Shown: positions 1 to 64,000 of the stretch, piece by piece
How the letters are laid out: every line of letters begins with the position of its first letter
How positions within the stretch are numbered: position 1 is the stretch's first letter
Position numbers and translations under genes: made by a program
The notes under the pieces: generated by a model
Databases searched by the model: none
Told to the model about the DNA's origin: nothing
The model's input: only the letters and a program-made list of their open reading frames with translations
From: Membranipora membranacea
Taxonomy: Eukaryota > Bryozoa > Gymnolaemata > Cheilostomatida > Membraniporidae
NCBI GenBank assembly: GCA_914767715.1
Contig: OU612075.1
Coordinates: 7,874,001-7,938,000 of the forward strand
Length of the DNA stretch: 64,000 nt
Direction: 5' to 3'

Positions 1-159
1 ATGCACGCAAGCTCACTACGCTGCCTACAAGGGAAACTGCTTCACTTATGTTCTCAGTGCCACCAAGCTATCGGAAGCAGAGTTTGTAGTTTGTGCAGCA
101 GTAGGTTTAGAGCCAATTTGCAGAGATGTAGGTACACTTTCAAGTTCAAGAAAATCAAT

Positions 160-438
160 GCGCTCCTGAGGGCATATGCTCCTGAGCCCATATGCTCCTG
201 AGCGCATATGCTCCTGAGCGCATATGCTCCTGAGCGCATATGCTCCTGAGCGCATATGCTACTGAACGCATATGCTCCTGAGCGCATATGCTAATGAGCG
301 CATAGGCTCCTGAGCGCATAGGCTCCTGAGAGCATATGCTCCTGAGCGCATATGCTCCTGGGCGCATATGCTCCTGAGCGCATATGCTCTTGAGCGCATA
401 TGCTCTTGAGCGCATATGCTCCTGAGCTCCCATGCTCC
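160..438. repeat. 16-bp minisatellite, about 17 copies
   Basis: Tandem copies of a 16-bp unit, consensus cctgagcgcatatgct, run head to tail with scattered substitutions such as gcccatatg, actgaacg and gcataggct. Each unit carries the self-complementary core agcatatgct or a one-base variant of it. Because 16 is not a multiple of 3, the array stays open in several minus-strand frames and yields an artificial 16-residue peptide repeat; there is no sign that it is translated. It lies about 0.6 kb upstream of the first visible semaphorin exon, so it is probably intronic. Confidence 0.9.
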
Positions 439-445
439 ATATATA

Positions 446-1073
446 TTCTTTAGACAAAGTCGAGTGCGCTATATCTTTTGTCAAAAGTGGTTTTTATAAT
501 AGTTTTTTGTCTATCTAGGCAATGGATAATTACTATTGGCTAACCAGTAGTCAACCAAGACTGGGTACTGTGCTATTGCTTCTGGGGTGTCACAGCCAAA
601 ATCGCAATTTGCTCGCTCACTCTATGTGAGTGAGTGAGACCTAGCTCTTAGTAGGCTACTTTCTATGAACCAAATACTAAGATAGTGCATATATTAAGGC
701 TAGGAATTGAAGCTTTCTTGATTATAAAGTAATAACCTCTGTCAGCATAGCAGCAAAGTCTAGGAAGCAATAAAGTGCACGCACAGTTAGGGATAGTAGA
801 TATCAGGGTCCCTATTGCAGGAGTTGCTCAAAATATGAACAGTGCCGTTAGCTATTTTAACCATTTTCTAATCAATTTCTCGACTTCAATTGGCATTTCA
901 AAAGATCTCTATGTACGACATCCTATTGATATATATTTATATATGTAAATATATATATATATAATAAATATTTGCAAACCAATAACTGGTATTTGATCAC
1001 TTTGCCATTCCTACTGGCCATTAGTAGCGACCAACTGTTAGACTGACTATAAACTCAGTTCCAAATATTTTAG
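446..1073. other. non-coding stretch, probably a semaphorin intron
   Basis: No exon-like segment is visible between the minisatellite and the splice acceptor ending at 1073. There is a short AT microsatellite near 940-965. Since the first recognisable exon starts in the middle of a Sema domain, this stretch is most simply an intron whose upstream exon lies outside the window. Confidence 0.5.
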
Positions 1074-4000
1074 CTGGTGTTTGTCAAAGACTGGAGCTTG
1101 TCAGCTCCAAGTACCTTTCGGCCAACATTTAATAAAGACCACGCCCATGTTTTTGCTCCACCATGGCAATGGATAAGACATATCCTGATGACCACGGCTG
1201 AAGGCGTGTATTACTGTATGACGATGTCACTAAGAGAATATGTAAAACCAATTTATGGAATATTTAGATCATTCGACCCCAAGACAGAGACCAAAGCACT
1301 CAGAAGTAACACTGACCAGCTAAGACCAGATTTGTCAAGTAAGTGGAAACTTACAGCTATAATGTGCTACCTTCCAAAGCCTTATATACTGATTAATTAA
1401 TTCCGGTTTGTTAACATACTCATTAATTTTAGTGATAGTCATTTATTTGCACAATGAATGGTCTCTAATCAAAATAGATTGACTTCAAAAATTTTAAATT
1501 TGGAGTCTTAACCTTAAACTGTGAGAACATTAGGTTTAGCTTTACTTCTGAGCTCCACAGTCTTGTGTTTCTTACAAAGCAGCGCATTGGGTAATAATTG
1601 GTGAAAATCTTAGTTTTGAGTTGCCCTATTGGCAAGTGTTTTCTCACACTAACAGATACCCACTTTGTCTCTTCTCGAAGATTACAACTTGCTCGATCAA
1701 GACCATCAACCAGTGTATGCCGGAATGTTTGAAACTGAACATCATGTGTATTTCATTTACAATGAAATCGCAGATGAAGCCAGTGCCATTGCAACAGAAA
1801 ATGTTGTTTACAGTAGGGTGGCAAGAGTGTGCAAAAACGATAAGGGAATCACAGACACATTTTTCTTCAAATCATTCGTCAGAAAGCGCATCATCTGCAG
1901 GCCAATTGGTAGCAGTGGGCCAGTGGGTCTATTCGACACCGTAGGTGAGTTGAAAATTCAATGTTGCATAATATATATCATAAAGAATGCTCACCTAAGA
2001 GCATTGGACACACATATAATGGCAGACTATGCAAAGTGTAATCTCATACAATTCCTTATACATGACTGTATCATGCTCTGTAGAATGTAATCAACGGTGA
2101 AACACATTTATTTATGTATTTTGGATAGCCCACTACAGTTGACCAAAGCCGCCAATTTTATGTTGTCAGAGTCAATTTCTAAATCAAATGGTATGTTTGG
2201 TCTGACCAGAACCGCCACTTGAGCTGCACATATAATTGTCTTCTCTTGAGTGGCGGTTTTGGTCAGAGTCAATTTCCGCCAAAACCGCCACTCAAGAGAA
2301 GACAAGTATATGTGCAGCTCAAGTGGCGGTTCTGGTCAGACCAAACATTCCATTTGATTTAGAAATTGACTCTGACAAGCACTGTGGTTATTATGTTGGA
2401 AAAATTGCCGGTTTTGGTCAGCTGTAGGCCCATGTCATGAGACTCACCTAATGGGTTATAAGCACAGACAAATAATTGAGGTTATTGATTTTCTAACATT
2501 GCAGAAGACATTGCAACTTTCAAACAACGGAATCACTCGAACTTATTCGTTGGATCTTTTGGACTGCCAAAGTGAGTTGTTTTGATATTTTGATAGTTTT
2601 TTTCAGAATTAGTGTTAATGTTCTCAAGCTATGCAAACTAATGCAAACTCGCCCGAACTGTAGGGTTTCCAGCTACACATTACATATGGATGTTTCCTGA
2701 ATGTTTGTTTACATGTATGTGTCCATTGTTTTGAGAAAGTTCACACTGTTCTGATCTAATCTTCCTTCTAATGTGGAACTGAAACCACTGCTGCCACAGC
2801 TGAGCTTTGCCCAGCATAGCCACTAGTAAAAAATTTAAATATAGAGTTGTGGCATTAAAACATCTAGCCAGTAGCTTTGCATGGAGTTATATGAGCACTC
2901 AAAATTTAGGGAGTATCTTCTTCCCCAGCCATCCACCATTAGTGATGACAAAAGTTGACCCTGAGCAATCAGGTGTATTTAAAATCTAGCTGAGATCCAA
3001 CACTAATAAAAATGTTGGATCCCAACTAGATTTTAAAGACTGGTGGCAGTGTTTTAAGACAATCGTTTGAGCTGTATCATTGGCTTCACTCACTAAGGTT
3101 TTAATATGATCATGAAAATACCCTCAAAGTGCTTTTTTTTAAACAATGGGTTGTAAAAGGCAAGTCATTATTTTTTCTAAAGGTTATTTTTCATATTTTC
3201 TTGTCATCATACTTGCAGGAAAATCCCATAGCCTATACAATGGTACTTCATAAAACTTGAGCCCGGGGATTATTTATTTGTTATGAAACTTATCAGCATT
3301 CACAGTTATGTTAAATTTTCTTTTGTTAGAGGATTCCCTAGCGCTACTGCATTGTGTATCTACAACATATCAGATGTTGAAAATGCCTTCCCACCCCCTA
3401 AAGGAGCTAATGGTAGTATAAAGGTATGTTTGATGTCCAAATATAGACCTTGCTTCTTTGTATATCTGCTACCTTGTCAAAGCCCACTGCTCCTCTATTG
3501 GATTGATTGTTCATGAGACTGGTACAACTACACACTTGTATACTATTGCATGTATATCTCTGATCAATGGAGAGTGAATTAATTTGCTTAGCTTGAGTAC
3601 CAACAGTAGGAATTTGGTGTGATGACCCGAGGTAAATTTCATTAATTAGGGGCGGGCACAAGTTTGGTACTCATACTAAAATTTACTCTAACAATCAGAG
3701 ATACACATGCTAATAGTGACAACACACAGTTGCTTTGTAAGGAATCTAGATTGGGGTGTCACATCGGTCACCCAACACAGCCTTCTTCATTGTGCTGACT
3801 TTCTACTGGTTATGCATTGATGATGAAAACAAAGAAGTTCATTCATGGAAGGTCTTTAAGGACAATCAAGAATTTCAGCATTGTTTTGAATCCTGCTTTC
3901 CATTCTCTACAATTCATTAATTTTGTAGTGCCCGGAGGATAGCTATAAAACAATGTCAAAAAATTACACTGACTCGCTGTTATTAAAGCCTCTCAATTCA

Positions 4001-6420
4001 ATCACAGATCGAGCCATATTCTACAATGATAGGTAATTGTACAGTTGAAAAAAGCTGAATATAGTCCAATAGCAAACAAATTTCACCATACTTAATCAGT
4101 TGGTCTGGGGGGTCTTTTAATTAGATACCTGCTAGGCTCATACTTTCAAATTGCTCAGTCATGGATGAAAATATATCATTCTGAGTGAGCGATTTGTTAA
4201 TGAATTTATCCAATTGAAAGACCAAGCGAGTGTTAATTTTGAGGGATGTTATAGTGATAACCTTATTGAAAGACTCCCCTGTAGCACCCCCGTCAAGGTG
4301 TAAATAGAAACAAAAGTTACCAATCATCAAAGTTTACTGAAGTGAGGAAAAAGGATCATTCTCGTGTTTTCCAAGTTATGGTCCCAGCTAGATATATTTT
4401 AGGGGAGGCCATAAACATCAAATACAATAAAAGTCCTGTTTGGCTCTTCATAAGGTTCTGCCCTTAATACTTAGTATTGAGGAAGTATGATTCCTATCGC
4501 TAATCATTTATATTTTTATGTAGGTTTTCTTAAAAGTGTACAGATAACAAATAGAGTTCTATTATAGGTAGATAGCTTGTTGACAAAATTATGTACACTA
4601 TGATATCTTTTGGTTGGCTTTAGGTATAGGGTCACAAGGATTGTTGCTGATTGGGGCTTTGAATCTAGATCAGGAAAGGTATATGATACTTTCTTCGCAG
4701 GCACAGGTAAATTAAATTCTAGTTCAAACCGAAATTTTTGTCAATGATATAACATTACAATTTTTTATATTAGGTACAATCACTGTGGTATATATAATAC
4801 TATATATATTCCAAATCAGTAGTTACAAGATAAGGTTCACCAAAGGCAGTCTTTATCATTCCTAAGCTTGTCTAATAAATTACCAGCTGCTGCCAATGAT
4901 TTCTTTGCTATACATGGCCGTAGTTTAGGGGAGATCTTAGGGGAGGTGCAAAAACTTTGAGGGTGTGAAGTGGCCTCAGGTTGGATATTTTAAGCCTCAT
5001 GTAGGTATGAATAGAAAATGAAAGATGAACTGATTCTGACATGGAATGTTCAATTATAGCATTTTAAGGCCACTCTGTATAGCATTCTAGGGGAGGCAGA
5101 GCGTCCCTGCCTCCCCTAGAACTACGGGCCTGCTATAAACTACCTGCCCATTTACCTGCTCACAATTTTTGTCCCAAGATGATGGCTATCTCCTGAAGAT
5201 TGTGAAGTTCTCCCATGAGGACTATAGTCAGTTTAAATTGATCGAGGAGAGGCGAGTACCGTCAAAGGAGCGAGTGGAACAGATGAAGCTCATAGTTGAT
5301 GATCTTGGTCAGAGATATATCATAGTGAGCACATATGGAGATATTTACAGTCTACCTTCACCTACACCCTACTGCTGGCTAGGAAGCGATCGAGATCCAT
5401 ACTGCACATATAGCTGGTCAGCAAATCGAGGTGAGCTGTATATGTCATTTACTTTAAGTCATTCTTCTATATCTATGTTAATGTGTGTGACGTCAATAAG
5501 TTACTTTTAATTTACTTTAATTTGAAAATTTTAGAAAACCTCAATAAATAAATATGCACTTGTGAGGTCAACAAGTAATTTTTAATTTACTTTAATTACA
5601 AACTTTTAGAAAACATCATTAAATAAATATGCTCTTGTGTACAGGATTGTTCAGAACTTCTTTATTCAAAAGATTTTTGAAACACTTGTGACATACTTTA
5701 TGTAACTGGGCCTCATGTTCTACTCTTCTTCTTAATTAAGCAATGCCATCGACCTACAGCATTTAATGGCATGCATATTTGTGAATTGATGTCGGTAACT
5801 TGCCATTGGTCCGTTTGTAGCATGTGAGTTTGAGACTGGTTTGAAATAGCACCAAAGATCTATAATGAATAATCTATTATAAATTGCATCACCTCACATT
5901 ATTTGCTTGTGTTGATCATTGACTCAAGAACCTCCTTGAGCCTATACACTGTGTGTAAAAGCTCTTTAACAATCTTTCGTTCACATTTGCCCATGTCTCA
6001 TGATACCCTAGTCCTAGTTGATAGGTGGGCAGTGGAGATAATGTTTACGTATTTGATTCTTGTTTTACAGCTTTGAATATTTCTGTTTCGGTTTTGGTGC
6101 CGCTCATAATACTTGTGACTTGGGCCTTACTCTACCTATCAAATAACAAGAAATTGATGAGCAGTCTGCTAGCAAAAAAAGTGGCGCCGTTTGGTGAAGA
6201 AGGGAAAAAGAATAAAAAGGATCGCAGGAAGAAAACTGATCCGAAAGATAAAACGAATCTACACAACACTGCCAGTAAGGCCGGACCTGCGAAGAATGTC
6301 TCATACGCTGTTGGCAATGGTGGGATAAAACCCTATGAAGCCGCAGACATAGACCAGGAATCACCGGCAGCCATAGTTGAAGTTGAAAAAAAAGCCTCAA
6401 ATAAACATAGAAAGAAATAA
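1074..6420 (+). CDS. transmembrane semaphorin, 3' eight exons (5' end outside window)
   Basis: Eight exons join with consistent phase at every junction: 1074-1338, 1681-1944, 2505-2571, 3330-3423, 3929-4032, 4624-4706, 5179-5430 and 6071-6420 (TAA). They give the last 492 residues. Semaphorins are cell-surface or secreted guidance cues that bind plexins through a beta-propeller Sema domain. Family hallmarks visible here are IFRSFD followed by LRS in exon 1, VYFIYNE and YSRVARVCKNDKG in exon 2, ALCIYNISDVENAF in exon 4, RVTRIVAD with VYDTFFAGT in exon 6, and the PSI-like DRDPYCTYSW in exon 7. The last exon gives a hydrophobic membrane segment (VSVLVPLIILVTWALLYL) and a Lys-rich cytoplasmic tail of about 90 residues. 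Exon 2 is started at 1681, after a pyrimidine-rich cgaag acceptor, because the acceptor ending at 1655 breaks the frame. The first exon start and anything between exons 7 and 8 are uncertain. The PSI domain looks cut short and no Ig domain is seen. Subclass not assigned. Confidence 0.85.
2133..2427. mobile_element. 295-bp palindromic MITE in a semaphorin intron
   Basis: The ends are inverted repeats (ctacagttgaccaaagccg at the left, its near complement ending ctgtag at the right), and almost the whole element folds on itself. The central hairpin is gtcttctcttgagtggcggt, a loop of about 25 nt, then its complement. The element is flanked on both sides by gccca (2128-2132 and 2428-2432), a 5-bp target duplication. 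It carries no coding capacity. The superfamily is not assigned from these ends. It lies between semaphorin exons 2 and 3. Confidence 0.85.
2979..3036. repeat. short hairpin, two 24-bp arms
   Basis: Arms ttaaaatctag...gagatccaaca (2979-3002) and tgttggatc...ctagattttaa (3013-3036) are complementary with one mismatched region, around a 10-nt loop. It lies in the intron between semaphorin exons 3 and 4. It could be the remnant of a small inverted-repeat element. Confidence 0.7.
5492..5640. repeat. tandem duplication, two units of about 75 bp
   Basis: The segment starting caataagttacttttaattt (5492-5567) is repeated with changes at 5568-5640. Both copies contain aatttactttaatt, ttttagaaaac and aaataaatatgc. 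It lies in the last semaphorin intron and is non-coding. Confidence 0.7.
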
Positions 6421-8338
6421 AGAAAGTCAGAGTGGACTCAAACATAACGTATAAATGATAGAAGTGGTTAGCTTGTGGTTATCATGTTTGTTTGCAAACC
6501 CAAAACAATGTAATGAGCGTTGACATAATTCATCACAGGACAGATGAATCAAGTAAAAAGAACTTAATTCATTATTTCTCTCACAAATATAGAAATATAC
6601 TGGTATCAAATTTCAGTCAAAGTGTTGGCTCTGATATAATTGGCTGCTGGGTGGAAAAGAGCCAATGCCAGATCACAGCGAGCACTAATGCAACTGCATT
6701 ATTTAGCACTCACTACAAAATAAAATTACAGGTACTTTCAGGAAAGTACCATCTTACCTGGCATTGGACCTTTGCCATCAACCAGCAAATCAAAGATAAC
6801 ACATTGGCTAATCACATATGTAAGTTCCTCCTGGAATACATCATTCCTATAGGGTATCATGTTTACGTTAGTTGTTCAAATACATTGATCATGCTTATAT
6901 CTTATCCATTGATTTGCTAAGTTAATCACTGCATGAGCTAATTACCAATTGCGGTATTGTGTACTGAAAAGCTATATATCGCTATCATAGCTCACAAGTA
7001 CTTGTATCGATGATGTAACTGCAATGCGAACAACAGTACTTTCAATGTACTTATCTCAAACAGTTACAGCCTTCTTCAGAGGGGCTAAATTATTTCCCAG
7101 AGGCGGTAAATATATTACAAGAGATTTTCTTTTCTCACCCACACACTGGAGATGGTAAATGAAAAAAATGAGGGCGAAAATATTTCACAGAAGCTGTAAC
7201 TGTGCCGTCTGAGCAGACCATAGCCCTAAAGATCCGAATTTCACATCTGGATAATCACATCTTCTCCCTATGCTGGTTTGACAGAGGAGTACAAATCTTA
7301 CGAAGCTGGAACCTCTAGTATATTCGACAGCAAGACAGTGTTAATACATTTCTACCCAGCTTTATACGACAGGTATGTGTCTTGATTCTTGCATAGGTAA
7401 ATTGAATTTCAATATTTAGGGCAGGCATTTTATGCAAACTAATTAATCTAATAAATTAAGTGATCAAGTCAGTGCAAAGAGATCGGCGGCTGATCAGACC
7501 CATTAATTTGGTACGCTCTGTGTCCTTGCTGTTTCTCATTGCTGCACCTTTCATATGGATCAGAGGAGTGAATTGTTCAAGCTTTTTCAGGCTGATTACA
7601 TTCATACCCAAAGATTCAAGCCAGAGGTGTCAGTGTTAGAATTTAGGGGGGAATGCAAGGGGATGGTGTCCCCCTTTCTACTTTGTCTAGGGGGGGTCAT
7701 CTCCCCGATATATCATAACCATGACCATTCCAAAATATGGCTAAGATTGATGCATTTCCATTTGTCATCACCACAGGGCCCGACGGGCCTAGGCGGCCCC
7801 CTGTGTCAGTGTCATACTGTAGCTCCATCATATCTGAGAAACTTTATAAATTTAGAATCAAAGCCATGCAGGTTTGAGGTGCGAATCTATATTTTTACAA
7901 TTGATATAGAAAACAACTGTAATGATTTGTTGTTTGAATGAACTTGCTTGGCAGCTCTTTTATCTGTTGTTAAAGTCCAGGTTTAAAATCATATTTTAAT
8001 AGTTCGCCTCCACGTTTATTCAAGCCAATCACTCCAATCTGATCAAAAGTCTGGTTTTTTTTAGCATGACTCAGAAACATGCAGAGCTTATATCAGTTAA
8101 TTATAAGCCAAACTTCATTATTAATTCTGATTTTAACACAGGAAATTGTTTGGTTGTGTAATCGCTGCAGACTATTATATATTTTGATTAAACACCATTT
8201 GATGTTCATCCTAACAAATAAAAGAATAACATGAATAGCAAGAAAAGCATTTAAAGTCAAATATCAATTATCAACGTACTGCTATCAACGCACTGACATT
8301 GAGATAACTACAAAGCATAAATTCTATATAGCTAGTAT
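6421..8338. other. intergenic between semaphorin and NGN-A
   Basis: No gene is supported here. An exon-like segment at about 7271-7371 lies between a ttgacag acceptor and a gtatgt donor and is open for about 33 codons ending FYPALYDR, but it matches no domain I can name and has no partner exons. The region holds the 3' flanks of both neighbouring genes, which converge on it. Confidence 0.5.
7271..7371 (+). other. possible orphan exon
   Basis: The segment is bounded by tttgacag and gacag|gtatgt and is open in one frame (EEYKSYEAG ... FYPALYDR). It lies about 0.85 kb past the semaphorin stop codon. It could be an exon of an overlapping or alternative transcript, a decayed duplicate exon, or chance. 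Only the splice-like borders and the open frame support it. Confidence 0.15.
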
Positions 8339-9347
8339 TTAGTATCTAGCATGTCTTCCTGGGAATCCGACTGTATTTCCATTTCCGTTGCCATTGCCGT
8401 TGACTCCGCCGAAGTTTCTGTTTCCATTACGGTTTCCATTGAATCCACCAACGTTGTTATTTCCGTTCCGGTTTCCATTGACTCCATTGAAGTTGAAGTT
8501 TCCATTGGAGTTGCCATTTCTCCCGTTGATATTGAAGTTTCCATTCCTATTTCCGTTTACTCCATTCAAATTTTGGTTTCCATTTTTGTTTCCATTCATT
8601 CCACTGAAATTGAGGTTTCCATTTCTGTTTCCGTTTGTTCCAAATCCATGATTGGTATTTCCATTTTGATTTCCATTGGTGCCAAAGAATCCTCTGTTTT
8701 GATTTCCATTTCGGTTGCCAGCTGTTTGGATACCAAAGTTCTCATTTCCGTTTCGGTTTCCGTTGGCTCCATTAAACACATTGTTGTTGTTTCCATTATG
8801 GTTGCCAGCAGTGTTAAGTCCAGTATTATCGTTTCCGTTTCGATTGCCATTTACAGCGCGTCCAGTATTATCATTTCCATTATTGTTTCCAACTGCATCT
8901 TCAATAAAAAGCATTCATCAATAATGTATTCAGAACATTACCACAATTATAATAATTGACCTGGTCAAAATTGATCCATTGAAATTTGGTAGGCTCCACA
9001 TTCAGGAGAGGTTAATTGAATATTTATCTGTTTTAATCTAAGCTAAGCATTCGAAATGTTCAACTTAGAAAACAAATGATATTTTATCGCTTAGAATTAC
9101 TCGTATTCACCAAAATTGCGAAGCAAGGAGTTTAAGAAACCAAAAAAATCAATTTTTGAAAATGCACACTTTTGATAATGGTCTGAATAACATGACACCC
9201 ATGAGATGGGAGAAGACTATTCTTCATACTTAACCCCAGTATAAATTGTGAAGCATTTTACTTACAGCTTGAATGGCTGGGTCTTCTGCCATATCCTGCC
9301 TGAGCCACAGCTACTACCACAAGAAGACATACTGCTACTTTCATCAT
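8339..9347 (-). CDS. NGN-A, secreted Asn/Gly-repeat protein, 213 aa
   Basis: The coding exons are 9347-9266 and 8898-8339; noncoding exon 1 is about 9650-9576. Exon 2 opens with two ATGs and encodes the signal peptide MMKVAVCLLVVVAVAQA, then GYGRRPSHS, and splits a codon in phase 1. Exon 3 encodes six N-terminal units of about 14-15 residues (such as NGNRNGNENFGIQTA), then seven 13-residue units of the pattern NGNxNGNxN-phi-x-G-phi, and ends NTVGFPGRHARY. The mature part has no Cys. The exon 3 acceptor ends gaag and a second in-frame acceptor (gatgcag) lies 6 bp on, so two isoforms differing by two residues are possible. Only NGN-G shares this. By promoter, introns and end sequence it is closest to F and to the 5' part of G. 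It is probably extracellular; the function is unknown. Confidence 0.85.
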
Positions 9348-9678
9348 TATGATATCTGTGAAGGAGAACAATGATAGTCAGTAAACGTTAAAACAGCAAT
9401 AAGAATTTCTCAAAAAGAGAACCTAGTCACTTTGATAACTCTATTAAAATGTATATTGATTATAATTCTTGTTTCTTCTAAATATCAAACTTATTGAAGG
9501 TAAAAAAAAATACAGAACTGAAATTGAAATAATTTGTAAGTGGTGCCCCTTTTGTTTGATTAATTAATAACTTACTTGTTGAATGTGAATGTGAGACCAA
9601 GTTTCTCTCTCTGCTATGGAAGGTCCTCTGCTCAGCTACTCTGATGGTTGTGTGTTTTCTCCTGGCCTCTTCCTTCCC

Positions 9679-9755
9679 TTTTATAGCTATCACATTTCCC
9701 AGGGTATCGAGTAATAAAACTATCCAATGATTGAGTATGAAGCTGAGACAATAGT
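9679..9755 (-). promoter_or_regulatory. NGN-A promoter
   Basis: On the minus strand: gagacaatagt complement (ACTATTGTCTC) at 9755-9745, ATACCCTGGGAAA at 9707-9695, and the TATA box TATAAAA at 9685-9679, with transcription expected to start near 9650. The first element ends 60 bp before TATA, the spacing found at the other copies. Confidence 0.8.
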
Positions 9756-12204
9756 GACCTTTGGTGTTTGGTTTAACCTGGAAGTAATTTGTCATCATTA
9801 AAGGTCATGAAATAAAAATTACCCAACAACTAGAACTGGACAAAAGCGGAAAATCTTGGTTTGTCACTCTAAAAATAAGAACTGAGTGGGATAAAAACAA
9901 TAATTATTGCTTATTAGTGGTAGTTATAATAAATTTCTTAGCTCATTGCGACTGTTGCATAAATAATTATGAAAATGGCTCAACATTGCTGAATCATTTA
10001 GGATTTAGATATATTGGTGGAAGCTGAAATATATATTCTTGGCTCATTGATACTGTTGCATGCATAATCTAGTGATCTTATCAACGGCAATTGGTTGGTA
10101 CTGACTGATCTCTGATCAACATGGAAGAATTGAAATCAGGATGTCATTGGTCCCAAATAAGACATGTCATGAAAAGCGTGGTAGAAGTTCCACCTTGGAT
10201 TAATACACTCAATTATTCAATGATAGTTTCAACTGTGCCTCCCTGTGTTTGGCAATGTGATATCATTATGGAAGTGTTTGAAATTTTTAATTTGTTGCAG
10301 TAGTTTTAATGAGATGTGAAAATGATAATTTTTTCACACATATTCCTAGGCACATTTGTAAACTTCCCCTTTTTGTTATTAGTGAAACTGATATTTCATC
10401 AGGTGACAATTGATTGGTTATAGTTTTACTAAGAACCTTGTGTAAAATATAGATTTGATACATCATTCAACAGGCATGCGTCAAACATCAAGTTGATGGT
10501 TCCTTCAACAAGATAGTTTGGTCAAAATTTTATGAAAATCCAAGCACTTTTTGAATTAGAAATATGAAAGTTTGTCTCAATAATTGATATAACTAGAAAA
10601 ATTTTCAACAGGTGGCTCACATGTTAAAAATATAATTATAAAGCGGTTGATACTATGCGATATTTCAACAACAAATTAGTGAACCAAACAGAGGAGTATG
10701 CAACAGATGTAAACCTATCTCCGTTCCTGTCTATCTTTATTATTATATCATTCGAAAGCTCTAAACACCAGGATCCGAAAAATCTCACCTTTTATTTGCA
10801 TCACGTCATATGACACAATGTCATCGCCAACATAAATCTTGAATATGCATTACCGCCTTCATAATATTATTTGAGCTGTTTGTGATAGAATCATAATTCT
10901 TTCAGCGCTCACACCTATATTTGCTTTAGAATACATTTGACTACATTTTCCTTTATTCTAGGGTACATTCTTATTGGTTTTCAAATTTGGGACATCATAA
11001 CTATATTTAATAAAATTAGGTATGCACCAATCACAAATAAGCTGATATTTGCCCTTCTTTTCCATTACTATACCTTAATTTTAAATAAATCATTGTGCCA
11101 ATGAAGATATTTGACCATCCCTCTGAAAATCTTTGTCTGTCTATCATCATCAATAATGTCTGTTCACGCTTGTCCAGTTTTCAATGAAAAAGCAAATCTT
11201 TTGCTCTCCATGAAATCAATTAATTCTTTTGTAACTGGCTGTCCAGAACACAACAGTCGTGAAGATTCATCCTGCATGTCTTTAAAGAAATTTGTTAGTC
11301 TGTCCGTCAAGCTTGGTCCAGAATTGGAATAGGCATCGTTTCTGCTTTGCATCTCATGTATTGACCCTGAAAAACAAAAGTGTTGATGGACAAAAGCAAG
11401 GCCTGGGGAAGCATCTACAAATCTTGCAAGTTTCAGGTCAATCAATCTCACAGGTCCGAAACTTGGCAGGGTACCTCACGATGGTATTAATTCAAATTAT
11501 TTCCTACAGTTATGACATAGCAAAAGTGATCATGATTATGAAGTGGGATTGCAAAGCTTGCAAATCTAATGTCACTGGCGGTCAAGAAATGAGTTGTTGG
11601 AAACAGGTGTCTGTCAATGTTAACATATTAATGCCTGAAGAAAAAGACTATATTTATAAAACTAATTTGCTAGGCGTAGTCATGAATATTGTGTACATTA
11701 TATCGATTCCAGCCAATACCATGATCAGTAAGCAACGAAGTCAATTTAAACCTCATATATTTTGTAATTAATTACGTTATACATTAATCATCTAATGTTT
11801 ATGGTGGTAGCTTTCTCTAGCTCACCAAGCTGTCACCAACCAATCATCGCCACCAAAATATGATCTCTAGAACAGCCCTGTTGTGTATTATTGATATCTC
11901 AGTTGTTATTTTTGGGGTGCGGTTTACCCTATTTATAAAAATGCTGAAGTAAGTTGGTAAGATTCTGAGGAGACTTTTGTCACCAGCTGATGGTGGAATA
12001 TAGTCTGACAGTATCAGCATGATACCTAGCTGATAATTGGAATTGATGCAAGCATGTTACTGTACCAAATATATTATTTTATTGTCAGACTAACATAATT
12101 TTTTTGAATCGTTTGTGTACAGCGCAGAAAGGTTAACTTAAAAAATGGAAATGAATAAAGGAGATGCGGAGAGACAAGGAACAAAACATCTGTAAAATAA
12201 TAGT
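9756..12204. other. NGN-A upstream flank, paralogous intergenic DNA
   Basis: No gene. The flank carries blocks shared with the upstream flanks of the other copies. The block at about 10,014-10,130 matches 55,640-55,775 inverted (upstream of G) and 50,330-50,490 (upstream of F). The block at about 11,150-11,480 (tgttcacgcttgtccagttt ...) matches 20,270-20,600 directly and 48,640-48,960 and 54,640-54,990 inverted. Open frames here are short and not conserved. Confidence 0.7.
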
Positions 12205-14205
12205 TCCCCCCATAAACATATAAATACTCTAGACTGGTAACTATTGGCTATTTGATACAGGCTCAGTGTCCTCTCTAATTCAGGGACGCGACGTCACTGC
12301 GCTATTCACTTTTTCTCTGTAGTGCATAGGTCAGAATAGGAGTTATCTCCACATGAATGTAATGTATGAATGAAAGACCTTCTTATTTCTAAACTACAAA
12401 CGGGCCTAAAACCGTTGAATTTTACAAAACATGTACCAATGAAGTATAAAATGTGATCAGTATACCATGCCATCAAATATTGTGTGTGCCATAACAACTT
12501 ATGCTGTAGCATGTTTCTGGTCTTAACATCTGTATGAAAAACGGTGCGTCAACTTTTCAAAGTTCAAGATTTTGCTCAGAATTTTACCAAATTAGCTGCA
12601 TTTGATCTTTCCAGCTGTCAGAATGTTAACAAAAGTTGGAAAACACTAATGGTCCTTGAGTAAGGTCTGATTTCAAATGTATTTTTGTCAACTAAATGCT
12701 TAAAAGCTCAGAACACTTAGTCTTTGTTCTTCATGGTTCTTTCTCTTGGCTACTGATGGAATTTTAGTGCGATGAACTAAAAAATAAAAACACCTCAGCA
12801 GCCATCACAAATAAATATAAATTGTAGATACAACACAAGCAAGTGACCTTGACCGCTGTGTATTATAGTGTATGGCACATCAATTATTTTATCTTTACCG
12901 GTGATATCTACAACACTAGTTTGTTCCCTCGGAGGACGGTGTTGATGGAGGGATATTTAAAAAGTTGTGTATCAAATCAGTTTGTACCTATGTATAGTTT
13001 ATAGTGAGCCAAGGTCTACAAAACTGTCCAGGGACTAAAGTCTGCAACATAAGTGCGGCTTTGTCTGATTCAAATGTTCTAAGGTAGGAAAGTAGGAGGA
13101 TTTGCAATTCGCACCCTTTACCCATATCTACAATAAACTATAGGATGAAAATATTCACTGATTTAAATTTAGCGACCTGGCCAAGAATAGGAAAACTTAC
13201 TAGTGAAACATTAGTGAATATCGATTTTGTAAATCCACAATGTATAATATCATAGGTAACATTGCTAACACCTTATATTTTGATAAAGGAAGTAATATTT
13301 TGGATATTTTTGTGAGTACATATTATGCGAAATTTAAAATTTAATAAAAGTTACCATCCTGTGCGGTGAAGAGACCTGTTGTTCTGCCAGTTAATGTTCT
13401 TCAAAACCAAAGTCTCAGGAGGAATACCCACCAAATGTTGGGGAAACATTAGGCATCCAGGTCATATGTGAGATTTTAAACCCTCAACGCTATTGGAAGA
13501 TTCCACTGCGTATAGTTTGTTGATTTTACACAGATTGATACATGTGTATCAGGGAGGGATGTGTAGGAATATCATGTAAATCTAAGACCAAGATTTCTAG
13601 CTTATGCCAGTTTAAAATGTCAGTAAGATTGATCAAGAAGTAGCTTATCTCTAACAATGTTATCATGCAAAATCACTGAATCGATATGAATATCAAAGAT
13701 TAGTGCTCTGGTTCTCAGATTTTAAGCCTTTAGTTGACAAAATACATTTGAAATTAAACCATACTCAAGGACCATCAGTGTTATCCATCTTACGGTTACA
13801 TGTCTGACAGTTGGAAAGATCAGATGCTGTTAATTAAGTAAAAATGCTGAGCAGAACCTTAAATTTGTAATAGTCGATGCACCATTTTTCATGTAAATGC
13901 TTCAGGCTAGAAGCAGCTATAACGTAAGTGTTATTGCACGGACAATATTTGATATCACAATATACTGATCACATTTTATACTTTATTACTATATTTTCTA
14001 TGAAATTCATTGGGTGTACCTAGTTTTAGTGCTCATATTTAGAAATATGAGGGTGTTTTACTCTTACATTAGATGTATTGGGACACAACTCCTATTCTGG
14101 CCTATGCGCTACAGTGAAAAAGTGATTAGCTCAGTGACTTTGTGTCACTGAATTAGTAAGCCAGTAGTTTCCAGTCTAGAGTATTTATATGTCTATGGTT
14201 ACCCC
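12205..14205. mobile_element. foldback element, about 2 kb
   Basis: Two inverted arms, about 12,205-12,770 and 13,690-14,205, face each other around a loop of about 0.9 kb. The outermost matching sequence is acatataaatactctagact on the left and its complement on the right. Further pairs are ggtccttgag/ctcaaggacc and aatgtatttttgtcaacta with its complement. The paralogous interval upstream of NGN-B (near 21,045-21,075) runs straight through without it, so this is an insertion. No protein is encoded. The exact ends and the target duplication could not be settled. Confidence 0.7.
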
Positions 14206-16627
14206 TTATATCAATTCAATGACAGTGCAAAAAGGAAAAAAAACATGGCATCATTATCATTAACAAACTTATTCATGATCAAGTCATGAACACAGTCAGT
14301 CTTCTCTCTTAATTAGTTTGCTGTGCTTAGTGCATTGCGCTTTCAGCAAACATTTTGTATTTGAAAACATTATATAACATTGTGGTTTTAGCTAAGCTCA
14401 TTGATTCAAGGAGTGCACTACAAATTGCTGAATTTGTTGTCAATTTTTTTATGCCCAGGCAGAAAATATTTTCAGTTTGTAAACTGTTAATTGAATGATC
14501 ATTGACGAACAATCGAATCCTGATTTTATGGCAAATTTATTACAATTTGAAAGTATGAAGCCTGATTGGACAATATAATGCTTACCAAGCCAGCCTCTAC
14601 CTTCACCAATACTGTCTGTTCATAATGAAGACTTAGTGAGCTAAGTACCACCAAAGAATATCTAAATTTGACTTGAATAATAATGTTAGGCTTTCATGTC
14701 ATGCAGTAAGTTCACTAGTTGACAGAGGCTAAAAGGGAAACTAATCAATCAACACTAGGTGGCCCAATTTAAGCTTGATAGCGCATTTATTTCATTCCTG
14801 AAACGTCTCTGCAAAAAGATGAATGGAAGAGCTAAAAGTTATTACCTAATTGAAGGAACATTATCGCTTGTTGTTTTGTAGATATTCAAGACTACACAAA
14901 GACCAATGCATGTTAAGCCAGCCAGTTACTTATGATAAAGTTTTGTCAGATTTGCATTTAAAAAAAAATCCAATGCCATACTTGGCATCAATTATTGAAA
15001 GATGGTAATACGTAACTGCCTGACTATAACATGCATCGGTCTTTGGGTGGACTTTAAGCAAATTAAAGCGATATCAACCTCTTAATTCTTATTCTGACAA
15101 CTAAATATTTTTCTTTTAGCGTTGTTTTGGTAAAAGTAGCTCAATCTGATTGCATGGTCATTCCATGACAAGTGTAATGATTATTAATTAGGCACTTGTG
15201 GAGTGATCCATCACACTTTTTGTTGAAGGACGGATATTTGTTAAGTTCAAGGTCATAAATCAATTGTCTTGCAACAAGAATGACATTTTAAGTAATATTT
15301 TGGCTTCAACTCACTTGCAAGTTTTAGTTGTAATTTTTGTTTTCGAGTAAAACAAAATTTTTATGGGTTGATCAGAAAATGTACAGAAGGGATGAACATA
15401 AATAATACAACAAATAAAACAAATGGTCTTGTCATCAAAATGATATATGAAATAATATGTAATGAATATTACAATATTACAACACATACAATATATAATA
15501 ATCTCCTTTCTGAGTGTGGTTCTCCCTATCAATGACTAGTTACAGCAGGTCTAAACACTATCATTGTGATGATGTTGTGGTTTCCACATAGTGCTATGAG
15601 TAAGAATGTATTTTTTGACTGGCAACTAAAAACCTTGGGCGGAAATTATATACAATTTACAAGGCATGCCATTGTGGTTGAACTAGAGGATAGAAAGATT
15701 GGCGTGCATGGCAAACGGAATCAAAGAGTTGCAGGGATGAGCAGGAATCTCATTGGGTCTCAGGTCTATCATAGAACTTCCAAAGTATGAAAGTTTATGT
15801 AGATTTTATTGCTGATGGTTTATCTTTACATCTTGCTAGTGAAAAGTATTATTGATAAGAAATAATTATAATGTGACAATCAAGTATATGTATGTATATA
15901 TTGTCAATGACCAACCACATACTTTTAGAAGATATTTCACCCATCAGATTTAGAATCCAACAAAGTTCATGTTAAGACAAAAATAAATCATGTGATCTCT
16001 ATATTCATCAGACTGAACTTATCAATGAGCTACAGTTTTGTTCCCATTTTTATAACATTCTTGTAACAAAGTATGACTTAATTTATATAATCTGGATGAG
16101 ATCATGACTCCTTCAAATTTATCCCTCACATTGCCATGTGTTTGGAAATATCTTAAAATCCAGCCCATTCATACTAGATATGCAGGAAAAGTGCCTGACA
16201 ACTATGTTTTTAAATCATATTTCATGTATCTTATTTTTGTGAATCATGTAGCAAATTAGTCCAGTTGTAAATCATTTCAAAATCTTTCTTTGGCATCTGT
16301 AAGCAGACTCTTCATGGAGGACACCTGAGAAACGAATTCAGAGCTTATAATAGCAATCTGTCAGTTAAATCACTGTTGTTATTATCGATGACAAGTGCTA
16401 ATATCATGTAATTCCTTGATTGAAGATGCCACGTCGGTGTAATCATTGCATATATATAATATATTTTGACATCACTCGATTTGATATTCAGAGAACACAC
16501 AACAAACAGAAGAACAATTAACAGCAACAAAAGTCATCAAACAATAAAAATTTAGCATTGACATAAACTGGTCTCAACAAAATGACATTAAAATAACAGC
16601 ATGATTTCTGTTTATTATTTCCAGTAT
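14206..16627. other. intergenic, 3' flank of NGN-B
   Basis: No gene. 14,206-15,250 resembles 21,060-21,720 upstream of B. 15,950-16,600 is the 3' flank of B and resembles the DNA at 46,790-47,110 and the 3' flanks of the other copies. Open frames such as 15,566-15,790 are not repeated in the paralogous intervals. Confidence 0.6.
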
Positions 16628-17748
16628 TTAGTATTTAGCATGTCTTCCTGGGAATCCGACTGTATTTCCATTTCCGTTGCCGTTTCCGTTGACTCCGCCG
16701 AAGTTTCTGTTTCCATTGTTGTTTCCATTGATTCCACCAATGTTGTTGTTTCCGTTTCGGTTTCCATTAACTCCATTGATATTGAAGTTTCCGTTCAAAT
16801 TGCCATTTCTCCCGTTGATATTGAAGTTTCCATTCCTATTTCCGTTAACTCCATGCAAATTTTTGTTTCCATTTTTGTTTCCATTCATTCCACCGAAATT
16901 GAGGTTTCCATTTCTGTTTCCATTTGTTCCAAATCCACGATTGGTGTTTCCATTCTGGTTCCCATTAATGGCAAATGATCCTCTGTTACCGTTTCCATTT
17001 CGGTTGCCAGCTGTCTGAACACCTAAGTTCTCATTTCCATTTCGGTATCCATTGGCTCCATCAAACACATTGTTGTTGTTTCCATTACGGTTGCCAGCAG
17101 TGTTGAATCCAGTATTTTCATTTCTATTTCTGTTGCCATTTACAGCACGTCCAGAATTATCATTTCTATTATTGTTTCCAACTGGAACTGCAATAAAAGT
17201 AACATTCATTAAAGGTGTATACCTTTACCGCAATTATAAACTTTGGTCAAAAGGTTTCAACGAGAGTTATCAATATAGTTTGGCAGGCTCCACTATCAGA
17301 AGAGGCAAATTGAAAATTATCTGTTTTCATCTGAGCTAAGCATTAAAAATGTTCACCCAGGAAATAAAGATATTTATCACTAACACTAACAGTTAAAATT
17401 AAATTCTGGAAATTTAAACTACTAATGGATGGAGAGAGATATAGATGGATACATTAGTGGAAGGGCACCCTTGTAACAACCATTGCATTATTTTACACGG
17501 TCAACATTAGCATTGAAGGACCGCATAAGGTAGACAGCTGTACATATTTTTGGAATTTTGAAAAAAATTGAAGTGATTTGCTTCCCAGCCAAAAACAGCA
17601 AAAAATAGTTGGCGAAAAGTATCAATTACACTCAAAGAAAAATGTTATCTATAATTGTTTACTTACATTTTGAGTGGCTGAGTCTTCTGCCATATCCAGC
17701 TTGAGCCACAGCTACTACCACAAGAAGACATACTGCTACTCTCATCAT
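16628..17748 (-). CDS. NGN-B, secreted Asn/Gly-repeat protein, 213 aa
   Basis: The coding exons are 17748-17667 and 17187-16628; exon 1 is about 18118-18038 and noncoding. The signal peptide reads MMRVAVCLLVVVAVAQA, with Arg in place of Lys at residue 3, followed by GYGRRLSHSK. Exon 3 starts FPVGNNNRN through the standard ttgcag acceptor and carries six N-terminal units plus seven 13-residue units, the full-length form. It ends GRHAKY. After the stop comes the direct repeat AAATACTAAATACTGG, intact here and collapsed in NGN-E, its closest relative. The intron phases and spacing match the other copies. Predicted to be secreted; role unknown. Confidence 0.85.
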
Positions 17749-18143
17749 TATGATATCTGTGAAGGGGAGAAATGATAGTCAGTAAACGGCTCTATAAAAT
17801 ATTTTTACAATAAAAAATCTAGCTTTCGATGTAGCCTTAACAAGATTTCTAATAGAAATGTTGATGGTGTCATAATTCTCCTTTTTTATAATATGGAACT
17901 TGTGGAAGTCCATTTGAAAAATGTCTAATGTTTGGAACGTTTGTTGAGTTAATGAAATTATAAAAAAAATTATTGACATACGAAAATATCAATAGTGACA
18001 TATGAGCAAGAATTAAGAGAACTGATAAAATACTTACTTTAAAGTGTTGAATGTAAACAAAGATCAGATTTCTCTCTCTTTGCAAAGGTCCTCTGCTGAA
18101 CTGTTGTTATGGTTGTGCGTCTTCTACTGGCCTACTCCTTCCC

Positions 18144-18220
18144 TTATATAGTCATCACATTGCCCAGGGTATGGAGCAATGAAACTTTCATATCCTCTAG
18201 TATCATCCAGAGACAATAGT
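18144..18220 (-). promoter_or_regulatory. NGN-B promoter
   Basis: On the minus strand: ACTATTGTCTC at 18220-18210, ATACCCTGGGCAA at 18172-18160, and TATATAA at 18150-18144. Expected start near 18118. The TATATAAGGG form is shared with NGN-E and differs from the TATAAAAGGG of A, C, G and H. Confidence 0.8.
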
Positions 18221-21200
18221 TGCACTAAATATGTGGGCAGAAAGTAGTTTATCACCATTATAGTTAATAAAAATGAAAATTAACATACAAACAGAAAGGG
18301 GCAATAGAGTAAATACTTGGTCAGTCACATTGAGGAATGAGTTATTCCATGCCTCAAAGTTTGGTCGTATTACTCATGTTTATCAAATATTGCTGGTAGC
18401 ATAAAATATATTTTCTTAACTTATTGCTAAGGTTGCATACATAATGAGTTGACATAGGTCCGGATCAATGAGGATTTATGAAAATGAGAGGTGGCTATGA
18501 TATATTTTTGGCTCATAGCTTACTGTTGCATGCATAATCTAGTGATCTTATAGGCGAAGTAAACACAGATTGATTTCTTACCCACATGGAAGAGGAGAAA
18601 TCCTGGTTATTTGTGTCACAAATTAGGCAACATGCATAGCATAATACTGATGGTGTCATGAAAAGTGCGGGAATTATATGGCAATGAGGTAATGATACAT
18701 AATTAATCAAAGACAGTTTTTTCTGTGTCTCCCTGTGTTTGGCAATTTGATAGCATTATGGAAGTGTCTAAAATCCATAATTTGTAGAAGTAAGAGCTAA
18801 TGAGCTATGAAATTGATAGTTTTGTCCGCACATTTTCCTGAGCAAACATTTGCCAACTTCCCATTTTTGTTTTTAAAATCATAAAACAGATATTTCATTA
18901 TGTGACAATCTATGGGTCATAGTTTTCCGCATAGTATAATAAACCTAGGTATGCATCCATCACAAATAAGTTGATCTTGCCCTATGGTGGTGTTAAAAAT
19001 AGGTCACCTCACTAAAGTCACCCAACTAAGGTGTTAGCGGCTAAGATTATACATCTGAAAAACCACATTGTATGCCATGTCGGAAGAAAGCTTCCTCCTT
19101 AGAACATGCCCTGTTTGGGACACAACATGGTGGTCGTTTTGCTATATTTGTTCCGACATGATAGCCATAGAAGTTATCCCAATGCCTAGACATGATTAAG
19201 CAAATCTTGTAATAGTTGCTTGACAATATTAAAGTTGCTCGCCAAACACATATATATATATAGTACTGGATGATCTCTCAATTTTCGGATAACAGAAAGA
19301 AAATTGATTCAACCTTCATTTGTTTGAAAGTTAACCTTGGAGCAGTTAAATTGTATGTGGAATGATGACATCTCATCATGTGACATGACGTGTGACATTT
19401 TCTGCGATCCTGGCATTGTTAGCTTTCTAATGGTATATAAAATGACACGATCACTCGAAATGAAATTTTACCATTATTATACCTCGGCTTAAAGGGACTC
19501 CAAAGTTTCAGACTGCATTTTGACTACATTATAATCTCATTTCTCTCACCTCAGAAAATGTATTTTGAGCATAGATAAAACTAATTATACAACATTGGAT
19601 GTTTCTCATGCATACTTGACTGTTCATGTGGGTCAATAACCTAGGGATGTGGAATTTAATGCAAAGATTAGGTCAACACATTTTCAGCTAATCAACAAAA
19701 AATTATTTTCAAGTCCGGATTCTAGAGCAGTGCGCATGCTCATCGTGACCTATAACGTCAATTGCTAATCTCTGTAATCAATATACCTTGCATGATATTA
19801 TACACCTGTGTACAGCATAATAAAACTGGTCATGATTGTAATCCGGATGTGGACTACTGCACATGGCTTAGGCTAAGTTCCATTTTAATTAAGCAGAGTA
19901 AAATGGGCACTGAACAATAATCCACCAAAGCTAAATGCCTGTTGTTATAAGTCTCAGGCTGAAATACTAGCACTTGGAGACAGGAGGAAAGGAAATAATC
20001 CATGGTCTTAGGAAGGAGTTATCTGATCTAGTTATATTTTCGTGATTATATAGGTAAAAAAAATGTAGGATTTTACAATTACAATATTCTGAATATAAGT
20101 GTCAAATTTGAGGCTAGGACATATTTCCAAACCTATTCAGGGCAGTTTGAAGGCATTTGAGCATGACAGTCTTTGAAACTTTGGAATCAGTTTAAGTAAA
20201 TAACTGTACCAATGCGAAGTTAAAAATTTGACCATCCATCGTACAAGTTTATCATCATAATCTGAATGTCTGTTCACGCTAGTCCAGTTTTTAATGAGAG
20301 AGCAAATGTTTTGCTCTCCAGGAAAACTATTTATTCCCTTGTAACTTGCTGACCAGAACACAACAGTCGTGAATATTCATCCTGAATGTCTATTAAAGAA
20401 ATTTGTTAGTCTGTCTGAAACATACTGTCCGTTTTACTTGGTCCAGAATGGGAAGGGCATCCTCATTTCTTTGCTCCTCATGTATAGGCCTATACCCTGA
20501 CAAACAGATTTATAGACATAGGCAAGACCTTGGCAGGCATATAAAAATCTCTCAAATTTCAAGGCAATCGATCTCACAGGTCCGAAACATGACATAGTAC
20601 CTCTCTAGGGTATAAATTATCTCCAAGAGTTTTGACATAGCAAAAATTTGCATGAACATAATGTAGGATTGAAAATCTTGCAATGCTAATATCATGAAAT
20701 GAATTGTTGGAAACAGGTGTCTGTCAATTTTAACATATTGATGACTCAAGGAAAATGTATCAGTATATTGATTAAACTAATTTGCCATGCACAGTCTTGA
20801 ATTAAATTGCCATGATCTCAATCTGGTGATCTATTTTGGTTGCCAATGAATACCAGATTCACAGACACAAGTCGATTTTAACCTCATATATTTTGCTTTT
20901 ATGATGCCAAACTGATAATCATAGAATCGACGTTGCCAAGTATACTTTTATTGTCAGACCACAATAATTGCTGCATGCACAGCCAGAAAAAATAACTTAG
21001 ATAAATAAATAGGGAAAAGCAGAGTAAAGAATAAAAAACTTTAAAATACTTATTACCCTTATTCATCACATTATTAACTGTGCAGAAGGGAAAAATTATG
21101 GCAGAATCATAATAATAACATGCGTAGTAGTTCTTTGTCCTTTCAACAAAAAGTTTGTCTTTAAAATAATTATGATGAGATTGTGATTGTGACTGTGTTC

Positions 21201-22135
21201 AACAATTCTCATGAAGTGCACTAGGAAATTATCGATATTTCCATCCGTCCAGCAACGACTGTGTACAAAATACTTTTTTCCGCCTTCTCATCAAAAACAT
21301 GTTCTGGTAGTGCATGCCTGTCCAGCAAAAGTCTATTTTTCATAACATAGACAGTAAATGTTCCCGGTCCTCAAATTTTTCACCGACAGGGACTCTGAGT
21401 GAAAGAAATCAATGAACACTAGTTTGCCATAAGCCCTGTTGAGCCACATAGTGCATTTATTCTAAAGGCAAGGGCTTAAAATAATGTCCTAAAGGATGGA
21501 TAGTTTCTTATAATTTTTTGTGTGGATATCAATGTCAACCTCTAAAATTGAGTAATGTTGCCAATCAATTTCATTTGAGCATTATGAGGAGCTCAATATG
21601 ATTGCATAATTTACGGGCAAGTAAAGTAATTATGTAATTTAATGTAGAGTGATCAATCACACCTTTTGTTGGATGAATGCTATGTGTTTAGGATCATATA
21701 TAACTTATCTCGCAACAAGAATGGGTTTACTCGCTTGATTAGCTTTTGCCAGTATAAGGATTGGCCAATTTCAGCCGAATAATTTCTTATACAGTAACTT
21801 TTAACATGTTGTTTTGGCTGCAATAAGAATTATATGATATGATTGATGAACAAGAAAAGACAAAACACTCATATTTCGTATACAGGAAAAGTTTTAATAT
21901 GTAACTTTTTAGACTTTTGAGAAAACGGGGGATCCATTTTGCATTACCTAAATTATTAACGATGGTAATTAATGTTCAACCATTGTATTGCAGCCCGGGA
22001 ATCATACACCTGAAATAAACTCAGCACCTAAAAAGAGTGGCTAGGTTTTTGCTCTGCTAACATAAGCATATAGGGAATATCTGAGAGGCTGCATTTCATA
22101 GTTAACTATGCACTACATTTTGGAAAGGTGTACAG

Positions 22136-22138
<3 letters not shown>
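18221..22138. other. NGN-B upstream flank, paralogous intergenic DNA
   Basis: No gene seen. 18,470-18,700 matches the upstream flanks of the other copies (catgcataatctagtgatct and the following bases). 19,080-19,200 matches inverted DNA at 46,080-46,210 and 49,310-49,400. 20,270-20,760 matches 11,160-11,650. 20,960-21,080 is the empty counterpart of the foldback element at 12.2-14.2 kb. Confidence 0.65.
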
Positions 22139-22177
<39 letters not shown>

Positions 22178-22180
22178 TAT
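22139..22180. repeat. AT dinucleotide microsatellite
   Basis: A run of about 42 bp of alternating A and T immediately precedes the sequence ataaatattccatgata, which marks the start of the tandem duplication. A shorter AT tract sits at the matching place near 32,881-32,896. Confidence 0.9.
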
Positions 22181-23628
22181 CATATAAATATTCCATGATA
22201 AATAAAATCATCGTTTCGTTCAAAATAAATGAATAAAATTGATGTTGCTAATTCAGAATTCAGCTAAACAGTTTGTATTAAATTCAAGCACCGTCTGCGC
22301 AAAAAAAAACTATACTTCCTGGCATTAACACGGTATTTGCTGTTCTGATCCCGCCAGAAGGATGCTTCACCGACACAGCACAACATCCATATTGTCACAA
22401 GTGTGTGTTACCAATGCCAATGCCTATATCTGCTACTTGTCCGCCAGTGACATGCAGATTTAATGATTCCATTGTACCGCTGACTGTTTTCAGTAAGCAA
22501 ATGACCAAATATAATTGAAGGAGTATAATAAAAAACTTTATAAAAATGTCTACTTGTATAGTTGATGGTGTCAGCTTGCTTGTTGTTGGCATTCCAGGAT
22601 GAGATGTGAAATTGACTGAACTACTATAAAAAAATGTAGTTCAGTCAATTAGTGATGTCAGTCATGTAGTACATGCAAAAAACTTAAATTATGAGTAATT
22701 GGCACTGTAAAATACTTTAACAGGAAAATGGCGAATCAAACTGGGGTGTGTGCCTTGAGTTCTTGTCCTTCCTTGGATGATGTCAGTCAATGTATGTAAA
22801 GTTTATTTATTATTTTATTTAATGTAGTCGGTAATCCGGCACACGACAGTTGTGTAAATTCATCCTGCTCGTCTATTAAATTAATGTGTATGTAAAACCA
22901 AACATGAATAGGCATGGTAGTTTGGCATCCTTTTTATTTGGTACCTCAAGCTTAGACCCTGACAGACAGACACACATATGGGTAGACATAGACCAAGCAT
23001 CTTCGAATCTCAATATATCTTATTACAGACAATCAGTCAGAAACTCGGCAGGGTACTTCTATAGGATGATCATCAAAACGAAATCCATTAGGTTTGAAAG
23101 TTTTCATGAATATTCAGTAGGCTTGACAAGATTGTAATGCTAATTTCACTGGCATTCAGGAATTAATGACAAGAAACAGTGGTAGTCAGTGTTAACATAC
23201 TGATGCCTGTAGAAAATGTGTCAGTTATTTATAAAACTGATTGTCATACACAGTCTTGTTTGATTGCTGGCGAATACCACGATCAGTAACTCAACCCAAT
23301 TAAAAAACTCCATTTTGTTTTCTTTAAATCTAGCTGATAATCATGGATTTCATGCCAGCAAATACCTTTATCATTATATAACAGTTATCAGCCAATGCAA
23401 TGCTGTCAGTGATCATTCCTGCACAGAACGTCACTTTTTAATTTGTCGTCCTGGATCCACCCAAAATCTCTTATTACCAATCACTGGTGTTTCAGTGGAA
23501 CGAGTTGGTATCTTTATATCATTAATTTGAGTTTTGATTGCATATTAGGGAGAATATTTACAGATCATAGTGAATGCAAATAAAACGTGATATATATTTT
23601 CTCAATGAATACACTAAGTAATGATTGT

Positions 23629-26600
23629 CACTGCGTTTCATACCCAAGAATTGTCTGACAATTCTGTACAATTCTAGAATTGTCATAAACTGACCTATAT
23701 ATCATTAACCAACCAGCAACCATTATTGTGTAATTAACCCTGCCTGCTAAATAAATTACCTTCATTATTGATATTGTATAGCCATAGTATAAGCCTTTAC
23801 AGTTCTAGTCAATATCACACAATTGGATATGCTGTAATGAATAGATATTGCTGTGCAAGGTAGCATCAAAATCTATATTGCGGGAGGCCCAGGTACAACT
23901 CCCCGCCGGGGCAAATCTTTTCTTTTCGTATCATCGTGATGGAAAATGAAAGCATTTTAAATTGTTGGCTCACAATTTTCGTAAGCACGGAAAACTCTTA
24001 GTAATGAATATGATGACGCGACAAAATACTTATGTTCAACTCTTCTGTGTTGTACCATACCCTACGTTATATTTTGTGCAATCTGTTAATATTGGGAGCA
24101 ACTGCATAAATAGAATACATCAGCTAAACTATGCTAGCTGAATTATCAGAAAACTTTGCTACTAATAAAAATGTACAACATCGCTCCCCAGATGAGCGAG
24201 GAATTACTTTGTATCAACTGTCCTACATGCCTAAGTGGAGAGATGTGATATGTGAATGAGGCCATATTATCCACAGAACCACTGACTACTGAAAATGTGC
24301 TGACTGATGCTAAAAAAACTCAAACTTGGTGTCACAGCAAGTAGTATGAGTACTGATTATTGGCATAGTCTAAACTACGCTCCTTGTGATTATTGAGAGT
24401 GAATGGCTTTCAGCTATTTCTATTTGTTGGCCAAAGATGCTCTGAGCATGGAGTTAGCTCTGAATGTTATGGTATGTGGGCTGAGGGAGCCAAAGGTAAA
24501 TCAACTATTGTAAGCCTGGTATATATTCATTACCTGTCTACAAAGGAGCTCTTGATGTTATACTATGTCATTCTCAGCCATCTCAGTTATATGGTGTACA
24601 GGAAGCAATTCTGGCATAGTTCTCTCTCACTCTTGGATGGTAGTCCCCTAGTAGGTGTTGGCACTAGTACAGATAGTATTAAAATGTTAGACTAGTGGCA
24701 ACACCGTTTAATGTAATAAATTTTAATCTGTCAGCTTGAGTGCCACAAGCAGGGAGATTGGCCAATAACAGGCATAATTACATAACTACCTTGATATCCT
24801 GGTTGTCAAAATTTTTAATTGTCCAATTAAGTATAATTAACAATGTTTGTTAATCCTTCACACACATTCCATTGCACTTGTAACAAGTCATCATGACACA
24901 CTTGTGGAATCAGAGAGACAGGAGTCATTGTAAGCTGACCTAACTTCCTGTCTTTTACCGCTGATAATGAATGCAGTGAATTTTTAATTTCGCGAATATT
25001 CATTTTTATAATGATGGTTGTTTGGGTGTAAGTGCAATCATGATCATTCTTTGACGGAAGGGTGAGGGGGCGGGAAGTTGTAACATTTTATGCAAAATAC
25101 TAGATAATTGTCCAAATTCCATTTGTATATTTTTATCAAATTATTTCACCAAACTCTGCTTCAAAGCTCATCATTGTACAGAGTTATTATGCCAAGAATG
25201 AGATTGCCTCGCAAAAAACCTTAAATTCTCTGGCGCCCTTATTCTCCAGTATTTGCAAAAAAGGTTCATTGATATTCCGCGCTTCTTGGTCAACTTCAAG
25301 AGTTGAGCCAGCATTATATGATAATCTGTGAGTTTATCCACAGGGTTGTCCATTTTTAAATCTACTGGTACCTCATAAGTTCTGTGAAGGTTGCCTATGA
25401 ATGCCAGTGTAAACAAAATTAACATTCTTACTGGCTTATCTTGATTATGACTTCATGGGTAAATAACTTGGATACCAACAATACATCCAATTATGCTTGG
25501 CTAAGATGTTGATGTTAATTGAAAGGTAAACAATTGGCAGATGACACTGTGAGAATCTTGTTCAAATTCAATTATAAGCTAATCTCATTGAAATTGATCA
25601 GACAGATCAAACTGTACACTGTAGCCATTAATTGCATGCATCAAAGAGTTTGGTATGTTAAAGGTTCTATCAACCTGAAATTCAATCATTTCAACTATTC
25701 AGATCAGGGGCTTGCAGGGCCATTACAGCTGTTAAATTTTAAACATATAAATTATTGCCTGGACAGCCTTTTAACAGATAATCTTTCAAAGCTATCAGAT
25801 TATTATTATCAGCTGCATTGATAAATTTAGAATTTACAGTAACCACCAGACATTCTGTACAAACGAGTTCTATTGTGTCATTGAATGATAGGCCTGTTAG
25901 ATTTACTCTTGCTTCTCTCTACCCATATACCATAAAATTCAATTAATGGCTACAATGCACTGTTTAATCTGCCTGATCATTTTCAATGAGATTAGCTTAT
26001 TGAATTTGAACAAGATTCTCACAGTGTCATTTGCCAATTGTTTACCTTTCAATTGACATCAACATCTTAGCCAAGCATAATTGGATGTATTGTTGGTATC
26101 CAAGTTATTTACCCATGAAGTCATAATCAAGATAAGCCAGTCAGAATGTTCATTTTGTTTACACTGGCATTCATAGGCAACCTTCACAGAACTTATACAG
26201 TACCAGTAGATTTAAAAATGGACAACCCTGTGGGTAAAGACACAGATTATCATATAATGCTGGCTCAACTCTTGAAGTTGACCAAGAAGCGCGGAAAATC
26301 AATGAAACCTTTTTGCAAATACTAGAGAATAAGGGCGCCTGAGAATTTAAGGTTTTTTTGCGAGGCAATCTCATTCTTGACATAATAACTCTGTACAATG
26401 ATGAGCTTTGAAGCAGAGTTTGGTGAAATAAATTGATAAAAATATACAAATGGAATTTGGGCAATTATCTAGTATTTTGCATAAAATGTTACAACTTCCC
26501 GCCCCCTCACCCTTCCGTCAAAGAATGATCATGATTGCAATTACACCCAAACAACCATCATTATAAAAATGAATATTCACGAAATTAAAAATTCACTGCA

Positions 26601-27695
26601 TTCATTATCAGCAGCAAATGCCAGGAAGTTAGGTCAGCTTACAATGACTCCTGTCTCTCTGATTCCACAAGTGTGTCATGATGACTTGTTACAAGTGCAA
26701 TGGAATGTGTGTGAAGGATTAACAAACAGTGTTAATTATACTTAATTGTACAATTAAAAATTTTGACAACAAGGATATCAAGGTAATTATGTAATTATGC
26801 CTGTTATTGGCTAGCCTCCCTGCTTGTGGCACTCAAGCTGACAGATTAAAATTTATTACTTTAAACGGTGTTGCCATTAGTCTATCATTTTAATACTATC
26901 TGTACTAGTGCCAACACCTACTAGGGAACTACCATCCAAGAGTGAGAGAGAAATATGCCAAAATTGCTTCCTGTACACCGTATAACTGAGATGGATGAGA
27001 ATGATATAGTATAACATCAAGAGCTCCTTTGTAGACAGGTAATGAATATATACCAGGCTTACGATAGTTGATTTACCTTTGCCTCCCTCAGTCCACATAC
27101 GATAACATTCAGAGCTAACTCCATGCTCAGAGCATCTTTGGCCAACAAATAGAGATAGCTGAAAGCCATTCACTCTCAATAATCACAAGGAGCGTAGTTT
27201 AGACTATGCGAATAATCAGTACTCATACTACTTGATGTGACACCAAGTTTGAGTTTTTTTAGCATCAGTCAGCATATTTTCAGTAGTCAGTGGTTCTGTG
27301 GATAATATGGCCTCATTCACATATCACTTCTCTCCACTTAGGCATATAGGACAGTTGATACAAAATAATTCCTCGCTCATCTGGGGAGCGATGTTGTACA
27401 TTTTTATTAGCAGCAAAGTTCTGATCTGAACCTCGGCCTCCCGCAATATAGATTTTGATGCTACCTTGCACAGCAATATCTATTCATTACAGCATATCCA
27501 ATTGTATGATATTGACTAGAACTGTAAAGGCTTATACTATGGCTATACAATATCAATAATGAAAGTAATTTATTTAGCAGGCAGGGTTAATTACACAATA
27601 ATGGTTGCTGGTTGGGTAATGATATATAGGTCAGTTTCTGACAATTCTAGAATTGTACAGAATTGTCAGACAATTCTTGGGTATGAAACGCAGTG
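23629..27695. mobile_element. 4.07-kb near-palindromic DNA transposon with CACTG ends
   Basis: The terminal inverted repeats start CACTGCGTTTCATACCCAAG and run, nearly identical, into subterminal AATTGTC/GACAATT motifs. The left arm (23,629 to about 25,640) and right arm (about 25,940 to 27,695) pair over almost their whole length around a loop of about 0.3 kb. The flanking tgt is duplicated (23,626-23,628 and 27,696-27,698). Unit 2 has the uninterrupted site gattgtgttttcattcc near 34,828-34,844, and so does the inverted copy near 58,215-58,230. CACTR ends with a 3-bp duplication fit the EnSpm/CACTA group; Chapaev elements also have CACT ends but 4-bp duplications. The left arm has about 0.25 kb (23,895-24,147) missing from the right. 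No transposase is recognisable, so it is non-autonomous. Confidence 0.85.
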
Positions 27696-28971
27696 TGTGT
27701 TTTCATTCCACCCAGACTATCTGTCAACTATGTTGTCCGTCTGCTTATCATAGCAAATTCGCCACCCATCCATGCCTGTACAGCAAAGACCATCTGTTCC
27801 TGTTGCATGGAAGGTAAATGTTTTCTGTCTACAGACTATTTACCAGACACTCAATTGAGTATAATTTATTGTCAAATCAAGTTGGTAGCGTGAAAATGAT
27901 TGGTCAAGTAAATGCTTACTAAGCCCTATCTAACGCCTGATGGCACCTTCTCCAATAGTTGTTTTCAGGTCATAATGAAGACTCATTGAATTTAAACAGC
28001 TAAAGAATTGGGATAGGATTTCAATTTTTTATTATTGTCATAAATTCTTTTAGCTTGATACCACAAATTATTGGTTGTTGTTGTTGGTCATGATAAATCA
28101 TGAAGATGCAATCTTGTTTTCATAATAACTTTCAAACTTTTGGAGATAAAAAAATCATGATTTTTTTCAGCATGTCACCTATTTTGCTCTAAAGTACATT
28201 TGACTACAATTTCTTGATCAATAGTGTATGTTCCTACAATAAAATAGGTATGCTCAAATTTCGAACTAATAGCTGAAACTGGTCCTTTAAAAGTAGCAAA
28301 TATTTGTGATTTGGCTATGATAAGGTGTAACCAGCTCAGATTATGCATTTATGAAAAACCACCCTGGATATCATGTCGAATGAAATATAAATACTGAGAA
28401 CATGTCTTTGGAGGGAGACAATACCGTAGGTAGTCTTACGAAATTTGGTATTTTTGGATTGTTGGTCCAACATTATAGCCATAGATGTTTATCCAACATC
28501 TAGTCACGATCGATCGCACACATCTGATGATAGCAGCTTGACAATAAAAAGTTACTCCCCCTAACACATTATTGGTAACAAACATTTTCTCACACTGTTT
28601 TTACAAATTTGCTATTTTTTGATGAAGTCCCAAAATGTCACATGCTGTGCGTTGTATGAAATATTCACAAAGTTAAATTGAAACTAGTGATTACAAGCAG
28701 AACAAATTTTTATCCAAAGCTCATCATATTTCTTATAAAATTTGTAGTTGACACGTCTTTGCATAATTTCAGTCGACACTGTTTGTCAAATAATCAAACA
28801 TTTGTTCAACCAAAGCCAAGCATTTGTTTGGCACAATAAGCTAGAGGAAATATTTGTTTGCTGCATCGGCAAAGACAAAGGCAGTAACATTTTGTTTATA
28901 AAGAGAGGCTGACTGACTGACAAATACAAACTAAAAATAGGTATTTGATAGAAAAGTAATAACAATCTTAA

Positions 28972-29347
28972 AGGGCAACCAAGGTTTCGCAGCAATGCAT
29001 TAATGGGTAGCAAATAATATGCTGGGCAGCATCAGCTTTGTGCATTACGCGATGCAAAACTCAAAGTAGTTGCTGACTCAATGCTGGGTAACACTTCAGT
29101 TTAGGGAGGTTCCAAGACTTTGCTATAAGAATTATAGAGCACAGGCTAAATAATAACAGGAACAGGAAGCTGCTATGTGGTATTCTGTTTTAGCTGAGTT
29201 TGAGTACCTGATGGAAGAAATGTTTCACAAGAATTCTGGCCGAATAATCATCCAAATTATATTTTGTCTTTTTCCCTATGCAGAAGGTGCAATATGCTAT
29301 TAATCAATGGCCATCAAAGAGAAGTTGTTTGAAACCTTGGTTGCCCT
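28972..29347. mobile_element. 376-bp MITE with TTAA target duplication
   Basis: The inverted ends are AGGGCAACCAAGGTTTC (left) and its complement GAAACCTTGGTTGCCCT (right), flanked by TTAA at 28,968-28,971 and 29,348-29,351. Unit 2 has the empty site aacaatcttaatataatc near 36,210-36,230 with a single TTAA. A TTAA duplication is typical of the piggyBac and Kolobok superfamilies; the purine-rich AGGG ends fit Kolobok better, but this is inference. It has no coding capacity. Confidence 0.9.
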
Positions 29348-30053
29348 TTAATATAATCATGAGGATATATAGTATATATATATATATATGTTGACAGGCT
29401 GAACCACAGGGTCCAAATGTTTAAATAGGATGTTTCACCCCTCAGATTAAGAAGACAACAAACTTATTCTTATCAACAAAAAACTCAATCATGCAATCCA
29501 AGAATGCATCAAAATAGGGGCTGATGTCAGACTATTCTAAAAGCTACAAGTTGTCCCAATTTTTTTACATTCCTTTTGCAAGTTATGATTGAATATTTGG
29601 ATATAATATTTCGCATCTGATATCACTTTATAAGTCTTTGAAGACAATTTTGAATCCATTATTCCATCTATCGTCCTTGTGACTTATTTAGCGAATCAGA
29701 CGAATTGAAAATATTTTCAAAATCTTTCTTTGGCATTCGTTAGGCAGACTCATCATGGAGGACATCTGAGAATCGAATTAAAAATCAAAATCTGTCAGTT
29801 ACACCACAGATGTTATTATAGATGTCAGGTGTTAATATCATATAATTTATTGGTCTAAGTTGCTATGTTGGTGTAATCATTGCATAAATAATATATTTTG
29901 ACATCAATCCATTTTATTTTCAGATAACAATGTAACAAACAGGAGAACAATTCACAACAACAAAAGTCGTCAAACAATAAACATTTAGCATAGACATAAA
30001 CTGCTCTCAACAAAATGACTTTCAAATTAGCATTATTTCTATTTAGCTAGTAT

Positions 30054-31306
30054 TTAGTATCTAGCATGTCTTCCTGGGAATCCGACTGTGTTTCTATTTC
30101 CGTTGCCGTTTCCGTTTTGTCCGCCGAAGTTTCTGTTTCCATTGTTGTTTCCATTGATTCCACCAAAGTTTTGGTTTCCGTTTCGGTTTCCATTGACTCC
30201 ATTGATATTGAAGTTTCCGTTTAAGTTGCCATTTCTCCCGTTGATATTGAAGTTTCCATTTCTATTTCCGCTAACTCCATTTACATTGTGATTTCCATTT
30301 CTGTTTCCATTTGTTCCAAATCCACGATTAGTATTTCCATTTTGGTTTCCATTGATTCCATAGAATCCTCTGTTTTGGTTCCCATTTCTGTTGCCAGCTG
30401 TTTGAACACCAAAGTTGTCGTTTCCATTTCGGTTTCCGTTGGCTCCATTAAACACATTGTTGTTGTTTCCATTATGGTTGCCAGCAGTGTTGAATCCAGT
30501 ATTGTCGTTTCCGTTTCTGTTGCCATTTACAGCACGTCCAGAATTATCGTTTCCATTATTGTTTCCAACTGGAACTGCAATAAAAAACTTTCATTGAAAA
30601 TGTGAACAATATATTTTCTAAATTATAAACTTTAGTCAAAAATGTTCAACCCAGAATTACCGATAGGTTTTGGCAGACTCCACCTTCAGGAGAGGCAAAT
30701 TGGACATTGATCAGTTATAGTCTGAGCCATGCATTTGAAATTTTCAATTTTGAAATAATTATATTTATTACTTATCCTTATCCTTTGTGAAGTGATAAAA
30801 TTCTAGAAAGATACACTATTTATGATAGCCTGACTGAAATTCCATCCATGAGATAGAGAAAGTTTTAAGTGGCGCCCTTGTTACAACTATTGCATTTAAG
30901 CCTGGGATTTGTTTAACCAGAAACGTTTTCAGTACCTTAAAGGTGCGGCTAGATTTTTTTACTGCCATATAGGGAGACAACATCTGATAGTTTACAATGC
31001 AATATTTTGGAACGGTGACCCGATTAATGCTTTTCCCCAGTAGATCAAAAACTCCAGGCCGTATATATTTATCAATAAATGATATCCCCGCCGTATATCT
31101 TCTCTGACATCATACAAAATCATTTTTGTCTCAGCCAGAAAACAGCATAGAAATTGACAACAATTTATCGATCCCACACAAAGAAAGAATCATATGAAGA
31201 CTTGTTGTGCACTACTTTACTTACACTTTGGGTGGCTGGGTCTTCTGCCATATCCAGCTTGAGCCACAGCTACTACCACAAGAAGACATGCTGCTACTCT
31301 CATCAT
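30054..31306 (-). CDS. NGN-C, secreted Asn/Gly-repeat protein, 200 aa
   Basis: The coding exons are 31306-31225 and 30574-30054; exon 1 (about 31597-31515) is noncoding and ends cttgaa|gtaagt. The signal peptide differs slightly from A (MMRVAACLLVVVAVAQA), followed by GYGRRPSHPK. Exon 3 is 521 bp, one 39-bp unit shorter than A, B and F. The fourth and fifth units are fused (NGNRNGNHNVNGV), so one 13-residue unit is lost in frame. It ends GRHARY. An AATAAA signal on the minus strand lies at 29,918-29,913, about 140 bp past the stop. It sits in unit 1 of the tandem duplication. Its closest relative is NGN-H, which shares the HNVNGVSGNRNGN segment. Confidence 0.85.
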
Positions 31307-31622
31307 TATGATATCTGAGAAGGAGAGAAATGATAGTCAGTACACAGCAACAGATAATGTTTATAATGAAAACCTAGTTTTTCAAATATAATTATAATGG
31401 TGACATAATTGGTTGTGTAATATAATTATGAACATGATCTATTTATTATTTTGAAAATAAATCTTTTTGAAACTTAGTGGAATCAATAGAGAAATATAAG
31501 AAATGAGTACTTACTTCAAGTTGTTGAATGTGAACAAAGATCGAGTTTCTCTCTCTGCAATGGAAGGTCCTCTGCTGAGGTGTTATTATGGCTGTGTGTC
31601 TTCTTCTGGCCCCCTCCTTCAC

Positions 31623-31700
31623 TTTTATAGTCTTCAAATTTTCCCAGGGTGTGGAAGAATAACAATGTCTCATAATTGTGTAAGAAACGGAGACAATAGT
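31623..31700 (-). promoter_or_regulatory. NGN-C promoter
   Basis: On the minus strand: ACTATTGTCTC at 31700-31690, ACACCCTGGGAAA at 31652-31640 (one base off the family motif), and TATAAAA at 31629-31623. Expected start near 31597. Confidence 0.8.
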
Positions 31701-31722
31701 TGCCTTTGACATGTGGTCAAAC

Positions 31723-31744
31723 GGGGGGGGGGGGGGGGGGGGGG
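31723..31744. repeat. G22 homopolymer
   Basis: Twenty-two G residues in a row lie about 95 bp upstream of the NGN-C TATA box. The inverted relative upstream of NGN-H has only a short C run (near 60,411-60,417), and NGN-D has none, so the tract has expanded in this copy or is misassembled. Confidence 0.85.
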
Positions 31745-34096
31745 AGTATTTAATCATCATTATAGGCTATTAAAGTGATAATTACCCTACAAATGGAAAG
31801 GGGGAGTGAATAGCGGGAAAACTTGGCTTGTCACAAAAACAATTGAGTGGGGAAATGCATTAAAACTGAGATGAATTAATGATGAGGTTTGAATATTGGT
31901 GTTGCTACAATATACTGTCTTTAGCTTTCTTGGCCACTGTTGCATACATAATTTGGTAAATGACTTGACATTACCTCTTATCGATGAGGATTTATGAATA
32001 TTGGTGGTGGGTATAAGATATATTTTTGGCTCAATGCTCCCATTGCATACAAAATCTAGTTAATTTGCGAGCGAAGTTGATGCTGATTGATATCTTACTC
32101 ACATGGAAGAACAGAAATACTGGTTGTTCATGTCATAAATTAATCATCTTGCATAGCAAAACAGGATGGTGTCATGAAAAGCGTGGCAATGTATGTCAAT
32201 GAAGTTGTGATACTTAATTGATCAATGTCAGTTTCTACTGTGCCTCCCTGTGATGGCATGATGGAAGTGTCTAAAATCCTTAATTTGTAGCTGTAAAAAT
32301 AATGAGATATAAAAATGATAATTTGCATTCACATTTGCCAACTTCCCCTTTTTGTTTTCATGATCATGAAATGGATGGTTTATTATGTGACAATCGATTG
32401 GTCATAGTTCAAATGAGAATCATTTTTGTAAACATTTTATAGTTGATGCATTGTACAACAGGTTATTTTGGTAATTCCTGATATTACATTATGTGAAAGT
32501 CGATAGGTTTTTTCTTTTTGGTCAGAAGCATAAGCAAAACATCAAGTCAACATCATTCAACAGGATGTTTTGGTGGGATTTTATGATGCATTACCTGTAT
32601 TGGAAATATGAAAGTCTTTTTCAATAAGATGTTTAATGTAGTGATATCTTCGTATTACGGACAAATGTCGGTAATACTAGTAAAGTTTGAATACATTGTG
32701 GTAAATTTTTATTTTGTGACAATTATTTTTGAAGTTCATGTTATAACGGCCTGCTAATCATTGTGTGAGAACATTCTGCCAAAAACAAGAATATGTTATA
32801 TGTCAAGAGTCTTGCCATGTTACCATTATTTGGAATAGAATGCTTTCTTCTTTTCCGTCACACGTATGTATGTAGATACATTATATATATATATATCATA
32901 TTTATATGTGATATAAATATTCCATGATAAAATCATCGTTTCGTTAAAAATAAATGAATAAAATTTATGTTGGTAGTTCAGAATTCAGATAAACGGTTTG
33001 TTTTAAATTCAAGCACCTTCTGCGCAAAAAAACAACTATACTTCCTTGCATTAACACGGTATTTGCTGTTCTGATCCCGCCAGAGGGATGCTTCAACGAC
33101 ACAGCACAACATCCATATTGTCACAAGTGTACGTTACCAATGCCAATGCCTATACCTGCTACTTGTCCGCCAGTGACATGCAGATTTAATGATTCCATTG
33201 TACCGCTGACTGTTTTCAGTAAGCAAATGACCAAATATCATTGAAGGAGTATAATAAAAAACTTTATAAAATGTCTACTTGTATAGTTGATGGTGTCAGC
33301 TTGCTTGTTGTTGCCATTCTAGGATGAGATGTGAAATTGACTGAACCACTATAAAAAAAATGTAGTTCAGTCAATTAGTCATGTCAGTCATGTAGTACAG
33401 AAATATAGCTTGTGTCATGCAAAAAATTTAATTTATGAGTAATTGGCACTATACAATACTTTAACAGGAAAATAGCGATTCAAACTAGGGTGTGTGCCTT
33501 GAGCTCTTGTCCTTCCTCGGATGTTGTCAGTCAATGTATGTAAAGTTTAACTATTATTTTATTTGATGTAGTCGGTAATCCGGCACACAACAGTTGTGTA
33601 AATTCATCCTGCCCGTCTATTAAATAAATGTCTCTGTAAAACCAAACATGAATAGGCATGGTAATTGGGCATCCTTTTTATTTGGTACCTCAAGCATAGA
33701 CCCTGACAGACAGACACACGTATGGGTAGACATAGACCAACTTGGACAAGCATCTTCGAATCTCAATATATCTTATTACAGACAATCAGTCAGAAACTTG
33801 GCTGGATACTTTTATAGGATGATCATCAAAATTAAATCCATTAGGTTTGAAAGTTTTCATGAATATTCAGTAGGCTTGACAAGATTGTAATGCTAATTTC
33901 ACTGGCATTCGGGAATTAATGACTGGAAACTGTTATTTATAAAACTGAATGTCATGCACAGTCTTGTTTGATTGCTGGCGAATACCATGATCGGTAACTC
34001 AAGCCAATTAAAAAAATCCATTTTGTTTTCTTTAAATCTGGCTGATAATCATGAATTTCATGCCAGCAAATACCTTTATCATTATATATCAGTTGT

Positions 34097-34136
34097 CATA
34101 TCATATCATATCATATCATATCATATCATATCATAC
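34097..34136. repeat. catat pentanucleotide microsatellite
   Basis: About seven to eight copies of catat. The inverted paralogue is at 63,612-63,646 (atatg repeats); the third copy near 58,935 is degenerate. Confidence 0.85.
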
Positions 34137-36934
34137 TTTTTGCCCCAATTTTTAGCAGCATCATAGCTATTTGATAAGTTATCCATAAAAAATGTTATAA
34201 GAGTAATTATAAGAACACTGTCCATCTTCTTTCTAAATCAGATAATAGTAACCACTGATCTGTTCTCTAAGCAAAAATTTGGGTTCTGAAATTTTTATGA
34301 TATGCTTGCGCTTTGAACATCATTCATTGAAATGTAGGTTCTGTATTGTCAGAATTGCGCCATTGAGGTTTTATTACCAGTATATCTTCCATCATCTCAT
34401 ATATGGTAAATGTTTTTTTACAAATGTCTCTATCTTATTTGGAAATACAATTTTCATCCCCGGGCAAAGAGCCTTTAGGCTGATAATAAATACACAGCTT
34501 CCAATTTACTTGACTACAACACAATAGTAGTTTTCTACATAATTAGTCTTTAAATCTTTTCAGGTCTCACTTTTTGGCCATTTAATACTTCATGGTCTTA
34601 GCCAATGCAATGTTGTCAGTGATTTTTCGCGCACAGAACGTCACTTTTTAATTTGTCATACCCCATCCTGGATCCATCCAAAATCTTTTATTGCCAATCA
34701 TTGGTTTTTCAGTGGATCGAGTTGGTATCTTTATTTCATTAATTTGAGTTTTGATTGCATATCAGGGAGAACATTTACAGATCATAGTGAATGCAAATAA
34801 AACGTGATATATATTTTCTCAATGAATGATTGTGTTTTCATTCCACCCAGACTATCTGTCAACTATGTTGTTCGTCTGCTTATCATAGCAAATTCGCCAC
34901 CCATCCATGCCTGTGCAGCACAGACCATCGGTTCCTGTTGCATGGAAAGTAAATGTTTTCTGTGTACAGACTATTTACCAGACACTCAATTGAGTATAAT
35001 TTATTGTCAAATCAAGTTGGTAGCGTGAAAATGATTGGTCAAGTAAATGCTTACTAAGCCCTATCTAACGCCTGATGGCACCTTCACCAATAGTTGTTTT
35101 CAGGTCATAATGAAGACTCATTGAATTTAAACAGCTTAAGAATTTTTTCATTATTGTCATAAAATCTTTTAGCTTGATACCACAAATTATTGGTTGTTGG
35201 TTATCTATTAAAGATTATCGAAAAATGACCCAAACATGTCCAGCTTGAAGTGCCCTACTTGAAATCTTACTATTAGTGTCACCACTATGAGGCAATGTCC
35301 CGGCCATCATAAATCATGAAGATGCAATCTTGTTTTTATAATAACTTTCAAACTTTTGGAGATAAAAAAATCATTAATTTTTCAGCATGTCTACCTATTT
35401 TGCTCTAAAGTACATTTGACTACAATTGCTTGATCAATAGTGTATGTTTCCATTGATTTTGCAAAATTCTGAATATTCTCAAAAAAAAATAGGTATGCTC
35501 AAATTTTGAACTACTAGCTGAAACTGGTCCTTTAAAAGTAGCAAAGATTTGTGATTTGGCTACGATAAGGTGTAACCGGCTCAGATTATGCATTTATGAT
35601 AAACCACCCTGGATATCATGTCGAATGAAATATAAATACTGAATACATAGTCTTTGGAGGGAGACAATACCGTAGGTAGTCTTACTGATTTTTGGTATTT
35701 TTCGATTGTTGGATTGTTGGTCCAACATTATAGCCATAGATGTTAATCCAACATCTAGTAACGATCGTACACATCTGATGATAGCAGCTTGACAATAAAA
35801 AAGTTACTCCCCCTAACACATTATTGGTAACAAACATTTTCTCACACTGTTTTTACAAATTTTCTACTTTTGGATGAAGTCCCAAAATGTCACATGCTGT
35901 GCGTTGTATGAAATATTCACAAAGTTAAATTGAAACTAGTGATTACAAGCAGAAAAAATTTTCATCCAAAGCTCAACATATTTCTTATAAAATTTGTTGT
36001 CGACACGTCTTTGCATAATTTCAGTCGACACTGTTTGTCAAATAATCAAACACTTGTTCAACCAAAGCTGTGCATTTGTTCGGCACAATAAGCTAGAGGA
36101 AATATTTGTTTGCTGCGTGGGCAAAGACAAAGGCAGTAACATTTTGTTTATAAAGAGAGGCTGACTGACTGACAAATACAAACTAAAAATAGGTATTTGA
36201 TAGAAAAGTAATAACAATCTTAATATAATCTTGAGGATATATAGTATATATATATATATATATGTTGACAGGCCTGGAAGCACAGGGTCCAAATGTTTAA
36301 ATAGGATGTTTCACCCCTCAGATTAAGAAGACAACAAACTTATTCTTATCAACACAAAACTCAATCATGCAATCCAAGAATGCATCAAAATAGGGGCTGA
36401 TGGCAGACTACTCTAAAAGCTACAATTTGTCCCTTTTTTCTTACATTCCTCTTGTAAGTTGTGATTGAATATTTGGATATAATATTTCGCATCTGATATC
36501 ACTTTGTAAGTCTTAAAAGACATTTTTGAATCCATTATTCCATCCATCGTCCTTGTGACTTATCTAGCGAATCAGACGGATTGGAAATAATTTCAAAATC
36601 TTCTTTGGCATTCATAAGGCAGACTTTTCATGGAGGACATCTGAGAATCGAATTAAAATTCAAGATCTGTCAGTTACACCACAGTTGTTATTATAGATGT
36701 CAGGTGTTAATATCGTGTAATTTATTGCTCTAAGTTGCTATGTTGGTGTAATCATTGCATAAATAATATATTTTGATATCACTCCATTTTATTTTCAGAT
36801 AACAATGGAACAAACAGAAGAAAAATTCACAACAACAAAAGTCATCAAACAATAAACATTTAGCATAGACATAGACATAAGCTGCTCTCAACAAAATGAC
36901 TTTTAACTTAGCATTATTTCTATTTAGCTAGTAT

Positions 36935-38141
36935 TTAGTATCTAGCATGTCTTCCTGGGAATCCGACTGTGTTTCTATTTCCGTTGCCGTTTCCGTTTCG
37001 TCCGCCGAAGTTTCTGTTTCCATTGTTGTTTCCATTGATTCCACCAAAGTTATGGTTTCCGTTTCGGTTTCCATTGACTCCATTGATATTTTGGTTTCCA
37101 TTTTTGTTTCCATTCATTCCACTGAAATTGTGATTTCCATTTCTGTTTCCATTTGTTCCAAATCCACGATTAGTATTTCCATTTTGGTTTCCATTGATTC
37201 CATAGAATCCTCTGTTTTGGTTACCATTTCTGTTGCCAGCTGTTTGAACACCAAAGTTGTCGTTTCCATTTCGGTTTCCATTGGCTCCATTAAACACATT
37301 GTTGTTGTTACCATTATAGTTGCCAGCAGTGTTGAATCCAGTATTGTCGTTTCCGTTTCTGTTGCCGTTTACGGCGCGTCCAGAATTATCGTTTCCATTA
37401 TTGTTTCCAACTGGAACTGCAAAAAAAAACTTTCATTGAAATACAATATATTTCCTAAATTATAAACTTTAGTCAAAAATGTTCAACCCAGAATTACCAA
37501 TAGGTTTTGGCAGACTCCACCTTCATGAGAGGCAAATTCGACATTGATCAGTTATAGTCTGAGCCAAGCATTTAAAGTTTTCAACTTTGAAGGAATTATA
37601 TTTATTACTTACCCTTATCCTGTGTGAAGTGATAAAATTCTAGAAAGATACACTATTTTTGATAGCCTGAATAAAATTCCACCCATGAGATAGAGAAAGT
37701 TTTAAGTGGCGCCCTTGTTACAACCATTGCATTTAAGCCTGGGATTTGTTAAACCAGAAACATTTTCAGTACCCCAAAGGTGTGGCTAGCATTTTTTACT
37801 GCCATATAGGGAGACTACATCCGAAAGTTTACAGTGCAATATTTTGGAACGGTGACCCGATTGATGCTTTCCCCAATTAGATCAATAACCACATGCCGTA
37901 TATATGTATCAATTATGATATCCCGCCATATTTCTTCTCTGACATCATACAAAATCATTTTTGTCTCAGCCAGAAAACAGCATGGAAATTGACAAGAATT
38001 TATCAATCCCACACAAAGAAAGAATCATATGAAGATATGTTGTGCACTACTTTACTTACACTTTAGGTGGCTTGGTCTTCTGCCATATCCAGCCTGAGCC
38101 ACAGCTACTACCACAAGAAGACATGCTGCTACTTTCATCAT
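36935..38141 (-). CDS. NGN-D, secreted Asn/Gly-repeat protein, 187 aa
   Basis: The coding exons are 38141-38060 and 37416-36935; noncoding exon 1 is about 38433-38351. The signal peptide is MMKVAACLLVVVAVAQA, followed by GYGRRPSHLK. Exon 3 is 482 bp, two 39-bp units shorter than the full-length form; after FSGM and QNINGV units it passes directly to HNFGGI. One His-to-Tyr change (GNYNGN) distinguishes its N-terminal units. It ends GRHARY. A minus-strand AATAAA lies at 36,793-36,788. Exon 2 is preceded by cgcag|aatcc instead of cacag|atat, a form shared with NGN-H. It is the minus-strand gene closest to the divergence point. Confidence 0.85.
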
Positions 38142-38458
38142 TATGGATTCTGCGAAGGAGAGAAATGATAGTCAGCACACAGCAACAGATAATGTTTAAA
38201 ATGAAAAACCTAGTTTTTCAATTATAATTATAATGGTGACATAATTGGTTGTGTAATATAATTATGAACATGATCTATTTATTATTTAGAAAATAAATCT
38301 TTTTGAAACTTAGTGGAATCAATAGAGACATATTAGAAATGAGTACTTACTTCAAATTGTTGAATGTGAACAAAGACCGAGTTTCTCTCTCTGCAATGGA
38401 AGTTCCTCTGCTGAGCTGTTGTTATGGCTGTGTGTCTTCTTCTGGCCTTCTCCTTCCC

Positions 38459-38536
38459 TTTTATATTCTTCAAATTTTCCCAGGGTATGGAAGAATAACA
38501 CTGTCACATAATTGTGTAAGAAACGGAGACAATAGT
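38459..38536 (-). promoter_or_regulatory. NGN-D promoter
   Basis: On the minus strand: ACTATTGTCTC at 38536-38526, ATACCCTGGGAAA at 38488-38476, and TATAAAA at 38465-38459 (context gaatataaaaggg). Expected start near 38433. Confidence 0.8.
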
Positions 38537-39590
38537 TCTGTTTTATCTGTGGTCAACCAGGAAGTAATCTATCATCATTCTAGGCCATTAAAATTAAAAT
38601 TACTCAACAAACAGGAAAGCGGAAAAACTTGGTTGACACACTAAGAATTAAGTTTAAAAATGTCTCAAAGTTGAGATGGATAACTGATGATAATTAAATA
38701 TTGGTGCTTGCTTTATTTGCTCAGCACATTGCTACAGTTGCATACATAATTCGGTAAATCACTTGACATAAGGTAGGATCAATGAGGATTTATGAATATT
38801 GGTGGTGGGTATAAGATATATTTTTGGCTCATTGCTACTGTTGCATACATAATCTAGTAAACTTATAAATGGTGTTGACACTGATTGATTCCTTACCCAC
38901 ATGGATGAAAAGAAATCCTGGTTGCTCATGTCACAAATTAGTCAACTTGCATAGCAAAACAGGATGGTGTCATGAAAAGTGTGGCAACGTATGACAATGA
39001 AGTTATGATACCTAATTGATCAATGTCAGTTTCTACTGTGCCTCCCTATGTTTGGAAATGTAATGGCATTATGGAAGTGTTTAAAATCCTTAATTTGTAG
39101 CTATAAAAACTAATGAGATATAAAAATGATAATTTTGTATGTAAATTTTCCTGAGCACACAATAGCCAACTTCCCCTTTTTGTTTTCATGATCATGAAAT
39201 GAATATTTCAATATGTGACAAACGATTGGTCATAGTTTAAGCAAGAATCAATGTGGCAAACATATAGTTTATGGCTCATTTAACAGGAAGTTTTAGTGGG
39301 ATGTAATATGATGTAATATCCGTAATATGAAAGGCTTTGTCATTACCATTTAAAGTAAGAAAATGTCGCCACCTCCAAACTTTTAATGTATTTAATTGAA
39401 TTGTTTATTATGTGACAATTAATTAAGTTAATTTTTTAATGGCCCAGCAAACAGTGTGTGAGAACATCCTGCCAAAAACCAAAATATGCTGCATGTCAAG
39501 AGCCTTGCCAGGTTACCATTTTTGGGATAGAAAGAATTCTTCTTTTCTGTCACATGTATGTGTGTAGATATATAAATATATGATACATAA

Positions 39591-42500
39591 ATATTCCATG
39601 ATAAAAGACAAGAAAACCTTCACCGGCACAGCACATCATCCATTTTGTCTCTCAAGTGTGTGTTGATATGTGTCACCAATGTTGCCTTCATCCGCTAGAC
39701 TGAGGCGACATATTGTATAGTTGCTTACAGTTGCCATTTTAGGATTCTAAGTGAAATTGACATGTAGCACACATACAAAATATAATAAAATAAAATATTG
39801 GCATTATGCAATACGTAAACAGGAAAATAGCGAAGAAAACAAGGGTACGCAACTTGTGGTTCGGGCCATCCCTGGATGTTGTCAGTCAATGTATGTAGAG
39901 TTTAATTAAATCATTGTGTTATTATTCACATTTTCTTGCAAAATAGTAAAACACTTCATAGGAAGGAAATTACAGCCAACAAAAGTATTAAAGAACTTGT
40001 CCAGCCATCAGCAACATTGGACAAATTTGAATTTTTTGTCTGTACGCCATACTTGCATGTCTGTTCATACGTGAGCAGTTTTCATAAATGGAAAGCAAAT
40101 TTTTTGCTGTCCATTTATTGAGTTTATGTGATTGGCAATCCAGCACACATAAGTCATAATATGCATCCTGCTTGTCTATTTAAGAAATGTGTCTGTCCGA
40201 CAAGAACATACTGCCTGTCAAACCAGGTCTAGATTATGTACAAACATGGGCGATTGTCAATCTAAAAGGTCCAAAAATTGTCAGGGTCCCTCTCTCCAGG
40301 GTGATCATTAAAATGAACATCATTAGATATGACATAATAAAAATGTTCATGAATATTCAGTAGGCATGCAAAGCTTGCTATGCTAATATCACCAGCCAGT
40401 AGGAAACTGTGCTTGTCAGTGTTAACATAATATTTATGCCTGTAAAAAGTGTCAGTTTATTTATAAAACTGCACAGTCAGGTCTGATTGCTGGTAAATAC
40501 CATGATCAGTACTCGGAGCATTGAAATAAAATCAATTTCTCCTTCATGAAACATAGCTGATAATCATAGATTTGATTCCAGCAAGTACCCACCTTCATCA
40601 TTGTATATCACTGTTAAATAATTTGTATCCCTTATATCAATTTTTGGCAGCATCATACTTATATGATTAATTATTAATACATGCCTGCCCTCATTAACTG
40701 TCCGTGCAACAAAAAGACACTTCTGATAATAACTGTCACAAGTACAATAATTTTATTATGGGTTTTTAGCTCAATACCACCAATAGAATATCAAAAATTG
40801 TCCCAAACATTAATTCTAGGCTTTCATTTTGAGCATGAAATTTTCATGATGTCAGGGCTGAAAGTGAAAAAAACCTATCAATACCAGTCGGCCCTATGCA
40901 TTTGTTGAATGGAAATTGCGCATTTGATCCTGACAATTCTATACTTTAAAATTTGATCAATTATCATTTTGTTGTTTATAAGCATAGGATACATCGGCTA
41001 TGAGCTATCTGTGTTTTTTTAAAATGAGTTATATCATATAGATTTACATGTGGCCTGGGTCGATACACGGACATTTCCTCATTTTGATGACAAGAAGTTG
41101 ATCAATTGTCACACGTAAATCTATATGATAAAACTCATTTTACAAACACAGATAGCTCATAGCCTATGTATCCTAGCAAAAAATGACAATAATATGGTGT
41201 ATAGCTTGAAGGTTGGACATTCCAACAAAGTCAGAAATCAGTCTTTAGGATGAATACAGAATGAATTATGGCCCATCAAAGGTAGGGATGTCTGCAAGAA
41301 AAATGCCATTATAACATATAGAGATAATGAGTTTTTGGCATCGAGCTGTGCACGATTTTCCCCCAGTGAATCCAAAAACCTCAGGCACTATAACGATCAT
41401 TGAAGTATCCTCTCTGTATATCCTTACTCTGCGATATCTTCTTTCTAACCAAGCTGATATGTGATCAGAGTTTTATTTGATAAATAAACAGTAACAGAAG
41501 GGGTAACCATCATCATTATGATGATATTGTGGTTTCCAATCAGTTAACTTAGTTAGGATGGATTTTCGGAAGGGCAAAGGAAATGAAGATATAAATGTCT
41601 TATGAATGCAATTAAATTGAGATCTATATCTGGCTCAAATTCAGGATGTGGGGTCGATTGTGGCTAAATAAATTAGACAAAGACAAATCTGTTTATCATA
41701 CAAAATCATTCGCTAGTGAACTGAAAATTTGATTTAAAACTGGGCTTGTCTACTTTGGAGGCTTAGAGATCAATAACTTTGTGTCAGTTGTATCTGGTCA
41801 CAGGCCATTCCTGGTACACCTGCAAAACTCAAGCTAGCAGATTAAAGAGAAGACAAAGGCACAGCACTTGATTTTTTAACCGCAAGACAATTCTACAAAC
41901 AAGCGAGGCAGCTAGCCTTTGGTCAAAACGTCAAATCTAAAGGGAGCGGCTAAATCAACATGTTTCACAGTTCTTTGTTTGCCCCGATAAATTCATATTA
42001 TAGGGCGTTTTGAACAAAGACGCTATATTGAATTATGTTTTATGGAAGGCTTGAGTTCTATGGGTCCCTGTGACCTGAATCCAGGTTAATTGGAGTTACT
42101 TCCTCCAGCTCTTTCTCAAAGACAAGACAAGGATGCAACAACTATTCTATATTAACACAAGGTTCTTGCTGAATCTATACTCCATTGATCGCACATATTG
42201 AAATGTATAATATGAATATAAAATAACAGTTTCATGTCACTAAAACAAAAAAGGGAAGTCGGCAAATTTGCTCAGGAAAATGTGTGAAGAAATTATCATT
42301 TTTATATCTTATTGGTTATTGCTGCTACAAATTAAGGATTTTTGACACTTCCATAATGATATCACGCTACCAAACACAGGGAGGCACAGTAGAAATTGAC
42401 ATTGATCATTACATCATTGTCAAATAATTGCCACACTTTTCATGACACCATCTCTGTTTTGATCTCCAGTTTGCCTGATTTGTGACCTATGACAGCAAGG

Positions 42501-42889
42501 ATTTTATTTCTTCCACGTATGTAAAGAAATCAATCAGTGTCAATCTAACTCTGCTTTCAAGTTTACTAGATTGTGTACACAACAGTAGCAAAGATGCAAA
42601 AATATATCATGCCACCACTGATATTCATGAATCCTCATCAATGTCAATGTCAATGTCAGTGTCAAGTCATTTTCCTTATTATCTATGCAACAGTAGGAAT
42701 GACCTACGGAAGTAAAACATAGCTACCACAGTATTCAATAATTTATATTTAATCCCAATCAACTCAATCCTTATTGGTTAATTTGACAAACCTAGTTTCT
42801 CCCGTTGCCCCTTTTTCTTTGTTGGGCAATTTTCATTTTAATGGCCTATTATGATGATAAGTTACTTCATGGTTGACCACAGGTTTAAT
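39591..42889. other. divergent intergenic region between NGN-D and NGN-E
   Basis: The two promoters point away from each other, 4.4 kb apart. No gene is seen. 40,060-40,600 is a diverged copy of the intergenic block found at 11.2, 20.3, 22.85 and 33.6 kb (same order of motifs: bases resembling gtccagaacacaacagtcgt, then the run near gcatgcaaagcttg). 42,240-42,720 is the upstream flank of E and matches those of other copies (aaaaagggaagtcggcaaat, catgacaccat). A hairpin lies at 40,982-41,177. Confidence 0.65.
40982..41177. repeat. 196-bp hairpin at the divergence point
   Basis: The left arm gcataggatacatcggctat... (40,982 to about 41,058) pairs with the right arm (about 41,112-41,177, ending tatgtatcctagc) with a few mismatches around a loop of about 50 nt. 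Both arms contain agctatctgtgtt, aaatgagtt and atagattta or their complements. It is probably a small inverted-repeat element. It lies close to the midpoint of the two divergent promoters (about 40.7 kb). Confidence 0.8.
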
Positions 42890-42970
42890 ACAATATATGT
42901 CTCTGGTTGACTCTTAATCATTTGACAGTTTCATTGCTTTATACCCTGGGAAAATCTGCTTACTATATAA
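42890..42970 (+). promoter_or_regulatory. NGN-E promoter
   Basis: ATACCCTGGGAAA at 42,941-42,953 and TATATAA at 42,964-42,970 (context ctatataagggaaggagg), expected start near 42,995. The upstream element is altered: acaatatatgtctc at 42,890-42,903 stands where seven other copies have ACTATTGTCTC. Confidence 0.75.
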
Positions 42971-43347
42971 GGGAAGGAGGAGGTCAGGAGAAGACACAGA
43001 ACCATAACAACAGCTCAGCAGAGGAACTTCCATTGCAGAGAGAGAAATCTGGTCTTTGTTCACATTAAACAACTTGAAGTAAGTATCTTAGCAGTACTAT
43101 CAACTGATGCTTAATTTCATATTCTCAAATGTCGCTATTTTTTCTTATAATTTTATTCATTTCAGTTTAATTTTACAAAGTTTTGAAATAAGCTTTCAAC
43201 AGTTTGATATTTATAAAAAAGACAATTGTGCCACCATTATCATTTTTAAAAGAATTCTTATTAGGGCTACATGGAAAGTTAGGTTTCTCATTGTAAACAT
43301 TTTATAGAGCCATTTACTGACTATCATTCCTCTCTTTCACAGTTATT

Positions 43348-44569
43348 ATGATGATGAAAGTAGTAGTATGTCTTCTTGTGGTAGTAGCTGCGGCTCAAGC
43401 TGGATATGGCAGAAGACCCAGCCACTCAAGGTGTAAGTAAATTTGTACACAAAATATCTTACTTTGAGTGTGATTGATAGCTTGTTGATTTGGATGATGG
43501 TTTCTTTGTGTGAATGATGATTTATTGGCAATTTTTTTGCTGTTTTCTGGCTGAGATGAAAATGATTTTACATGATGTCGAAGAAATTATATGCAGGTAA
43601 TAGTTCTATACTGCCACCTGTTATTGATCCACTCGGGAAAATCAACAATCTGGCAATCTTTCCAAAATACAGTGCATAGTTAACTATATAATGCAGTTTC
43701 TCAAATGTCCCTCATACGTATGTTGGCAGTGAAAAACTCTAACCACACCTGTTAGGTACTGAATACGTTTCTGGTGTATAATACCCAGGTTGAAATATAA
43801 TAGTTGTGCCATGGGTGCCCATAAACTAATGCATCAATGTGAAACTCCTTCAATCTCATTGGTTGAATTTTATTCAGGCTATCACCAATAGTGTACCTTT
43901 ACAGAATTTGAATGCTAAGCTTAGCTTAGACTACAACTACAGATAAGTTTTCAATTTGCCTCTCCTTAAAGTGGAGCCTAACAAAGTCTCTCAATAACTC
44001 TGGTCAAAAATGCTTGACCGATATTTATTAAAATTGAATTAATGGACTGTACACACTTTCAATGAATATTTATTATTGCAGTTCCAGTTGGAAACAATAA
44101 TGGAAATGATAATACTGGATGGGCTGTAAATGGCAACAGAAATGGAAACAAAAATACTGGATTCAACACTGCTGGCAACCATAATGGAAACAACAACAAT
44201 GTGTTTAACGGAGCTAACGGAAACCGAAACGGAAACGAGAACTTTGGTGTTCAAACAGCTGGTAACCGAAACGGAAACCACAACAGAGGATCCTTTGGCG
44301 TCAATGGAAACCGAAATGGAAACACAAATCTTGGATTTGGAACCAACGGAAACAGAAATGGAAACCATAATTTTGGTGGAATGAATGGAAACAGAAATGG
44401 AAATCAAAATGTGAATGGAGTAAACGGAAATAGAAATGGAAACTTCAATATCAATGGAGTCAATGGAAACCAGAACGGAAACAGAAACTTTGGCGGAGTC
44501 AATGGAAATGGCAACGGAAATAGAAATACAGTCGGATTCCCAGGAAGACATGCTAAATACTGGAAATAA
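43348..44569 (+). CDS. NGN-E, secreted Asn/Gly-repeat protein, 190 aa, extended C-terminus
   Basis: The coding exons are 43348-43432 and 44082-44569; noncoding exon 1 is about 42995-43078. Three ATGs in a row open the frame (MMMKVVVCLLVVVAAAQA), one Met more than the other copies, followed by GYGRRPSHSR. Exon 3 has five 13-residue units and would be 482 bp by the family stop, but it ends GRHAKYWK. A 7-bp deletion in the direct repeat AAATACTAAATACTGG, intact in NGN-B, removed the usual TAA, and the frame runs two codons further to TAA. There is also GWAV where others have GRAV, giving the only Trp residues in the family. It is the first gene of the plus-strand block and closest to B. Predicted to be secreted; role unknown. 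Confidence 0.85.
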
Positions 44570-46609
44570 TAAACAGGAATCGTGCTGTTATTTCAATGTC
44601 ATTTTGTTGAGAGCACTTTATGTCAATGCTTAATGTTTATTGTTTGATGACTTTTGTTGCTGTTAATTGTTATTCTGTTTGTTGTGTGTTATCTTAATAT
44701 CAAATTGAGTGATGTCAAAATATATTATGTATGCAATGATTACACCAACGTAGCATCTTAAATCAAGGAATTACATAATATATTGACATTGATAATATAA
44801 ACTGTGATTTAACTCACAGATCGCCATCATTAGCTCTAAATTTGTTTCACTGATGTCTTCTATGAAGAGTTCGCTTTACAAATGCCACAGCAAGATTTTG
44901 AAATTGTTTACAATCCAACCGATTTGCTAGATAATTCACAATGAAGATGGATGGACTAATGGTTTCAAAAAGGTCTGATAAAGTCTTATCAGATCCAGAT
45001 TTCGAATATTCTATCATAATTTATAACAGGAATGTAAAAGAATGGGTACAAAATTTACAAAAAGTTTATTGAATAGTCTGACATCTGCCCCATGTTGATA
45101 CATTCTGAGATTGAATGATTGAGTTTTGTGTTGTTAAGAGTAACTTTGTTGCCTTGCCAAACTAAAAGTGCTTGGTCCCTGTGGGTCCACGCCTGTCAAC
45201 ATATATTGTTATAATATCCTCATTATTATCAAATTATAATTACCTTTCTATCAAATATCTATTGTTGGTTCCTATTTGTCGATTCAGTCAGCCTCTCTTT
45301 ATAAAAAAATGTTGTCTACTGCCTTAGTCTTTGCCCACGCTGCAAAACATTCCGTCTAGCTTATTGTGCCTAACACATGTTAGGCTTTGGTGGATAAATG
45401 TTTCAATTATTTGTACATGTATTTATACAGTGTTGACTGAAATTATGCAAAGACGGGTAATCAACAAATGTGATCAAAAATGTGATGAACTTTGAATTAA
45501 AACTTCTTCTGCTTGTAATCACTATGTTTTCCTAAGCAAGATGGGAAAATAAACCATCAAATATCAGCTCTGCAAACAATGACTATGCTTTGGAAGTTCT
45601 AAGTTTTATCAGATATGCTACTTTTACCGAATTTAGAGGTTGATACTGATTTAATTTGTTTAACATCCACAAAATGATGAAAAATTATTCAATCATTAGT
45701 TATTTAGGAAATTATTGTTTAGCTCTTGTCTTAAAGATTTTATGCGCTATATGCCATGTGGCTAAACAAGAAAACCAATTTTCAACAACGTCATGTCACA
45801 TGCTGAAATGTCATCATTGCACATACAATTTGACTGTTTATATGTATAACTTTCAAGCAAACAGAGGTAGAATGCATTTTTATTCTGTTGCTGCTTTCAA
45901 TGATCTCCTAGTATCACTTTAAAGTACTCATGAAATGCACAGTGCTTGTCCTTATTGGGACATCAAAAATTTGCAAAATTGTGCGAAAAAACACTTTGAG
46001 AAAACATTCAGTACTATACATAAAAATGTGTTTGGGAGCAACATCAATACTGTCAACCGACTACCACAAGATGTGCTGACCATGTCTATAGGCATTGGGA
46101 TAATTTCTATGGCTATCATGTCTGAACATAAATAACGAGAAAGACCACCATGTTTTGTCCAAAAAAGAAAATATTCTAAGAAGGGATTTCTCTTCCGACA
46201 AAGTATCTAATGTGGTTTTTCTAATGCATATTCTCACCCAGTAACACCTTTTCATAGTGAGGTGAGAAATTTGCCACACCGCCAAAGGACAAGTTTCAGC
46301 TTAATCGTGATAGGTACATACCTTGTTTTATTAAGATTTAGTTATGGTGTCAACATTTTGTAAAATCAGTAAGAATATACCCTAGGATAAAGAAATTGAA
46401 GTCAAATGTATTCTTTCGCATATAAAGGTGTGAATTCTATAAGAACTATGATGATATCACCAACGCAGTACAAGCGTTATTAGGAAGACAGTAATGCATC
46501 TTCAGGATTCAGGACGTGATGCAAACAAAAATGGTTTTTTTTGGGATCAGGTGATGAGAGCTTTGATATATAAGACAATATAATTGGTTGGTGTCGTTAC
46601 TATACCTTA
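44570..46609. other. 3' flank of NGN-E and upstream-type flank
   Basis: No gene. 44,570-45,450 matches the 3' flanks of C, D, G and H (44,885-44,960 with 57,460-57,520; 45,260-45,340 with 57,870-57,930). 45,780-46,609 matches the DNA upstream of F (49,110-49,740), ending at ttggttggtg. Open frames such as 45,656-45,922 are shadows of this paralogous sequence. Confidence 0.65.
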
Positions 46610-46785
46610 AACTACTGCTGCCACTCAGGCAAATTTGTGCTCATTGAATTCAGTATAGCTCCAAGATAACTAATTGATGCTTTAATCTCAGAATGATCAC
46701 CTGATGGGCAAGGAATTTGCAAAATCTGATCTTCAAAATCAGGGTATGAAATTTACGCACTAGGTGATGACGTCACTCCAAATGC
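46610..46785. other. site of a lost NGN gene copy (inferred)
   Basis: Upstream-type flank ends at about 46,609 and 3'-flank-type sequence starts at about 46,785 (ctccaaatgccaaagataaa, compare 52,735 and 16,280 inverted). In a normal copy these two are separated by the promoter, three exons and about 0.3 kb of 3' flank, roughly 3 kb. Here only about 175 bp of unrelated sequence lies between them, with no repeat exon and no signal peptide exon. Confidence 0.55.
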
Positions 46786-49700
46786 CAAAGATAAATTTTG
46801 AAACTATTTACAACTGGACTGTTTTGCTATATCATTCACAAGAATAGCATAGATGAAATATGATTTAAAAACAGTTGTCAGGCAAGATTCTTAAGACCAA
46901 CTTGTTGGTAGGCCTCCTCTAGTTTTCTAAGAATAACCAATTGAACCGTTTACTGCATATCAAATATGAATGGTTTGGAATTTGGAGAAATTTTCAAACT
47001 CATGACAATGTGAGGGATAAATCTGAAAAAGTTATGATCTCACCCAGATCCCATAAATTCAATCATACTTTATTACAAAGAAGTACCGAAAATGCAAAAT
47101 TACGATTTATTTAGTTTACAAGACTCACTTCAGTCCTATCTTGATACATCCTGAGATCACATGATCTATTTTCCAGTTGGTAAGAATTAGTTTGTCGACT
47201 ACTTTATCTGAGGAGTGAGACCCATGGGTCAATATAATTATACATATATATGTGTCAGTCCTGACTGTCTATAGCGTTGTGTCCATTTCATGATTTGCAG
47301 GTCCTATCAATATTCACCTATCTAATATAAAACGATTGTCACCATTACTTTTCATTACCATTCTTTTTCTATCAGTGACTAATATATGGATAATATTTGT
47401 TGATTCAGTCAGCAGACAGAAAATGAAACACAAAATAATTTTAAAAGGAGATATTTTTGACTTTATACGATTATTGCTATTATTTTTGTAACTCGATAAT
47501 GAACTATTTGCTACTATGCAGATATTATTTGATAAATTTTCTTGCGAGTATAAACACCATAACAGTATGATTTAACTTGAAAACAAAAATCATACAAAAC
47601 AACATGTTAACTATCTAAGAAATTATTCAGGATAATTCTGACCAAAGCTGAACAAGTGTGTAAAACCACTTTTGTTGCGAGATAATTTATTAATGACCTT
47701 GAACACAACACATATCCTTCCTCCAACAATAGGTGTGATGGATCTCTGTACTTTTGTGTAATTACTACACTTCCCTAAATCTTGCATTCAGATTGAGCTG
47801 CTTGTGCCAAATTTACGCTCCAACGAAATTGTTTTGGCAGAATAACTCAATTTTAGAACTTGATATTGATTTAGTTTGTTCAATATTGACAAAATAATGA
47901 TAAGAAATTATCCATCCATTAGGAAATATCTTAAGCCATGTTTCAAGGATTATAATATGCACTATGTCACTACCGAGGCGAAGAGCCAACAATCTCATCA
48001 TAATGATTTCAAATACAAACTTTTTGCTGAAAGGACAAAAAACTAAGCACAACAAATTAACTCAGAAAGAAAACTGACTGTGTTTGTGAACATGATCACG
48101 ATGTTTCATCTTATTCAAATCATTCTGCACAGTAGTTGAAGTAATGCTAGGGTACTTGGTATTTTTTAACAGTTCTTTAATTTCCTACTCTGCTTTTCAT
48201 TTTTTTCTTGCTCTGCTTGCAAAACAGTAACAAAAATGATTGAGGTCTGTTGATAAAAATATAATAATATATGAATTTTTTGCTAACATCTATTCCTTGA
48301 TTATCAACTCGTCATGAAAACAAAATATATGAGGTTTTAATTAACATTGTTATAATGTTTATGGTATTCACTGGCAATCAAAGCAGACCACTGAATTGAG
48401 ATGATGGCAAATAAGCTCAAGACTGTATGGCAAGTTAGTTTATAAATATGCTGACACTTTAATTTTCACTCATTAATATTTCAAAATTGACGGACACCTG
48501 TTTCCAACAATTCATTTCATGATATTAGCATCACACGATTATCAATCTCACTTCTTATTCATGAAAGTTTTTGCTATGCCATAACTCTTAGAGAAAATTT
48601 GTATTAATACCCTAAAGAGGTACCCTGCCAAGTTCCAGTCCTGTAAGATTGATTGACTTGAAACTTGCGAGATTTTTATATGCTTGCCCAGGTTTTGCCT
48701 ATGTCTACCAATACTTCTGTTTTTCAGATTCTATACATGAGGTGGAAAGGAGAGAGGATGACCATTCCCATTCTTGACCAAGTTTGACGGGCAGTAAGTT
48801 CTGGCCAGACTAACACATTTCCTAATAGACACTGAGGATGAATTTTCACGACTGTTGTGTTCTGGCAGGCCAGTTACAAAAGAATAAATAGTTTTCTTGG
48901 AGAGCAAAACATTTGCTTTTTCATCGAAAACTAGACAAGCCTGATGATGAAAAACGGACAAAAAACTTGTCCGATCGATTTATATCTACTTCATTGGAAC
49001 AGTGATGTAATTAAAGTTGAGGTATAGTAGCAAAATTTATTTTTAAGTATTCATATTGTTTTCTATATACCATCGGAAAGCTCTCGATGCTAGGATCGCA
49101 GAAAACTAATTTTCAATGTCATCATGTCACATAATGAAATGTCATCATTTCACATATAATTTGACTGTTCCAAGGTTAACTTTCAAACAAATGACGGTAG
49201 AATCAATACATTTTCTGTTTAGCTTACACTTATCTCCTAATATCATTCAACATTCAGTACTATATATGTGTTTGGGCAGCAACTTTAATAGATGTGCTTG
49301 ATCATGTCTAGGCATTGAGATAACTTCTAACGGAACAAAAATAACAAAAAATACCACCATGTTTTGTCCAAAAAAAGTATGTTCTACGGAAGGATTTTTC
49401 TTAGTATATAGTATCCAATGTGGCTTTTCAGATGCATAATCTTAGCCGGTGACACCTTGTCATAGTAGGGTGACCAATTAGTTATGATGTCCCAATTTTG
49501 TAAAATCAATAAGAATATAGCCTAGAATAAAACAATTGTAGTCAAATGTATTCTAGAGCAAAAAATAATTATGAATTTATCACCAACAGTTCAAACGTTA
49601 TTATGAAGACAGTAATGCATATTCGGGATTTATGATAGCGGTGACATTGTGTCATATGACATGACGCAAATAAAATTAGTATGATACATAAAGCAACATA

Positions 49701-50731
49701 ATTGGTTGGTGCCTTCACTATTCTCAAAAATAATATCAATAATAATAATAATAATTATGATAATAATAACAAAAATAGAAACATTGACTGACATCAACCA
49801 AGGATAGACAGAAAAGGCGCAAGGTTTTTGTCTGCTGCATGGCTCTGTTTGGTTCACTATTTTGTTATTGAAATATTGCATTGATTCAAAAAGTGCTTAG
49901 ATTCTCATAAGAATTCGGACCAAAAATCCTGTTGAAGGAGCTATCAACTTCATATTTGGCTCATGCCTGTTGAATGCTTTCTCAAATCTTCATTTAACAC
50001 AAGGTTCTTGCTAAGACTATAACCCATCGATTGTCACTTGATATAATATGAGTTTCACTCAAAACAAAAAGGGGAAGTTGACAAATGTGACTAGGAAAAT
50101 TTGAGAAGAAAATTATCATTTTCATATCTTATTAATTTTACTTCTAAAAATTTAAGAATTTAAACACTTCCATAATGATATCACATTGTCAAACACAGGG
50201 AGGCATGGCTGAAACTGTCATTAAATAATTGAGTGTTTTAACACAATTGTCTTGAAAGGTAAAACTTCTAACACGCTTCTCATGACATAAATGTTGGCCT
50301 AATTCAGGAACAATGAAATCATGGTTTCAATTCTTCCATGAAGATCAGAGACCAGTCAGTGCCAATTAATTGATGTAGATAAGATCACTAGATCATGCGT
50401 GCTAGAGTAGCAATGAGCCAAGAATATGTATTTCAGCTTCCACCAATATTCATAAATCCTCAAAGAGCAATCAAAATTGAGCCATTTGCCTAATTATGTA
50501 TGTAAAAGTTGCAATGGGCTAAGTAAATATAGTAAATGTGGCTACCACCAATATTCAACAATTGTCATTAATACCACACAACATTGAGACATTTCCCAAC
50601 TCAATTTTTATTCTTAGAGTGACAGACCAAGTTATTCCGCTTATGCCTCTCTCTGTTTGTTAGGTAATTTTCATTTCTAATAACCTTTAATTATAGTTGA
50701 TTACATCCTGGTTGACAACAGGTGTAACACA
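46786..50731. other. 3'-type and upstream flanks before NGN-F
   Basis: No gene. 46,786-48,050 matches the 3' flank of F at 52,735-54,050 (for instance gactgtctatagcgttgtgt near 47,264 and its relative near 53,025). 48,120-49,000 matches 54,150-55,000. 49,110-49,750 repeats 45,780-46,609. 50,000-50,600 is the F upstream flank, matching that of G and, inverted, that of A. Confidence 0.65.
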
Positions 50732-50808
50732 ACTATTGTCTCTGGCTGATACCCAATGATAGGACAGTGTTATTCTTTGATACCCTGGGCAATGCGATGA
50801 CTAGATAA
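50732..50808 (+). promoter_or_regulatory. NGN-F promoter with damaged TATA box
   Basis: ACTATTGTCTC at 50,732-50,742 and ATACCCTGGGCAA at 50,780-50,792 are intact. At the TATA position (50,802-50,808) the sequence is TAGATAA instead of TATATAA or TATAAAA. Spacing is unchanged, so this is a point substitution in the box. Confidence 0.75.
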
Positions 50809-51102
50809 GGGAAGAAGGAGGCCAGGAGAAGACACACAACCATAAAAACAGCTCAGCTGAGGACCTTCAATTGCCGAGAAAGAAACTTGGTCTTTGTTCA
50901 CATTCAACAAGTACGTTACTAATTCAACATATATTATTTCAATTTCAATTTCAATATCATTTGTTTCATAAGTTTAATATTTATAAGAAACAACCATTAT
51001 ATCAATATATATATATATATATTGATATACATTAAGGAGAATTGTCGAAAAAATGTCATTGCTGTTAACTGACTACCATTTCTCTCCTTCACAGATATCA
51101 TA

Positions 51103-52419
51103 ATGATGAAAGTAGCAGTATGTCTTCTTGTGGTAGTAGCAGTGGCTCAAGCTTCATATGGTAGAAGACCCAGCCATCCAAAATGTAAATAAATTATGAC
51201 ACAAAATATCTTACTTTGAGTGTGATTGATACTTTTTCGTCATTTTCCTTGCTGTTTTTGCTGAGATCAAAATCACTTGATATGATGTCAGAGAGGAAAT
51301 ACAGGGGGGTCACCATAAGGATATTTATATATTGCCTGTGGTTATCGATCCACTGGGGAAAAGCATGATCAGGCTATTTGTGCATAGTGCATAGCAGCTG
51401 TCTACCTATGGCTGTCTTTCAAATACTACCTATGCTAATGTTGGTGGTGTAAAAACTTAGCTGCCCTGGTGGATACTGAAAATATTTCTGGTGTACAATC
51501 CTGGGCTGAAATGCAATGGTTGTATCAAGGGTGCCCATCAATGCCATCATAACTGTATCGATTTCAAACACCCTCTTCTATCTCATGGGTTGGATTTCAT
51601 CAGTATTGAACATTTCCAGAAATTTTATTATACAATTTATCCGTGCTTCACAATATGTGAATACAAATAGGCCAAAGTAATCAAATATCCCTTTTTATGT
51701 TGTACACATTGAGTGCTTAGCTTAGACCAAAAGAAATAATTCCTCTTCTGAAAGTAGGGCCTGCATAACTCCATTCATAACTACGGTTGAATATTTGTGA
51801 CCAAAGTTTATATGTGAGGTAATACACTGTACACTTTTCAATAAATTTTTTTATTGCAGTTCCAGTTGGAAACAATAATGGAAATGGTAATACTGGACAT
51901 GCTGTAAATGGCAACAGGAATGGAAATGAAAATGCTGGATTCAACACTGCCGGCAATAATAATGGAAACCACAATAATGTGTTTAATGGAGCCAACGGAA
52001 ACCGAAATGGAAACGAGAACTTTGGTGTTCAAACGGCTGGCAATCGAAATGGAAACCGAAACAGAGGCTTCTTCAGCATCAACGGAAATCAGAATGGAAA
52101 CACAAATCGTGGATTTGGAACCAATGGCAACAGAAATGGAAACCTTAATTTCCGTGGAATGAATGGAAACAAAAATGGAAACCAAAATGTATATGGAGTA
52201 AACGGAAATAGGAATGGAAACTTCAATTTCAAGGGGAGAAATGGCAACTTGAACGGAAACTTCAATATCAATGGGGTCAATGGAAACCGAAACGGAAACC
52301 AAAACTTTGGTGGAATCAATGGAAACAACGATGGAAACAGAAACTTCGGCGGACGCAGCGGAAATGGCAACGGAAATGGAAATACAGTCGGATTCCCAGG
52401 AAGACATGCTAGATACTAA
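51103..52419 (+). CDS. NGN-F, secreted Asn/Gly-repeat protein, 213 aa
   Basis: The coding exons are 51103-51184 and 51860-52419; noncoding exon 1 is about 50835-50910. The signal peptide is MMKVAVCLLVVVAVAQA, followed by SYGRRPSHPK (Ser where the others have Gly). Exon 3 is the full 560 bp with seven 13-residue units, including the variants NFRGM, NVYGV and NFKGR, a single Asp in NGNNDGN, and SGNGNGNGN as the last unit. It ends GRHARY. Both donor sites are weaker than in the other copies (gtacgt after exon 1, gtaaat after exon 2), and the TATA box is altered. The reading frame is nonetheless intact. Its upstream flank and the first bases after the stop are A-like. Confidence 0.85.
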
Positions 52420-55400
52420 ATACTAGCTATATAGAATTTATGCTTTTTTCAATGTCATTTTGTTGAGATCAGTTTATGTCTATGCTAAATTTTTATTGTT
52501 TAATGACTTTATTTGCTTTTTATTATTCTGCTGTTTGCTACTTTGTTCTCTGAACATCAGATTGAGTTATGTAAAAATATATTATATATATGCAATGACT
52601 ACACGGAAGTAGAATCTTGTAGCAAGGGATAGGCCCTACATGATAACAACACTGTACATCTATAATATCAACAGTGGTTTTACTCACCGATTGCCTTTGA
52701 ATTTGTTTCTCAGATGTCCCCCATGTACAGTCTGCACTCCAAATGCTAAAAGAAAATTGAGAAACTATTCGCAATTGTACTGATTTGGTAGTTTATTCAC
52801 AAACAATTTAGATGAAATATGGTTTTAAAACAGTCTTTAACAAATTATAAAAATTTGTCAGGCACGATTTCAAAATTAGATCAGCCATTTTCTCAGAAGT
52901 CTGAAAATAACTTATTAAAACTATTCCTGTATACCAATTATGAATGGTATGGATTTCAATTTCTTCACTATTTTGCAATGTGAAGGATAAATATATATAT
53001 ATATTTATCCTTATGTCTGTCCTGACTGTCTTTAGCATTGTGTCCCTGTTGTGATTTGCAAGTCCTATTGATATTCACTTGTCCAATATATAATAATTGT
53101 GATCATCAGTTTCCAATCAACAACCTATTTATGGTGAGTATTAGTTGATTCAGTCAGCCGACAGAAACATCAACAGCCTCTCATTATGTACAAATTGTCT
53201 GCTGTCACCCCTTTAACTCTGGCTCAGTGCGCCAAACAGATGAACAGAAAGGAATTCTCAATCATTCGAGACGCAGTGTGGACTGAAAATGTCCATAGAT
53301 TGGTCAACGACAGATGTAATCAAAATTATGTTGGTTTTCACTAGCAAGATGGGCAGATAATCTCTCAACAGACAGCTCAACAAAAATGTGCATGGCAATC
53401 AAATCAAGTTTGGGTAGTTGAACAATAGTTTTTAGTTAATTTTTTGTTCACCCTTGTTCAATCTTGATCTTGACATCTTTTGGTTCACCAACCTGCGCGG
53501 TTTATGTATTGTACCCTGTGAAAACACAGTATCCCCATATAATGATGATGGTTACCCATGCTGTAATTGGTCATTGTTAGAACGAAACACTGATCACATA
53601 CAAGCTAAGTATAAGAAAGAAGATATTTATTTATCAACCTATTTTGAAAGGTGATATTTTGTCTTTTTATGACCTTTTGCTAAAATTTCGGTGACATTAT
53701 AATGAACTTATCTATTCTGTAGGGTACGTTCTAATATACAGATATTTTCTGATAAATTTTTTCATGGGCATGAGTTCCATAACAATTATATTTTACTAGA
53801 AAACAAAAATGTTATATAGAGTTTTTGTTTGAAGGCAAAACAACACTTTTACTGTCTTCAAGAGTATTCAGGTGAAGTGAGGAAAAGAATACAGACCAAA
53901 GCTGAATAAGGGTGTAACTCGTCATTGTAAAAAGACAATTGATTTAAGATATTGAACATCGCGTATGAATTAACACATGCATAGCTATTTCACATGCCGT
54001 GAAGCATCATGATTAGTTGCGGGAATGTAAAAAAGTTATTCTTTCTTCTATCTATACTTTATACTTCATTTTTAGCCGATCAAAGTCACAGGCAACATAT
54101 GAGACCATGCCATTAAAAAAAAGAACTTTTGTATCTATATTTATATTATTATATTGATTCTGCCACATTTTTTCCTTTCTGCAAAGTTATTGAAGTGATG
54201 CTGGGTTACTTGGTATTTTAAAGTTTATTCATTGCATTCCCTTATTTTTGAAGTTACCTTTTCTGTCTCTGCATGCAACACAGTAACAAAAATGATTGTG
54301 GTCTGACAATAAAATTATATATATATATGATACAAATACTTGCTATCATTGATTCCATGATTACCAGCTCAGCGTCAATAAAACAAAATAGATGAGTTTT
54401 AAATTGACTTGATTGTGTTAATTATGGTATTCACTGGCAATAAAAACAGACCACCAAATTGAGATCATGGTGATGAAGTTCAAGAAAGTGCACGGCAAAT
54501 TAGTTTAACAAATAAACTGATACTTTGTTTCAGTCATTAATATTTAAAATTTACGATATTAGCATCACAGGAATTTAAACCTTCTTTCATATTCGTGGAA
54601 TTTTTTGCAATGTCATGAGTCTTAGAGATTTGAGTTAACACCCTGGAGAGGTACCCGGCCAAGTATTGGACCTGTGTGATTGATTGACTTGAAATTCGAT
54701 TTTGATATGCTTGCCCAAGTCTTCCCTATGTCTGTAATGCTTGTAATACTTCTGTGTGTCAGGGCTATACATGAAGTGCCCATTCTCATTCTGTACCAAG
54801 TTACACGGACAGTATGTTCCGGGCAGACTGACAAATTTCTTTAATCGATATATGCAGGATCAATTTTCACAACTGTTGTGTTATGGCCAGCCAGTTACAA
54901 GAGAATAATTGTTTTTCATGGTGAGCAAAACATTTCTTTTCTCATTGAAAACTGGCCAAGTGTGAACAGACATACAGATGATGATAAACTTGTCCAAATG
55001 ATGGTCAAATATTAAATTTCTTCATTGGGACAGTGGTTAAATTAAACTTAAGGTATATTGATGGCAAAATATAGTAATCATATTGATTGTATATCATCGA
55101 AAAACTGTTCCAAGGTTAACCTTTGAACAAATGACGTTAAAATCAACTTTTTTTCTATTATTGTTCTCAATCAGCTTCTAATATCAATTTAACATAACTT
55201 AAAATATTTATAAAATGCACAGTGCTTAAATTTATATAAGAATTCGGACCAAACTTTCCTGTAGAAGGAGCCATCAACCTGATGTTTGGCTCATGCCTGT
55301 TGAATGCTGTATCAAATCTTGCTAAAACTATAATCAATCGATTAAAACTTGATAAAATATCTCTTTCACTAAAAACAAAAAGGGGAAGTTGACAAATTTG

Positions 55401-56000
55401 TCTCGGAAAATATGTGAACAAAATTATCCCTTTTATATCTCATTAATTTATACTGCTACATATTAAAAATGTTAAACACTTCCATAATGATATCACATTG
55501 CCAAACACAGGGAGGCACAGTTGAAACTATCATTGACTTATTGAGTGTCTTAATGCAAGGTGGAACTTCTACCCCGCTTTTCATGGCATGTCTTATTTGG
55601 GACCAATGACATCCTGATTTCAATTCTTCCATGTTGATCAGAGATCAGTCAGTACCAACCAATTGCCATTGATAAGATCACTAGATTATGCATGCAACAG
55701 TATCAATGAGCCAAGAATATATATTTCAGCTTCCACCAATATATCTAAATCCTGAATGATTCAGCAATGTTGAGCCACTCTCATAATTATTTATGCAACA
55801 GTCGCAATGAGCTAAGAAATATATTATATAACTACCGCCAATAAGCAATAATTATTGTTTTTATCCCACTCAGTTTTTTTTTTTTAGAGTGACAAACCAA
55901 AATTTTCCGCTTTTGTCCAGTTCTAGTTGTTCGGTAATTTTTATTTCATGACCTTTTATGATGACAAATTACTTCCAGGTTAAACCAAAAACCAAAGGCA
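52420..56000. other. intergenic between NGN-F and NGN-G
   Basis: No gene. 52,420-54,050 is the F 3' flank. 54,150-55,180 is the intergenic block shared with 48,120-49,200 and, inverted, with 10.6-11.5 and 20.2-20.8 kb. 55,240-55,990 is the G upstream flank, closely matching the A upstream flank inverted (55,640-55,775 with 10,014-10,130). Confidence 0.65.
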
Positions 56001-56077
56001 ACTATTGTCTCAGCTTCATACTCAATCATTGGATAGTTTTATTACTCGATACCCTGGGAAATGTGACGGCTATAAAA
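56001..56077 (+). promoter_or_regulatory. NGN-G promoter
   Basis: ACTATTGTCTC at 56,001-56,011, ATACCCTGGGAAA at 56,049-56,061, and TATAAAA at 56,071-56,077. Expected start near 56,101. The surrounding bases (gatagttttattactcgata) are those of NGN-A. Confidence 0.8.
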
Positions 56078-56407
56078 GGGAAGGAGGGGATAAGGAGAAG
56101 ACACACAACTATCAGAATAGCTCGGCAGAGGAACTTCCATTGCAGAGAGAGAAACTTATTCTTACACTCACATTCAACAAGTAAGTAATCAACTAATTCA
56201 ACAAAAGGGGCACCACCAACAAATTATTTCAATTTCAGTTCTGTATTAGTTTTTACCTTCAATAAGTTTGATATTTAGAAGAAACAAGAATTATAATCAA
56301 TATACTTTTTAATAGAGTTAACAAAGTGACTAGGTCCTCTTTATGAGAAATGTTCATTGCTGTTTAGTGTTTATTGACTACCATTGTTCTCCTTCACAGA
56401 TATCATA

Positions 56408-57153
56408 ATGATGAAAATAGCAGTGTGTCTTCTTGTGGTAGTAGCTGTGGCTCAAGCAGGATATGGCAGAAGGCCCAATTACTCAAGATGTAAGTAAAAT
56501 ATGACACACACAATAGCTTTCTAAGTGATAACATATCATTTATTTTCTAGGTTGAACATTTTGAATGCTTAGCTTAGATTAAAACAGATAAATATTCAAT
56601 TAACCTCTCCTGAATGTGGTGCCTACCAAATTTCAATGGAACAATTTTGACCAGGTCAATAATTGAGGTAATGTACTGAATACATTATCGTTGAGCGCTT
56701 TTTATTGAAGATGCAGTTGGAAACATTAATGGAAACGATAATACTGGACGCGCTGTAAATGGCAATCGAAACGGAAACGATAATACTGGATTTAACACTG
56801 CTGGCAACCATAATGGAAACAACAACAATGTGTTTAAAGGAGCCAATGGAAACCGAAATGGAAACGACAACTTTGGTGTTCAAACAGCTGGCAACAGAAA
56901 TGGGAACCAAAACAGAGGATTCTATGGGATCAATGGAAACCAAAATGGAAATACTAATCGTGGATTTGGAACAAATGGAAACAGAAATGGAAATCACAAT
57001 TTCAGTGGAATGAATGGAAACAAAAATGGAAACCAAAACTTTGGTGGAATCAATGGAAACAACAATGGAAACAGAAACTTCGGCGGACAAAACGGAAACG
57101 GCAACGGAAATGGAAACACAGTCGGTTTCCCAGGAAGACATGCTAGATACTAA
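56408..57153 (+). CDS. NGN-G, chimeric secreted Asn/Gly-repeat protein, 174 aa
   Basis: The coding exons are 56408-56489 and 56711-57153; noncoding exon 1 is about 56101-56180. The signal peptide is MMKIAVCLLVVVAVAQA, followed by GYGRRPNYSR. Exon 3 is the shortest, 443 bp with four 13-residue units. Intron 2 is only 221 bp. The promoter, both introns, the gaag/gatgcag double acceptor and exon 3 up to about 56,790 are A-like (cgaaacggaaacgataatac). From about 56,841 onward exon 3 and the 3' flank are C/D/H-like (gaaatggaaacgacaac, GFYGINGN). An AATAAA signal lies at 57,272-57,277. The gene is intact and ends GRHARY. Confidence 0.85.
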
Positions 57154-59460
57154 ATACTAGCTAAATAGTAATAATGCCAATTTGAAAGTCATTTTGTTGA
57201 GAGCAGTTTATGTCTATGCTAAATGTTTATTGTCGTGAATTGTTCTTTTGTTAGTTACATTGTTATCTGAAAATAAAATGGAGTGATGCCAAAATATATT
57301 TTATATGCAATGATTACACCAACATAGCAACTTAGACCAATAAATTACATGATATTAACACCTGACATCTATAATAACAACTGTGGTGTAACTGAAAGAT
57401 TTTGATTTTCAATTCGATTCTCAGATGTCCTCCATGAAGAGTCTGCCTTACGAATGCCAAAGAAAGATTTTGAAATTATTTCCAATCCGTCTGATTCGCT
57501 AGATAAGTCATAAGGACGATGGATGGAATAATGGATTCAAAAATGTCTTCTAAGACTTATAAAGTGATATCAGATGCGAAATATTATATCCAAATATTCA
57601 ATCATAACTTACAACAGGAATGTAAGAAAATTGGGACAAATTGTAGCTTTTAAAATAGTCTGACATCAGCTCCTATTTTGACGCATTCTTGGATTGCATG
57701 ATTGAGTTTTGTGTTGATAAGAATAAGTTTGTTGTCTTCTTAACCTGAGGGGTGAAACATCCTATTTAACATTTGGACTTTGTGGTTCCAGGCCTGTCAA
57801 CATATATATATATATATATATACTATATATCCTCATGATTATATTAAGATTGTTATTACTTTTCTATCAAATACCTATTTCTAGTTTGTATTTGTCAGTC
57901 AGTCAGCCTCTCTTTATAAACAAAATGTTACTGCCTTCGTTTAAATTCAATGAGTCTTCATTATGACCTGAAAACAACTATTGGTGAAGGTGCCATCAGG
58001 CGTTAGATAGGGCTTAGTAAGCATTTACTTGACCAACTTGATTTGACAATAAATTATACCCAATTGAGTGTCTGGTAAATAATCTGTAGACAGAAAACAT
58101 TTACTTTCCATGCAACAGGAACAGATGGTCTTTGCTGCACAGGTATGGATGGGTGGCGAATTCGCTATGATAAGCAGACGGACAACATAGTTGACAGATA
58201 GTCTGGGTGGAATGAAAACACAATCATTACTTAGTGTACTCATTGAGAAAATATATATCACGTTTTATTTGCATTCACTATGATCTGTAAATGTTCTCCC
58301 TGATATGCAATCAAAACTCAAATTAATGAAATAAAGATACCAACTCGATCCACTGAAAAACCAATGATTGGCAATAAAAGATTTTGGATGGATCCAGGAT
58401 GGAGTATGACAAATTAAAAAGTGACGTTCTGTGCAGGAAAAATCACTGACAACATTGCATTGGCTAAGACCATGAAGTATTAAATGGCAAAAAAGTGAGA
58501 CCTGACAAGATTTAAAGTCTAATTATGTAGAAAACTACTATTGTGTTGAAGTCAAGTAAATTGGAAGCTGTATATTTATTATCAGCCTAAAGGCTCTTTG
58601 CCCGGGGATGAAAATTGTATTTTCAAATAAGATAGAGACATATATTGTAACAAAATATTTACCATAAATGAGATGATGGAAGATATTCTGGTAATAAAAC
58701 CTCAATGGCGCAATTCTGACAATACAGAACCTACATTTCAATGAATGATGTTCAAAGCGCAAGCATATCATGAAAATTTAAGAACCCAAATTTTTGCTTA
58801 GAGAACAGATCAGTGGTTACTATTATCTGATTTAGAAAGAAGATGGACTGTGTTCTTATAATGACTCTTATAACATTTTTTATGGATAACTTATCAAATA
58901 CCTATGATACTGTTAAAAATTGGGGCAAAAAGTATGATACGATATTTCAACTGATTTATAATGATAAGGTATTTGCTTGCATGAAATCCATGATTATCAG
59001 CTAGATTTAAAGAAAACAAAATGGAGTTTTTTAATTGGCTTGAGTTACTGATCATGGAATTCGCCAGCAATCAAACAAGACTGTGCATGACTTTCAGTTT
59101 TATAAATATCAGTTTCCGGTCATTAATTCCTGAATGCCAGTGAAATTAGCATTACAATCTTGTCAAGCCTACTGAATATTCATGAAAATTTTCAAACCTA
59201 ATGGATTTCATTTTGGCGATCATCCTATAAAAGTACCCTGCCAAGTTTTTGACTGATTGTCTGTAATAAGATGTATTGAGATTCGAAGATGCTTGTCCAA
59301 GTTGGTCTATGTCTACCCATACGTGTCTGTCTGTCAGGGTCTATGCTTGAGGTACCAAATAAAAAGGATGCCCAATTACCATGCCATACATGTTTGGTTT
59401 TACAGAGACATTTATTTAATAGACGGGCAGGATGAATTTACACAACTGTTGCTTGCCGGA
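57154..59460. repeat. inverted copy of the NGN-D 3' flank
   Basis: This stretch runs backwards along unit 2: 57,160-57,930 with 36,140-36,900 inverted, then 57,945-59,455 with 33,600-35,120 inverted. About 1 kb (roughly 35,125-36,130 of unit 2) is missing at a junction near 57,940. It contains a TA microsatellite at 57,801-57,825. Short open frames at 58,025-58,261 and 58,538-58,771 also occur in the other copies. Confidence 0.8.
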
Positions 59461-60440
59461 TTACCGCAATGTATTCAAATTTTAGTATAACTGACATTTG
59501 TCCGAAATACGAAGATTTCACTACATTAAACATCTTATTGAAAAAGACTTTCATATTTCTAATACAGATAATGCATCATAACATCCCACCAAAATATCCT
59601 GTTGAATGATGTTGACTTGATGTTTTGCTCATGCTTCTGACCAAAAGGAAAAAACCTATTGATTTTCACATAATGTAATATCAGGAATTACCAAAATAAC
59701 CTGTTGTACAATGCATCAACTATAAATTGTTTACAAAAATGATTCTCATTTGAACTATGACCAATCGATTGCCACATAATAAAACATCCATTTCATGATA
59801 ATGAAAACAAAAAGGGGAAGTTGGCAAATGTGAATGCAAATTATCATTTTTATATCTCATTATTTTTACAGCTACAAATTGAGGATTTTAGACACTTCCA
59901 TAATGCCATCACAGGGAGGCACAGTAGAAACTGACACTGATCAATTAAGTATCACCACTTCATTGTCATACATTGCCACACTTTTCATGACACCATCCTG
60001 TTTTGCCATGCAAGTTGATAAATTTATGACATGAACAACCAGGATTTCTGTTCTTCCATGTGAGTAAGATATCAATCAGCATCAACTTCTCTCGCAAATT
60101 TACTAGATTTTGTATGCAATAGGAGCATTGAGCCAAAAATATATCTCATAGCGACCACCAATATTCATGAATCCCCATCAATATGAGGTAATGTCAAGTC
60201 ATTTACCAAATTATGTATGCAACAGTGGCTAAGAAAGCTAAAGACAGTATATTGTAGCAACCACCAATATTAAATCCTCATCATTCATTCATCTCAGTTT
60301 TAATGCATTTCCCCACTCTTTTGTTTTTGTGACAAGCCAAGTTTTCCCGCTTTCCATTTTGTTGGGTAATTATCATTTTAATAGCCTATAATGATGATTA
60401 ATTGCTCCCTCCCCCCCTGGTTGACCTCATGTCAAAGGCA
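59461..60440. repeat. inverted copy of the NGN-C upstream flank
   Basis: 59,462-60,440 matches 31,700-32,710 inverted and in order. The junction at about 59,460 joins sequence equivalent to 33,575 directly to sequence equivalent to 32,710, so about 0.87 kb including the AT microsatellite of unit 2 is absent. No gene. Confidence 0.8.
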
Positions 60441-60518
60441 ACTATTGTCTCCGTTTCTTACACAGTTATGTGACAGTGTTATTCTTCCATACCCTGGGAA
60501 AATTTGAAGACTATAAAA
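60441..60518 (+). promoter_or_regulatory. NGN-H promoter
   Basis: ACTATTGTCTC at 60,441-60,451, ATACCCTGGGAAA at 60,489-60,501, and TATAAAA at 60,512-60,518. Expected start near 60,542. It is nearly identical to the C promoter apart from the poly-G tract. Confidence 0.8.
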
Positions 60519-60833
60519 GGGAAGGAGGAGGCCAGAAGAAGACACACAGCCATAATAACAGCTCAGCAGAGGACCTTCCATTGCAGAGAGAGAAACTCGG
60601 TCTTTGTTCACATTCAACAATTTGAAGTAAGTACTCATTTCTTACATGTCTCTATTGATTCCCATGTTTCAAAAAGATTTATTTTCTAAATAATAAATAG
60701 ATCATGTTCATAATTATGTTACACAACCAATTATGTCACCATTATAATTATAATTGAAAAACTAGGTTTTTCATTTTAAACATTATCTGTTGCTGTGTAC
60801 TGACTATCATTTCTCTCCTTCGCAGAATCCATA

Positions 60834-62046
60834 ATGATGAAAGTAGCAGCATGTCTTCTTGTGGTAGTAGCAGTGGCTCAAGCTGGATATGGCAGAAGAC
60901 CCAGCCACCCAAAGTGTAAGTAAAGTAGTGCACAACATATCTTCATATGATTCTTTCTTTGTGTGGGATCGATAAATTCTTGTCAATTTCCATGCTGTTT
61001 TCTGGCTGAGACAAAAGTGATTTTGTATGATGTCAGAGAAGAAATACGGCGGGGATATCATTTATTGATACATATATACGGCCTGTGGCTATTGATCTAC
61101 TGGGGAAAAGCATTAATCTGGTCACCGTTCCAAAATATTGCATTGTAAACTATCGGATGTAGTCTCCCTATATGGCAGTAAAAAATCTAGCCGCACCTGT
61201 AAGGTACTGAAAACGTTTGTGGTTTAACAAATCCCAGGCTTAAATGCAATGGTTGTAACAAGGGCGCCACTTAAAACTTTCTCTATCTCATGGATGGAAT
61301 TTCATTCAGGCTATCATAAATAGTGTATCTTTCTAGAATTTTATCACTTCACACAGGATAAGGATAAGTAATAAATATAATTTTTTCAAAGTTGAAAAGT
61401 TTAAATGCTTGGCTCAGACTATAACTGATCAATGTCCAATTTGCCTCTCCTGAAGGTGGAGTCTGTCAAAACCTGTTGGTAATTCTGGATTGAACATTTT
61501 TGACTAAAGTTTATAATTTAGAAAATATATTGTACACATTTTCAATGAAAGTTTTTTATTGCAGTTCCAGTTGGAAACAATAATGGAAACGATAATTCTG
61601 GACGTGCTGTAAATGGCAACAGAAACGGAAACGACAATACTGGATTCAACACTGCTGGCAACCATAATGGAAACAACAACAATGTGTTTAATGGAGCCAA
61701 TGGAAACCGAAATGGAAACGACAACTTTGGTGTTCAAACAGCTGGCAACAGAAATGGGAACCAAAACAGAGGATTCTATGGAATCAATGGAAACCAAAAT
61801 GGAAATACTAATCGCGGATTTGGAACAAATGGAAACAGAAATGGAAATCACAATGTAAATGGAGTTAGTGGAAATAGAAATGGAAACTTCAATTTCAATG
61901 GAGTCAATGGAAACCGAAACGGAAACCAAAACTTTGGTGGAATCAATGGAAACAACAATGGAAACAGAAACTTCGGCGGACAAAACGGAAACGGCAACGG
62001 AAATAGAAACACAGTCGGATTCCCAGGAAGACATGCTAGATACTAA
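60834..62046 (+). CDS. NGN-H, secreted Asn/Gly-repeat protein, 187 aa
   Basis: The coding exons are 60834-60915 and 61565-62046; noncoding exon 1 is about 60542-60626. The signal peptide is MMKVAACLLVVVAVAQA, followed by GYGRRPSHPK and a phase-1 junction completing F. Exon 3 is 482 bp with five 13-residue units. It keeps the C-specific HNVNGVSGNRNGN fusion and has lost one further unit, giving FNFNGV. It therefore reaches the same length as D by a different deletion. It ends GRHARY. An AATAAA lies at 62,182-62,187. It is the inverted counterpart of NGN-C by both flanks. Confidence 0.85.
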
Positions 62047-62709
62047 ATACTAGCTAAATAGAAATAATGCTAATTTTAAATTCATTTTGTTGAGAGCAGT
62101 TTATGTCTATGTTATATGTTTATTGTTTGATGACTTTTGTTGTTGTGAATTGTTCTTCTGTTTGTTACATTGTTATCTGAAAATAAAATTAAGTGATGTC
62201 AAAATATATTATATATGCAATGATTACACCAACATAGCAACTTAGACCAATAAATTTCATGATATTAACACCTGACATCTATAATAACAACTGTGGTGTA
62301 ACTGACAGATCTTGAATTTTAATCCGATTCTCAGATGTCCTCCATGAAGAGTCTGCCTTACGAATGCCAAAGAAAGATTTTGAAATTATTTCCAATCCGT
62401 CTGATTCGCTAGATAAGTCACAAGGACGATGGATGGAATAATGGATTCAAAAATGTCTTCAAAGACTTATAAAGTGATATCAGATGCGAAATATTATATC
62501 CAAATATTCAATCATAACTTACAACAGGAATGTAAGAAAAAAGGGACAAAATGTAGCTTTTAGAATAGTCCGACATCAGCCCCTATTTTGATGCATTCTT
62601 GGATTGCATGATTGAGTTTTGTGTTGATATGAATAAGTTTGTTGTCTTCTTAATCTGAGGGGTGAAACATCCTATTTAAACATTTGGACTTTGTGGTTCC
62701 AGGCCTGTC

Positions 62710-62713
62710 AACA

Positions 62714-62771
<58 letters not shown>
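62710..62771. repeat. TA microsatellite
   Basis: About 60 bp of alternating T and A with one interruption (tatatgta). Its relatives at 29,365-29,390, 36,241-36,262 and 57,799-57,830 are shorter, so this copy is expanded. Confidence 0.9.
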
Positions 62772-62774
<3 letters not shown>

Positions 62775-63611
62775 TCATGATTATATTAAGGTTGTTGTCA
62801 GTCAGTCAGCCTCTCTTTATAAACAAAATGTTACTGCCTTCATCTTTGCCAATGCAGCAAACAAATAATTCCTCTAACTTATTGTGCCAAACGAATGCAC
62901 GGCTTTGGTTGAACAAATGTTCGATTATTTGACAAACAGTGTTGACTGAAATTATGCAAAGACGTGAGCTTTGGGTGAAAATTTGTTCTGCTTGTAATCA
63001 CTAGTCTCAATTTAACTTTGTGAATATTTCATACAAGGCATAGCATGTGACATGTTGGGATTTAGGGTGGATCCAGGATGCAGTATGACAAATTAAAAAG
63101 TGACGTTCTGTGCAGGAAAAATCACTGACAACATTGCATTGGCTAAGACCATGAAGTATTAAATGGCAAAAAAGTAAGACCTGACAAGATTTAAAGTCTA
63201 ATTATGTAGAAAACTACTATTGTGTTGTAGTCAAGTAAATTGGAAGCTGTGTATTTATTATCAGCCTAAAGGCTCTTTGCCAGAGGATGAAAATTGTATT
63301 TTCAAATAGGATAGAGACATATATTGTGATAAAACATTTACCATAAATGAGATGATGGAAAATATATTGGTAATAAAGCCTCAATGGCGCAATTCTGACA
63401 ATACAGATCCTACATTTCAATGAATGATGTTCAAAGCGCAAGCATGTCAGAAAAATTTCAGAACCCAAAATATTTGCTTAGAGAACAGATCAGTGGTTAA
63501 TATTATCTGATTCAGAAAGAAGATGGACTGTGTTTTTATAATGACTCTTATAACATTTTTTATGGATAACTTATCACAATAGCTATGATGCTGCTAAGAA
63601 TTGGGCAAAAT

Positions 63612-63646
63612 GTATGATATGATATGATATGATATGATATGATATG
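63612..63646. repeat. atatg pentanucleotide microsatellite
   Basis: About seven copies of atatg. It is the inverted counterpart of the catat array at 34,097-34,136. Confidence 0.85.
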
Positions 63647-64000
63647 ACAACTGATATATAATGATAAAGGTATTATTTTGCTGGCATGAAATCCATGATA
63701 ATCAGCTAGATTTAAAAAAAACAAAATGGAGTTGTTTAATTGGCTTGAGTTACTGATCATGGTATTCGCCAGCAATCAAACAAGACTGTGCATGACATTC
63801 AGTTTTATAAATAACTGACACTTTTTCTACAGGCATCAGTATATTAACACAGACCACCACCGTTCCCAGTCATTAATTCCTGAATGCCAGTGAAATTAGC
63901 ATTACAAACTTGTCAAGCCTACTGAATATTCATGAAAACTTTCAAACCTAATGGAGTTCATTCTGATGATCATCCTATAGAAGTACCCTGCCGAGTTTCT

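Follow-up and report, generated by a model that had tools for sequence, protein, structure and literature searches.

A cluster of eight Asn/Gly-repeat genes in the bryozoan Membranipora membranacea encodes an unrecognised family of candidate secreted matrix proteins

Animal extracellular materials (silks, byssus, glues) are often built from repeat proteins that are particular to one lineage and escape profile libraries. Among the described systems with which the family presented here was compared, the nacre protein nacrein has a carbonic anhydrase domain, the curli subunit CsgA is built on the repeat motif Sx5QxGxxNxAx3Q, and the insect antifreeze solenoids are built on ~13-residue TxTxTxT repeats. 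The Pinctada pearlin (N14/N16) proteins have a signal peptide, are Gly/Asn-rich and bear short NG repeats; pearlin has ten conserved Cys residues, four acidic regions, an NG tract no longer than 20 residues and a pI of 4.69 (PMC7677314). The published amyloid repeat of FapC, of the Pseudomonas Fap system, is Asn/Gln-rich, with the consensus GN-x-GN-x2-AG-x2-NQQ-x-N (PMC5557850). The byssal Dbfp proteins of Dreissena were considered and set aside, being described in PMC6474901 as rich in Gly/Tyr, Pro or Cys and as having different repeats, and Asn terms were not found in a paper on silk-like proteins (PMC4944945).

The stretch of DNA analysed here (64,000 nucleotides, hereafter the window) contains eight intact paralogous Asn/Gly-repeat genes, A to D on the minus strand and E to H on the plus strand. 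The original prediction held that all eight are intact and share a plan consisting of a noncoding exon 1, a signal-peptide exon ending in a phase-1 junction and a single repeat exon; it was found that the repeat exons are open in 8/8 genes and that the plan and its splice sites are conserved in 8/8. The search for a ninth copy in the window, using proteins E and F and exons 1 and 2 of gene H as queries, found none.

An exon-1 block that bears a TATA-like box together with a GTAAGT or GTACGT donor is conserved 5′ of all eight genes, and the exon-1 starts given below are estimates in every case. In gene A, the noncoding exon 1 lies at 9576..9656 (start estimated about 30 bases past a TATA-like box at 9686), the signal-peptide exon at 9266..9355 (ATG at 9347, phase-1 donor) and the Asn/Gly-repeat exon with its stop at 8339..8898, within a stop-to-stop ORF at 8339-8914. 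The corresponding exons 1 to 3 of gene B are at 18038..18121 (TATA-like box at 18151), 17667..17756 and 16628..17187 (stop-to-stop ORF 16628-17224), and those of gene C are at 31515..31600 (TATA-like box at 31630), 31225..31314 and 30054..30574 (ORF 30054-30590, also stop to stop). The last gene on the minus strand, D, has its exons at 38351..38436, 38060..38149 and 36935..37416 (stop-to-stop ORF 36935-37432); its TATA-like box is visible in the alignment but falls outside the search pattern, and the start was estimated by analogy with gene C.

On the plus strand, the exons of gene E are at 42993..43078 (TATA-like box at 42963), 43343..43432 and 44082..44569 (ORF 44066-44569). Gene F follows at 50831..50910 (degenerate TATA at 50801), 51095..51184 and 51860..52419 (stop-to-stop ORF 51823-52419), and gene G at 56100..56180 (TATA-like box at 56070), 56400..56489 and 56711..57153 (stop-to-stop ORF 56695-57153). 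The exons of gene H are at 60541..60626 (TATA-like box at 60511), 60826..60915 (ATG at 60834) and 61565..62046 (ORF 61549-62046), with an AATAAA at 62182. An AATAAA or ATTAAA is present no more than 500 bases past the stop in seven of the eight genes, the exception being E; the only poly(A)-type signal of gene B is 11 bases beyond the stop, and that of gene F is 494 bases beyond it.

Exon 2, conserved in 8/8 genes, encodes the signal-peptide-like sequence MM(K/R)(V/I)(A/V)(A/V)CLLVVVA(V/A)AQA, which is followed in all eight by G or S (read by eye). This exon ends one base into a codon, and phase-1 splicing yields an uninterrupted frame of 174-213 residues in every gene; the two introns measure 184-281 and 221-675 bases. 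The C-terminal tail NTVGFPGRHA(R/K)Y, which had been predicted for the whole set, is present in 8/8 proteins, with WK added in protein E, which ends in AKYWK. As had also been predicted, Cys is absent from all eight mature proteins and Trp from seven of them, E being the sole Trp-bearing copy, with two.

Also within the window, at about 1.07-6.42 kb, is a transmembrane semaphorin-type gene (exons read by eye), of which one 92-residue exon matches PDB semaphorins of insects and vertebrates at 33 bits or less. Compared with 5.8 billion proteins, among which insects and fish are represented by name, the best match of this gene among the matches listed was an ENA protein at 30% identity, and named bilaterian relatives among the 120 of 284 matches listed were 23-29% identical. 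The window has a CpG observed/expected ratio of 0.43 and a TpG and CpA ratio of 1.34, which indicates strong CpG depletion. The demosponges Amphimedon and Ephydatia are reported to be depleted in CpG beyond most invertebrates, with a CpG content that differs from sponge to sponge (PMC7385117). Taken by themselves, the divergent semaphorin and the CpG depletion would hint at an animal that branched early, perhaps a demosponge.

The family status of the proteins was evaluated by comparison with profile libraries, PDB sequences and the literature. The view that the family is unrecognised was borne out: no family scored above the cut-off for any of the eight repeat exons in Pfam, for protein E in NCBIfam, or for E and F (the sole window proteins queried) in PHROGs, and PDB sequences gave no match to F alone or to two profiles. 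For A, B, D and F, matches with PF20844 at E values of 0.004-0.53 and scores of 11-18 bits, relative to a cut-off of 43, were dismissed as low-complexity noise. Words of the repeat, the tail or the signal were absent from the main texts searched, a coverage outside which most subscription journals lie, and no publication title naming such a family was found, as judged mainly by titles. The string NGNGNG does occur in the pearlin literature.

Kinship with the mollusc nacre-type NG-repeat matrix proteins (N14/N16/pearlin or nacrein) would account for the shared NG repeats, which number 19-29 Asn-Gly pairs per mature window protein, and for the signal-peptide-like N terminus and the shared Gly/Asn-rich composition. 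In contrast to pearlin, however, the window proteins have no Cys, only 2-4 acidic residues each and a computed pI of 11.7-12, and they are repeat over nearly their whole length; unlike nacrein, they show no Pfam family above the cut-off in any of the eight repeat exons. This agrees with the earlier remark that nacre proteins carry other domains that are missing here. The adjacent semaphorin gene likewise lends no support to a mollusc as the host. On the features tested, kinship is ruled out unless a domain sits beyond the predicted exons, and we regard it as extremely improbable. The curlin motif was found in 0 of the eight proteins, with no Pfam curlin repeat at E up to 1, and the FapC repeat likewise in 0 of the eight, a relaxed pattern included.

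The repeat unit is of 13 residues, (hydrophobic)NGNxNGNxN(hydrophobic)Gx, and each protein has 7 to 10 strict NGNxNGNxN units. An Asn stands at +2 from an Asn in 70-75% of cases per protein, relative to 33-36% on average and 51% at most in shuffled sequences (1000 shuffles each). Of the 58 steps between anchors in the window proteins, 32 spanned 13 residues, 14 spanned 29 and 8 spanned 14, the spacings of 29 arising because the units lengthen toward the N terminus. Of the 65 units of the window proteins, 63% have a hydrophobic residue at position 0, 66% have one at position 10, and 63% have K, R or H at position 4; the Asn columns themselves are fixed by construction of the unit pattern.

We propose, with about an even chance of being right on the sequence evidence, that proteins A to H are structural proteins, secreted and cationic, which self-assemble and have a β-type Asn-ladder repeat. 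Removal of the signal peptide would leave a cationic (pI about 12), Cys-free chain of ~13-residue units, in which Asn occupies positions 1, 3, 5, 7 and 9, with hydrophobic residues peaking at positions 0 and 10 and what may be a Gly-rich turn thereafter. Such an alternation would suit β-strands stacked with Asn ladders, in the form of a β-solenoid or a cross-β meander, and because it would suit stacked strands, the secreted chains would be expected to self-assemble, possibly forming an extracellular fibre, coat or adhesive. By analogy with the insect antifreeze proteins, whose alternation and repeat length are alike in principle, the chains could instead form an ice-binding solenoid, or one binding some other ligand on a flat face; the rows, however, are of Asn and not Thr, position 4 is mostly basic, and no PDB sequence match was obtained, so that this has very little probability.

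The mature proteins, of 157-196 residues, consist of 33-36% Asn, 24-25% Gly and 8-9% Arg, with a computed net charge of +12 to +17. Five of the proteins have no N-glycosylation sequon, two have 1 and the remaining one has 2, relative to 2.9-4.5 expected from shuffles; on our reading, this shortage arises because the alternation places Asn where Ser or Thr would be needed. The Asn-Gly pairs counted above exceed the 12.6-17.3 found in shuffles, and with every Asn-Gly deamidated, the computed charge becomes -7 to -16 and the pI 4.3-4.9. These numbers raise the possibility of a charge-switching matrix protein, in which the Asn-Gly pairs would deamidate after secretion to give an acidic chain with affinity for calcium or cationic partners, one that hardens or acts as a template for mineral. 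According to PMC4682632, Asn-Gly is the fastest-deamidating dipeptide in model peptides, with a half-life of the order of days, but structure can block the reaction, as 12 of 64 Asn-Gly sites were negative in the data set of that paper. The Asn-Gly excess may also merely mirror the repeat, and we consider such a switch unlikely. A charge switch is compatible with structural self-assembly.

The ratio dN/dS is 0.11-0.37 in all 28 paralogue pairs; purifying selection therefore acts on all 28. This result bears on whether the cluster is a tandem-expanded family of cationic, Gly/Asn-rich antimicrobial or immune effectors, as the small size of the proteins, their positive charge, the secretion-type gene plan and the multigene arrangement would allow. 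Purifying selection in every pair, a near-uniform repeat and the lack of a Cys framework argue against effectors of this kind, and we give them a low probability. A cationic, Gly-rich secreted family could in itself be antimicrobial as well.

Gene G was found to be a chimera. Its upstream flank is nearest to that of A (89.6% over 1300 bases), as is its intron 2 (90%), and A is again nearest over the opening 150 bases of exon 3, at 96.6% as compared with 94.6% for H. The middle part of that exon, in contrast, is nearest to C, D and H (98.6-99.3%, versus 88.6% for A), and so is the downstream flank. Because G is nearest to A upstream and to C, D and H downstream, the exchange is placed within the 5′ portion of the repeat exon, and the repeat exon thus recombines between paralogues. 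The repeat exon of A is 88.8% identical to that of F over 599 bases, whereas the upstream flanks of these two genes are only 76.9% identical. In the structural reading, exchange between paralogues would alter the number of repeats and keep the repeat chemistry.

The closest pairs by dS are C-H, D-H and C-D (0.04-0.11). A simple inverted duplication of the whole cluster, which predicts that A-H, B-G, C-F and D-E are the closest pairs, was rejected on these values and on the upstream proximity of A to G.

Relatives of the repeat were sought among 5.8 billion proteins. In a full-length search, two proteins, P0001 and P0002, were retrieved at E of 1e-3 or lower; P0001, from a 4,149-base ENA contig, reached E 1.6e-7 with a single window protein. 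P0001 shares the 13-residue repeat, and its tail looks similar when inspected by eye (NGNGNGNGN-RAGF-GRKYKY compared with NGNGNGNGN-TVGFPGRHARY), but its N terminus resembles a translated intron, and only the last exon-like stretch aligns. A profile search, with a profile that contained pieces of P0001 and P0002, returned 11 proteins at E up to 0.01 among the 7,988 candidates sharing most words; the E of 5e-15 for P0001 in that search is not independent because the profile held a piece of it. Six of the relatives (P0001, P0002, P0004, P0005, P0006 and P0008) are eukaryote-like by reading, with N termini that resemble read-through intron, one, P0011, belongs to the fungus Geosiphon pyriformis and matched weakly (E 1.4e-3), and four (P0003, P0007, P0009 and P0010) are bacterial-looking or unplaced. 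The repeat is thus not confined to the cluster, as relatives or look-alikes occur in metagenomes, Geosiphon and, as described below, Alphaproteobacteria.

A scan of 84,980 prokaryote species, with a profile that contained pieces of P0001, P0003, P0009, P0010 and P0011, yielded at least three confirmed loci from 592 candidate stretches, and those listed are all from Alphaproteobacteria: a Paracoccaceae MAG (L001), what we take to be a Mesorhizobium (L002) and Geminicoccus (L003). Among viral contigs, 184 pattern stretches gave no confirmed relative. Each of the three bacterial loci has three or four adjacent ORFs of the NGN or NxGxGN type, several with Sec-like N termini (by eye). The loci resemble the animal cluster in having small repeat ORFs side by side and in the 13-residue spacing of the repeats, but the bacterial ORFs are uninterrupted, whereas the animal genes bear introns.

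The spacing is of 13 residues in 16 of 19 steps in the eukaryote-like set, in 3 of 4 in Geosiphon and in 25 of 34 in a bacterial set of eight proteins, namely five from L001-L003 and P0003, P0009 and P0010, which are bacterial by look; P0007, the L001 gene at 5387-6082 and the remaining NGN-type ORFs from L002 and L003 are outside this set. The common spacing is in part ascertained because profile and pattern searches favour the same period. Hydrophobic residues occupy positions 0 and 10 in 80 and 44% of the eukaryote-like units and in 47 and 62% of the bacterial-set units, respectively, and these sites are thus weaker than in the window at position 10 for the former and at position 0 for the latter. 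In two L001 neighbours of the matched gene, the values were 4/9 units at position 0 and 5/9 at position 10.

One of the NGN-type proteins of L001 has a C-terminal VPLPA-CTERM-like signal that is slightly under the cut-off, and a C39 peptidase is encoded at this locus (Pfam 59.7 bits, cut-off 22), the best NCBIfam model of which was FapD at 62 bits, under its cut-off of 330. No C39 peptidase was found among the five L002 and L003 neighbours scanned, which come from short flanks. Within the stretches examined, LuxR-family regulators are present in L001 and L002 and a histidine kinase in L002. Relatives of the L001 C39 peptidase occur in 41 plasmid records, and in the four that we picked and examined, which are not a random sample (two Alphaproteobacteria and two Cupriavidus), an Asn- or Gly-rich repeat ORF lies upstream in 4/4. 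In the two of these loci whose neighbours were scanned, a FapF-like transporter is present together with a closer match to FapD, both below cut-off. The NGN 13-mer was absent from all four plasmid loci, which have other Asn- or Gly-rich repeats instead, and a tblastn search of plasmids with one L001 NGN protein, with the low-complexity filter on, gave no match.

The peptidase and transporter matches of the L001 and plasmid loci suggest that repeats of this type may act in bacteria as subunits of secreted fibres. The likeness to Pseudomonas Fap and to curli consists of Asn-rich, short-repeat subunits with predicted secretion and of the C39 peptidase adjoining one bacterial NGN locus; a Fap secretion apparatus would not be expected in an animal. 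By analogy, these loci lend indirect support to the structural, matrix, adhesive or mucus role that the animal proteins may have. The C39 link on which the structural reading draws is found in one of the three NGN loci listed, and it is bacterial and not animal. The animal and bacterial repeats may have arisen by convergence instead of homology. We think it improbable, on the other hand, that the NGN repeat is a genuine fibre module with one fold, common to Alphaproteobacterial Fap-like clusters and an animal matrix, which would have passed between bacteria and animal by horizontal transfer and then have been fitted with introns, a TATA promoter and a signal exon of eukaryotic type.

Repetitive secreted matrix proteins are already known as a kind, and the most unusual part of the present family is the 13-residue repeat that crosses kingdoms. 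The A to H cluster is a clear candidate for the lineage-specific matrix proteins that library searches pass over, and its gene structure, selection and recombination can all be read in one window. If the shared repeat means a shared fold, an animal matrix protein would be tied to bacterial secreted fibre systems, and the very high Asn-Gly content predicts chemical ageing of the secreted material.

In the alphaproteobacterial loci from a Paracoccaceae MAG (L001), Mesorhizobium (L002) and Geminicoccus (L003), the genes with NGN repeats, the 13-residue Asn/Gly type of genes A-H, adjoin NxGxGN-type repeats (L001 3368-4600, L002 3545-4210 and L003 4380-4862). The latter repeats of L002 and L003 showed a weak likeness, below cut-off, to Pfam Pentapeptide_2, and the C-terminal end of the L001 NxGxGN protein resembled a VPLPA-CTERM sorting signal, just below cut-off. 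The Fap-like plasmid gene sets of two further alphaproteobacterial loci contain ORFs for putative fibre subunits (L004 5191-6477; L006 5363-6370) with Asn/Ser-rich repeats (DNSNRASGYNT; SGNDNSDNSIDVAD), for which no NCBIfam match was found.

Outside genes A-H, the window has at 162-438 a minisatellite in which a unit of 16 bases recurs about 17 times with 91% matches, followed by a multi-exon, transmembrane semaphorin-type gene (1074-6420, + strand), which has an unusual PSI region and about 30% identity to its best relative among the matches listed. This gene is of use in deciding where the host belongs. Comparison within the window also revealed an inverted repeat (24152-25637 and 25937-27420), the arms of which, about 1.49 kb long and 95.8% identical, are separated by a 300-base spacer; it is perhaps a mobile element or a recent inverted duplication.

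A 103-codon open frame adjoins gene A (11164-11475, - strand) and had no Pfam match, and its copies flanking genes B (20247-20802), F (48430-48944) and G (54549-55048) contain stops. It is probably a decayed or noncoding piece of the duplicated unit.

As judged by within-window sequence comparison, the upstream region and the start of exon 3 of gene G (56400-57453) are A-like, and the sequence from about 150 bases into this repeat exon onward is C/D/H-like. Gene G is a chimera of these A-like and C/D/H-like parts.
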